Positions 1 to 64,000 of a stretch of 64,000 nt of DNA are shown one piece after another (within the stretch, counting starts at the first letter, position 1; each line of letters begins with the position of its first letter). The DNA lies in assembly GCA_949130485.1 (NCBI GenBank), contig OX422186.1, positions 7,808,337 to 7,872,336 on the forward strand, written 5' to 3'. The position numbers and the translations under genes are program-made. Origin of the DNA: Agelas oroides (lineage: Eukaryota; Porifera; Demospongiae; Agelasida; Agelasidae). The notes under the pieces are model-generated. The model ran no database searches. It saw only the letters and a list, made by a program, of their open reading frames with translations, and had not been told where the DNA came from.

Positions 1-278
1 TGATGATGTACATGTAAATAGAAGCTGAAACGTGCCTGAGCCACAAGCAAAACTTAACAGGACCAGAAAACCACCATTTAGTGCATCTACTTGATTCAGT
101 AAATACGCACAGAACATTTTTACCACTGAAGCAATGTTTGTCTGCCGGAGGGGCTAACTTAGGCGAAGCTTCTGTGGGTTATATAGATCCACAAAGCAAG
201 CTCTCATTGAACAGCACCAGAATCATATACTGTGCACATGGACCAACTGGACCGATTTTCAGTAGATGCTACTCAAAA

Positions 279-784
279 ATGATTACTGCTGAGCACATTA
301 GCGTGAGGCTCTGACTAAGGGATCTATTCTCGCAATGATTACTGCTGAGCACATTAGCGTGAGGATCTGACTAAGGGATCTATTCTTGCAATGATTGCTG
401 CTGAGCACATTAGCGTGAGGCTCTGACTAAGGGATCTATTCTTGCAATGATTACTGCTGAGCACATTAGCGTGAGGATCTGACTAAGGGATCTATTCTCG
501 CAATGATTACTGCTGAGCACATTAGCGTGAGGCTCTGACTAAGGGATCTATTCTCGCAATGATTACTGCTGAGCACATTAGCGTGAGGCTCTGACTAAGG
601 GATCTATTCTCGCAATGATTACTGCTGAGCACATTAGCGTGAGGCTCTGACTAAGGGATCTATTCTCGCAATGATTACTGCTGAGCACATTAGCGTGAGG
701 CTCTGACTAAGGGATCTATTCTCGCAATGATTACTGCTGAGCACATTAGCGTGAGGCTCTGACTAAGGGATCTATTCTCGCAAT
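279..784. repeat. 56-bp minisatellite, about 9 copies
   Basis: Nine head-to-tail copies of a 56-bp unit starting ATGATTACTGCTGAGCACAT. Copies differ at only a few positions (GAGGCTC or GAGGATC; CTCGCA or CTTGCA), so the array is young or homogenised. There are no unique spacers between units. The sequence after the array (785-1265) shows no convincing gene. Confidence 0.95.
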
Positions 785-1265
785 GCATGTACATGTACGT
801 GTCTGTCACGCTTAGGAATGGAATTAGTTTTGGAAGTTTTGGAACAGTCATGAATGTGACATGAGGTTGAGATTGGGGAAGACAGCATTGTTTGGCAATG
901 AAAGTCTGGAAGAGGGCGCTGGGGGTACTTCACAGCTTGAACGCATTGGAGCGCCGGGTGTGGTAGAGATGAGTAATGTATGAATCCGATAGACACATGT
1001 AGTGACTCAGAAAGCAGAAGCCACTCCACTGGTCTGGATCCCCCATTTCAAGCGTTCTTTGGTTTGCTTTGACTAATACTTAAGAGAAAAAGTATTGAAG
1101 AGCAGTGGAGGCCCGAGAACAGAGGCTACCAGTCACATGTGCACTAGCACCAGTGTGTGTTGTTTTATATTGGTGAGTACACTAGTCTTATAGGAATTGG
1201 TGCGAGGCATGATGCACAAATGTACTCGTAATATACTGCACAAACATGAGCTGCACACATCATCT

Positions 1266-1480
1266 TCAGCCTGGATACGCATTCTCATAAAGGATGATGC
1301 AATAGCCTAAGATTGTCAACTGCAGACGGGAAGACTCTTGTGGAGAGCTGTTTGTGATGGCTATTTGCACGCATTGCAGCGAGACTGTCACCAAGATGAG
1401 GATCATGCGACTAGCATTATTATCATTTCTAATTTTAGTGTATGTGCCAGATGGGCTTCCAAGAAAGGTCAGTAAATACA
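1266..1480. repeat. dispersed repeat, second copy near 22250-22405
   Basis: The stretch around GAGACTGTCACCAAGATGAG and the following ATTATTATCATTT recurs in the same orientation near 22250-22405 (GAGACTGTCGCTAAGATCAT), with the upstream AGCCYAAGATTG.CAAC also shared. The copies are diverged. Short ORFs on the minus strand of both copies are alike only because the DNA is. Family not recognised. Confidence 0.6.
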
Positions 1481-1586
1481 TGTAGGCTAATAATAAAATA
1501 TGCTATGGCCTTATAAAGATTTTGAAGGTGATTCCAAATCTCAGCCAAACCCCTGCCCCGGTTATCTTGGCTAGCATACGCCTCAC

Positions 1587-1958
1587 CTGATGGTCGGTTT
1601 GTTTCTTCTGATGACTTGACCTTTTCACCTCCTCCACCACTGCTCCCATTTGAAGTACTACTTCCAGTTTCCTTCTTTGGCGATGGCTTTACCTCAGGGG
1701 TACCGCCACCTTCTGACAGTTGCTCCATACTCGGTCCGAGAGATTCTTGGATGCTGCTTAGAAACAGCGCAGAGTCTGTCCCACCAAGCAGAGAAGTGTC
1801 AAACCTCTTTGGTTCACTGTCTGGTAGCCCAATGTCTCCCAGTTCCTTCCCAACAGTAAGATAGGAATTGAGGTTGAAGGGAAAGTCCTCATCTTCATCG
1901 TCACTCGTGCCAAAGATCTCAGCCAGTTCTTGGGAGGTGCCAGGTAGTGAGGACGCAC
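1587..1958 (-). CDS. single coding exon of an unidentified gene (acidic, serine-rich protein)
   Basis: A minus-strand open segment bounded by a good acceptor (CTTCCTCCTAG before 1958) and a good donor (CAG/GTGAGG at 1587/1586). It is 372 nt, entering in phase 1 and leaving in phase 1. The translation has an acidic motif (ELAEIFGTSDDEDEDFPF), a middle part rich in leucine and glycine, then a Ser/Gly/Lys low-complexity stretch. The composition suits a nuclear or regulatory protein, but I do not recognise the family. Adjoining exons were not found: they may lie upstream on the minus strand above 2000 or off the left edge below 1587. Codon use and clean boundaries argue for a real exon rather than chance. 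Confidence 0.5.
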
Positions 1959-3441
1959 CTAGGAGGAAGATACATGCACAGATAATTGCATATCTGTAAA
2001 ATTGAGCAGACGGCGGAAGTCAAACAGATAGTCTATCCAAAGACTTGCATTTCTCGCAATGTAGCTAGTAGGCAAACACATAAAGTTGACCAGGGGGAAC
2101 ACGTTCATAGAAATACCCGTTGTATAGCCCTCTCTCTCAAGATACATGTAATCATGCAAGACTTCCTTCGCCATAAACTTCTCTAGATTAATTGTAGGAG
2201 TATTCCTCAAATTTCTAATTGCTCTGCTAATCTTTTCTGTATGATACATCTTGTCTAATTTGCTTGCTGTCCAAGGGACGAGATGTGATATCATAATTCA
2301 TGTAAAATCATTTCACTAGGAAGTTGGTCTGAACAAACCAATGAAATAGCGCAACATCACATAAGTGTTGACGCTAGCCAATGAAATTGTATTACATCAT
2401 AAAGATAAAATATTCACTTATTTAAAATTCAAGATTGCTGACTTGGCACAACCAAGGAAGTGCTCAATAGTCACCAGACCCTTTTCCTTGTGAGAGGGTG
2501 GGGTCTGGGGACGAGACTGCTAGGAAGTTAGTCACACAAGCCACACCCTTTGCAGAAAGAGGAAGAGTCTGGTCATGCTGCAACCATCATCTAACAGGGA
2601 ATTAACTTTGAAGTTAGTTGTTCACCAGACCCTCTCCCTTCTCTAGCGGAAGTGGGTCGGGCTTGCGAGACTAAGTTGTTCCCTGGACAGTTTACTTCAA
2701 CTCAAACTGTCCCCTCACAAGGGGGTACACTTCACTTCAAAGTACAGTGTCCAGGCAGACGGTTTACTCTGAAGTCAAGTGTCTGGGACACAACTTACTT
2801 CGAAGTAACTTGCACCCCAGATAATTTACTTTGGGAGGAAAGTTACTCCGTGATAGTCATAATGTAACCCACAAGAAAGTCCTCTCGTGCACATGATGTG
2901 AGGTCTTTGGATAAACCGTCAAACAAAGCATGGTGTTGATAAAGTGGGCATTAATTAGAACACCAGTCTTGGAGTCACCCACGCACCCGCAGGCAGTTCT
3001 GGAATACCCGAAGGCAGTTCTGGCAAGTTCCAATCCTTCACCAGTGCTGTATCAGAATCTGGATCCAAAAGGCTACCTTCCATCCTGATCGGCTCAAACA
3101 ATCTCCCTCCACAAGCACCTTTAAATACAATCCGCTTCTTGGGACTCAAACTAGGCACTTCTTCAAATTTCCAACTTCTAATTCTGCAGACTAGCTTACC
3201 ATGTACTCAGTAAGCCTAGCCACATTATCTGTGTCCTAGCTTAGATGAGGCTGGTAAATCGCACCACGCAGTTTTGGTTGGCGCGGGCCCTATGGTGGTG
3301 TAAATTCCTTGTCCGGGAACCAAATCACAATTTTGTCTGGCGTCATAAAATTTAGGGGAGGACCCCAGGCCCCCATATTCCCGGTAAATTGGGACCCCTG
3401 CTTCCTCCACCACTTCGTTTCGGCTGTTTATATAGAATCTG

Positions 3442-3990
3442 CAGGCCCGTAGCCAGAATTTTTATAAGGGGGGTTACATGGGTGTGTGATGTGTATGTAT
3501 GTGTGAAATTAGATGCTCTAAAATTGCTTCTGAGGCCATTTTGGGACAGAAGCAGAGCCGTAGTAGCTACACCAGTGGCTCGCGGAGCATTGCATCCAAT
3601 TTTTGGCTGTCCGCGTATGCATTTGCTATTCCAGCTGACTTTGAATTTCCACAAGAGAAGGTACTAAGGTTGACAGAACAGCAGGTGGAGTGGCATCACT
3701 AGAAGGACAACTGGTGAACTTTCGCGCACCTGAAATAGTGATTTATTTACGCGCGCGTCATTTCATCGCAGCGGCGTAAACAGCTTATGCGCGCGTTCCG
3801 CGCTGGTCCTCCGTGAACAAACGGCTCGCATGGCTGCAACCAGACTCGTTTTGACGGCGGTGATTCTCAATAGCAGCGAGACTAGTGGACCACTTTCAAA
3901 CGGTAGGGCACTAAAATGTATATAAAATCTTTTGGAGGTCAAAAGGGGGGTTCAACCGAATCCCCTCGAACCTCCCCTGCCTATGGGCCT
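3442..3990. mobile_element. non-autonomous inverted-repeat element (AGGCCCGTAG termini)
   Basis: The left end reads CAGGCCCGTAG and the right end CTATGGGCCT, its imperfect complement. G-rich runs lie just inside both ends (GGGGGGTTACATG and AGGGGGGTTC). The 7-bp sequence GAATCTG flanks both sides (3435-3441 and 3991-3997), as expected for a target duplication. No transposase is present. Similar ends followed by a run of G are common in repeats of marine invertebrates. Confidence 0.7.
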
Positions 3991-3997
3991 GAATCTG

Positions 3998-6280
3998 TCC
4001 TACAGAAGTGGGAAAAAGACAGTACTACTACTAGTGAGTAGCGATTCCGGAAGATTGACATTTTTGAAAGAAACAGCTCGTTCTCAGGAATGGCTTGTGC
4101 TACAAGCGACCAACGCACATCAAACGACGTCCCATTGGCTGCTCTTTGCGAAAAACTGTGTGTCGTCCAAAAGTAGTTGGCTCTAGTACCTGCTTTGTTT
4201 TTCATTTTCGTTCAATTGAAATTTGTATGGGAAAGATTAAAAACGCGAGTAACTTTCGCATCAACGGAGTTCGCAACGACCAACGGTGATCGCTCGACAG
4301 AGCTCACTGAGAGATTTCTTTTGGTGTATAGATATTTGGATTTTGACTATGACTAGTGCCTGCAGTTTTTGACCAAAGATTTGACCGTCCGGAATCGTAT
4401 CGCTACGGCAGTAGCAAGAGCGCATAAGAACGGGCGGCTTTATGCGCTCTTGCCAGTAGCTATATCTTTCATTTAAAAAAATCCAGACTGGAGAACAACA
4501 CTTCGGAACAAAGACAGCTGAAATCCATCGCAATCTTTGCGACGTTTGCTACACCGATGGCTATGCTGTACTATCTGTCTGTCAAGTCAGAGTAGGTGGC
4601 TACTGACATAGCTCTCTGAAAGCCGCGAGCAAAATATTTCTGTGCAAGGGATGGCAGGGGGCGGAACCGGGGGCATGGGGGGCCATGCCCCCTCGGGGAC
4701 TGAGCGAGCGCGAAACGCGGAGGTTTACCGCGCGCTTAGCGCACGTACCAATCAGGCTGCGAATCACTGTTTCATGTCCTCAAGAAGCACTCAAATTTGC
4801 AGCTCCCAAGAGACGGTTCTGTGGCAGTGCCTCAAGTACAAAGGCTGATTCCTAAGGGAAGGGGCTCCGAGAAACGACCAATAGATGAATCGTATCGTCT
4901 CGATTAAGCTTGCTAACTGGGAGATGCAGTGTTGAAACAAGTGAAAGTTCACCGTGGGATGAGCTCATTACTTATTCATACAGTTTGATGACGTCACGCG
5001 GTTACGCGGGGTGGAATAAATTTCGAGGTCTGCTTGTAGACTGATTGGTCTGCTGAGGGAGACAGCGTCTCCTCGCAGTGAATCTCGTTATGTGCAGACT
5101 TGCTCATGAGAAAAAAATTACGGGTTTACCCCAAATTTAGATTTTAACCCTCTCCCTACGAGATTTAACTTCTGCCTACAAGCATGCATTCAGAGAGTAT
5201 GCAGCACATCAAGGGAGAAGAGAACAAGTAAGCATGGTATCAGTATAGTATTAAAACTAGTCAGTATTGAATATCAGAGAAGGAATGCATTTCTGGCAGC
5301 TGTGTAGCTAAGGGGCAAACAGACTGACATTTCAGAGCAGCCCTCACAGCCTATTAATTGATGATCAGTATGGAGGCTTAACGTTTTGTGTTCTCATGGG
5401 CAGCAAAATTTTGAATTATTTCTTTCCATGATCCTTCAACACTCTTGCATGTGTTCAGTGCATAATTAGCAAACCTGCTGTGCACTGCTGCAGTCTGTAT
5501 TTGTGCACTACGTTGCTGTACACTGCAATCTAACTATGCACCAAAGGTCAAACATTGTTGAAATTGTCGATGATGTGTGTTGAAATCAGGTTTGCTATTT
5601 TATGTCTGTTCAATGTGTTCATGTTCCTATGCTAGAGGCAAAAATTTCGGACTGATATATTTTCGGACCTCAGACTTCAAAGGTCTAAGCACGGTAGCAA
5701 CTGTGCCAGATCATCAGACCAACAAGACATGCTGGGGCTGGGGTAGTTTTCGATGCCTGAAACTATATGTAGTACGCGGGGATAGAAAATCATGTCCGAA
5801 AATACAATGCATAACTTCTTTGCCGCCTCCTCCGAAAAATGAAGACTAAAATACTTGCCCTTCCATGCATTGGCCTTACCTATGAGCCCATACCATGCTG
5901 CAGCAGTTGCCAAATTTGGCTAGCGATGCGATATAATACATGATTGTCAGACTTGTCCGTTAGTAAAAATCCTTTTTCCCAGGACAGGTGCTTGAACAGA
6001 TGTAGTATTTCTTTTGCTAAATCCCAGGTAGAAGACTGTTTGGAGTTGAATTTTGATTATCAAACATTAGCCCACCTATCCTACAGTTCTTATGTCTGGT
6101 GGACCTCTGCGTGCGCAACAAGAGTTTCTTAAGTGTCCGACCATCAATTAGTTCCTCTATCTGTAAATTTGACGAATATTTGTGTAATCCTTGCATACGC
6201 GCTACGTAGACTTATTGGTTATTCATGCACCACTAATGGTTAATTTATATTTTTTCTGCATCCGTGAAAAAATAGACCCC
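3998..6280. other. no supported gene; repeat-like patches
   Basis: No ORF here has convincing splice sites or a recognisable domain. The patch at 4650-4740 (GGGGGCATGGGGGGCCATGC then GAGCGAGCGCGAAACGCGGAGG) resembles the GC-rich core of inverted-repeat elements. A CRE-like TGACGTCA occurs at about 4989. The rest looks like unremarkable intergenic sequence. Confidence 0.5.
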
Positions 6281-6287
6281 GCCGGAT

Positions 6288-6495
6288 CCGTGAACCATGA
6301 AATCAATTTGGTATGGCCTAACCTTTGAGCTAGTCTCGCAAGCCCGACCCACTTCCGCTAACCCTTCCCTTCTTTTGCGGAAGTGGGTCGGGCCTGCGAG
6401 ACTACCTTTGAGCATAGGCGCCAATAAGATAACTTTGTTGACACACTATGAACACACCTACTTAGGCCATACCAAATTGATTTTATGTTTCACGG
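6288..6495. mobile_element. palindromic element (CCGTGAA...TTCACGG), interrupted
   Basis: The arms 6288-6320 and 6463-6495 are inverted copies sharing AATCAATTTGGTATGGCCTA and ending CCGTGAA/TTCACGG. A half copy in the left-arm orientation lies at 6801-6847. A smaller palindrome (6331-6404) sits inside with its own exact 9-bp duplication, so it landed later. No coding capacity. Confidence 0.7.
6331..6404. mobile_element. 74-bp fold-back element with exact 9-bp TSD
   Basis: A near-perfect hairpin: TAGTCTCGCAAGCCCGACCC at the left end, its near complement (GGGTCGGGCCTGCGAGACTA) at the right. It is flanked by CCTTTGAGC at 6322-6330 and again at 6405-6413. It belongs to the TAGYCTCG palindrome family, with the Y=T terminus. 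Confidence 0.85.
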
Positions 6496-6638
6496 ATTGC
6501 TTAGGTCAGAAACATGACCCGGTAGGCAGGCAAAAAAATAAAAATAAAAATGACCGAACTTCTCATGAATTTAATTAGATACCACTCAGTCACACAAAAC
6601 TGCTCGCCATCCTCCATTCTTGCCACGTGGTGAGTACT

Positions 6639-6732
6639 TAGCCTTGTTTCCAGGCCTTCGCACGTTCGTCGCTTGCTGCACGATAATTTGTAGTGCTATC
6701 GACGAATGCGCGAAGGCCTGGGAACGAGGCTA
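6639..6732. mobile_element. 94-bp fold-back element, TSD 8/9
   Basis: Ends are TAGCCTTGTTTCCAGGCCTT and AAGGCCTGGGAACGAGGCTA, with further pairing inwards (CGCACGTTCGTCG against CGACGAATGCGCG). Flanks are GTGAGTACT and GAGAGTACT, matching at 8 of 9 positions. It lies about 180 bp upstream of the amine oxidase start. Confidence 0.8.
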
Positions 6733-6800
6733 GAGAGTACTGGATTACGTGTGCATATTAATTGCATTTTTACATTTTTTTTTTCAATTAAAAAAAAAAA

Positions 6801-6847
6801 GACCCGGCCGGATCCGTGAAACATAAGATCAATTTGGTATGGCCTTA
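6801..6847. repeat. half copy of the 6288-6495 palindrome
   Basis: It repeats GGATCCGTGAA followed by ATCAATTTGGTATGGCCTTA from the left arm of the element at 6288, without its partner arm. It falls in the proximal upstream region of the amine oxidase gene. Confidence 0.6.
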
Positions 6848-6910
6848 TCAACCTGGCGTTGCTAAAATCTAGTATCTGAATTTGCAGGTACAGAGCGTAC
6901 TGCGTCAGTA

Positions 6911-8416
6911 ATGGGCATTTTAATCGTAAGCTTCTTGCTACTTTTGGCGGGCCTGGCCGCGGGTCAATCGTGCGCAGAACCAGATGCAGATGTCCTGATC
7001 CTTGGCGGGGGGATGGCGGGAATCGTAGCGGCCAAAACACTGCACGATAACGAAGTCACAAACTTCGTCGTTCTTGAGGCGCAAGGAGAACTCGGAGGGC
7101 GGATGAGAAGTGCCGAGATAGGCGGAGTGAGGATAGAGTTAGGAGCGAATTGGATTCAGCGAATTGATTCGAGAGACCGAAACAGCAATCCAATTTGGGC
7201 GCTTTCTCAACGATGTGTGCAAGGAGGACTTAATGGGACATTCTCGGATTTCGAAGATTTGATCGCGTACAGTGTGCAAGGCCAAGATATCACGGATGCG
7301 CTGGATTCGCCATTTGACGAGTATGGTGAAGCTCTTTCAACTGCAGAAACTATCATCCAAAATCGGACGAGAGACGGTCTGCCAGATATCTCTGTAGCTG
7401 AAGGCTTAAGAATGGGTGGGTGGACGCCACAAACTGCAGAACAGAATTGGGTGGAATGGTTCTGCTTTGATTTTTGTTTTGCAGAATCTCCCAGTGTGAG
7501 CTCCCTTTTCAGAAACATTGGCGCTCTGTCTCAAATCCCTGATGACTACGATGAAAATTACTTCGTGACAGATCAGCGTGGTTTTGGCTCTTTGGTTCAG
7601 TGCCTTGCTAATGATTTCTCAACTGGCAGCCAAGATCAGCGCATACACTTGAATACAACAGTCACTCAAATTGAGTGGAGTGATAGCTGTGTCTGTGCCA
7701 CAGCCAGGGAGAATGGGGAGGACCGCAGCTACTGTGCACCTTATGCAATCGTGACCTTTAGTATCGGTGTCTTACAGTCAGAAATGAGGAACAGACTATT
7801 TGTTCCTGACCTACCTTCTTGGAAAGTTAATGCCATTGATCAGTTTAGCATGACTAATTACCTGAAAGTTTTTGTCGAATTTAACGAAACATTCTGGGAT
7901 GACGTTGAGTATTTAGGCAGGGTTGATGACAGACGTGGCTACTACCCACTGTTTCAGCCTCTACAACAGTTTCTTCCAAACCGACCCAATTTAATCATGG
8001 CAACACTTGTCGAAGAAATTGCAAACAACGTCACAAGGCAACCTCTGGAAGAGACAAAGGCTCAGGTGGTAGCAGTTCTGCGAGATATATATGGAAACAA
8101 TGCATCTGACAATATTTTAAACATAATAGTACCTGATTGGGACATCAACCCCCTTTTTCTAGGTACCTACACCAACACCCCAGTTGGGGTGACAGATGAA
8201 ACTTATCGCATGCTTGCCAACCCTGTTGGAAGACTGTACTTCAGTGGAGAAGCTACAAGCACCAATGGCAGTGGTTTTCTAAATGGAGCGTACTATTCTG
8301 GAATTGAATCAGCCGATGCAGTTCTTGCAGTTAGGATGGCACCATCAAGTGGCCAGATGTTCAGAGGGAGCTGGATCCTTTTGGCCAGCCTCATTGTTGT
8401 GCTGAAGTTCATGTAG
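6911..8416 (+). CDS. secreted, probably GPI-anchored FAD-dependent amine (polyamine) oxidase
   Basis: An intact intronless ORF of 501 residues, the usual length of polyamine oxidases. Residues 1-18 form a signal peptide ending LAAG. The FAD-binding dinucleotide fold starts at VLILGGGMAG (residues 28-37) and continues with ELGGRMR (60-66) and GANW (78-81). K319 in NYLKVFVEF matches the conserved flavin-contacting lysine of the family. The C-terminal FAD motif is YFSGEATSTNGSGFLNGAYY (443-462). Several N-glycosylation sequons (NGT, NRT, NTT, NET, NVT, NAS, NGS) fit an extracellular enzyme. The last 15 residues (487-501) are hydrophobic after a small-residue patch (SSG, 479-481), as in a GPI-anchor signal. 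Family knowledge: oxidation of an amine or polyamine releasing H2O2. The exact substrate is not shown by the sequence. A possible acceptor (TTTGCAG) just upstream suggests a 5'UTR intron. Confidence 0.9.
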   Translation: MGILIVSFLLLLAGLAAGQSCAEPDADVLILGGGMAGIVAAKTLHDNEVTNFVVLEAQGELGGRMRSAEIGGVRIELGANWIQRIDSRDRNSNPIWALSQRCVQGGLNGTFSDFEDLIAYSVQGQDITDALDSPFDEYGEALSTAETIIQNRTRDGLPDISVAEGLRMGGWTPQTAEQNWVEWFCFDFCFAESPSVSSLFRNIGALSQIPDDYDENYFVTDQRGFGSLVQCLANDFSTGSQDQRIHLNTTVTQIEWSDSCVCATARENGEDRSYCAPYAIVTFSIGVLQSEMRNRLFVPDLPSWKVNAIDQFSMTNYLKVFVEFNETFWDDVEYLGRVDDRRGYYPLFQPLQQFLPNRPNLIMATLVEEIANNVTRQPLEETKAQVVAVLRDIYGNNASDNILNIIVPDWDINPLFLGTYTNTPVGVTDETYRMLANPVGRLYFSGEATSTNGSGFLNGAYYSGIESADAVLAVRMAPSSGQMFRGSWILLASLIVVLKFM

Positions 8417-8589
8417 CTTATAACTAGTAATGGCATGTTCGTAGATATCTATGGTACTCATAACTGCTAGCTAGCCACACAGATGCAACAGTATATTGCA
8501 AACCAGCTCCCCTAACTTTAGTTAGCTGCAGACAGCTTTTACAAACTGGTAGTTTGTTATAGGGCTACCCTTTTATTTTTTGCCTTTGG

Positions 8590-8712
8590 GCTTGTTTTGC
8601 ATACTACCATTGTTTGACCCATTAGAGGAATGTACAAGACAGTCATTACAGCAAGGCATTATTTGCCATTGTTTGACCCATTACAGGAGCATGCAATTAG
8701 CCATTACAGCAC
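8590..8712. repeat. tandem repeat, left part, split by a LINE
   Basis: Units share CTTGTTTTGCAT.CTACCATT, GTTTGACCCATTA, GGAGCATGCAA or GTACAAGACAGT and ATTACAGCA. The same units continue at 10415-10640, so the retroelement at 8716-10390 lies between them. Confidence 0.7.
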
Positions 8713-8715
8713 TCC

Positions 8716-10390
8716 TTTTTTTTTTTTTTATACGAATTTGTAATATATATATATTAGATATATACACACAGGATGAACAAATAGCGTAAGCTAGTGCAAA
8801 GTTCACCCTATAAAAAGAAGAAAAAAGAAGTTATATCAAACAACATTATCAATAAGGGATTTAAAAAAAGGAAGGGAGAGACAGTGGTGAAAGTTCTCAG
8901 GCAATTGGTTCCATAAGGACACAGAACTTGGGACACAGGAATGAAAATAACTATTTGTATGTGCAAATGGCTGATACAGAAATATGCTTCCATGTGATCT
9001 CAGATTCCAACTTGAACGGTTCACTGGGAAAAAAATGTTTGAGGGCATGACCATGAGACCATTCAGACATTTGTAGACCACAGTGAGCTTTAGCTTCTTT
9101 CTCCTATCCTTTAGAAGTGGTAGTTTCAGGAGGTTTCTTAAGTGGTTGTGAGGCTCTCTCCAGCGTTTTGTGCATACTCTGAAGGCAAACTTTTGCACTG
9201 ACTCAAGTAGTTCAATATCTTTGTGCAAGAACGGGTCCCAGACATGACAACAGTACTCTAGAATTGGTCGGACAAGAGTCAAATATAGTTTTTTGAGAGT
9301 GCTTGTGTTGCACCAACGGTAGAATTTCCTATAAATAAGTCCAATCACTCTTTTTGCTCTTGCCACAATGTCCGAAATATGTTCAGACCAGCAGAGATTA
9401 TAGGAAATTGTGATACCAAGGTACTTGAAAAGATAGACTCGATTAAGTGACTCTGAGTAAAGAGTAATGCAAAACTGATTTGAGATTGAACACTGTTTCT
9501 TTCTAGTTATCAACATAGTCTTACATTTGCTGCTGTTTAGAGTAAGAAAGTTGTCCCGAGTCCATTGACCAATTTTGTCGGTGTCTGATTGCAGGTCAAC
9601 TAGGTCTTGTGTGCACCTGATAGGCTTGTAGAGAAGCATATCATCAGCATAAACAATCAATCGGGTATCTGGGGATAGATCTGCCAGAAACACTGAGTCA
9701 ACATAGATAATGAAGAGTAGGGGCCCCAGAATAGATCCTTGCGGGACACCTGAGAGTACTGGTAAAGAATCTGAAGCTTCTCCATTTACAATCACTCTCT
9801 GTTGTCTGTTGTAAAGGTAGTCTCCCAGCCACTGTAGAATATGGGAGTCAAGACCCATACTGGCTAGCTTGTTTAGGAGAGGTCTATGGGGTACTGAATC
9901 AAACGCTTTCTTCAGGTCGAAGAAGACTGTGCCCACCTCTGCATTCTGCTCCAAGATCTGGTGCCACTCATCAGTCACTGTGAGCAAGGCAGAACCGGCT
10001 GATCTACCAGGCAGAAATCCCCATTGGTTTGGGGATAGAGGACAGAATAAGTCAACATGTGTGAAGATTAGATTGTAAAAGTGCTTCTCAAGTATCTTGC
10101 TCAGAATAGAGAGAAGAGAGATCGGCCGGTAGTTGGAAGCTTGTGCTCTGTTGGAAGACTTAGGTATAGGTACTATATTAGAGTTTTTCCATTCATCTGG
10201 GACTACTCCATTCATTACAGAGTAATTGAAAAGAGTTTTGAGAGAGGGTGCAATGACAGATGCAGTAGATTTCAGCATTCTAGCCGCTATACCATCTGGT
10301 CCTGATGCCTTATTAGTATCCAAGGCTTGCAGCAATTCCAGTATCTCTTCCTCTGAGCAGAGAAGTTCCTTAAGCCCAGTTTTTGCCTTC
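8716..10390 (-). mobile_element. 5'-truncated non-LTR retrotransposon (LINE)
   Basis: A minus-strand element with a 14-nt poly(A) tail (T run at 8716-8729 on the plus strand), a short 3'UTR containing a TA-rich stretch (8745-8765), and a reverse transcriptase ORF open to about 10390. There the frame meets a stop and homology ends. No endonuclease or ORF1 is present, the usual result of incomplete target-primed reverse transcription. It lies between units of a tandem repeat. I could not settle the target duplication. Confidence 0.85.
8836..10388 (-). pseudogene. reverse transcriptase domain of a CR1/jockey/L2-like LINE, lacking its 5' part
   Basis: About 515 codons without a stop, but no initiating ATG at the left end because the element is truncated. 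Motifs in order from the N side: NKASGPDG, NYRPISLLSILSKILEK, DLKKAFDSVPH, LSGVPQGSILGPLLFIIYVD, and the catalytic YADD followed by MLLY. A C-terminal thumb-like region follows, with LVRPILEYCCHVWDP. These are typical of the RT of CR1/jockey/L2 clades. The long intact frame suggests recent insertion. The truncated copy could not move by itself. Confidence 0.9.
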
Positions 10391-10414
10391 TATAGTCACA
10401 AAGATATATGGGAA

Positions 10415-10640
10415 ATGTATAAGGCTTGTTTTGCCATTGTTTCCCCCATTAGCTATACAAGAGTGTACAAGACAGTAATTACAACAGAGGTGATCGAGGC
10501 TTATTTTGCATTTTACCATCAATGACAAACAGTGTGCAAGACAGTAATTACAACAACGGTGCACAAAGCTTGTTTTAACTTTTGCTACCCATGGCAGGAG
10601 CGTACAAGACAGTAATTACAACAAAGGTGCATGATGACAT
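10415..10640. repeat. tandem repeat, right part
   Basis: About three units with GCTTGTTTT, GTACAAGACAGTAATTACAA and AAGGTGCA (or variants), 60-75 bp apart, matching the units at 8590-8712. The last unit runs into an inverted pair built on GTGCATGATGACAT. Confidence 0.7.
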
Positions 10641-10681
10641 ATTTGTATGTAAAATGACATCATCATGCACTCTTGTTATAC

Positions 10682-10797
10682 TATTGAGGTTAGCTACAGC
10701 CATATATATACGCACACATATATGTGTGCATATATATATGGCTGTAGCTAACCTCATATATGTGTGCGTATATATATGGCTGTAGCTAACCTCAATA
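10682..10797. repeat. AT-rich hairpin with repeated arms
   Basis: TATTGAGGTTAGCTACAGCC runs forward at 10682 and inverted at 10778-10797, with a third arm copy inverted near 10737-10755. Between them are alternating TATATA and GTGTGC tracts that are themselves palindromic. Origin unknown; it could be a small fold-back element. Confidence 0.7.
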
Positions 10798-10799
10798 TT

Positions 10800-12460
10800 T
10801 AGTACAGACTACTATACTACACACAGTTTAAGCAGTGTTTTGCAACCCTATTTTGTCTGACACAAGATAGTTGGTATTCAGTTTGTTATCACATGGCTTT
10901 GTTTAGATCTTCCACACAGAGATTTGGGTGTGAGTTCCTTCTCTAGATAATGTTGTTGCTAGCCTGGGCTCAGAGTTTAACCTAAATACATAACATTATT
11001 AGTATGCAGTATCATGCACTGGTAGCAATATGGAACAGCTAGGCATCATGCTTGAACATAACTGGAAAATATCAGGTTAGAAATATTTGATCATTTAACA
11101 CAGTTTGGGCTCTCAATTAGGCACAAGTATACTCAGTACATGACAGGCATCATACCTGGAAGTGTATGCTAAGTTTGAGAGCAAATGTCTTTCTGATCAA
11201 GCTGATTAGGTTGCTTCAACTATCTGAACATCTGGAGTCCTGACACACTCAAAACTTTGTCCTATGTCTAAAGAATTAAAAAATGGACCCTAGCTACTTG
11301 TTCTGTAATGCAAATGAGGTATAATAAGAAGAACATGATACGTATTTTTAGATTAAACCACTCTGGTTAAGAGCCCTTTGCTATAGGTAAGCAACAACAA
11401 GGCCTGGGATGAGGCTATAGTAAATATTCGCTGATTGTCACACTTGTTTGTTACTAAGGTTACAACTTTATCATCAGGAGATTCTTACCATTGTTCTAGG
11501 TGCTAAAGCCACAACACTTGAGCTGTAATAGGACAGTAATCTAATTTAGTGGAATAACATAGTAACCACAATGTAGAGGTTGCAGTCATGTACATGCCCA
11601 CAGCGAGAGGGCTCTTTAACTGATTGAGCCTGGTTCTACATTAAACCCATCAACTATCATCTCTCGGGCACTTTATCCTGACCAGTATGACTATATAAGT
11701 CGGTGCAGTGTATTGATTATTGGCAGCCACAACATGCTCATCCTCTTTGGAACACTTGTCTTTAAATCATCACTTGTCTCTTGAGCCAATAGGAGAGTTG
11801 CCAAAGAGTGTTGCACTTACTTGGAATTGCCTTTCTAAGCACGTGAAGCAGTAGAAAATGACAGCACCTGCAATTAGCTATAGACATCAGGCTCCAATCA
11901 ATCCACCGCTTAGGCTAACTGCAGCTGGAAACCAAGAAATTTATTGGCGGACTGTCTCCTCAAAATTAGCAAAATGTAGTCTTCTCCTGGAAACTTTAGC
12001 ATATAAACAGCCCTGACCTCACTATAAAGTCACACACCATAGTTCTTCATTGGTTGGATCATTACTGTAACTGGCACAGATATACAAATCAATTTAGAGA
12101 AGGGCTTTCACATTTTGTCCAACTGAAGGAAAATTTAACATAAAGTGAACTTGTATTCGCAAAGTGTTTCTGTTCAATCAAGCTTAGACCGCTCATGAAT
12201 ACTATAAAGTCGGAAGCTTTGATCTTAAAAAGGGCAGAAAGTATTTAAAGCACCTTTCCCAGTGGTGTTTTAGTAGCTAGGTTACTCCCTAGAGACTAGA
12301 CATTCTCACGCATGACGTCATAGCCTCTTAGGTCTAGCACGTCTTTGATTGCCCAGGATTCGTATGATAGTATCACGGCGTATGGTAACATGGTGTACGG
12401 TAGTACGCCGTATGTAGGGATGACCCCGAAAAAAAATGGCGGCCACATTAAAAGTGGAGA
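10800..12460. other. no gene or recognisable element seen
   Basis: Both strands are poor in open frames and I found no credible exon. A few patches (for example GGCCTGGGATGAGGCTATAG at about 11401) are degenerate ends of the TAGCCTCG palindrome family. Confidence 0.5.
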
Positions 12461-12685
12461 GCTAGCCGAATGATTAGGGTTGCGAATGTGAAAAATCAAC
12501 CTCCAGATTTCGAACAACTTATACCAGGCGTATAAAGAACTCACTAATACTCAAACGATCGCACACTAAAACTTTACCTCGAAGCATATACTGCATGCGA
12601 ACTGCACTGGCCGAAACTGATTTACGTGGCTAAGGGGTTAAGTACTGGTGGTAATCGTCATGATGATGTAACGCAATGGCCGACT

Positions 12686-14152
12686 TGCATAATGACGTCA
12701 CGTACGAGGGCTGGGCCATGGGGTAAAACTTCGACGGCGTGCCATAGAGGATTTTGTACTCCACCTGATAAACACCGTTATAACTTGTGATCAATAGTAG
12801 CTGTTGCCGCTCTTTTTGCATGCATTGACCACAGCAGAATGTTCTATCCTCTGAATAGTTCCTATGCGCTTCGGACGTTGCGCAACGTTTCGGTTAGCAT
12901 GCAAAGCTACGCACGGCGCTCAAGAGTCTCAATTACAATCGCTACAACTGCCCTCACAGCTACCTCAAGTTAGAGTCAGCGTCAGAGATAACTTACTTCA
13001 CTTGAATAGATCCTGTAGAAGGCGCAGAACCCGCTGCCCCGCCCACATACATGCACACCTCCATGATTTAGCCATGGTTCAGCTAAATTGTACCATGTCA
13101 TATTTTAAATGGTAGTACGTACAGAACAACAGTTTAACACTGATCATGCAAGTTCAGTTGTGCTCCTTCTTGGACAGAAGCAGCTCTTCGAGGATTGTCT
13201 CTTGGGTCTGCACACTGCACAGTTCATGGTCGCCTTCGTCGGCATCTACAATTTATGGCCCTGTGAAAGTGTATGGAGGGGAAGAGGAAATGTGTAAATT
13301 GAACATCACTCATAGTGATGTGTTTCACCCATGCAATGCGTTCTTTTGCCCTGAACAACAACATGCAACAACAGACACTAACTTACCAGAAAGACCTTGA
13401 GATCTCTTGACCCTTTTGCCTCCGTCACGAATTCATATCAATCATGTGAAAATCTCCCAGGCCTTCTCCGTGCTGTAAATAATCAGAACGTTGACTTGGA
13501 GAAGGTCTGGGAACAATGCTACATGTGATACCCTGCTGCAAACCATCAGCTACACACAATCTCAGTAGCCTCATTCCCATGCACGCCCCACCTAGCTTTC
13601 TGTTGCTTACCACCATACAGCAAGCAACAGAAAGCCAGGTGGGGGCCTGAGAAAGAGGCTACACAGTCTACTTTCTGGTTACTCTCTCCAAGAAAAAGTT
13701 GCTTACCCACATGCAGTACAAGAGTATCCCAGCAGCTGCAACTAATTAAATCATACAAATTCAGCTGTAAATCTGGCTTATTCATGCCTTCCCACCCTCC
13801 CCATTGCACAAAACAGAAATATTGTACACAATATATACTAAAAGGTGGCTTACAAATAGTTTCAAGACAGAGGTCTTAGCCGTTTTCCAGAAATAGCATA
13901 TTGGTAGACATCATGAGCTGAACCATCGGCGGCTTTCCAGTCAATTAACGCCGCGCACTGCACGCAATACGGCCATCGGACTGTATGAATACACCAACTC
14001 TTCGGGTAGCAAATATTAGCGTATGGAGACGATCGCTCTTTCCGCGAAGCAAACTGAAGGATCTTCTCAACACGCGTTTGGAATTCCCCATACATTCTCT
14101 ATGGCCAGCTGCTGAAGTTTTACCCCAGCCCTCGTACGTGACGTCATTATGC
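12686..14152. mobile_element. 1.47-kb non-autonomous element nested in the larger palindrome
   Basis: The left end GCATAATGACGTCACGTACG is repeated exactly, inverted, at the right end. The inverted repeats extend for about 60 bp through GAGGGCTGG and GGGGTAAAACTTC to CCATAGAG. GTAACGCAAT lies close outside both ends and may be the target duplication. Internal ORFs are under 100 codons and show no transposase motif. Confidence 0.65.
13566..13661. mobile_element. 96-bp fold-back element
   Basis: A hairpin from TAGCCTCATTCCCATGCACG to GGGGGCCTGAGAAAGAGGCTA. Its inner stem pairs CACCTAGCTTTCTGTTGCTT with AAGCAACAGAAAGCCAGGTG. The flanks do not give a clear target duplication. A smaller hairpin with related sequence (CCCAGGCCTTCTCC ... 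GGAGAAGGTCTGGGA) lies just left, at 13458-13512. Confidence 0.7.
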
Positions 14153-14967
14153 ATGTAACGCAATTTAGCACCATAGTTAGTTTCACCAAAACCTTGTTTG
14201 CTGGAGTGTAGAAGTTTCAAATTTGCAAACGCGAGTATCAGAGGTCGCCGTGCTAAGGTAGTGGAGCATTTTCGTTGTTGCTGGTGAGTAAGAAATTGCT
14301 GGAACTCTGAGAATTACCATTTATTGCAGGTAAGCAGTTACAATAAAGCAATCCCTCCTAGTTCAATTTTGTGAGGCTTGGTCCAAACAACATATAACAC
14401 AAGTTTGGTAGTGATTGAAGTCTTTGCCATCTGGCTAGCACCACTGAAATTGTGACATTAGCATCAGTCAGATTAGTGATAGCTTTGTAGTCTTTGCTGA
14501 GTTATAAATTTTGATTAGGCCCTATAGCTAGATTTGTCATTCAATTCAGAATGTAATGGTCTTTGCTATAGAAGTGGAGATATCATTTTTTATTTGTAAT
14601 CAACCACTTCTGAGAATTTATCTTAGAAAGTTACCAAACCTGGTGTAGTTTAATACAAAAATTCTTCATCTCCACTCTTACTGCACCGATTTAGGTGCAA
14701 CAAAAACTGTTCTATTCACAATTCAATGACAAATTTAACTGTAACCAAAACTAGTTACTCATAAATGTTTGAAAAGGTGGTCCTGAATTGCTTTGCCTCA
14801 TCCAGAGTCATGTCACATTTATATTTTTAGCGAGATGGCAAAGAACTTTCAATCACAACCAAACCTATTTTATGTTATTTGGACCAAGCTTCACAAAACT
14901 GAATGAGGAGGGATTGCGTTATTGTAATTGCTTACCTGCAATAAATGTCAGAGTTCCAGCAATTTCT

Positions 14968-15067
14968 TAGCCTCGAACCCAGGCTTTCCGTTCCGGATTT
15001 TGTCTCGCAACTTTGGAGAAAAAGCTGCGAGACAAAATCCGGAACGGAAAGCCTGGGTTCGAGGCTA
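14968..15067. mobile_element. 100-bp fold-back element with exact TSD and a preserved empty site
   Basis: A nearly perfect hairpin running from TAGCCTCGAACCCAGGCTTT to its complement. GCAATTTCT flanks it on both sides (14959-14967 and 15068-15076). It lies in the right arm of the large palindrome. The corresponding left-arm site (about 14288-14305, TAAGAAATTGCTGGAACTCT on this strand) has a single copy and no insert. Confidence 0.9.
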
Positions 15068-15360
15068 GCAATTTCTTACCTACCTCGCAAGAAAGAAAAT
15101 GCTCCACTACCTTAGCACAGCAACCTCTGTGACTCAATTTTGAAATTATGAAACTCCTAGTGCTAAATCGCATTACATCATCGTGATGACTCCACTCGTA
15201 CTTTAACCCCTTAGCCACGTAAATCAGTTTCGGTGCAGTTCGCCCGCTCGGAGGTGAAGTTTTAGTATGCGATTGTTTAAGCATCAGTGAGCTCTTTATG
15301 CGCCTGATGTACGTTTTTCAAAATCCGGAGGTTGATTTTTTACATTGGCAACCCTACCGA

Positions 15361-15471
15361 ATGAAGAGAAGGTTATCTGTTACCAACTTGAGCTCGGAAA
15401 ATAACTTGCCGACGTTTCGACTGAATGCTCCAGTCGTCATCAGGGCGAAAGACAGATAACCTTCTCTTCAT
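15361..15471. mobile_element. 111-bp inverted-repeat element with hammerhead-like motif
   Basis: Perfect 20-bp terminal inverted repeats (ATGAAGAGAAGGTTATCTGT and complement). Read on the minus strand, 15414-15443 contains CTGATGA, a stem of GACTG/CAGTC with loop GAGCATT, then GAAAC. This order of core motifs resembles a hammerhead ribozyme, as known in Penelope-like retroelements. I see no clear stem III or cleavage site, so activity is unproven. A related, diverged copy lies at 24965-25090. Confidence 0.55.
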
Positions 15472-15839
15472 TTATGCAGAAGCCAAGTTAGCCAACTGAG
15501 AAGCCACTGAAAGGAGAGCTAGCCATTAGCGACAGTAACTTAGCCACTTAGTTTTAACCCCTTGGCCACGTACTATAGAGTATATGCGCATGCGCGCAAT
15601 CGGTCGTATCTCCCCCAGAACGAAACGCTTGCGGCACGACAGTGGGTACGAGGATGCATTCAGAGGTGCCTCCAGCATCAATAAGTGGTTGTAGGATCTT
15701 TTGTTATTGCACTCGTGAAATCTACTGTGATTCATCTCATCCCCATGGAATGGAAAAGTGCTGGGTTCTACAGTTAGTGTCTCCTCTGGTGTCTCCTGAT
15801 GTACTGGAGTTCATAATCCACAGAATGCTTTGAAGAGTA

Positions 15840-17600
15840 CTAACACAAAATCAATGATTGTGCTGTCTACAAAGTATAAAAGTCCTGCTGGAATGCAATA
15901 GGTTCACCAACTTGCACGTCTGTTTGGCAAGTTCACAGCCACAATGGATTCAACAATAATCGAACCCCTTCTTGGAGGTATATTGCTGTAGTTCAGCAAT
16001 TCTGTCAATTTGGGGATTTTCACATTTCTTAGATGTGGGGTTCTGCTCTACCACCAATGTACAGGACAGTTACTTCCTGAAATAATGAAATAAAACAATA
16101 ACTGCCATTTAATTGTAGAAAAGGTATTTGTAATGAGGAGACAATTACCAAAGTTCGCTGTCTGTAACTATTAGTACTGAATATAATATTTGGTGCAGTA
16201 AGCCTATAAAGGAGTGATGATTGTGTAGTCAATATAGCATTCAAGGTATAGTATTGCCTCTTATGGAATGTACCTGCCACAACATTTCAGCATACCCCCA
16301 TCTCTATTTTGTGCTAGCTACATGTAAGCGGAACTTGAAAACTTGGGGAGCATTAATAGTATCAGGTGGACACAAGACAGGCAGGACCAACTAAATTCAG
16401 AAGGCTCATCCTCGAGTGGGCAGCATAGTGTCCTGCAAGAGCACATGATGATGTCATTATTGCCTCCTCCCTCCACAATAAAAATGATGTCATCATGTGC
16501 TCGTGTCCTGTCAACCTTTCATTTCTTGTATCTTTGTATTTACTGCATGGTCAACTAGCTATGCATTAACTTAGAAGAATTTGTGTTAAAACATCTCCAA
16601 TTCATGACTGCTATCTGTATGGACCTCCTTTCTGAGCATTCCAGTTTCCACGGTAATGTGTCGAGTGTGGAAGGAAGTTCCATCACGAGCATCAAATCAA
16701 AACATTATCTTGAATGAGTTTTCAAACACTTACTGCAATTGCATGGGGCTTATGTGACCTCCAGTTTGAGATGATACGATGGTGCCCACAACATTGACAC
16801 ACCAGTGTCTACTATTTGCTGTTGGCCGGGTCACGCACCTCTTCACATCCACCTGATGTCATCCACTTTTGCAACAATACTATTAGTTTTCACTCACTTC
16901 CAGACAGAAACGGAAGCAGGTGGAAGTTATTTCATTGAATGTCTAGAGAGAGACATTTCTTTGTCTACTGTGAAACTGGGGTACGCTACCCTCTGATGTT
17001 AATCCTGGCTCAGTTTTAAAACTTTCCATAAAATGATGCACTCGACATAGCCAAATTGATAAGCAGCAGCATGAACACTGCACAAGGTGCCCATGGTGCT
17101 ATAAATAATGAAGTAGTAGGTGTGTGTGCCAGAAGCATGCGTGCAGGGACGAGAAACTAATATTGCTTTCCTGGTCTTAATGCAAAGAACATCTAAACTA
17201 GGGTAGGCCTGGTCTCCTGGTGCTCACTTCAACTTTCTGTTTGTAATATGGAACATCACCTACTGCAAGCGACGGAAAGCTGGGTGGGGCCTGGGAACGA
17301 GGCTACACTGAGCACGTGTAGTTTGCAAGTGGAGTAGCATTTAGACTATAGCCTCATACCCAGGCCGCGTATAGCTGAAGTCATTCTGTAACTTGATTGG
17401 TCAACTGCTAGTCCTATAGCTAACTCACCTAGACACTAGGTAGTTGGAACACCAGCTGGCGAACACTAGAGCTGCAATTTGGAACACTAGCTGCAATTTA
17501 AAATACTAGCTGGCAACTTGGAACACTAGCCACTACAACAAAACTGCATATAGTACATCTTTACATACAGTGCATGTTTACGTAGCCTCATCCCCAGGCT
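15840..17600. other. no gene supported; small repeats
   Basis: I found no credible exon. The 16439-16502 hairpin is listed separately. Near 17455-17530 the phrase GAACACTAGCTGGCAA recurs imperfectly. Single termini of the TAGCCTCG family occur at 17285-17310 and 17348-17368. Confidence 0.5.
16439..16502. repeat. 64-bp hairpin
   Basis: GAGCACATGATGATGTCATT at the left pairs with AATGATGTCATCATGTGCTC at the right around a 24-nt pyrimidine-rich loop. It resembles the GTGCATGATGACAT inverted pair at 10625-10670 in sequence. Confidence 0.8.
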
Positions 17601-17601
17601 G

Positions 17602-17931
17602 CTAATGTTTACGTAGGGTTGATGGTAGCATTTTGGCTGGTGTCTTCTTAACATCCTTCTTTTGTGTTGTGCCTGAGTCTTCACATTCCTCTGACACAGA
17701 GAGTAGTTGCAGCATATCGGTAGCTTGGTCCTCAAACTGCTCTAGTGCAGCTAGTAGCACCGAGTCATGGGTAGCTTCATTCAAAACTCCCGCACTAGAG
17801 GAGGCGGCCACAGAAACTTGTGGTTGTTCAGCTCTTCTCACTTCATGTGGACTACTATTAGGTTCACCAAAAAACTCCCCATAGACTTTGTCCCCACAGA
17901 GGTCACATAGTATCAAGTTGTAAGGCACCAT
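17602..17931 (-). CDS. uncertain small ORF with a CxxC motif
   Basis: A minus-strand ORF of 109 residues starting MVPYNLILCDLCGDK. The pair of cysteines (CDLC) could bind zinc but has no visible partner pair. A helical acidic stretch follows (LLAALEQFEDQATDMLQLL), then a basic tail. A TAA lies in frame just before the ATG, so this is either a complete small gene or a first coding exon ending at the donor CTAC/GTAAAC (17612). No family recognised. The end overlaps a single TAGCCTCATCCCCAGGC terminus, which weakens the case for the last residues. Confidence 0.35.
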   Translation of the reverse strand: MVPYNLILCDLCGDKVYGEFFGEPNSSPHEVRRAEQPQVSVAASSSAGVLNEATHDSVLLAALEQFEDQATDMLQLLSVSEECEDSGTTQKKDVKKTPAKMLPSTLRKH

Positions 17932-18019
17932 TTAACTGCAACAGTTTGACGGTGAGTAGCTATAGTCTAAATTGGTTTGACACCACAGCGTTAGGGATCT
18001 ATGGGATTTATAAGCCCGT

Positions 18020-18076
18020 GCAAAGCCTCATAAAACCTGTGCACTTTGCACTTGGGTTTTATGAGGCTTTGCTTGG
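18020..18076. repeat. short hairpin
   Basis: CAAAGCCTCATAAAACC pairs with GGGTTTTATGAGGCTTTG across a short GCACTTTGCAC core. It is flanked by GGGATCTATGGGATTTATAA, reminiscent of the element at 44201-44336 (GGGATCTACGCGATTTA). Confidence 0.7.
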
Positions 18077-18269
18077 CTTCTAAATCCCGAAGTTTGATGT
18101 TTGGATTTACAATTAGTTTATGATGATTCTTTGTTCTTTGTGAACAACAAAGTTCTATACTTTCGTACTTTACAGACCATGCATCTTCCCCTCGGCTTCC
18201 CCTCCCACCTCTCTTCTCTCTTACTATTCCCAAAAAAAGCAAAACATAAAAAAAAAAAACAGGAACAAG

Positions 18270-18868
18270 TCACGTTTTCGGAATGAAAACAAGCGCATGT
18301 AGGGCTGGAACCCTCAAAAACCAACCAAACTAGATGGGAATGATACCACAATCCACAATACTTTCACACCATCCCTACATCTTGTGCCATTTTGCCAACT
18401 ATGGACACCACGAAACTCTACATGCACATTACCCTATTCACATCCACTAAATAAACGTGGCACTTAGCACTGAGCCTTCCACATAAAAGACAATCCATAT
18501 CTGCCATGTTCAGCAGCAATAAAGTTCATAACATAACTTACACTCTAACGTGCCATACGGACCCAGCACTGCTCATGCACTCCACAGCTTCTCCATACAA
18601 TACAGACCATATCTGCCATGCTCAGTAGCAACTACATTCCAGCCACCCACAACACAACACACTCTCCGTGCACCTCAACATGCACTACACACCCAACACT
18701 ATTCACTCCACTGCCTTCCACAACCCTCCTATGCACACAACTAACACAAGGCATAGTTGGCAAAATGGCACAAGATGTAGGGATGGTGTGAAAGTATTGT
18801 GGTGTCATTCCCATCTAGTTTGGTTGGGTTCCATCCTTACATGTGCTTGTTTTCATTCCGAAAACTTT
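18270..18868. mobile_element. 0.6-kb fold-back element
   Basis: The arms 18274-18405 and 18750-18865 are inverted copies: TTTTCGGAATGAAAACAAGC, AACCAAACTAGATGGGAATG, TTCACACCATCCCTACATCT and TTTTGCCAACTATG all reappear complemented. The spacer 18406-18749 has internal repeats (CATATCTGCCATG, CCATACGG/CCATACAA) and no gene. Confidence 0.75.
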
Positions 18869-18999
18869 TTTTGTTACTTTTTATTCCCAAGTATAGACAT
18901 CAACCATAGATAGCTAGTTGAGTAGAAAATCACAGTGGTGTTTTTAGGGGGGGTTCCAAGGTTTAATTAAGGTAGTAAAACAGATTTCCGTTTTACTAA

Positions 19000-20200
19000 C
19001 ATATCCTTGATATAAAAAACTGGAGTTCGTTGCAGTTTGCGTAAAAAACAAATGACAAGTTTTGAGCGTTTTATTCTGGACAAAAGAGCATGGTTACACA
19101 GTTTAGGTATTAAATGTTTTGGATTGAACTAGCTGAATTTACTTGCATCCAACAACTCTCCAACCTAACACTAAGTGTCCAGCTCATCCTTGCCACAGCG
19201 GACTCAACATTCACCTTGTAAAACTATTTCCGTAACATAGCCTTTACGAAACCTAGCTGGTTACACAGTTTATTGTATGTATATAACTGTATGCACCACG
19301 CCAGTTAACTGCCCATAGGTCTCACACATCATAGGCCATAATAATAAAATTATCCATCGTTTCACAATTTTTTCTACCCAAACCACGCACACATCAGCTA
19401 TTTAAATTTTATTTTTTTGCCTAGTGTGAATGACATCAGGATTGCAATCCGGGTTCAATCTGCACCCTGAGGTGGGTTACATAACCGGATTGCCATCTGG
19501 ATCGTATACAAACCTGGTAGTTTAATCCAGATTGGAGTCGGGTACATGACTATAATCCCAAGCTTGAGCCCAAGCTGCCTCATGGTTGAGGACAGTGATT
19601 CTGTGAGTATTGCAGTGAGCTGAGAAGTTGGTAGAGTATCTCCTTAGGCAATTGCTAGAATAGCTACTATGATGTGTATACTTTTAGTCCTTCATATTTG
19701 CATGTGGTGGAATAAAGTCGCACCACTGCAACAATGCTGTAGGAAGTGCAAGGCAGATGGCAATTGCCTAAGACTGAAGTGGCCTCAGAACCAACCTTGA
19801 AGAATGACTGCAAAGAGGCATTCTATTATAAGTTTGAATAGTACATGCTGTTGTAAATAATAGCGCTGTATGTGAGATAAATATACATATATCCATAACA
19901 ATGTAAGCAACTGCACGAAGAAGCCTCAAAATATAAAGTTGGAACAAAGTATGACAAACTTCAAGAAAGCTAACACGCTGCCAAAAGTAAAAACTTATAC
20001 ATATAGAGCTAGCTTGCAGACCATGATGCAATGCATACCCCTTTGGTGCCAACTGTCAGGCAAAGATGATGTCTCAAAGAGTGCATGGATGGACATGGAC
20101 TTTCTCATCGCATTCATTTTGATGACTGCAGTAACAAAACATCAGCAGTTTGCTGAGTGAAATTCAATGTTCCTGATTTCCCATTTCTCATTTCTCATTT
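19000..20200. other. no gene seen
   Basis: Intergenic sequence with short inverted patches at 19440-19560 (ATTGCAATCCGGGTT, AACCGGATTGCCATCTGG). A short palindrome with family termini, CCTCGTTCC ... GGGAACGAGG, lies at 20201-20245 immediately upstream of NUP42. Confidence 0.4.
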
Positions 20201-20326
20201 CCTCGTTCCTACTTTTAGAGTGACCCGGAGGACTGGGAACGAGGCTACATGTACGTACAATTCAAATCAGTGGCATGGGATTGGGAACGGGACTTGTACT
20301 GTGACGTCACAGCTCGAACTGGCGAC

Positions 20327-23300
20327 ATGTCCAAGCCGGAGGTTTGTCGTTACTTTATCCGCGGTCGGTGTACGTATGGGGACAGATGCAGATACTATCA
20401 TCCTGGTGTTGGAAAGCAAAGTGACTATAGTAAGAAGCGAACCATGGGGGGTGTGGTCTCGTTCCAGATCGCATCCGGTGTTATTGTTGTATGTACAGGT
20501 CAGGGCTAGCTAGCTAGAGGCAGAGGACTAGTGATGTCTTATAATCAACACGTGATCTTGATTGTCAAGTTAATTACCGCACGTGAGAGTCTGGCCCGCG
20601 AGACTAACAAGGGGTAATCACTTACAGGTCGCCTGTAGAAGTGTTTGTGACCGTAAAAAGTGTGCTTGATCGCTTGATTTTCCCTTCTCAGGCTCTTGAT
20701 CACTTGATTTTCAAGGGTCAAAGGTGCAGCCGCACATTCTCGACTGTTGATTTTTAGCAGTTTGGAGGTCACCTTGATCCCTTGATCGGCCCCCAAAAGG
20801 TCTTTGATCGCTTGATTCAATTTTGATCCCGGTCGCAAACGCTTTTACTCGAGACATATAAGTGACTACCCCTTGTCCTACATTCCATTGCTTCAACAAT
20901 GATTTCTGGGTATCAGAAGCTTCTAGCGTGCTGGGTTCACTCAGGTTGGGGGGTACTTTTAACCATACTGAAGCTGTCTATTAGGTCGAGATCAATGACT
21001 GCCATTCATCTAGCTCTCAACAGCCACATAAATGCCGCTTGGAGGTCACAAAGGCATGCAATGTTATTTCTGACTGGCGAGACACTTTCAGCATCATGAA
21101 AACCCCCCTAAACCCATCGTGATCTTTGCCGCACAGCGTTTCAAATTGTTGTATTGATGGTTTTTAGTCCTTGGAATGTTCATTAATGCATAGCCCACGT
21201 GACTGTGTCGGACCTCCTCTGGGTCCAATTGTGTACCCACCCTGTGAATGAAAATCTAATCCAGTTTGCCAACAAGCATGAAAAGTGGTGCATGTACTGT
21301 AAAACCATGGATATTGTAAATCAAGTGATCAAGAGCTTCGTAAGAGGATGACCAAGTGATCTTAACAGTATTTCAAAGGATAAAATGGTAGCCGTGTAGC
21401 CGTGCCTCCAATCTCTTGATTTAGGCCGTTCAAGGTCCTTGATTGGTTCTCAAAAAGGATGATTGCTTGGGGTCCATTATGATCCCATGCAGTCACAAAC
21501 ACTTCTACAGAAGACACAAGTGACTACCTCAGTGACTGGGGAAAATGTATGATTGTGTAAAACGGAAGTTAGAGCAACAGATGCGGACAAAGTGAAACAC
21601 ATACAGTGGGAGATGAGGCAGGAGAATTAATTTACTTAAAGTGGGGCTCCAAGTAAGGACTGTATTGACTGCCACGCAGTACACAGTTACCAGCCTTGAG
21701 ACGTCAGTATATGTAACAATGAGATCAAATACTGCTTGCTCAGGCTTGCCCCATGATGAAGAATCTGCCTTCTGGTATTCTTCTCCTTCCCAATTGTAGG
21801 ACAGAGACACCAAGGAGACCCACAGGTGGATGTTGGCAGAGGGTGGGACCAAAGGGTAGGCTGCTGCTCTCTAGGAACTAGGGCTGAGATTCTGCAGTCA
21901 AGTACTGTTACCTTCATAGTTGACTATTAGGCAAATTAGTTCCTTCCATTGGTGACTACTGCGTTTTCCCACGTTCTTGGAACTTCCGGTTGTAACAGCA
22001 TCAATCGTGTGAGCCAATCAGAGGGCAGAATTCAAAAATTCATCAATTTGATTGGATGGCACAGTTCTCACTCTTGCAACCGGATGTTGCAAAAAACATA
22101 GTAGGCCATACATGTACTTCATATGTTGCTCAGCATGGCTGGCCTAAATTTTGCAGATCTACTCAAAATTGATAATTGTCTACTACGCACATGTGAATCT
22201 GCACACTGAACTTGTCTCATCTTGTGTGTGGATGATTATAACCATACTCACCAGAAGATTACACAAAAGCCCAAGATTGCCAACCGTAGAATAGATGGGA
22301 TGATCATTTTAGTCGAAGAACTGTTAGAGACAGCTAATAGTACATTTTCCAGTGAGACTGTCGCTAAGATCATGATCATGTGACCATTATTATCATTTTT
22401 AAGCCGACCTACTGACCCTCCTTGAAAAGTCATCTGGCCCAAGCAACATAAAATTATGGTATGGCCCCAGAGTTGTTGTGGGCTGAAATTCTATTGGTAT
22501 GACAGTAGCTAGTTTTTGCATGCACAAAGACGAGTATTTCATTAGTAGCAGTCTTGACTGGACCTCTTTATGCATCAGCAATGGAGTGTGTAACTTGCAT
22601 GGTGTCCAAGCAAAACACACGACTGCACTTCACTAATGGACTTTGTGCATCACTCTACTTAATGAGGTACTGTTATGCCTACGGCGCATATATTGTCTGA
22701 ATGTCTCATGCTCCATTGCCAAATCGTCTCCCACTGACAGTGTGTAATATATAATGTTACATGTACACACTCCATTTCAGGTACATCAAGCGTCCAGTGG
22801 GAGATGGTTAGGCAACGGAGCATGTCTGTTATTCCTTCACTTGCAACAAACCACTGTAGCATGATCAGTATAGCACGATGTGAACTAGGTTACAATGAAT
22901 GTGGGATAACTAACTCAGCCTCATTCCCAGTCCATGTAGAGGGAAGAAAGTGGCCTGGTATGCACTTTTTTTCCTTTCATATGGCCTGGGTACAAGGCTA
23001 TAACTAACTATATTCTTGCTTCTTAACAGGGAGGAAACCGCTATCAGTACCTAGACAATGACAGATGGCAGAGGGACAACTCAGGTGGATACCGTGGCAA
23101 CTATGACCATCGGAGTCGGAATTATGGTTACCAGAACCCCAGACAAGGTTCTGGGTATCGACAGCAGCCACAATGGAATGATCAGTATAATAAGAGGGGG
23201 CAGCAGTATGCAGGATCATGGTCCCAAAACTGGAGATCCAGTTCCAGAAATCCTAATGTGAGTTCTGGATTCCTGCAGAACTGGAGAACGAGTACAGTAT

Positions 23301-25872
23301 CATCTGTCGTGCTCAGTGGGTAGCCTCGTTCCCAGGCCGTTCCCGCCTCCAGTTTTTGATCGCTTCCAGTATAAAAACGGAGGGGGAAGGCCTGGGAGAA
23401 AGAGTCATGTGCGTGACGTCAGGTAGACGTGAGGGTAGATGTGAGGGGGGCGGTGCCCGATCGTTGTAATTCACAAACTTTGCGTTGATCAGCCTCGAGT
23501 CTACCATACAACGAGCTGCATTGACGCTGTCTTTCGAATGTTACAGTCTCAAGTTCTTGGACAAGATATTACAAGAAGGACCTCGAGATTCTTCGTTGGG
23601 CACTGCCCCCCTCACGTCTACCCTCACGTCTACCTGACGTCACGCATGTGACTCTTTCTCCCAGGCCTCCCCCCTCCGTTTTTATACTGGAAGTGATCAA
23701 AAACTGGAGGCGGGAACGGCCTGGGAACGAGGCTACTCAGTGGGTAACTATGTGTAACATCTAGGCCTGACTTTTTCAGGGAGATGCGGTTCATTGATTG
23801 TTAGAGATGGTTGTATCAACTTTACAAGCAGTGGGCATGAAGCACAATCATAGCAGCTTTGACCTCCAGCAGGGTGATGGTAGGCACCATGGCTCTTTCA
23901 GCGGTGGAAGCAGCCACCCACAAGCCTCTACTGATCCAGTTACCCCAAGGGAGATTATGTAAGTAGGTATACAGTGGGTGGTATACAGTGGAAACACGCT
24001 TAGTGGACACCCCTCAATACTGGACATCTACTATATGTAATGGACACTTTTGAACTGTCTTCCATTCACTTCAATACTTAAGCAACTCTTGAATAGCGGA
24101 CACCCCGCTACTCCTTATAACGGACACATTTTGCATCCCGATTGTACACGAACAATACTTAACTACCCTGATTTAGTAGACACTCCTCAACCTTTTCCAC
24201 AAGATTGTCCACCATCACTGCTAGACTAGTGCTGTTACTTGTAGTAGCTCTTTGATCATACCAGCTGTTCTTGTGCACTCATATTCAAGAAAGTTGTTTT
24301 GTTGCACAATGCCATAAACTGGTCTCTGACTTCAATCTCTATCTCTCTTGTGGCAGGAATGCAATCCAGCAAGACATGAACGAGTGGAGAAGCAGCTCAG
24401 CATGGCCTCTCTCTTGCTATGCTTACAAGAAGGAGGGTGAATGTCTTCCCAACTTCACAGAGCTGTCACCAGAGGAACTCAGGTGGGAGGCCTACCAAGC
24501 CAACAAAGCTGGCAACCCTGACACCTACATGCAGTCTGTACGCAACCTCATTGAGACTCAGATGAAAGTGTGGCAGCAATACAGCAATATTACTGATGAA
24601 GAGGTCTCACAAATGGTATACGAGCTAGTAATTTTAATGTAACTAGTAACCACCGTTTTCTGCAATGCTATGTTTTGTGGAAGCCATCTTTGTTGAACAG
24701 CACACACAGAGTGGCTACCAGGTGTGAGAGACTGAAGGAATAATGGTTGTCTGGGTGTCTGTAACCACTGGACTGGACTACTAGACTCTAATGTCAACCC
24801 CCAAAAAATATTTACCACAACTCACTTGCCTATGGGAGTTGTGTGCTGTACTACATCAGCATAGAAAGCTGCATTGGGCCATTCTGTTTTGTGGTAGAAT
24901 CAAAGTTCTAGCACCAGAAATGTAAATGTGGCGTGGGACTAGCTTCATTCTCATGCTCATTATGCAAAAAGAAGGATATCTGTTACCAACTTGTTTGGGG
25001 AAAAAACTTCACTGAAATTTCGACTGAATGCCCCCGTCGTCATGAGAACTGGAGCATTCAGTCGAAACGTTGGCAAAGTTTTTTTTCCCCCAAAAGTTGG
25101 TCCTTCTGCTTCTTTCATGCAGGAGCTAACTGAGAAGCCACTGAAAAGCTGGGAAGGAGCTTGAGAATGAGGCTAGCATGGGACATGTGTGACTCTGTTT
25201 GGACACTGGCTGATTCACTAGTGTATATAGGCGTCTCAGCACACTTCACAACAGTTAAAGCTCAGCCATCTAGTCCAATAGTCCAGTAGTCCAGTCCAGT
25301 GATTACAGACATCCTGGTTGCCTGGTCAGTGGTCAGAGTACTGGCAGCTCAAGCCAGGGATCCAGCCTGGGTTTGGTTCCCGGCAACTTTTCACTTCTTC
25401 ATACCTGTTGGTCAAATAGGTTGTACTTTTGCACCTGCAGTTATCATCTGGAACTACTTCCTTATTTGGAAGTCACAACTCCGGATTGAGCTCACTGTTT
25501 GGTCCTAGTGAAAGTAATGGCCCTAGCAACACTTCCATATTTGGAAGTCCAGGACCCCTTTTTGGCACAAAGTCACAGGAGTCTGCGTTTGGTAGTGGAT
25601 TTCAGTTGCTGTTCGGCAGTTCTCAGAGTCCAATGGGAGGAGGACTGTTTCCACAAAGCAGCAGTGACAATCAAACCACAGGACAACCCCCAGCTGCTTC
25701 AGCACAAACTGGAAGTGCTATTACTAGTGGGGAGAACTCTGCTAGCTCTGTAACAGCCTCTCAAAGTACAGACTACCAACTGACCGAAGAGGAACTGCAA
25801 GCGTTCAAGTCTGATAAATTTGTGTTGGGTCAAATACCTGAACACCCTCCTCCAGAAGAGCTTTGTGAATAA
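20327..25872 (+). CDS. NUP42: NUP42 (NUPL2-type) FG nucleoporin with CCCH zinc finger
   Basis: Exons: 20327-20429; tentative 22781-22806; 23030-23257; about 23873-23958; 24357-24615; 25441-25872. With the tentative 26-nt exon all phases agree and the product is about 377 residues, near the roughly 420 of vertebrate NUP42. The N-terminus has a C-x7-C-x5-C-x3-H zinc finger (CRYFIRGRCTYGDRCRYYH). A Gly/Tyr/Arg/Gln-rich stretch follows. Exon 5 carries the family helical segment with LSPEELRWEAY. The last exon has FG repeats (SLFG, IFGSPG, PLFG, LLFGSS) and ends with the diagnostic LTEEELQAFKSDKFVLGQIP. Family knowledge: NUP42 sits on the cytoplasmic face of the nuclear pore and helps GLE1 and the DEAD-box helicase DDX19 release exported mRNA. 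Introns hold at least five inverted-repeat elements and a tRNA-like sequence. The first donor, the 26-nt exon and the start of exon 4 are the uncertain points. Confidence 0.88.
20607..20876. mobile_element. inverted-repeat element in NUP42 intron 1
   Basis: Ends pair as AAGGGGTAATCACTTA against TAAGTGACTACCCCTT. Just inside, GAAGTGTTTGTGACCG pairs loosely with CGGTCGCAAACGCTTTT. The interior repeats CTTGATCGCTTGATT five times in variants. A diverged relative lies at about 21290-21535 (CAAGTGATCAAGAGC, CTTGATTGGTTC, ACAAACACTTCTACAG). Confidence 0.65.
22916..23000. mobile_element. 85-bp fold-back element with exact 9-bp TSD
   Basis: Termini CAGCCTCATTCCCAGTCCAT and GGCCTGGGTACAAGGCTA. It is flanked exactly by TAACTAACT (22907-22915 and 23001-23009). 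It sits about 30 bp upstream of a NUP42 exon, so the right-hand duplication lies close to the acceptor tract. Confidence 0.85.
23321..23735. mobile_element. 415-bp near-perfect palindrome with exact 9-bp TSD
   Basis: It begins TAGCCTCGTTCCCAGGCCGT and ends with its complement. The arms pair over about 150 bp each, including CCGCCTCCAGTTTTTGATC, GGGAGAAAGAGTCA and a stretch with GTGACGTCAGGTAGACGTGA. The central loop is about 90 nt. CTCAGTGGG flanks both sides (23312-23320, 23736-23744). It lies in the NUP42 intron after the 23030-23257 exon. It is the longest family member here. Confidence 0.92.
23985..24190. repeat. diverged repeat built on GGACACC units
   Basis: TAGTGGACACCCCTCAAT, AATGGACACTTTT, AGCGGACACCCC, AACGGACACATTT and TAGTAGACACTCCTC recur at irregular spacing, alternating with TACT or TACTTAA words. 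Probably an old transposon fragment within a NUP42 intron. Confidence 0.5.
24940..25175. mobile_element. 236-bp fold-back element, TSD 8/9, carrying hammerhead-like sequence
   Basis: Ends TAGCTTCATTCTCATGCTC and GAGCTTGAGAATGAGGCTA. Flanks GCGTGGGAC and GCATGGGAC match at 8 of 9 positions. The interior holds two inverted copies of the GCATTCAGTCGAAA motif also found at 15414-15443, and CTGAGAAGCCACTGAAA as after the 15361-15471 element. It lies in the last NUP42 intron. Confidence 0.8.
25317..25391 (+). other. tRNA-like sequence, probably a SINE head or tRNA relic
   Basis: GTTGCC at the start pairs with GGCAAC at the end. TGGTCAGTGGTCAGAGTACT resembles a D-arm/A box, CTGGC/GCCAG can form an anticodon stem, and GGGTTTGGTTCCC resembles a T-arm/B box. 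A TTTT follows directly. The base before the putative anticodon is G not U, the T-loop lacks TTCG, and acceptor and T stems overlap. It is therefore not a standard functional tRNA. It lies in the last NUP42 intron. Confidence 0.4.
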
Positions 25873-26159
25873 TAATATAGTAGTTCTGTATTTGTTGTTG
25901 TTGTCACTTCTTGCTACACTACAAACTATTACACTTTCCATCAAAGTTTATTTGGCTTCCAGGTGCACAATGCCAATTTAGAAGTTGTGCATTTTAGATA
26001 TATGATTCTGTTGCTTGTTGCATGGGATCAGCCAGGTGTGAGAACTAACTTGTCTTTAGCCAACTCCTTGTCAGTATTCACATCTCCTATAGGAGGTAGC
26101 CTCATTCCCAGGCCCCATCTGAAGAGCCATGGTATTGGCCAAAATGTGTCATGCAGGTG

Positions 26160-26210
26160 TAGCCTCATTCCCTCCCCGCTAAGGAGGGGGAGAGCCTGGG
26201 AACGAGGCTA
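26160..26210. mobile_element. 51-bp minimal fold-back
   Basis: TAGCCTCATTCCCTCCCCGC and GGGGGAGAGCCTGGGAACGAGGCTA form a short hairpin. A solo left terminus lies at 26096-26115. No clear target duplication. Confidence 0.65.
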
Positions 26211-26491
26211 ATGTGGTTCTTTTTCATGCACACACATCAACTATACTGCATGAGAGAGACCTAGGAATGAGTATGTATAAGTGGGCGTTGCCATTTGAGT
26301 GCAGTAAGAAGCGGTCACACACCAATTTTTCGGGTCTTGTGCACACACGAGAGCCTGCAGATCGATGACAAGGCTAACCTACTGCAAGTTTGCTCAGTGC
26401 ATGAATCCCATGGGCATGTAGGGCATCTTGTCGATCCCCCATTCCCCCCCAACTTGCAAGACAAGCATGAAGTGTCTTGTATGTATCACTC

Positions 26492-26546
26492 TTGCCTTGT
26501 TTCCAGGCTCTCCCCTGTGTCCCGGGGGAGCCTGGAAACAAGGCCA
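26492..26546. mobile_element. 55-bp minimal fold-back, TSD 8/9
   Basis: GCCTTGTTTCCAGGCTCTCC pairs with GGGGAGCCTGGAAACAAGGC around a short core. Flanks GTATCACTC and GTGTCACTC agree at 8 of 9 positions. Confidence 0.75.
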
Positions 26547-26899
26547 GTGTCACTCCCCATTTGTGATAAAGTGGGGGCTTGCATCACTCTACATCTGCAC
26601 ATTGTAGTGGGCATTACTTCATTAATTTTGTAAGCTCCCCCCCCCCCCCCATTTCCACGTTGTAGTGGCTTCTAAGTATTTGCACCTGGTAGTGGTCCCT
26701 TGAGGGGAGTCTTGCATTAAATTGCATGTCATAGGCCCCCGGCCCCAGGGGTCTTTTTCGGCCCTATCAAATTTAGCAGGTTCATAGTCATATACCCCAT
26801 GAGGTCTTGTAGCTTGCAACTTCCCCTCATTTCTAATATTGTGTGACTGCAAGTGACTGAAACTAGGTGGGGGCCTGGGAACAGGGCTAGTTGCATCTC

Positions 26900-28238
26900 T
26901 CAAGCAGGCCTAGCAGTATTTCCATAGAGGATAATGTGCTCCTGCTCTTTGCATGTGTCTTCATTTGCAAGTTAGCCAGTAAAATATCATTGATGTGTAC
27001 ATGTGCAGAGAAAATTTTTGTTACAGTAGCCATTTCTGTTCCACAATAATGTATAAGGGATATGGACTTGAGATCCTGTCTTTTGAGAATGAGTTAGCCT
27101 GGTTCCTAAGCATGAGGAAGCAGAATCTGTGCCTCCCTGGATATTAGGATACAAGTCAAAATGTCAAAGCTGGTTGGTCACACTTGTGGCATAATTTGCC
27201 AGTTTAGTTTCGCAGTCACATTTTTGTGAGAAAAATTAGCGAGTCCCACACTAGAGGACTGTTTCGCACACACACACACACACATTCTGAATGCTTGTGC
27301 TATATGCTGTTGTGTGTAGTCTCATTCCAAGACCATCCATAGGTACAGTACACGAAAGAATACACCACAAAATTTTGAGCACCTAGGAGGCATTGACCAC
27401 TTATCTTTATATGTACTGGGCTTCCTGACCACAAGTACTTATCACACTTTACAGACCTACTCAGCACACTTACAATTTACTGAAGACTGGCAAGCAACTC
27501 AAGGCTTACCTCTGTAGCTTTCAATACTAGCCCATGGTTTGATTGTTATGCATTATACTCACCAGATCCTCTTACTGGGGGTCTCAAACAAGACTCAAGC
27601 TGCTGGTGCCTTGATCATAATCAACAATCAGCAGCTAGCGCCTACAGAAGCTGTGCTGCACTCAGGACCACACTTCACTCTCCCCAACTAAATTTAACAA
27701 CTGGATTTTGAAAACTGACAAAAATTGTAATCTTTAAAAAAAATCAAAGTTATAATTTCAAAGTTATAATTAGAAATTGCTAATAGTATTATGATGATGT
27801 ACAAACACACCAAACAAATCAAAAGATCTCTAGCAAGATGATAAGATAATAGTGCGAAATGCTCAAACAAAGTATAACAGACTATGTCATATGACTGAAG
27901 TAATTGGTATCAAGTGATACATACTAAGGATTTCTTCTCAACTTAGAGAGAGAGAGCGCTATATAAATGCCAAACATCAACCTTAAACTAGGAGTTTCTA
28001 AGTTAGACTCTGCGGCACTCAGAGATAAGACATAAGCACAGATAAGAATGAAAAGAATATAACTGATTTCTAAAATCAAACCAGGTTAGCATGGAATACC
28101 ATTAATTGTTTGGGATCAGTACGATTATTTCCAAAGGGAAAAAACAGCAAAGTACCCCATGTAAAGCTTGACAATGTGATGGGTAAGTTGGGATGACAGT
28201 ATAAGGATATGGAAAATAAAACCTAAGTGCCGCCTAGC
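26900..28238. other. NUP42-DOK intergenic region, no gene seen
   Basis: NUP42 (plus strand) and the DOK-like gene (minus strand) converge, and the space from 25873 holds both 3' ends. No additional exon was found. A short CA run lies near 27270-27285, and a half terminus (GGGGGCCTGGGAACAGGGCTAG) at about 26870-26892. Confidence 0.45.
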
Positions 28239-31200
28239 TTAGCTCTCCACTAAGGCCTTCTGTTCAGCTCTCTCTCGCTTGATACTCTGAAATCCATCTG
28301 TAGATTGCAGGTCTATGCTGGTATATGCTACTGGCCGCATAGCATGGTTTGGTCGGTCACCCACAAGTGCTGTTTCCACATCAATGTACCCATTTTTGGA
28401 CCTAGGTGGGGATGGGCTCTTAACCTCTTTTCCACTGATAGAGAGTCCATTGCCGTTCAGGGGTAATACTACGTCTTCTTTGTCGCCTCTGCCTTTACGC
28501 AGTGAACCTTTCTTTATCAGGTGGATTGGACGTGTAGGGGGCTCAGCTGGTATCTGTTCTCCACTGGGAGTGACATTTTCGTAAGGTTCTTGGTTCTGAG
28601 AGCCCCTTCTACCTGCATGAGCAAGATTAACATTTTCGTAGCTTGGTTTGTAGATGACTTGGGATATGTTCTTGAGGTGTGCAGGGAGTGGATGGTTTTC
28701 GTACATCGAAGGCTTTTCTTCACCTCTACTTGAGGATTTCTCCTCGGCTTTAGAGGGCATTGGGACCACAGGAGCAATAGCAGGGGCTTTCTCTTTTTCA
28801 ATACCGGCTGTTTCACAACCACCACGATTCCTTTCTGCAATCTGGGCTTCTTTGATGGGTGGCAAACGATCATAATTCCTACGTGACACATCTGGACCAG
28901 GTTTCGATGGAAAATGTTGCAAACGCTGATACACATCATCAGGCTGTGGTTGATGCAGGTGCTGTTGTAGTTGTGCATAAGGAACAGGGATGGAGCGAGG
29001 GCTCGCATAGTGACTTTCCTGAACAACCTCATCAAGATTAGGCGGTTTCATGTAGACATAACCATTTCTGTATAGTCCAGCATGTGGGTGGGTCATTTTC
29101 TCATACTCTCCTCGCCTTGAGGGCTCGCAGCTTGCAGTTGAGTGTGCTCGGTTGCCTAACGTCACTTGTTTTCGTGACCCAAGTGCAGGTTCCGTGTTGC
29201 TTCGCACGTGGGGCATAGGCTCATCTAGATCTGGGTCCATGTGTCCCATGATGGATTCTGAATCTGCATAAGAGTTCTCATCACCACAATCAGGAGGGGT
29301 TACAGATCCTCGAGAAGGAGGAGAGGTGGATTCTTGATGCTGGAACAAAGTTTCCTCATTAAGGAGAGAATCAGCACTTTGCATGGAAGGATTTGAATTG
29401 TTTCGGGTTGAATTTTCATCGGGAGAACGATTGTGTGAGTGGTATGACCCTTTGCGATCAGGCATGTCACAAGGAGCAGAACGCTTCTTGCGAAATGAAG
29501 GATGCTTATCAAGGTGAACTGGGGGTGGTTCATCTGATATTGCCCCTGGCGACATGATTCCAGAGTCTTGGCTACTGAACTTGTGGTGTTGGTAGCCACT
29601 GGAAATTGAGGCCTGTCTCTGATACGAGGGAGGAAAGGAGGAATCAAACGAGGCGCGAGGAACATCATAGATTGGGTTAGCTTGTTGTGTTGGAATTGCA
29701 ACCGCTTTACCATCGCCATGGAACAGAAAGCTGTGAAACAGGAAGGAAAATAATTCACATTCTTGCTTGAGATAACTAGACCTGTGATAAGGTACCTAGT
29801 CTGCCACTCAGGAAGCACATACTCCCTACACCCGATAAAGCCCCACCAGTTGCAACGTTTGTAAGGTTTAATAGCCCACTAATGTTGTTAGTCCTTGCTG
29901 GGTACTCTTGGCAGGCTTCACAACTACCAACTGTGAATAGACAACATCCAGAGGAGGTGGGACATAGTTGACCTTTGCTAATTAAAACAACTGAGGTCAC
30001 ACTAATTGATATTGCAAGGTAGAATGTATTTTTAGCTTTTTCTATGACTGGATCCAGCCTTGAATCCTGATTTGAAAACTGGGGCCCACCCTCAGTGAAA
30101 GTCCTTTGAGATACTGGGAAAAAAATCAATTAGTGGGACCTCAGCCATTTTAATTACGTTCAACCATGTCCGACCTCCTCTGGACAACATCACTGCTCAC
30201 CTATTGGTGATCAAATTGGAGTACTATTTCCACTATGGTATTTCAAAACTTCACATGATTGTGAATTTTCGTTCTACAACTTGTAGCTAAGAAAAGGTAT
30301 GCGGTATTCCTATACAATATCACATTCCATAACAAGAGAATTTCACCCTTAAGCGATTTATTTCATAATCACAAGACACACATACAGTGGGATACCTCTC
30401 GTTCAAGCAGACAAAGGATACAAATTGTGTATTCACTTGCAATACCAGACCGAAATGTAACTTTTTCAAAAGCATAATAGACCACAAAGCTGTTTGAAAC
30501 ACGATTAGCACTCGAGAGACCCACCACTTGACTATTCATTGCAGAGGGCTGAATTAAGGACATAGCCACTAACAAAACCACAAACGACTCTGCCCAAGGA
30601 GATTCTCACACACACACACATGCAAAATGGCAAGATAGAAGTGTGGAGAGAGTTGAAGACAGAGAACTCACTTGTGCAACGTTTCCCGAAGTGCTTGTGC
30701 CTCCTCTATCCCTGCATACATCCACACAAGCCCTGGTCCACCCTGGCATCGCCGACCAATTTCTATAAACACAAGATTCCCAGTCTTTCCAGTCCTCCTC
30801 ATCTTGTCCCTATCCCACGACAAGACAGGATTGGAGGGATCAGTTGGACTGAAGATGCTCAGTTGTCCGACTGTTTTGTTTGGAACACCACTTTGAAGGG
30901 CAAGCACGTTCATGCCAATGATGGTACATCGCGAACCTACTTCCTCTGGAAGGATGTATACAGCCCAAACTGAGTCTAAAGGAGGGAGAAACCATGAAAA
31001 TAAACAAGGTCATGTTAACTTGCAGGAAATACCATACAATCATACATGTGACATGTTTCTTCCTGGAATATCAAGTAAACAAACATGCACAAGTTCAACT
31101 GTTTGAGATCCAATAAGAAACAGCAGTGTTAGAGGATTGAATCGTACTAATCGGCTTGCAAATACTGAATCTAGGTCCAGTGCCTTGATCTGACCACTGA

Positions 31201-32922
31201 GCTAGTTTGGGAGCATTCCCTTTTACATCCTACAATGTTGAGGTTATGTATATGAAAGTATGCTTTCCTCCCCCATGAACATGGGTAGGGGGAGGCAGTC
31301 AAGGGATTTCTCCCAGTGGGTAGGACTTTGGTGAACTTGATTACCCACCATGAAAAGGGTCAGATTCAAATCTCATCATAAATGTTCTTGGATAAACAGT
31401 TACACAAGGAAAGATGTACTATGGCAACATACACGTGATCTGATAGTCCACCTGTTTTTACCATCTGGCTGTATTGTGGTAGGTAGGTCATGGGGTACAC
31501 TAGTAAGGCAAAACCACCTCCATATACAAGAAAGCCTACAACCCCAACTAGCATGCCATCACTTCCCTAGTAGAGTACACATGCTCAGAAACACCCATCT
31601 AGGGTGTGGGAAGGATTAAGATAAAGCTTGGTGAATCTAGTTTAGCTTGATAAGCAAAAAAACTGTTTACTAAATCTGTATTTGCAAGCCGATTAGTACG
31701 TCAACAATGTTCGATTAGTATGTCAACAGTGCTCGAATGGCACCATTTACAAGTGAGGAGAATATAGCCTTAGCATATAATCTCCAATTGATGAGGAGGA
31801 AGGTGGGCTCAGACAAATTGACTCTAGCCTAATTACCACTAGAATGGCACATGTTCAACAATTATGTGGGCAGTAACTCTGAGTATTTGAAAATGAAGTA
31901 CAGCTGCTATGTTTGATACTGAAACACAATTACATTGGTGAAAAAGTATTTCTTGACACACGTACCAGCTCTATACTGTACAGGATCCAACTTGCACCGG
32001 AACGATTCCTTTATAGGATTACTCTGTGGCTCCTCTGGGATTACGGAGTATGGAAACATCACCAATAAGCCCAGCAGTTTTACCCACCTCAAACGATCAT
32101 TCTCCGTCTCGGTTCGAAACTCATGCGTCTCATTCGAGGTAGTAACTAGAAACCTGTGTGATGTGCTACCTTGAAGGGTAAGTGAATGGATGCTGGGAGA
32201 TGTGCTAAGTGTGAGGCTATTGCGTGGGGAAGGGGACGGGGAGATACTGACACCAGTGACAGCACCTGCTGGCGAGTTTGTCTGTGATCCACTTGGAGAT
32301 CCAGCAGAGACAGCACTAACTTTGGCATAGCCGAGTTCAACAGTCTTTTTTGGCTTCGTGCCATGCTTTTCAACTTTCTCATAGTCTTCAAAGAGCTGTA
32401 ACTGTGCAGAGAGCTGTTTTTTTGTAGCACTACTACCACAATTGGCTATGACAACTCGTTTCTGTGAATATGTGTGTGTTGTGTGCAAAGATATTTAATG
32501 TACGTTGAAGTAAGGAGCTCAAACACGCAAAGAACTTACAGCCTATTCCTTATACACATGTACTAGAATAATGTGCTAAGTAGGCCGTCATCACTTTACG
32601 CCCACCGACACTTAGCGAAACAAGGCTAAACTTCGTTAACATAACAAGGGTGGGTATTTGCAGCTTGACTGGAAGCTGCCACGGCAAATCAGCAGCTATA
32701 CAATGCACAAGGAACACTCCCAAAGAAACGTTGATTGTCATTTAGACCTATAACGATTCTTCATGTAAAATTTTGCAGAACCTGACGATGCAAACTATGC
32801 AAAATTCTTCTAGCAAATTAATTATTTAAGTACTGAACTGCAGATTGACATACCTTCCACCCGCTGCCTTTGGTCTTGTGCAGTAACCGTCCTCGCAGAA
32901 CTTCACGACTAGGGCTGGCCAT
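28239..32922 (-). CDS. DOK/IRS-like adaptor: PH domain, IRS-type PTB domain, tyrosine-rich tail
   Basis: Four exons on the minus strand: 32854-32922, 31966-32461, 30672-30969, 28239-29730. All have GT-AG borders and agreeing phases, giving 784 residues. Residues about 9-150 form a PH domain (RGRLLHKTKGSGWK across the first junction, later FRTETENDRLRWVKLL), with a Ser/Pro-rich insert in it. Residues about 180-287 form an IRS-type PTB domain (AVYILPEEVGS, LSWDRDKMRRTGKTGNLVFI, GRRCQGGPG). The long tail is disordered. It carries many likely phosphotyrosine docking sites: YDVP (near 309), YVYM (YxxM, PI3K type), YENH, YENV twice (YxN, GRB2 type), YDRLPP and YIDV. Family knowledge: such proteins bind activated tyrosine kinase receptors and recruit SH2 proteins at the inner membrane. 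DOK is the closest match by domain order, but the YxxM and YxN mix also recalls IRS and FRS2. Confidence 0.9.
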
Positions 32923-35900
32923 GTTTGCAACACTACCTCACTCTATAGAGTGAAGAAAACGGAAGAGAGAACTTTGAACAAGCAACCAAAACCACTACCG
33001 CAAATTCGCTAACGATGTCGTACAGAAAATGTGCTTTTTACCGGCCACGAAGATCGTAGCTGCGATAAAAGGCGCGAAGGTTGTATCGTTTAGCAACTCA
33101 ATTGGTCAATTGCTACCACGTGATCTTAGCAACGCCCGCCAAAAAAGGTATTTTGGCGGTCACAAAAAATATGCAAATATGTAAACATCATACGAGGGGG
33201 GCCCGTGGTTAGATCGTGGCCAGATTGATTCTCGCACGAGAAAGCTCAGACCAGACGCTAGCTTTGGCTTTGTGCCATCAAACTAGCCAGCCAACTATTC
33301 ACCTTTTTTTTTTGTGGTAGGGCAGCACAGTGTGTCGATGAAAAGGACACGCAGTAGAGTCTACTGTTGTCGTAAATACCATGCATATAAACCAATCTTG
33401 AGGAAGTGAATTTTCTTCGCAGAACTCAACAAAGACTACACTATAACAACCCTACGGCGTGTACAAAGCCAACGGGCGATCTTATAACATTATGTATGGC
33501 TGGAGGGCAGTCGGTCCGACTAGCTTGCGATTTCGCAAATTCTTTGTAAAAATTCATACTCACAGTACACACATCCCTTGAACGGCAATGATCGTACGAG
33601 TGGTAAGCTATATACAACACCAAACGACTTCCAAGTTGTGAACACGAAGGTTCACAAGATTAGTAGTAACAACTCACCAAGTTAATAATCGAGAATACGC
33701 TCGGCTTTACACTGCGCCTCTTGTGCTGGCATCAACTGGACTTACTTCGATCACTTCAACACAGCCAATAACTACACCTTGAGACTTTAGAATATTACGT
33801 ACTCTACTCGTAAAGTTTACTAAGTTAACTACGCCTCTACGGAACGATTTGTTTACATGCTATATATACTTGATGATGCTGATGCAATCGAATGGTGGGA
33901 GTGGCCCAAAACCATAGATAATATACCAGTATTATCTATGCCAAAAAAAAAAAAAAACAATCCCAAACGTCATGACAACACATAAACTGTTGTAGTAGCT
34001 ATTTATGGTCAAACTGTTTCACCATATAGCTAGCCAAATTGTGGTTAGTGTGGAAATGTACTGGAATTGGTTGTGTAGGAGGGAATACGTAGCTCTGGCT
34101 GAATGGTAGTTTGAAACCACAATGACAAGAGTCTATACAGACTTCTTGTGGGTGCTACAAGTAAATTTTGTTCCTCCTTTGTGACTATCCTTTCTTTTTA
34201 ACAACAGCATGTGGTTACAAATGTCCAGACAGCCCCAACAGGCGCACGGTGAAGGGGTATAGGTAATTAGCAAACATGAAGACCATGAGTGGGACATGTG
34301 AGCTGCACGTTGCAAAGTCAAAATTGTTGAATCTTCTCCTCATATATAGTCTGGTCTGGTATTGAAGCCAAGATGCCAATACTATGTGTACACATGCCAA
34401 TACAGGAAGCAGACAACAATGGAGGGTCAGGCACATACTAGGAGGTACATATCGACCAATTACCTAACAAGTGGTGTTATCCTGTTTGATATGGCAATGT
34501 TATTCTGAGGGGTGAGGATCCTGTCCTAAGCTGATATCTAATTTTCGTACATCTGTTGCTCACACATTACTAAGCTGCAACTTCAACTGTAGAATGGGGA
34601 CAAGCACATAGCCATGTGATTTTAGAGTCACAAGGACACAAATGTTTTCATCACTGTGCCATATGTATTTAGACAATAAACAAATAGGCGTCTTTATACA
34701 CAGGTTTGGAATTGCATCATACAACCTGATATCCTAGCAAAGTCACGTGGTTGTGACTAGGAGCTCTTTGTGTCGTCCTCATGTACGCAGCTTTGAGTAA
34801 CCATGGCAAAAGAATTGCGACTAGTACACTTGTAATTCATTGTACCAAAACCACTTTGATTAAAGCTGGCAACACAATGACAGCGTAATATGTACACAAA
34901 ATGATGATCCAAATGCAACTATACAATGCTGACTCACAAACCTCACATGCAGGTTTAGTCAGTCATATGACAACACACCTTTGACACACCCACCCTTTAA
35001 TAGGCACAAACAACAAAATTCAACAGTAAGGAATGCAAATAATGTTGTTAGTATGGCTTCAAAACCATTCTTGAACTTAATGAATAGACTCAGTTCAACT
35101 AATCACAAAATTATCCCACACACTATTAATGTTATTCATAACTGTGTAGCTACTGCTGCCATGGAAACTAAGTGGGGCTTCATGCAAGGCGGGATCAACC
35201 CTAGAGTGTGTACTTAGAGCTAGGTGAAGTAGGGAGCCAACCCCAACATGCATTAGGAATTCTAACATGCATTAGTAAGAAACAACAATAGTAAATGTGT
35301 GACCAATCATAGAACCACATTTGGCAGTTAGACAGGAAGTACCATTAGGTCTATCTTAACACCTGTTGCCAGTATGAAATAAAATCCCTACTCATTTCCC
35401 CACAAGGAAATACTAGACCCTGACAAGGGCTTTCCTCAACTTTCCCTTTTCACATCCCTATTGCACCATTATCTTGCATCAAAAATCAACTACATATTAT
35501 TGCAGTGCTGTGGTGTCTTGCACTTGGTGGATATTTTGCAATACAAAATGCTCAGACATACACGAAAAGCTGTTATTGTGGCTATACATGAGATCAGCAG
35601 ACTTCGCTAATCCCATGAAGTAAGCAGAAACTGACATCGAATGAAATGTTCAACTCACGCTCCAATTGTGGGACAGAAAATGTAAATTTTAATTTTTCGC
35701 TTTTGTGGAAATAGCATGAAAACACAATCATGACACTTTTTGAACACATTGCTGGTGACAGTCGAATTGAAAGTATTCTTCTGCGGCATCTAGACAATGA
35801 AATTTGATGAAATGGTTTTAGTGCCAGCTATGTTAGTTTCAGATGTCCAGTTTGTCAGACAAGCCAATAGTCGCATGTCCCACCTCCATCACACCCACCA

Positions 35901-36210
35901 ACCTAAGGGTGTGTAAATGCAATCAGGGCCCAGATTTCCATTTTCCATGAATTAAGTTAGGAGGTTGGTTAAATGTATACCTCATTTCTCGAGATGAGGC
36001 ACAATGTTAATTTCAATGCGGTACACTGTGCTTTAGCCTGGGACCTGGCTCTTTTCTGTTCTTCAGCACTGTTTAAGGGGGTGGGGGGATTTAGGTACTG
36101 CCCTTCATGTGTCTGTCTACTGGACTTTACACATCTCCCAGGTCTACCTTTTGGACGGTATGGAGGCTTACGAAGCAGACCGCCACTCACCATGGTAAAC
36201 CACAAACCCT
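32923..36210. other. upstream region of the DOK-like gene, no other gene seen
   Basis: The likely promoter lies just above 32922. A small hairpin (ATAGATAATA ... TATTATCTAT) followed by an A run is at 33913-33957. No open frame here shows a domain or paired splice sites. Confidence 0.45.
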
Positions 36211-36214
36211 CCCA

Positions 36215-36500
36215 GGAAACTGGGACCATAGAATTTGCTAGTGTGCGCTCTAAAGATCAAAGGCACTCTCTTTTCTGTGTGTAGGTTTGAGGACCTGACA
36301 GTTGCTGACTTGCAAGAGCTACACAAGAGTGAGTAGAGTTTGCTTCCACTTGGGGTCAGGCTGACTTCCCAACCTTAGGTCCCCCTCCCTTTGATGTGCT
36401 GTGCTGACCAGCTTGCAGCTAGGTCCTTGTCTTAGTATGTGTGTGTGTGTGTGTCCCCCTCCTTTGATGCACTGTTACCCTGGTTGTTGGCTAGCTTGCA
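36215..36500. repeat. left arm of an inverted duplication containing a 44-nt exon copy
   Basis: This segment is nearly identical to the complement of 46660-46944. It includes a 44-nt exon-like stretch (36285-36328, encoding FEDLTVADLQELHK) with its acceptor (TGTGTGTAG) and donor (GTGAGTAG). The matching upstream exon at 49707-50009 has no counterpart near this arm, so this copy is probably a non-functional duplicate. Confidence 0.85.
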
Positions 36501-36509
36501 ATGATGTCA

Positions 36510-36889
<380 letters not shown>

Positions 36890-37569
36890 ACCAAGATTCA
36901 GGGCTGTCGATCAGAACAGTGGGAAAGCACAGTGATGACACATGAATCAGACATGTGCCACAAAGGATTATAAACTCTTGTGGTATTTTATTCACTCAAC
37001 CACGCACAAGAACCTGGGAGGGAGGCTACCATGCATTTCACAGTGGTTACACTTGTAAACAAATGCCTTTACACTGACAGCCTCCTGAATAAAGAGGAGG
37101 AAGATGATTAGCTTTATGACTCAGAACCTGGGAACAAGGCTAAGATACATGCAACAACATAAATATAGTGGCATAACATCTAGGCTTGCCTCTTTAGGTC
37201 GCTGATTGTTTGTAATTGCAAAGAATAGACGGAGGTAGCACGAGTCTGAAGAGCTGGAGGATAATTGCATAAACACACGCATACACTAAACAGGTACACA
37301 CACATCTACCTGTAGGTCCCCCCATGTTAATTCCTGCTTACACACACTCACATACACACATTACATCACGTACAGGTGATATTACACAATATCTCTGGAT
37401 GGAAAATAAATTATTATTAACTCACACTTGATACTCCATCTTAAATTATTGGTTGTATTTAAATACTTAATTATCGTACAAACTGCCAAAACCACCAGGA
37501 AGTAAATGTCAAAATAAGCCATCATGCACAAGTGAGTGAGCCAAAAGTGCTGCATGTTCTCCATGGTGA

Positions 37570-38100
37570 ATTCCTACACACACACATCTGCACCACCTGA
37601 ATCATATACAAGTAACGACACGATATTCAAAACAATAACATGAACTCATCAACTGATCTTTCCCTCCTCTTAAAATATGTATAAATGAGGACAGCTACTT
37701 CATACACAACACACACACCCACATACACAACAATTATACAACAGGAAGTAATGCATTGTCATGCATTATACAACAGGAAGTAAAGGTCAGAGTACATTGT
37801 CATGCATGTATGAGCAATATGAGCATTCACACACACACTCTTCACACATAATGTCTACCTCAATCATCTACAGATGACAGATGGTGCTAAACAAATCATT
37901 AACTCATCAATTGACCATTTCCTTCCTCTTTAAAACCAGATCAATATGAGCCCAAGGATCCCTCATGATGGAAGTCTTGCATACACACATACACTCTTCA
38001 CACACAATGTCCACCTCAATCATGTACATGAAACAGAGACGTAAACAAATCATTAACTCATCACTTGATCATTTCCTTCTTCTTTGAAATCAGTAACAAG
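37570..38100. repeat. three diverged direct repeats, roughly 150-250 bp apart
   Basis: Shared words include CACACACTCTTCACACA, AATGTCYACCTCAATCAT, AAACAAATCATTAACTCATCA and ATTTCCTTCYTCTTT. The copies near 37840-37935 and 37985-38090 are close; that at 37580-37680 is more diverged. Confidence 0.65.
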
Positions 38101-38151
38101 GAACGTACACACACAGACTCACTCACCCACCCCGGCACATATGCACACACA

Positions 38152-38306
<155 letters not shown>

Positions 38307-39093
38307 AGATCAAAATACACTCATAGAAGTGTGTGTGATGTGACAGACATACTGGCACCCAGGTAATGACATCATTCTCAGCCAACCAAAAATGATCTCA
38401 TGCACTGTTACTTCATGCAACTGCCCACACCACAATAGTCTGTTGATACTGACACCATTACAGTTACAAAATCAATATATCACAATCCCTCCATCAGTCC
38501 CTGTAAATGTGTTGAGCAATAAAGGATGTATGGTTATTGCAAGAAAAGTCCTGGTGGTAATTGCATCACATTTTATATGGTGACAGTTGAATCTTATTAT
38601 ACATACAGCATTTCAATTTTTCTTGTGGACTATTCTCCCACACTGTTTATACAATGCGATAGTTTGTTTGCTTTGTGTGCGTGTGTGTGGGGAGGGGGGC
38701 TAAGAGCATGTTTTCGTAGACCACCATAATTATACATAGTTGTACATACATAACTAGTCAAACAAAACAAAACTCTGGACAATGAACTACATGTGTGGGC
38801 CTTCACAACACACAGTGACGCAGCCATCGTATGCACAACACTCAGTTTGTTCAAGCTTGAAAGACATCTGTGCATGCCCTCACTAAGTAAACTAACCCAG
38901 TTATTTTGAACTTACACACACAACTAAAGTGCTCCATGTCAGTACCAGTATGAGTTCTGCACCTGATATGGAATCAGAACTAGGTATCATGATCACTGAC
39001 CGACTGTCCCACCCTGGCATTCCGATGTGGTCGAGTTGTGGTTACAGTTGATCCACCACGCAGCCTCAAAGCATGATTGTGTTATGTTCTCAA

Positions 39094-39735
39094 AATCACT
39101 GTCATACTCCCAAGATTACTGTCACACCCTCGAGATCACTGTCACGCTCCCAAGATCAGCATCAGATGCATGGTCCCATTCCCAAGATCATGGTCACACT
39201 CCCTAGATTGCTGTCACACCCTCAAGATCACTGTCACACTCCCAAGATCAGCATCAGATGCATGGTCCCATTCCCAAGACTGCTGTCACACCCTCGAGAT
39301 CACTGTCACACTCCCAAGATCAGCATCAGATGCATGGTCCCATTCCCAAGACTGCTGTCACACCCTCGAGATCACTGTCACACTCCCAAGATCAGCATCA
39401 GATGCATGGTCCCATTCCCAAGACTGCTGTCACACCCTCGAGATCACTGTCACACTCCCAAGATCAGCATCAGATGCATGGTCCCATTCCCAAGATCATG
39501 GTCACACTCCCAAGACTGCTGTCACACCCTCGAGATCACTGTCACACTCCCAAGATCAGCATCAGATGCATGGTCCCATTCCCAAGATCATGGTCACACT
39601 CCCAAGATTGCTGTCACACCCTCGAGATCACTGTCACACTCCCAAGATCAGCATCAGATGCATGGTCCCATTCCCAAGATCAGCATCAAATGCATGGTCC
39701 CATTCCCAAGATCGGCATCAGATTCATTGTCGATC
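39094..39735. repeat. 24-bp-based minisatellite with 72- and 96-bp higher-order units
   Basis: Words CCCAAGATCAGCATCAGATG, CATGGTCCCATT, GACTGCTGTCACACCCTCGA and GATCACTGTCACACTCCC repeat in 72-bp blocks. Some blocks are extended by 24 bp (AGATCATGGTCACACTCCC) to 96 bp. Because all lengths are multiples of three, the three plus-strand frames stay open for 165-249 codons. I treat them as non-coding. Confidence 0.92.
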
Positions 39736-41468
39736 AGACTATGTATACAATGTGAACTTTTCCTCATGTTTTGATCAACAAATGCCAGACATTATTCATC
39801 TGGCCAGACACCGTCAGATCAACTAAAATTAGTTATAATTGGCTCTGACATAGCTACCTGGTATAATTGGATAAGGGTAACTTTGATCAGTGATCCCCCC
39901 ACATCATACTAAACTGGTGGTATGATATACTCACATACCACAAAATCATGCGGAAAGCTGTAATTTGTAGTACTGGCATAGCCACATTCCCAGCTTCATT
40001 CCGAGGTCCCTGCCAGCCTCATTTCAAGGCTTCTGTCTTCAACTAGACTTTAAGTGACTTCCTGCATACACCCTTCGTACCCTTCCTCCAACACACACTG
40101 TGCTAGTCTAGAAATATTATATAATCAAACATGTGGGCAGAATGTTTACATTTATCAAATGTAAACAAACTGGCAAGGACTTCCCACATTTGACCAAGTT
40201 TGGCATTGGAAACATCTGCTCAACATGGTAGATAAACTAGCCCATAGCCACCAACTCCAACAAAACATTGGAAATGTGAGTTTGGAGAGGTATGGTCACA
40301 CATGCACGCATGTACACACACGCACACACGTACACACACACACACACACACACACTACATGCTGACAGTTTCTGAAAGTCAATGTGTAGTGCAACATAGT
40401 AGAGTATCACCTTATTCAGTAATGTCATTATACTCAAAACATCCTTTGATCTCGAACAAGTGACTTTCTATGGCAAATAACATTTATATGTGTAGTAAGT
40501 TTGAAGGTCTATGTGTGTAGTAGTTCATCTGTGACAGTACAATCATCTATCCAAACTACAGCAAACAAAGGGGAGAGTATTTGACTATACCAGTAATTGA
40601 ATTGCGGTGAAGATGCTGCCGCAGAATAAGTACTACACTCCTTGGAAGATCTCCCCCTTAAATAGCGATCTGGCTTCATCAGACTCCCTACCGCCCTACC
40701 GCAAAGCTCGACTTACGGAAGTAAACACCATAATAATTGTTTCAACTTGGAATGGTATAGTATACAAAGCCACAATTAAATAAACTGATACGGTTGCATG
40801 AATTGTTCTGCTACCACAATGTATCACAGTCTGGGGTATAAAAAGGACTTGAGATGGGTAGTTAAACAACAATGGCTGGTCTTACCCCCACACCTTGACG
40901 CTTCTGAACAAGAGCTTTGTAACCTGTGAGATCATAAGCAAAAAATTACATGCATGTAATCATTCAGTTCATATATGCAAACATCACCTGATGATGTAGT
41001 CACCCCAATACACATGGAATTACCAGTACTTTGCACCGCACGATGCCAGCCTACAGCAGCCATTAAAGTTCACTGCCCATGGGCGTATTTTCAACATATT
41101 ATGGTACTCCCACCACGCTACACCAGCAATACAACAAATATAGACTCGGGTCAATTACCATGAAAACCAAACCATACATCTCAAGCCTAAACAAGTGGAT
41201 ACGTTGCACTGTACATTAATATTAACTTTTTGTTAAGGGTGATTACATAATTATGGGATGTGTATGGTACATTTCATCTTGCTATTGCTAGATCTTGGAC
41301 GAAGGCAGTAGAAGGCAAAAACTTTAGCAATAGCAAGTTATAGTTCAGGAGCAGTAACATGACTCTCAAAGAGTACATTTCGTAGTAACTGTCATGCTGC
41401 ACTGTTGAAAACAGGGTGCATACTTGTAATGTAGGACCTTATTCAAAAACTAGTATTTAAACCCTTGG

Positions 41469-41775
41469 TATATATGCAACTACACACCACACTACTCCAG
41501 CAACATAGATACAAACATCGCAATACAATGGTACCAGCAATACACTCAGTTACCACAGTACAAATGGAACAGGTTGCACTGTACATTAATTTGGATGATT
41601 ACATACGGGATGTGTATGGTACATTTCATCTAGTAACTGTCATGCTACACTGTTGAAAACAAGTATATATGCAACTACACACCACACTACTCCAGCAACA
41701 CATGCACTCAGATACGAACATCGCAATACAACGGTACTAGCAATACTCACAGTACAAATGGAACAGGTGACAGGA
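41469..41775. repeat. direct duplication, about 197-bp spacing
   Basis: TATATGCAACTACACACCAC, ACTACTCCAGCAACA, AACATCGCAATACAA and ACAGTACAAATGGAACAGGT occur at 41469-41575 and again at 41667-41768. A more distant relative may lie at 40970-41150 (CACGCTACACCAGCAATACAAC). Confidence 0.75.
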
Positions 41776-42311
41776 CATATGGCAGACGGTGAAATATTGC
41801 CATTTGCTGTCATGAAGTTTCCAAGACAATTTGTTGCTCCAACTGATACCTCACTTTTGACTACAATACATCAATCAACTCCTTGCAAGTGTCTAACCTT
41901 TTTACGATTTGTCAAGGTTACTCATCCGCCATAAACACATGTTTAGCCTCATTCCCAGGTCCCTATTCCCTGGAGAGAAGGGAGGAGGCCTGCAGACATA
42001 GCCAGCATCAGCTACACACCAAAATATGTTGGATTTATTGAGGTGAAATTGAGGAAGGAAAGTGGTCTCGGGCTTGAGTTGCCAATGCTCTGATCACTTG
42101 CATACGACTGCCAGACAACGAACCACCAGCTCTCATTCCAGTCTCTCTCTCTCCTTGTCTCCCGGATCAGAATAGTGCAACAACTGGCACAAATTTAGTA
42201 ACTAGGCAAAGGAATCAGGCTAAGACAGAATGGCACACGAAAACAATCTCATAGCTGTATGCTGTTTACGGAAGGCAAGATAAAATGCTTGAGTTTATCA
42301 ACCAACTTCAC

Positions 42312-42663
42312 TAGTCTTGTCCCCAGATCCCACCCTCTTGCAAGGAAAAGCCGTCTGGTGAACCAAGTTGAATTTCTTGGGCTAGTGCATGCTCTTGTGA
42401 CAGTGTAATTTAGCAACACTCAAACGTTAGCAACGTTGACACTCAAAACATTTTGTGCCAAACCCGCTCAAAAAAGGTACAGATATTCAAGTAGAGATAA
42501 AAAAAATGTACTGTTGTAAGGGAAGTGCTATGTAATAATCAACAATCTCGCAATCTCATTGGTCCTTACCACTTTTCAGGAATAGGCCTAAGAAATTCAA
42601 CTTGGTTTACCAGACCGTTTCTCACCAGGAGGCGAGCAGGCGAGCAGGCTGGGCACGAGACTA
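42312..42663. mobile_element. 352-bp fold-back element, TSD 7/9
   Basis: Ends TAGTCTTGTCCCCAGATCCC and CAGGCTGGGCACGAGACTA. Inner arms share CAAGTTGAATTTCTT complemented at 42589-42603. Flanks CAACTTCAC and TGACTTCAC agree at 7 of 9 positions. TAGTCT-type terminus. Confidence 0.75.
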
Positions 42664-43782
42664 TGACTTCACTGAAATTTAGTACAAGAGTACAATTGTC
42701 CGGGTCACAGGAAATGTGAGAATGCTGACACAATAATATCATGCATTCATTACTGGCTTTCAGAAAATCATATGTTTTGACCTTGTGGTACCACTTAGAC
42801 ATAAACTTTGATATGGGGTGATATTTTGGTATTCAGTGACCTGAGCCCTAGTTCATGAACAATCAACGAACCACATCTCCCTTATAAAAGCCTAGATGTT
42901 ATGCAAAGTCACCCACTGCGCAGGACGCGTTTCGCACAGTTGAACCTCTCAAATGTGGACAGTGTACGAGGCATCTGTATTTCAGAGACTTCAGGTAGAC
43001 TGGTGACTCCACTTCAAAACATTTCATTATGCTTTTAGAAAATTCCGTGGATTTAACCTTTTGTTCCTTCCATTATGCTCCAATTATCTTTCAACTTAGT
43101 TTCAACATGTTCGTCAAACAAAAGCCTTAGATTTACTTGTGGTCTTATAAGGTCCATACCTTTGGGGCCAGCTACACAAGAGCTGTGGACTGCCATCACA
43201 TGCTTTAATTAGAAAATCAAGCACATGTGAATTAAGCTGGAAATATTTGCTGGCATAATAGGCTCAGGCCTACTGTTGATCCCAATTTGGCTATGCTTTC
43301 TGAGTTGTCCCCTTCTTGTTTCCATACTCTCTCCTTTCGATGAGACAAGACTAGAAGGAGGCCAGGCAGGTGTTCATAACTGGCTGTATTTTTCCCAGAA
43401 AGGTCCCTAAAGGCAGGTGTCCCCAACTCAGGAGTGTGGTTGATTATTATCTGGTGTGAAGAAAGAAACTTTCCAGGGAGGCATGGGAACTCCCAGGAGT
43501 GACTTAGCTCGTAAATAATGTTGGGAGTGAAATAAACAGTAAAACCTCCAAAGACAAACAGAAAGTCCTTTAACAGTAAACATACATGTAGTGATGGCAG
43601 TTAGGCTAAAAAGGATACACATGCAGGTGTTCTCAGGTGCCTCTCTAGCTTTTTGGTCACACAATTTACATTATACCACATTACATCACTTCCTAAGTAT
43701 TTCATTGGATGAACAGCAGGCCATATTACTGGGGCAAGCCTGAGTGATATTATACTCCTGTTATGTAAATCGTAAAATAATA

Positions 43783-44163
43783 CCATATAGCGGGAAATTT
43801 TTGCTGGTCCAAATTTTTGCGAAAATCCCTTTTTCCCTCCAGAAGAAATTTTCGCGGTTTTAATTTTCGCGTTTAGCGTGAGCTATTGACCACGCCCCTT
43901 TATTGTCACTGGGCTAACAGAGGACGAAAGATGTCCATGGGAGAGGGTAGGACGTCGTCTGTCGGTTTGAAATAGCGTTACAGTGCCATCGTCAGATTGA
44001 GCGAGACTAGCGCACAAAACGCACGTGTGAAAATTTCCACGAGTTCAAAAGTACATGCAAAAGTTCATGTGTCAAAATTTTCGCGGTTCTTATTTTCGCG
44101 TTTTGGTCATGGGTTGCGAAAATTGTGAAAATTTGGACCTCGCGAAAATTTCCCGCTATACGG
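43783..44163. mobile_element. 381-bp MITE with TA target duplication
   Basis: Ends CCATATAGCGGGAAATTTTT and its near complement, AAATTTCCCGCTATACGG, flanked by TA on both sides. The sub-terminal regions are rich in TTTTCGCG words. A TA duplication and this length suit a Tc1/mariner-type MITE. A second member lies at 54193-54711. Confidence 0.85.
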
Positions 44164-44200
44164 TAGTTTGCACAAAACTTGCATGGTTTACATAATAGTT

Positions 44201-44336
44201 AGACACTGAGACCAAGGGATCTACGCGATTTAGAAACCCGAGGACCCCCGGGCTGTAGCGTCCCGAGCGCAGCGAGGGCGCTACTAGGGGGCCCGAGGGT
44301 TTATAAATCGCGTAGATCCCGTTGGTCTCAGTGTCT
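44201..44336. repeat. 136-bp GC-cored palindrome
   Basis: AGACACTGAGACCAA pairs with TTGGTCTCAGTGTCT. The arms continue through GGGATCTACGCGATTTA and AACCCGAGG. The core has GTCCCGAGCGCAGCGAGGGC. It lies only 37 bp right of the 43783-44163 MITE. No clear target duplication. Confidence 0.75.
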
Positions 44337-45396
44337 CACTTTTTTAGATCATGGCTAGCACTGTTGTAAACTCCAGCATATTTTCGAAGCAAATACCGCC
44401 ATCACAAGCGATGGAAAGCTGTGGACACGAAGAGCCGTCGGGCTAGCTACCCTGCAGAGCGAACCGAGCGAACGGAACACACCTCGACAATCGAACTATA
44501 ACTCACCTGTGTTCTGAAAGTACGGGTGCAGGTTACGATATACCTTGGTGAAGAAAGGTCACGCCGAGAACAACGAACGGCTGTTCAAAGCGTTGTCTTC
44601 AGTCGAAGAACACAGCCAGTTTCAAAGACAGCGCTGCTCACGGAGGTGGTGTACGGATAATAACCGGACTTCCGCATACGCTCGAATGGAAAAACAATTT
44701 TTTTGATTTACTGAAAACAAAAATTCGCTTATTTACACAAAATATACTTGTATTTACGCACATCAAAATATTTGTTTATATATAATCTATGTACATACTA
44801 CTGACAATGTAAGGCCAAAACAATGGCCTCATGCTCTGAGCAATAAATTACAGGTGTTCTATGAGAATTTACAAGTATTCTATGGGATTTAGAACACCTG
44901 CTGTTGACCAATCATATTGAAGCATTTACTACAACCATGATCTAAAGAATAGTTTGCACAAAATTTCAGCATCTAACTTGCAGAGGGCAAACGCGCAATC
45001 GAGAGGCAGCTGTACAGCGGACCTTTCACTTTGAGAGAACCAACTTCTTTTATCTTTCGGCACTAATGGTAAGGACTCGATGTAGCACTTACTAGCCTGT
45101 ATTTTGCACACAGCTGCACTAAAAACAGACCCCAACTCTTGCCCTCCAGAACTGAAGCCACGCCCCATGAAAACCATCTATACTACCTATACTCGGAGTA
45201 TAAACACGATCTTCTCCTCATATAGGTAGTATATCCAATACTTACGCGAACAGAGCCTGGGAACAAGGCTATAGACTACTTAACTCTACCTCTTTGCTGG
45301 TTGTATGCTTCATTGGCTATCCACTACCTATCATATCGACATGGGGGGTTCTTCGAGGTGTAGATGCAAAGCTTGGGCCTCAGTGTTTGATAGCTT

Positions 45397-46305
45397 GAAC
45401 ACAGTGAGTCCACACATACCAACCGACATTAGTACCATAGCTACTAACATTAGCCTTGTTCCTTGTATGAGATATGAGGCTACCCCAACATTCCAGTGAA
45501 CACAGTGAGTCCACACATACCAACCGACATTAGTACCATAGCTACTAACATTAGCCTTGTTCTTTGTACGAGATATGAGGCTACCCCAACATTCCAGTGA
45601 ACACAGTGAGTCCACACATACCAACCGACATTAGTACCATAGCTACTAACATTAGCCTTGTTCCTTGTACGAGATATGAGGCTACCCCAACATTCCAGTG
45701 AACACAGTGAGTCCACACATACCAACTGACATTAGTACCATAGCTACTAACATTAGCCTTGTTCCTTGTACGAGATATGAGGCTACCCCAACATTCCAGT
45801 GAACACAGTGAGTCCACACATACCAACCGACATTAGTACCATAGCTACTAACATTAGCCTTGTTCCTTGTACGAGATATGAGGCTACCCCAACATTCCAG
45901 TGAACACAGTGAGTCCATACATACCAACCGACATTAGTACCATAGCTACTAATATTAGCCTTGTTCCTTGTACGAGATATGAGGCTACCCCAACATTCCA
46001 GTGAACACAGTGAGTCCATACATACCAACCGACATTAGTACCATAGCTACTAACATTAGCCTTGTTCCTTGTACGAGATATGAGGCTACCCCAACATTCC
46101 AGTGAACACAGTGAGTCCACACATACCAACCGACATTAGTACCATAGCTACTAATATTAGCCTTGTTCCTTGTACGAGATATGAGGCTACCCTAACATTC
46201 CAGTGAACACAGTGAGTCCACACATACCAACCGACATTAGTACCATAGCTACTAACATTAGCCTTGTTCCTTGTACGAGATATGAGGCTACACCAACATT
46301 CCAGT
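45397..46305. repeat. 101-bp minisatellite, nine copies
   Basis: Nine near-identical copies of a 101-bp unit starting GAACACAGTGAGTCCACACA. Each unit holds TAGCCTTGTTCC and GAGATATGAGGCTA about 10 bp apart, which look like the two ends of a minimal palindrome of the TAGCCTCG family. Minus-strand frames of 81 codons recur every 101 bp and are artefacts. Confidence 0.95.
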
Positions 46306-46545
46306 AATGCAACTCAACATTTTCGATTTTGATCATTTGAAACACATTATTTTGTACTACACTGCAAGCAATCAAACCCTGGAAGAAGGAAAGGTTTTGA
46401 GTGTAGGCTAGAGGGTTGTTCAGGATAAGGGTTGCTGTTACCATGGAAACAGGAGGAATCTTGGAATGTACTGGTCAATGGATGGTATAATGAGGAATGA
46501 AGAGTTCAAAGTATTCATGACTTGGGACTTAGTGCAAAGGTGGCG

Positions 46546-46653
<108 letters not shown>

Positions 46654-46659
46654 AAACAC

Positions 46660-46944
46660 ACATCAAGCTAGTCAAGCATTAGGGCAACAGTGCATCAAAG
46701 GGGGGGAAACACACACACACAGCCAGCAAGCTAGTCAGGCACCATGGTAACAGTAAGCAGCACATCAAAGGGATGGAGACCTAAGGTTGGGAAGTCAGCC
46801 TGACCCCAAGTGGAAGCAAACTCTACTCACTCTTGTGTAGCTCTTGCAAGTCAGCAACTGTCAGGTCCTCAAACCTACACACAGAAAAGAGAGTGCCATT
46901 GATCTTTAGAGCACACACTAGCAAATTCTATGGTCCCAGTTTCC
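46660..46944. repeat. right arm of the inverted duplication
   Basis: Complementary to 36215-36500 with few differences. It contains the minus-strand 44-nt exon 46831-46874, which joins in phase with the exon at 49707-50009, so this is probably the original copy. Confidence 0.85.
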
Positions 46945-49900
46945 CATACATGAGCACCACTGTACCCAGGTCAATTGCAGAATGCGAAAATGGAGAAAAG
47001 GCGTGTGCATAAAGTGGGATAGACAAATGATAGACAACCATTTTTATTATAAGAAAAGGACTCAAGATTCTTCATTGTGCAGAGTCTATTTTCTGTCTGA
47101 CATTCCACGTGTGACCAGATCTCCCAGGCTCCAGTCTTTGATGGTTTGCAGTATGAGGGGAAGTCCTGGGAGAGCTGCTCATAGGCTGTGGTGTGTCAGT
47201 ATGAGGGGAAGTCCTGGGAGAGCTGCTCATAGGCTGTGGTGTGTCAGTATAAGGGGAAGTCCTGGGAGAGCTGCTCATAGGCTGTAGTGTGTCAGGTGGG
47301 TAGATACACAAAAAGCAGCGTCTACCCAGATCTCCATATTGACTACAAGCAATCAAAGACTGAGCAGGCCTGGGAATGAGACTGAGCAGGCCTGGGAATG
47401 AGACTGAGCAGGCCTGGAAATGAGACTGAGCAGGCCTGGGAATGAGAGCTGCATATGTGATGAGATTGAACATGTGTATAGTTGTAGAGATAGTTTGTAG
47501 TTGTACAAGTAGTTCTGTTGTTTGGATGTTGTGTGCATACCACAAATACAATTCATGTTGTACCTAGGTGCAGTACTGTAACCACCACTATAGTTTGGGA
47601 GTGTTGTGCTGTGTACAAGGGAACTGTTACTACAGTACAAATGGGTGAGAGAGCCTTGGTATGCGGTTAATTCAAAGTGGTCTGATAACCAACCAGCCAG
47701 TGAAGTGTGAAGAAGACTTGCATTGAAGAATGTCGCTGTATATGTCTAGTACAAAAGTAGCCATGGAATGTAAGAAAATAAAACCCACACAATTTCAGTT
47801 TAATGAGTCAGCCAGTGAATTGCAAGAAGGCTTGAGTTACCAGACTCAATGGCGGAGGCTGGAATGTGCTTTCTGTAACAATGAGCAGGGATACATAGCA
47901 GGGTTTCATACAGGATTTTGAGTTGGGGGGGGGGGGGGGGGGGGAACAGGATGGTAGCAGGATGATAGTATCGTGCGAAAGCACGCTTACGTGTCTGTGC
48001 CTACTAGGGGGGTCTGGGGGCATGCCCTGCCAGGAAAATTTAGAATTTAGATCCTCTTAGATTGCAATCTGGGACAAACTCTCCAAACATTTTGATGACA
48101 CATACTTATGTCCAGTAACATGTAAAATTAAATAGCTAATATTGATGGCACCACAATAATAACCATACTCAATTTCAAGATTTCTTGGGGGGGGGGGGGG
48201 GGGGGGAATTGTGGCTGGAGGGGGAAAATTCCAGCCCCCCCCTCTGTATGAAACCCTGTATAGCAGTGAAATGTGCTAGATAGAACTGGATGGCACCTTG
48301 TTTGTAGTAGTCACATGACTGTAGTGTAGTGTAACCTAACATTCTATATTTGGAAGAGATGCTGTCTCACTCCAAGGCCTCCTCCCTCCTCCTCTGTAGG
48401 CCATGAAAAACTGGACAGAACAAGGCTATTTAGTAATAGTGGTTAATCTCTCCTGAGGGTGGTTGTTGTTAGGTAACAAGTATTATTTTTTGGTCAACTC
48501 AAGTGGATGGGAAGATTCCTGGCTAGCACAGGTGAGCATACATTTGCCACAAGAAGGATGTTCAAATCATATTTCCCTCCCTTTGTGTACACACTACAAA
48601 CTAAGGCTTCCTAATTAAAGGTTAAAATTGTAATACAGATCAGCAGTGTTACATTCAGCAAGGATGTGCCTATTCAAACCAATGGTCAAACCAGCCATGG
48701 CTTCCACCCCCATACAGACTTGATGAGCCTGCTGCAGAAACAGCACCGAGCCATTGTGTCCAGTTGTTCAGGGAAATGGTTTCCCACCTTGAGGCTGAGG
48801 CAGTGGAGGTCAGTGGAAGTGTATTTCGGTAGCCATGGTGATAACCTTCTGGTCAGCAATCTTGTCTCCACAGATGTGCAAGCAAGAGCAGTGATAGATC
48901 ACCTTGCTGAAAGTTGCAGAAAATTGCCTAGCAACCAAGTTGTTTTAGGTTAACCATATATGTGTGGGGGCCTACTGTACTACTTTGATCCAAGTACAGC
49001 AGATTGCAGAGGTCTTGCAACATGCAAGCTAGTCTCGTGTCCAGGCTCCACCCAAACTGATAACTAATTTACGTGCCAAAAAAGTGCTGTGTCATCATGC
49101 TGAAGTAGCCAAGGATTTCCGGTGTTACAGATTGTGTTTTCTGCAATGTGATTGGCGGTTGGAAAATTCTCTGCAGAAAGCAATCAACATTAATGAAGCC
49201 CAAGGGATTGGTTGAACATCACCAGACCCTCTCCTCTCAGGTGGGGTCTGGGCACAAGACTACATTCAGTGGAACACCACAATTAATTTACTGTGTTTGA
49301 ACCAAAGCTGAGGCAGAAAATAATGAGATTCATATGTAGCAAATTAATTGTGGCTTTCTACCGTTCAGCTTGCCCTTTGCAAGACTTGTGCTAATCTGCT
49401 GTAACATGGATTGCTTTTGGATAGTGCCTTCAGCACCAAAATTGAGTCGACGAGAGGAGTGTTTTCTAAGCCCATTTGCACAAAGGAGAAGAAAAATGGC
49501 CCATCCAGTGCCGACAGAGGTTTTCTATAGCCAAGCACGAAAATAAAGTCAGCACGATTCACTAATCCTACCACCATAAAGATATTTTGAGATGAAATAG
49601 AGGAAAGTAAAAGCTGGCAGTTGCCAGGGACTGAACCCAGGATCAACATAATTCACCAGTGCCTATACTGCATAACACGAAGCACACTGTGTAGTTATCT
49701 TCCTACCTTGAAGTCAAAAATTTCATGACAAATTCAGGATCAATTTTGTCTGTCTGTAGAAAGTTCAGGCTCTCAGTAGTTTCCTGAACTTGGCTCCCTC
49801 TCCTGCCAGAAACAGGTAGGTGTGCTAGTTTGTCATCCTGGGACTCAGGGATGTTGTGCAGAGGAAGCAGGGGACCAGTTTCATTTGTGACTCGTATCAT

Positions 49901-50008
49901 TTGTTTCTTGGCGGATGAGGAGGGCTTATGTCTTGGTGGGTGCACTCGAGGGACAAAGGATGAGATGTCTTTGCCACTTTGGATCATGTCCTCCATCCTT
50001 TTTATACC

Positions 50009-50009
<1 letters not shown>
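46831..50009 (-). CDS. partial unidentified gene, two exons
   Basis: Exon 49707-50009 (acceptor CACACACAG, donor CAAG/GTAGGA) enters in phase 2 and ends in phase 2. It joins exon 46831-46874, which begins with the one missing base to make an arginine codon. The joined reading is KIDPEFVMKFLTSR followed by FEDLTVADLQELHK. The N-side part has basic and proline-rich stretches (PRVHPPRHKPSSSAKKQ). The joined end looks helical. No family is recognised. Further exons upstream (above 50009) and downstream (below 46831) must exist but were not found. The 2.8-kb intron contains the last exons of a plus-strand gene (48473-48953). Confidence 0.55.
47149..47296. repeat. 48-bp tandem repeat, three copies
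   Basis: The unit begins CAGTATGAGGGGAAGTCCTG and ends GGTGTGT. Copies are almost identical. The length keeps frames open, but there is no sign of coding function. Confidence 0.9.
47359..47446. repeat. 22-bp tandem repeat, four copies
   Basis: The unit is ACTGAGCAGGCCTGGGAATG plus AG. GGCCTGGGAATGAG resembles the right terminus of the TAGCCTCG palindromes. Confidence 0.9.
47898..48265. mobile_element. inverted-repeat element with poly(G) tracts
   Basis: The left end has GGGTTTCATACAG and the right end CTGTATGAAACCC. Runs of about 20 G occur at 47924-47943 and 48187-48206. ATAGCAG on the left and TATAGCAG on the right suggest a short target duplication. No coding capacity. Confidence 0.7.
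48473..48953 (+). CDS. last two exons of an unidentified gene
   Basis: Exons 48473-48531 and 48639-48953 (stop). Borders are TTAG/GT at the start, CAG/GTGAGC as donor and TACAG/ATC as acceptor. The join is in phase 0. The encoded end reads NKYYFLVNSSGWEDSWLAQ, then a longer segment with HTDLMSLLQKQHRAIV and WFPTLRLRQWRSVEVYFG, a plausible folded domain. I do not recognise it. An in-frame segment at 47796-47880 could be an earlier exon (WRRLECAFCN) but lacks a sound donor. The gene lies antisense within the intron of the minus-strand gene. Confidence 0.45.
49030..49262. mobile_element. 233-bp fold-back-type element
   Basis: Ends TAGTCTCGTGTCCAGGCTCC and GGGTCTGGGCACAAGACTA. It is of the TAGTCT type, like 42312-42663. 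The middle is not strongly paired and the flanks give no clear duplication. Confidence 0.55.
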
Positions 50010-50012
<3 letters not shown>

Positions 50013-50046
<34 letters not shown>

Positions 50047-50740
50047 TTGCAGGTGTGCATGTGAGTATTTTAAGAACACATAGTACACATGCATTCTAAT
50101 GAGTACTAAAGTGCACATGCTACACACATGTACTACTAAAGTGCACACGGTACACACATGTACTATATTGACCTGCACCAGGTCACTATGTTCACACACA
50201 AACACAATTCCTTCACTCTAGTACCACAGAACTAGGCCAGATGGCACAGGATGCTGGTTGCCAGCACGGCAAGTAAGGGGGCAAAGTACTTGGAGTGCAC
50301 TTAGTGCTACTGTCTAAACACGAAAGCCAGCTACTTTCAAGGAAGATGCTGCTTGTCCAGGCTTTCCACACAATGCTGACACACACCGCTTTAGTGGTGT
50401 CATTCAGTATGTAACTAGGACATTGTGAGGATGAACATATTCCTGAAGTGGCTGGATAAGCCCTTGATTGCACTACTATGGCTTGCAGTGGCTTAACTTT
50501 GTGTTATGGAGTGAAGCCAAGTGAAATGAGTCCCTCTCAAGTCAGGGTATACTGATAATGGTGTGTTTGTGGTTGCTAGGCAACCTCACTACAGTGGGGG
50601 CCATTGGCAAACCCTATATGAGGTCCCACTAAAATAACATACCTGATACCAAGGAAGGCATGAACACCTTACCTACCTGTTCAAAAATTAAATTCTGAAC
50701 TCCCCCAAGAAAATGGCCTCATAAAACCAAGACTAGCATG
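50013..50740. other. no further gene evident; short (GT)n tract
   Basis: A GT run lies at 50011-50039 next to the acceptor of exon 49707-50009. A short repeat of TGTACTA, CTAAAGTGCACA and TACACACATG follows (50095-50165). No supported exon. Confidence 0.45.
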
Positions 50741-50755
50741 TTCCAAACTAGCTAA

Positions 50756-51205
50756 CTAGTTTTTATGACTGCTACGTCAACAAGACCAAGACACCAGATT
50801 GGATGATCAAACTCATTTTACCGGTTTTCTAAACTGCTGAGTCAGCAAGACCAAGTCACCAGACTGGATGATCTACCTAGTTTGACCAGTTTTCTAAACT
50901 GCTGAGTCAACAAGACCAAGACACCAAACTGGACAATCTAACTGGTTTGACCAGTTTTCTAAACTACTTGGTCAGCAAGATTAAGACACCAGATTGGATG
51001 ATCTAACTAGTTTGACCGGTTTTCTAAACTGCTGAGCCAGCAAAACAAAGACACCAAACTGGACAATCTAACTGGTTTGACAACTTTTCTAAACTACTTT
51101 GTCAGCAAGATTAAGACACCAGACTGGATGATCTAACTAGTTTGACCGGTTTTCTAAACTGCTGAGCCAGCAAAACAAAGACACCAAACTGGACAATAAA
51201 ATCCC
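50756..51205. repeat. 65-bp satellite-like array with alternating subtypes
   Basis: About seven units of 65 bp, with TTTGACCRGTTTTCTAAACT recurring at 50881, 50946, 51011, 51076 and 51141. Two variants alternate: AACTGGACAATCTAACTGG and GATTGGATGATCTAACTAG. The real period over much of the array is thus 130 bp. Confidence 0.9.
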
Positions 51206-53268
51206 CCAAAAATCCAAAAACACGGGTACTCTCCCACTGTGGGAGTAGCTTGTCTTTCACTAGTAGTTTGAGCAGCACGCCCGGCACGATCTCTCTCCTG
51301 CCGCTTTCTCAACCTTTCGCTCCTTTATGCACTTTAAAGACAGCTGGACAAATTACTTCTATCTGTGATAATTTAACAATCTCTTTCATAAATATAAAAA
51401 CACCACTTTCTAAGCAAATGTATCCTTGTACATGTATATGCTTTGGTATCAAGTTTGTGTGTGGGTTGTACTCCATGTCTAGTTTCTATGGCTCCCTATC
51501 CAGCCTGAGCCAATTATCTTGACCACCCTTTCCTGTATTTTGGGCAGCTGGTTTTACTTGCTTTGGTGTGTCTCTAATCTAGTAATACAAGTTGGGCATG
51601 TTTGTGCAATTGAATCATGGTGTGATAGCCAATGCTGGCTCTGACCTCAGACTGGGATTGGACCATTACAACACAATTCAGTATTTGCATTTTTAGTTTG
51701 TAATAGTCACTGTTTTGATAATTGATAAGATGTTCAATATAATTGTCCTGGATAGAATTTGAAATTGAACATTATTCCTTCAATTATACCACTGTGTTCA
51801 AATCCATTAACCACTATGTCACTACTATCCCATTAAGGGTGGGGCTCATACGCATTTTTCGGATACCATCAGCCAATAAAGAGTTCACTATCCCTTACAA
51901 TCAATCGCCACCCTTCCCACTTGCTGCTAAAGTAGCAGAGATCTAGCTGCTCTCCTAACAAACTGGCCATTTATTGTCACTTGCAAAACAAAGAAAAGGG
52001 ATTTTCATGTGAAGTGAAGCTCATATGCCAAGTTCTAGCCTCATACCAGGGCAATCAGGGTGTTGAGAGGAATTAGAATGCTGCAGCAGATAGATAAGTT
52101 ACTCACAAAAACCATTCATGCCTTCTCCATACTTTTTTGCAGAGCAAGTATATAGCGAAAGCTGTGGTGGGGGTCTGGGAACAAGGCGGGTGGCTTACTT
52201 TTGCCAGGAAGTGTGTAGGCGGTACATTAGTCCCGACAAATTTACACTTCCACGCTGTTCTCTTACACATTCCCAACAATCCTGGCATACTTTTCCAAAG
52301 GAACAATCACAACATACACACGCTATATTTGGCTGAAAGAGATTGGGTGTAAAATAGTATAAAAATAACTTTCTATTTATAGAAAATTTCCCAGGAGGAT
52401 TCTGCCTACACCATGATTTGGTCTGGCCATCTCTCAGCCTTTTGATTACCTCTCAAGTGTGTTCAAGTTGCTAAGCTTTATTAACTCGCCATTCACAATA
52501 CAAATGATATAGAGCGAAATGTCACACCAAATGATGAGTACGCTGCAGAAATCAAATTTTGAGCACCCCCTAAAAGCAAGCTGCACCATCCTAGGTGGTA
52601 ATCACTTAGCCTCCCAACTCTGCAGAGTGGCCTTTCAGCAAGCATTGGAATTCGGAAACTGGCTATGCATACCCAGTATGCAGGTTACCGAGAGGGATTT
52701 AAGCATGCGCAAACAGTGCATACCAGACTCTTTTTTCTCACTCTCATGAGAGCTTGCACACTGTGACAGAGGAAAAATTATCTCTCAAATATTTTATGGC
52801 ATCATTATGAAGTAACTGGAAAGGCCAGGTCAGGTAGAGTCTTATCCCTTGACCCCTGTGTGAAAAAGATAAGGGCTTTGCACTTTATGATGCTAATGAT
52901 GACTATTTCTGAAGCCAAAATGAAGTCATTCATCATCTTATCTGAGCTTTCACAACCATTGGGAATGTATGAAAGAGATTAAATTCTTTACCATGACCCC
53001 TCTCTCCAAGTGTGTATAACCTCAACCTTTTCCTCTCTGATAGTTACCATGGTTACCAAGGTTACTAGGGTTACCAAGGTTACCAAACAGAGAACATGGG
53101 TTTCTTTGTGCAGGCAATTTGAAAACCATTACCTCAAATTTACCAATTGGAATTTGCCATCTACCTGCACTGGCTGATAATTGTGACAGAGGGCATGCAG
53201 TAAGTCATATTGTGTCAGCCACCATTTAAGAAGGCGAAAGGAATGGTTTTTATAGTAGTGCAATCAAA
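51206..53268. other. no gene seen; scattered low-complexity repeats
   Basis: A small tandem of GTTACCAAGG/GTTACTAGG lies at 53042-53085. A solo palindrome terminus (GTCTGGGAACAAGGCGGG) is near 52174. No open frame has a domain or paired splice sites. Confidence 0.45.
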
Positions 53269-53370
53269 TAGTCTTGGGCCCGGATCCAAACCCAATCCCA
53301 GAGCGAATCGTTTTCAGTATTATTGTACTGGAAACAATACACAGGGTGGTGAGGTCTGGAGACAAGACTA
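53269..53370. mobile_element. 102-bp element with TAGTCT-type ends
   Basis: Ends TAGTCTTGGGCCCGGATCC and GTCTGGAGACAAGACTA. The flanks GCAATCAAA and TGCATCCAA match only partly. The internal pairing is weak, so it may be degenerate. Confidence 0.45.
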
Positions 53371-54192
53371 TGCATCCAACTTCTCACTCTAACAATGATC
53401 CTACAAGCAGTTCCTGAATGTCCTTACTAGCCCACGGTCTAAAGTTAAAGATAAATGCTTGCTCCATAAAAAGCAAGCTCTTGGAGTAGTCCTCAATATT
53501 AATACATTTTCCCCATTCACTTGCCTTGCATTATGGCAGCACATGTGTGAAGCACAGCAGTGGTGATGTCAAATGCTATCTATACATGCCTCTATTACTG
53601 GGATGATGTGTTAGCTCCCACATGCCTGCCACACTTATAAAAACAAATGCCTGGCTGTCTTAGAAAGTACAAGCCCTTGAGAGCAATTGGTGTGTTTAAA
53701 AACAAGATACAGGTGCGTTGGTTATGCCTTGTGGTTGCACTTCTGACCCGCACACAACAGCACATCTACAAGTAGTGGAGTAGACTGAGGTTACCACATT
53801 TCAAAAACCTATGCCCACTTTGATACTAAAGTCGGGTTGCACCTGGTACTGACATGGCAGTATGAATAATAGAATAATAGCAGGTGGAAGAGGCTCAGTG
53901 GAGATTGGTGACAATAATGGTATCAATAAAGAATTAACGAAGAGTACTCCCCACTTAAAGGATGTGTTGTTGGCATAATTAGCATAATCAATATACAATA
54001 ATTACTCTCAATTTTTGATTGATTAAGAAATTAGTTGACTGATTGTAACAGCCTTATACAATAACATAACAGCCGCTGAAAAGGTGATAGTCATTTCTAA
54101 ACATGCTACAGTAGTCCAAAACTCATGATAATCCAAAATCCCTTGCTAATCTGAATGGACTGTAGCTCAATAACTTGTACATATAATGTATA

Positions 54193-54711
54193 CCATATAG
54201 CGGGTATTTTTCACGGGGCAAATTTTTTTTTGCAGAACCACGATCTATTGTATTACAGAAAAAATTCGCGGGTTAAATTTTCGCGGAAGCGAATTCTCAA
54301 AATTAATTTATTGACATTCACCAAAGCGCGCACAAAGTAAGCTAGCTATAGTTTATACCAGAGATGCTCGCAATGGAGATATTTGTAAAGTTGTGCAGTA
54401 TTATGGTTATGGACGCACTCGTTAGCGGTATGTGGACTAGTATCGCTACCGGAAGTGGGCTGGCTCGCGCGAGACTAGGCGCACTGACAGCAGCAGGCTA
54501 AACCAAGAAAGAGAGTGGGCCCTTGGAGTTTGGTAACTGTCCCCGCGAGATGGCTATTGTAGCAGTGACGTGTTTCATGGACAGAACTGTCTGTAGAACT
54601 ACACGCACGTGGATACGAGTCATAAATTTTTTTGGGTTAATTTTTCGCAGATCCCACTCGACTGCGAAAAACGCGAAAATTATAGCCCTGCGAAAAATAC
54701 CCGCTATACGG
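54193..54711. mobile_element. 519-bp MITE with TA target duplication
   Basis: Ends CCATATAGCGGGTATTTTTC and its near complement, AAAAATACCCGCTATACGG, with TA on each side. The arms hold TTTTCGCG words and CAAATTTTTTTTTGCAG. It is a longer relative of 43783-44163, sharing the terminal 12 bp and the outward TAGTTT context. Confidence 0.85.
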
Positions 54712-55077
54712 TAGTTTACTGTAAATTTTTGAGCAATATGACTTCAGATCAAGTTGTGAAAAGAGCCGATGCTAACTGTTGATCAGAAGGTAGAACTGTT
54801 TGACCACATTGGAAAGTTGTCTTCGTTGTCATCACTTAGTCATTGAGCGATCAAGCGTGTTTTAGACCATTAACCAAAGGTTAAACGCACCTCATAGATT
54901 TGCTGGAAAGTCATTGCTCACATCTCTGTAGCCTTCTCATTCTATTTTGCAAAGTTGGGAAGGTCAGGGAACAAGGCCACACTAAATGGATGCTGGAGTG
55001 ATCCTGAGCAAGTTTGGTACGTCCATGTGCATTATGCTGAAAGACAGTAACTTTGTTGCACTGCAGCTACAGTTGTG

Positions 55078-55344
55078 TAGCCTCGTTCCCAGGCCACTCC
55101 CAGATTTTATCTCACAGCAGTGGAGAAAAATCGGGAGAAGGCCTGGTACCAATACTACATCACGGACCGGAAATGGTGGACTCGGTTAGTAGAAACCGAG
55201 TCCACTTTACGTACTATCCGAGTCCACCATTTCCGGTCCGTGACGTAGTATTGCTCCCAGGCCTTCTCCCAATTTTATCTCGCTCTCCCGATTTTTCTTC
55301 ACGGCTGCGAGATAAAATCTGGGAGTGGCCTGGGAACGAGGCTA
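55078..55344. mobile_element. 267-bp near-perfect palindrome with exact 9-bp TSD
   Basis: Starts TAGCCTCGTTCCCAGGCCAC and ends with its complement. The arms of about 130 bp pair through CCCAGATTTTATCTC, CGGGAGAAGGCCTGG and CGGAAATGGTGGACTCGG. ACAGTTGTG flanks both sides (55069-55077, 55345-55353). A diverged half copy lies at 57767-57890. Confidence 0.92.
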
Positions 55345-57087
55345 ACAGTTGTGCACAGCAAACTAAAGTAGCCTGTACATGTACTTGTTCAGTTACTATA
55401 GACCATGATACCTAGGCTAATCAATTTAGGGGTACACCCAGACACCCAAGATTAGTGGACATCAACGTTCACCAAGCCCAACAATTATTGTTTACAAGGA
55501 CAGACTAGTCTGAAGAAGAGCATGTCTAGTCCGTTTATTTACATACAACATGCAATTTATTTACATACAACATACACCTACATGATTAGCAGTGAACACA
55601 TGCAGCTTCACCTGAGTAGCATACCCAAACTCTAAAACCTGTTAAATTGGAAAACCCTGGTGTTTCTTTCTCACATGAGAGAGGTGCTTAATTTTGTACC
55701 TCAGGCTCAGAACAGCAAAAAGAGCAAAGGTGCTAGGCAAGTGACTTACCACGCATACCTAGCTCATGGGGGTCAACTATCATGTACACCCCAAGTGGTG
55801 CAACATGTGAAGCATTGTCTTTTCATTCTGCCGATTACATCATGCTCAGGCTCTCCCCAGTTTTAGTGCTTTGGCATGGGAGAGCCTGGGGATGAGGCGT
55901 GGAGCACAATCATATTTGCTTTCTCCTAACTAGAATGTGCATATTCCAGCTAGCCTTGCACTCTAGGCCTTAAGCCTAACTTTGGGCATAATGTTGACAG
56001 TAGTGTTAACATGCATACCAGGCTCTCTTTCTACTCCCTGGCAATGAAAGCCAGATATACTGGCTATGGAAGAGTACATATGAACGCTTGTGGCCACTCT
56101 CTCCTTGTAAAAAAAAAAAAAAAAAGCCAAGTTGTGAAGGTCTGGGTATGAGGCTTAACTTCCACCCACGACTGAAGCCCAACAACTGAAAAGAGGGAAA
56201 CACAGGTATGAGGGGGGAGGATGCATGTAAACTGACCTTGGCAGGAGAGAATAGCCACCACTCTACACCATTTCCTCTGAAAGCTAGGTTATGCAGCTAT
56301 TGATTGTGAGCAAATAGATCATTAAAAACATTAAGTTTAGTAACTATAGGATAAAAGGAGTAGATTGGCCATTAAAGTCTAACAGCCAATCATGAAAAAT
56401 GAGGCACAAAGGGAAGCTCCCTAGGGAACATAAAGAGGAACATAACTTGAGTTCCAAGAACAGACAAGTACAAAGGACATCTGTAAACAAAGGCCTTTTG
56501 TTGGCATGGTAGCTAAAACCTCACATTCTGAAGTCTTCCTCTGATATTGACAGCGACTCGTGGGTCACTTCAGTGATGAACATCACAGCACTCTCCTGTA
56601 AACAAACATCGCCATAGCAACATCATCTCTGTATACTACCTCAATATGCATAGTACATTGCATGCTATGCACACAATAATGGACAGCATATACTAAATCC
56701 CACCATACTATATCAGTATAGTGTATGGCATACTAAACCAATTTATCATCCTGCATACCACTTTGTTTAGTACACCGTATACTTTTTGATGCACTGTATA
56801 CCATTGCACTGCACACTATTGCATACTACTGCATATTGCACTACATACTAGTCAGTATATCACATTGCATACCACTCAGTATATTACACTGCATCTATTA
56901 CTCTACATACTATTTAGTGAAACACACTGCATACTACTGTTCCCCCTCCCCCCATTATCCACCGTAATGTCTTGGATATAAAGCTGCTAGGGAGCAGTAT
57001 ATACACACCTAAAATAATGGTGCTGCAAACCATAGCTCAAGAATGCATGAATGAAGCTCCGGAAAACCAAAGCGAAGCTCTAAGAAC

Positions 57088-57177
57088 TAGCCTCATACCC
57101 AGGCTCCTCCTCATGCCGAAAAGCGGGAAGAGGAGCCTGCGCTTTTCGGCATGGGGAGGAGCCTGGGTACGAGGCTA
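57088..57177. mobile_element. 90-bp fold-back with 8-9-bp TSD
   Basis: Ends TAGCCTCATACCCAGGCTCC and GGAGCCTGGGTACGAGGCTA. CTAAGAAC lies on both sides (57080-57087, 57178-57185), and the next base extends it to CTAAGAACT if the boundary is set one base in. The inner stem pairs CATGCCGAAAAGCG with CGCTTTTCGGCATG. Confidence 0.88.
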
Positions 57178-57766
57178 CTAAGAACTTGTTCTCAGGTATA
57201 TGAACAATGAAAGAGGCCTTCCTTTGTGGCGAAGCTGCGCTGCAAATTCACATACGTATGTAATTAAAAATGTCCCTAATGGCAGCATCATTTTTAAAGA
57301 CACATACTGTGCTAGTATGTACACTAACACTGAACAAGGCTCAGTAATGGGATGGTGGCTCACAATGTACTACTAGAATAATGACACACGGGCCAACTAA
57401 CCACCACCACAATAGGCAAACAAATGATTAGTGTTTTTCTAGCGGATCTTGAATGGAAGCTTTGATGTATACAGTGCCATGCCAACCTCCAGAGTGGGAT
57501 AAGGATGAAAAGAATTTCTTTCTGTCCAAGAATGCTTTTTCTGTTGATTCTCAATCGCTACTTAGTTGCCACCAAAGTCATTGTTCTGCTGTGTGTAAAT
57601 CCAATTTGCAGCTACAAATTAATACAAACAACGCTAAGTTCAAGAAGGGACACACATTACGCAAACCAGTCTCAATCCCATTTAGTAAGCTTCAGATCCC
57701 CACTTCCATCCCCACTTCCATCGCTTGCAGTAAAAGATGTTTTTCCGTGAAATACTGTTTGTATGG

Positions 57767-57890
57767 TAGCCTTGTTCCCAGGCCACTCCCATATTATATC
57801 TGATAGTGGTGTGGAGTAAAATTAGGAGAAAGCCTGGTATCACTTCCATGCCACAGACCAGAAAGGGTGGACACAATCATTATGTAATGT
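57767..57890. repeat. half copy of the 55078-55344 palindrome
   Basis: TAGCCTTGTTCCCAGGCCAC, then CTCCCATATTATATCT, TAGGAGAAAGCCTGGTA and CACAGACCAGAAAGGGTGGAC follow the left arm of the 55078 element in order, with mismatches and without the right arm. Confidence 0.7.
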
Positions 57891-58574
57891 GGACATGGCT
57901 CCATATTAAATGGTGGTAATGTGATTTTGGCCAGTATAACACAGTGTAGCTGTATGGCAACATTACAAACACAGCAAGCAGTGGAGTCTACTAGTCAACC
58001 AAAGGTAAGTGCATGGTCCAAAGTTTGCTATACCCTGGGCGCCATCCAATGGGAGGGAGAAGATAAGACCAAACACATGTTCTAGACTAAAGCAGCCTCA
58101 CATTCCAAACATTCCCTTCTTTGTGAGGTCACCTTCACTTACCCAATGGGCAGAAGACACGTCAGCATCATCCCAGAAAGGCGTGTTCCCTGTGCATTCA
58201 GCCATGCATGTTGTAGCATGTGACAAAGGACATGTTCCCCTGTGCATGTGCTAGACTTGTTACACGGTAACATACACAGCAACAGTGGTGATATGATTCC
58301 CTGAGTATTTGGCAGTGGCTGTGCATGTGGCTAGCATTCGTGATTAAAAGTGGCATGTTCCCTGTGCAACGCAGCTGTGTGTGTGCAGTTAGCATTCTTG
58401 CACGGTGACTAAAGTGGCATGTTTCCCACCAGCAGTATTCAGTGGATAATTAGGTTGTGAAGGAGTTCATACCACTTCACACAATGGTATCTATCATCCT
58501 TGCCAGCACTTCTGTCCCTGTGCATGTGGCCAGCAATTGTGTTGCAGATTTGCAGACTTGCAGCACATTGTTTG

Positions 58575-58925
58575 CACAGGGACAGAAAGGACGTTTTCTG
58601 GTGCATGCACCCAGCACAGGTACAGAAAGGACGTTTTCTGGTGCATGCACCCAGCACAGGGACAGAAAGGACGTTTTCTGGTGCATGCACCCAGCACAGG
58701 GACAGAAAGGATGTTTTCTTGTGCATGCACCCAGCACAGGGACAGAAAGGATGTTTTCTGGTGCATGCACCCAGCACAGGGACAGAAAGGACGTTTTCTG
58801 GTGCATGCACCCAGCACAGGGACAGAAAGGACGTTTTCTTGTGCATGCACCCAGCACAGGGACAGAAAGGACGTTTTCTTGTGCATGCACCCAGCACAGG
58901 GACAGAAAGGACGTTTTCTTGTGCA
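58575..58925. repeat. 40-bp minisatellite, nearly nine copies, open in all six frames
   Basis: The unit starts CACAGGGACAGAAAGGACGT and continues with TTTCTGGTGCATGCACC. Neither the unit nor its complement contains a stop. Since 40 is not a multiple of three, every frame cycles through the same 40-residue peptide repeat on each strand. No evidence of real coding use. Confidence 0.95.
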
Positions 58926-59629
58926 TGTGGCCACCATTTGAGTGAGAGACTTGCAACATGATGACAGAAGTGACATGTTCTGGTCACATGCCTGAGAAGT
59001 GTGGTAGCTACCAAATCAGTCAGTGGACAATACATGTACAAATCTTGGGTTGTAAAGCCACTCCAGTGAATTCTCACAAATGCTTTCTGTCACCCTGTGC
59101 ACCTTACCAGCACTTGTTGTAACACATGACAAAACTGACATAGTTGTTTGTGCATGTGGCCAGTGTCTAACAGGTGTTGCAGACTTGCAGCAGGCAAGAA
59201 AAACATAACCTTTTGTGCACATGTGCATAGTGGGTTTAAGTAATCAGTTCTGTCTGTCGGTCTGTCTGCCTGTCTATCAGTCAATCAATCAGTCAATCAT
59301 CAAAATGCACACATGACAGAGGTTGAAGACATTCCATTTTGTGCACTTTCAGCAATTTCTTAATATCAGGAGTCTGCCCCCAGACGGTAAAATCTTCACC
59401 TGGGTAAGATACTGCCAGTGAAACCGGCAATGCCTATTCTAGATAGACTAGTACTACATGTGCTGTTTTGCATGGTTTACATGCATCTCTAGTTCTTGCT
59501 GCAACTGGTGGCTTGCTGCAAGTCTCCAACCACAATAAACACACCAATTGTCTGTCATATGGTGCAAGTTTGTAACTCACAACATGAAATACGCTACTTG
59601 ATTTATGTGGAGTATAATGCATGAGTAGA

Positions 59630-60160
59630 ACAAACAATGTGTGGCGAGCAAGGCTAGGTCAACTAGGTTAACTTAACCTCGGCAGTCTTGCATGAGTTTG
59701 AAGGAATTTTTTTTCACCAAAAGTACTTGTATTTAACGCACAAATGGTGGACATGTACCACCATGTAGCTAAGGACTTGTAGATTCTACCAATACTAATA
59801 TTGTAGAGACTTCAACATGCTCGGAGACACCACAGCACGAAAGAAATTTTACAATTCGATTATTGATGTGGTGACCACTGGTCAACGTTCAGCCACACCC
59901 CTAAATGCTCAAGACGAAAATTGATTGTGGAGTGGAGGGTGTCTTGGGGCATCTTATCGATGCTAAAATCTCCCCAAAGCAGCTCAACAAAGGTACAGAC
60001 AGTGGTGTCTGAAAATACACACACTCATCCGAGGGTTAATTTGTAAAATTTATCTATTTTTCCAGATGCTGATTTTATTGCTCACAAACAGCAAACAATG
60101 TGTGGCTAGCAAGACTAGGTCAACTAACTTAACCTCGACAGTCTTTGAGGGAAATTCTTT
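59630..60160. repeat. direct repeat pair about 470 bp apart
   Basis: CAATGTGTGGCGAGCAAGGC, TAGGTCAACTAGGTTAACTT and AACCTCGGCAGTCTT at 59634-59692 recur with small changes at 60098-60150. No coding sequence recognised. 58926-59620 likewise shows none. Confidence 0.65.
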
Positions 60161-60404
60161 GTCCATGTAGTATCCAATGAATTGGAGATGTCCATTGTGT
60201 GGTGGTTAGTGCTGTGTGGGTGTGTGGTCATGATTCTTACTGAATTTGGTTATCAAGTTTTCCCAAGATTGTGGTTGAGCAGGTGTGACAAGAAGTTATG
60301 AAAGTGAATCCCCATTGCAAGAGTTTGTCAACTTGTGTGTGTGGTCAAAGCTAGTGCTATCTGCAACTTGCATACTGAAGGAAAGGAGGGAAAAGGAAAG
60401 TCAG

Positions 60405-60843
60405 CTCAGCCTCACTCAGGCTCACTCGGCCTACCTAAGTGAGCCTCAGCGAGCCTGAGTGAGCCTCAAAGAGCCTGAGTGAGCCTCAAAGAGCCTGAGT
60501 GAGCCTCAAAGAGCCTGAGTGAGCCTCAGCGAGCCTGAGTGAGCCTCAGCGAACCTGAGTGAGCCTCAGCGAGCCTGAGTGAGCCCGAACAAGCCTGAGT
60601 GAGCCTCAGCGAGCCTGAGTGAGCCCGAACAAGCCTGAGTGAGCCTCAGCGAGCCTGAGTGAGCCTCAAAGAGCCTGAGTGAGCCCGAACAAGCCTGAGT
60701 GAGCCTCAGCAAGCCTGAGTGAGCCTCAAAGAGCCTGAGTAAGCCTCAAAGAGCCTGAGTGAGCCTCAAAGAGCCTGAGTGAGCCCAAACAAGCCTGAGT
60801 GAGCCTCAACAAGCCTGAGTGAGCCTGAACGAGCCTGAGTGAA
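60405..60843. repeat. 20-bp minisatellite, about 20 copies, with an inverted start
   Basis: The unit is GAGCCTGAGTGAGCCTCARM with variants GAGCCCGAAC and GAGCCTCAGC. At the left edge (60405-60432) the same words appear complemented (CAGCCTCACTCAGGCTCACT), so the array begins with a short head-to-head inversion. Confidence 0.9.
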
Positions 60844-60849
60844 CCTATT

Positions 60850-63800
60850 AACATCTGGTTCACTCAAGTAAAAATTGCCTTTGTGGGTTTGCCTACTCCT
60901 TTACCAGTTGTAGCTCTGTGTTCAGTGTAACAGCTGAGTCTATTCCCAGGTCTAAACAACATAACTCTCACTCTGAAGCAAGCAGATAGAGGCTGTTCTC
61001 CAAGATGCAAAACAGACACTAATCATTCAGGCTTGCTCAACATAATAAAGCATCTGACTAGACCAGTATACAGAGTTGCTAGAGAAACTGAAAAACACCT
61101 TGAGGTAATGCCATGTCATAATGACACAGTAGTAAGTACAATGGGTACACATTTAAAGTTATTATGACCCTATTAACCTCTCTGTTGTAAACAAGAAATG
61201 TCCTAAAAAGAATTTATTGCAGACTCTAAGTTCAAAGTTCAATGAGAAACAGACCATTTTCCCATCAAGGTTCATTCCAAATAACTAACAACAGATGTAG
61301 TTCCACACATTCAAGGAAATGCCATCAGGCACTAGCTTTACATTAAACCCTATTGGTTACATCATACTGTGCACTGTGCAGAAGTTCTGCATCAACAGAA
61401 AGGGTAGGACAGGGGGAGGTGGGTGGGGTCACCCACATGGTGCTGTGCACAGGGCAGCTGCTAGGCTTGGCTGTAAAGGGGCCATGGTTGGCACCGGGTG
61501 GGCCGCCTCTCGCCCTGGCTGCATGAATAGGCTTTGGAAACGCTACTCTCACTCTGTAGTGGGTTTATTTCTAGCAGGGAAGGCTGCTATCTGTAGTGGG
61601 TTTATTCCTAGCAGGGAAGGCTGCTAGGGCACGGGTGTTTGCCAACCGAGAATGCTGACTATTGCACGCTCGTTAATGAGTGGGTGTGGTTAAGGTCATG
61701 AGTCTGCATATTGTTGCTGAAAGTGCACTTGGGTTCAGTTTTGGAGTCAGAGCTTGGACAGAAATGAAGCTGTGGTGCGTTAAGACACATATATGCTAAA
61801 ATTAGTCTCAAGTGAAAAAAAATTTAGGTGTTAAAGAGTTTTAAGATTGTAGTTTGCCAACAGCATCTACACAGCACTGCACACATACATGTGTAGGCTA
61901 TCCTAATACTGCCACATCAAACTCAACTGCAACTTAGCCTCATTTCCAGGTTCGTCCCCAGCTTTTAACAACCATGTGACCAAAAAGCTGGGAACAAGGT
62001 TACTCCAAGGGACACGATCTCATTAAACTGTAAAGTGGAGGGATTTACCCATTCCTGCACATGCTCACTACACAAACTCTACCATGGGCATCATTCATAT
62101 TGATGCACTTATAAATGGCCAGGTGAGAGGGCTTCAGGTTACATGTGACCATTCCCTGTATAATCTACATTTTACAAGTGACCATCCCTACATTATCTAC
62201 TTGCTAATTTACCATCTGGGTGAAGTAGTAGGCAGCTTCACTTTGAAACTCGCTCTCTCTCCTGAATCTCTTGATGTACCTGCAGGACACCAGAGGTCAA
62301 AGGTCAGAGATAAGGACCAAGCAGTACTGTGATAGTCAATCACACATTCTGACACATTCTGACACATTCTGACACACTCCTCTTTATCGCCCTCTACGTA
62401 AACTGTCCATCGGTTTACACGAGACCTACTCTGCACAAAACCAGCCATTGGTTTATTGCTTGTCTGAGTGGGTTGGTCTCATGAGATGCACCACACCAAT
62501 CATCCACTCATTCCTGTGACTTTCTCCACCCAATGATGTACATATTCTCTGCACAAACCATCCTTTGATTTATATAAAACCTGTTCCACATAAAACTTCA
62601 TCTATATAACCACCCACTGGTTTGTAGATGACCTACTCTGCCTAAACCACCCACCTAAAACCACCCACTCATCCAGCGTAAAGGTGACTGGCAGATGATG
62701 TCCACATAAGCAAACAGCTCATTCTCATTACTTTTTGAAGCTCATTCCCCTGCCTCTATTCCATGCTGGCATGGGAACTGGACCAGACTTAATTATGATG
62801 CCACACCCCCAATCAAATTCACATTCTGATGCAACACACAAAATCCCACCAGCCCAGCATTTCAGTAAGTAAACCATTGACAGTTCATGAATTTATTTCA
62901 CGTCTGATGCAATATCTCTGAAAGAAAATTTGCTTTACCCCATATTTGACTCTGGATTAACCAATCAGGCTTTCTCCTTGTAAGAGTTTGCGAAGGGCGA
63001 CATTTGAAAACTCAAACTTAAGTCTATTGATAGAAAGTGACACGTTATCAAAACAGAGCTGTACCTTCTATGAATCTCATTAACAGTGGGTGTGTGAACA
63101 CAATATTTTTAGAAAATGTCTGCTTATGATTGGTTAATGCCTGCTTATGATTGGTTGGTTTTAAAACTGACCTGAGATTGGAATGCATGTGCTTTGGAGA
63201 AAGGAGCAATATGGTGTAGATGAGATATGGAAGCACATCGTCTGCACCTGTGAACAGTATACATCAGTGATCACATGACCTTCAACCAATCATGCAAGCC
63301 TTCACCACATCCAATATTACTATGCAAGTACGAAAGGAGAAGGCAAAGGAGATTTGCAATTGTTTGTACACAGCCTCACTGCTAGTAATGGCTACTATTT
63401 GAGACTGGCATTTATTTTACTCACTGTTTATGATTATGTGGCCACTATTTGAGGCTTTTTACTCTGTGCTTTCAATAGTGTGGCTACTATTTCAGGCTGG
63501 CGTTTATTTCATTCCATGCTTTCCATTGTGTGACTGATATTTCTTTCCTATATTTTCACCTCATATCATCAAAATGTAGCTACCTTCAGCTGAGGCAAGA
63601 CAGAATTGTGAAATCTGTCAAGAGTGCATTACCTGTTCCTTGCTCACACTTGCAGTGCTTCAGAAAGTCTGGAGAACTGTCAAGGACACGCTGACATTAG
63701 GGAACCACATGAGAGTTAAGTGCACAAGGAGGGGGGGTAGCATTATATCTCCACTGTTACAGTCTTGTTTCTTCATAAAGTACAACAGAGCCACGATAGA

Positions 63801-63990
63801 GTATGACAGAGAATGAAAAAGTGTGACAGTGCAATGGCAGAGAATCAAAGAGCATGACAACGTCATGGGACAGAGTATGGTGAATGCAAGCTGTGGAAGG
63901 GCCATGGCAGAGTGAAGGATACTTGTGAGAATGGTGATGCAGTTCAGAATGCAAGTTAGCTTCTCTCTTGGAGATTTGTAGCACTCCAAG
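60850..63990. other. no supported gene; minor repeats
   Basis: Contents include a duplicated GTAGTGGGTTTATTTCTAGC (61555-61625), ACACATTCTGAC four times (62340-62378), CCACCCACTGGTTT-type words (62420-62670), a doubled TGCTTATGATTGGTT (63120-63160) and three GGCTACTATTTGAG-type repeats (63390-63500). No ORF shows a recognisable domain. Confidence 0.45.
61935..62002. mobile_element. 68-bp degenerate fold-back
   Basis: TAGCCTCATTTCCAGGTTCG at the left and AAAGCTGGGAACAAGGTTA at the right. CCCCAGCTTTT pairs with AAAAGCTGGG. No target duplication visible. Confidence 0.55.
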
Positions 63991-64000
63991 TCCAACTTGT

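Follow-up and report, generated by a model that had tools for sequence, protein, structure and literature searches.

Palindromes with a common terminus form a very large clan of non-autonomous, 9-bp-duplicating transposons in the Agelas oroides genome

The genome of Agelas oroides carries a very large, moderately diverged set of non-autonomous transposons with a common terminus and 9-bp target-site duplications (TSDs). We studied this clan in a window of 64,000 nucleotides, the whole stretch of DNA analysed (G000:C4:7808337-7872336), which lies in a 259-Mb genome of 141 contigs. The exact TAGYCTCGTNCCCAGRC end occurs 26,906 times genome-wide (13,233 forward and 13,673 reverse), whereas its reversed-pattern control has no match. 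Perfect short inverted pairs of 34–64 bp number 692 of CC type and 145 of TC type across the genome, with none in the controls. With 26,906 or more exact ends in 259 Mb, the clan has done much to shape the genome it occupies. The end motif also occurs in tandem arrays, and a scan of viral contigs for the terminus gave four single matches.

The palindromes with TAGYCTCGTNCCCAGRC ends are confirmed as genuine insertions flanked by 9-bp target duplications. Within 264 kb (the window and the adjoining 200 kb, three tandem arrays left out), 165 left and 167 right ends with at most 4 mismatches yielded 279 left/right pairs 30–1500 bp apart. Identical 9-bp flanks surround 23 of these pairs, against about 0.001 expected, and nine others have 9-bp flanks with one mismatch; the resulting 32 TSD-supported pairs, which are not all separate elements, as some are nested and two have a common right end, occupy 2.64% of the 264 kb. 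The constant duplication length that had been noted was borne out: at flank lengths of 6, 7, 8, 10, 11, 12 and 13 bp, the same 279 pairs gave 0, 0, 3, 2, 0, 0 and 0 identical flanks. Partner swapping among them left exact 9-bp flanks in 0/279; under stricter end criteria, a previous swap had left 0/124, although a single tandem array contributed roughly half of those 124 pairs. When no right end was required, 199 termini were available in 357 kb (both ends of one element counted separately), and at 61 of them the 9-mer adjacent to the terminus was copied exactly within 1.5 kb, versus 6/199 and 5/199 for control 9-mers shifted 10 and 20 bp further out. Exact TSDs occur down to an element length of 40 bp, at positions 95048-95087 and 115521-115560 of the joined 264 kb.

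Ten flanking repeats had been reported in the window, and on re-reading nearly all of them stood. Exact TSDs flank a 74-bp palindromic element at 6331..6404 (CCTTTGAGC; its inner terminus, TAGTCTCGCAAGCCCGACC, deviates after 9 bases), a 100-bp element at 14968..15067 (GCAATTTCT), an 85-bp element at 22916..23000 (TAACTAACT), a 415-bp foldback element at 23321..23735 (CTCAGTGGG) and a 267-bp nested palindrome at 55078..55344 (ACAGTTGTG). Three elements have TSDs with one mismatch (94 bp, 6639..6732; 236 bp, 24940..25175; 55 bp, 26492..26546), and a 352-bp T-type element at 42312..42663 has two; the latter aligns end to end, at 75.9% identity, with a 322-bp element at C4:7974960-7975281. The exception is the 90-bp element at 57088..57177, whose abutting repeat, CTAAGAAC, is 8 bp long and reaches 9 bp (CTAAGAACT) when the initial T of TAG is counted in both. 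Strand was left unassigned for all ten. Automatic pairing of each left end with the next right end, 2 mismatches being allowed per end, found 12 pairs in the window; those without matching flanks include 13566-13661, 26097-26210 and 49030-49262. A 195-bp reverse-strand stretch at 2325..2519, with one terminus and the other unrecognisable, has the 9-mer CTAGGAAGT exactly on both sides, a match that could be chance (controls give 1–2 of 199 at comparable distance).

Members of the clan insert into one another. One copy of the 415-bp family is interrupted by a 112-bp member (154566-154677 of the joined 264 kb). GGCACCGCC stands on either side of the inserted element, whereas the relative at 23321-23735, which lacks the interruption, has GGCACCGCC once. 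The interrupted copy contains an unrelated insertion as well, and its sequence beside the site differs by one 12-bp tandem unit. This empty/filled pair is direct proof of insertion, and the claim that the palindromes with the common end are mobile stands. Elsewhere, a 1043-bp element encloses one of 565 bp, each of the two having exact 9-bp flanks, and match coordinates place a full 415-bp-family copy inside a split copy at C6:5165266-5166086.

The ends fall into two types, C (TAGCCTCG..CCAGGC) and T (TAGTCTCG..CCAGAC), and the terminus is itself an imperfect palindrome, GYCT...AGRC. The 32 TSD-supported pairs in 264 kb are wholly concordant in type, with 29 C-C, 3 T-T and none mixed. Bases 4 and 16 of the end are linked (92/18/1/26; Fisher p 3e-15; 154 termini, 137 of them in the 2x2 table), a covariation that may merely reflect two subfamilies. 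An inverted GYCTGG lies within 130 bp in 110 of 197 arms, versus 24 of 197 reversed arms; 64 of the 110 are full opposite ends, and excluding these leaves 46/197 against 24/197, only a moderate excess. By eye, long elements contain a TCACGTGA/TGACGTCA-like stretch inside their arms.

Interiors are shared within subfamilies. The 415-bp element at 23321 has 39 other full-length copies at 91–97% identity among 40 scored of 2188 first-look candidates, and the 100-bp element at 14968 has 39 at 89–98% among 40 scored of 702; in both cases the 40 scored candidates (query plus 39) all align along the whole element or fall short by no more than a base or two. The copy search covered these two window elements, and both were high-copy. 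Arms are shared as well. At 124 of 197 termini the inner arm shares at least 15 matching bases with a different element, versus 19 for the outer flank, and at 50 of 197 it shares at least 25 with an element elsewhere, versus 3; the remaining 73 have no inner partner of 15 or more bases within the sample. Hypervariable stems had been said to set these elements apart from ordinary MITEs, a contrast that the full-length copies and shared arms do not sustain. The clan is best read as many MITE and foldback subfamilies, many of them assembled from a limited set of arm modules.

One recurring piece of the arms is a loop motif flanked by recurring half-stems. This motif, TCGCTTGCAGTA, occurs 91 times at up to 2 mismatches, where a few tens are estimated by chance, and 47 of the 91 copies fall within 110 bp past a terminus, often exactly 33 or 39 bp in. 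The half-stems around it form a mean of 4.29 pairs versus 3.55 when shuffled, with 8 or more pairs in 13/91 versus 3.7%. Stem covariation was considered as a mark of selected structure and set aside, since real half-stems pair just slightly better than shuffled ones; evidence for complementarity beyond shared descent is weak. Short elements were probed with a 53-bp element and its flanks as query. Seven places, itself included, share the flanks and represent a duplicated host segment. At another 33, which include two tandem arrays, the match covers little beyond the element, at 77–90% except for a 29-bp piece at 100%. Shared ends account for 34 of the 53 query bases, so these matches do not tell whether elements of this size are mobile in themselves.

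Some duplications enclose little beyond a single end. Four remnants of 19–58 bp, each retaining one end and scarcely any or none of the second, lie inside perfect 9-bp duplications: a 22-bp forward-strand remnant at window 17583-17604 (left end plus TGCTA, the last bases being GCTA; TSD ATGTTTACG), a 24-bp one ending in GAGGCTT at 259018 of the joined sequence, a 19-bp one at L056:541-559 and a 58-bp single arm at L001:1401-1458. In the 17–60 bp range, the two shifted controls give 1 and 0 matches of 199. These remnants suggest excision followed by interrupted repair.

We consider it probable that the clan consists of non-autonomous cut-and-paste elements, MITE and foldback in form, that share a terminus of about 17 bp and are moved by a transposase supplied in trans, most likely a MULE. 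Such an enzyme would bind the palindromic terminus, and some arms carry GYCTGG repeated inverted inside, alongside it. The transposase would then excise the element and insert it at a cut staggered by 9 bp. Where repair following excision is interrupted, progressively shorter elements could result, the extreme being remnants with little beyond one end; this shortening, together with recombination between arm modules, may account for the apparent hypervariability. The clan offers a rich natural archive of the ways in which non-autonomous transposons shrink and recombine, retaining just the end that the enzyme requires. More tentatively, and on balance doubtfully, the transposase might move or repeatedly rebuild near-minimum elements with two ends 40–60 bp apart. 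That spacing is too short for ordinary DNA looping, and the enzyme would then have to synapse ends in trans or work on a hairpin that has been extruded. The elements would in that case form a continuous series, with 565-bp foldbacks at one extreme, 40-bp twin ends in between and, at the other, 19-bp remnants in intact 9-bp duplications.

The genome encodes several candidate transposase lineages. Profile matches number at least 119 for PF10551 (MULE), at least 44 for PF20700, at least 23 for PF12762 (Merlin) and, at E up to 0.01, at least 70 for FLYWCH. A search for an autonomous element with the same ends had been proposed, and it returned none: no transposase-encoding element with clan ends was found among 12 transposase loci and the open reading frames (ORFs) of the 264 kb. 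The 12 loci comprise ten MULEs with 1.5-kb flanks, several of them mutual close copies, one Phantom-like locus and one Merlin. An outward-facing left end precedes the transposase domain in 0 of the 12; a right end follows it in one (L031) but is part of a separate 62-bp pair. No ORF of at least 230 aa over the 264 kb was recognised as a DNA transposase, six window ORFs having been scanned with Pfam. Outside the set of read loci, the best candidate is a 453-aa frame at C1:12995068-12995880 that both FLYWCH and PF10551 match.

Several possible partners were considered and rejected. The terminus downstream of the domain at L033-L036 has the wrong orientation for a partner end. MULE family A (L043, L050) drew attention by a perfect terminus upstream; copy comparison resolved it into a ZSWIM-like MULE of about 4.95 kb, with terminal inverted repeat (TIR) GGGATTCGC, inserted into a T-type MITE. 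This MULE, the one read at both ends, is flanked by the 9-bp repeat TATGTAAAC, abutting its left end and one base from its right end. The PF20700 transposons, as two groups of two copies each read at their left ends, begin at TTAA with TTAAGGTGGCGGG and TTAACGTAGCACGG rather than with clan ends. The Merlin element, read at one of 23 places, is 1398 bp long and has a different TIR, ACGAAGTCCGGAAGCC, and an 8-bp TSD, AGCGCGCT. hAT elements make 8-bp target duplications, and the 9-bp TSD here argues against membership of the clan in that superfamily.

These results bear on who moves the clan. Another DDE superfamily, whether Merlin, the PF20700 group, hAT or one not yet described, is a lesser but real possibility as the source of the mobiliser: no MULE copy is linked to clan ends, and both Merlin and PF20700 proteins are present. 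The lineages themselves fit poorly, given the TIR and 8-bp duplication of the Merlin that was read, the TTAA starts of both PF20700 groups at the left ends and the 8-bp rule of hAT. Among the lineages read, only MULE shows a 9-bp duplication, and we therefore favour a MULE.

The original prediction held that one transposase recognises the outer 17 bp or so and moves almost any hairpin; in such a model, each new stem would arise de novo. A single end-recognising system acting on many interiors fits the data, and elements as short as 40 bp with exact TSDs agree with the broader version. The almost-any-hairpin part is nonetheless unlikely, because interiors are shared within large subfamilies, many arms derive from recurring modules, and half-stem pairing only slightly above shuffled makes frequent de novo stems unnecessary. 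That the terminus is instead a non-mobile conserved regulatory or recombination motif in inverted pairs, one of the outcomes against which the prediction was to be judged, is extremely improbable. Such a motif could account for the tandem arrays and for L053, where the region upstream of a transposase gene has five terminus-like motifs that alternate in orientation, but the 9-bp duplications and the empty/filled pair, with GGCACCGCC single in the empty relative and double in the filled copy, contradict it.

The preferred reading, of MULE-driven MITEs and foldbacks, places the clan within a broadly familiar kind of mobile DNA whose overall pattern is already known. Like MITEs, its members are short, non-coding (as judged from small size) and high-copy, with TIRs and a TSD of fixed length; like foldback elements, they have long inverted arms of variable length that can fold on themselves; and their duplications lie within the 8–10 bp, mostly 9 bp, of MULEs. 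The predicted comparison with Mutator-like and fold-back transposons thus holds for TSD length and foldback form. Neither the clan nor its end sequence was found in the literature searched (text, titles and the starts of abstracts), an absence that says little, as most subscription journals and all transposon databases lay outside this scope. Our best guess for the mobiliser, from duplication length and analogy, is a MULE, perhaps from the FLYWCH-containing Phantom branch.

The closest described parallels are MULEs with foldback or palindromic ends. Tm1, a Phantom-type MULE (Mutator/Foldback) of root-knot nematodes, has composite foldback ends that vary in length, together with 9-bp TSDs and MITE-like non-autonomous copies (PMC3169594). 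Unlike the clan ends, which are linked to no such element, Tm1 includes an identified FLYWCH-MULE element, Tm1-A, and 39 M. incognita copies are named for it, against 26,906 exact termini here; the two are likened by description, not by end sequence. FARE, a foldback-type MULE of Arabidopsis with a MULE transposase (cited within PMC3169594), resembles the clan in foldback form, again by description rather than sequence. Muta1, a MULE of Aedes aegypti, has an imperfect palindromic terminal motif, 8–9-bp TSDs and derivatives with the same ends and heterogeneous interiors (PMC5225508). Its TIRs contain subterminal 12-bp tandem repeats, whereas some clan arms have a hairpin with an inverted inner half-site. 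Derivatives that combine common ends with different interiors are, by the same account, ordinary for MULEs (PMC5225508), and the sponge clan displays that combination in its many subfamilies.

The end motif of the clan, the non-autonomous MITE/foldback transposons that share a ~17-bp terminus, also occurs in tandem arrays. A long array of ~21-bp units of terminus sequence (TAGCCTCATTCCCAGACTCCC) spans roughly C4:8061282-8062990 (bases 252946-254653 in the joined 264-kb sequence), a satellite seeded by the clan end motif. Within the window, terminus-like sequence recurs in tandem units at 45396-46305 (nine of 101 bp) and 47357-47447 (four of 22 bp). On two other contigs, match coordinates place short clan elements in tandem with periods of ~65 bp and ~85 bp (C21:6077700-6078087 and C20:398790-399021). 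Other inverted-repeat families of the window, with sequences TACCATATAGCGGG... and ...CTGGACTGGACTACTAGACT (43781-44165, 54191-54713 and 24753-25314), look unrelated to the clan.

Five terminus-like motifs that alternate in orientation lie upstream of the gene carried by a PF20700 element of the TTAA type, at L053:698-836 and at the same place in a second locus, L054 (reverse strand). The two element copies show no differences across the 1063 bp compared, and the motifs are putatively either old MITE insertions or binding sites. A ZSWIM/MULE transposon (~4.95 kb; L043:1732-6000, continuing into L050 to about base 682) was probably active recently, because its first ~370 bp match nine other places at 98-100%; by eye, a CXXC-like zinc-finger frame lies near its 3' end. 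A 1398-bp Merlin element (L057:93-1490) carries a 279-aa open frame between inverted ends identical over at least 25 bp, flanked by a perfect 8-bp duplication.
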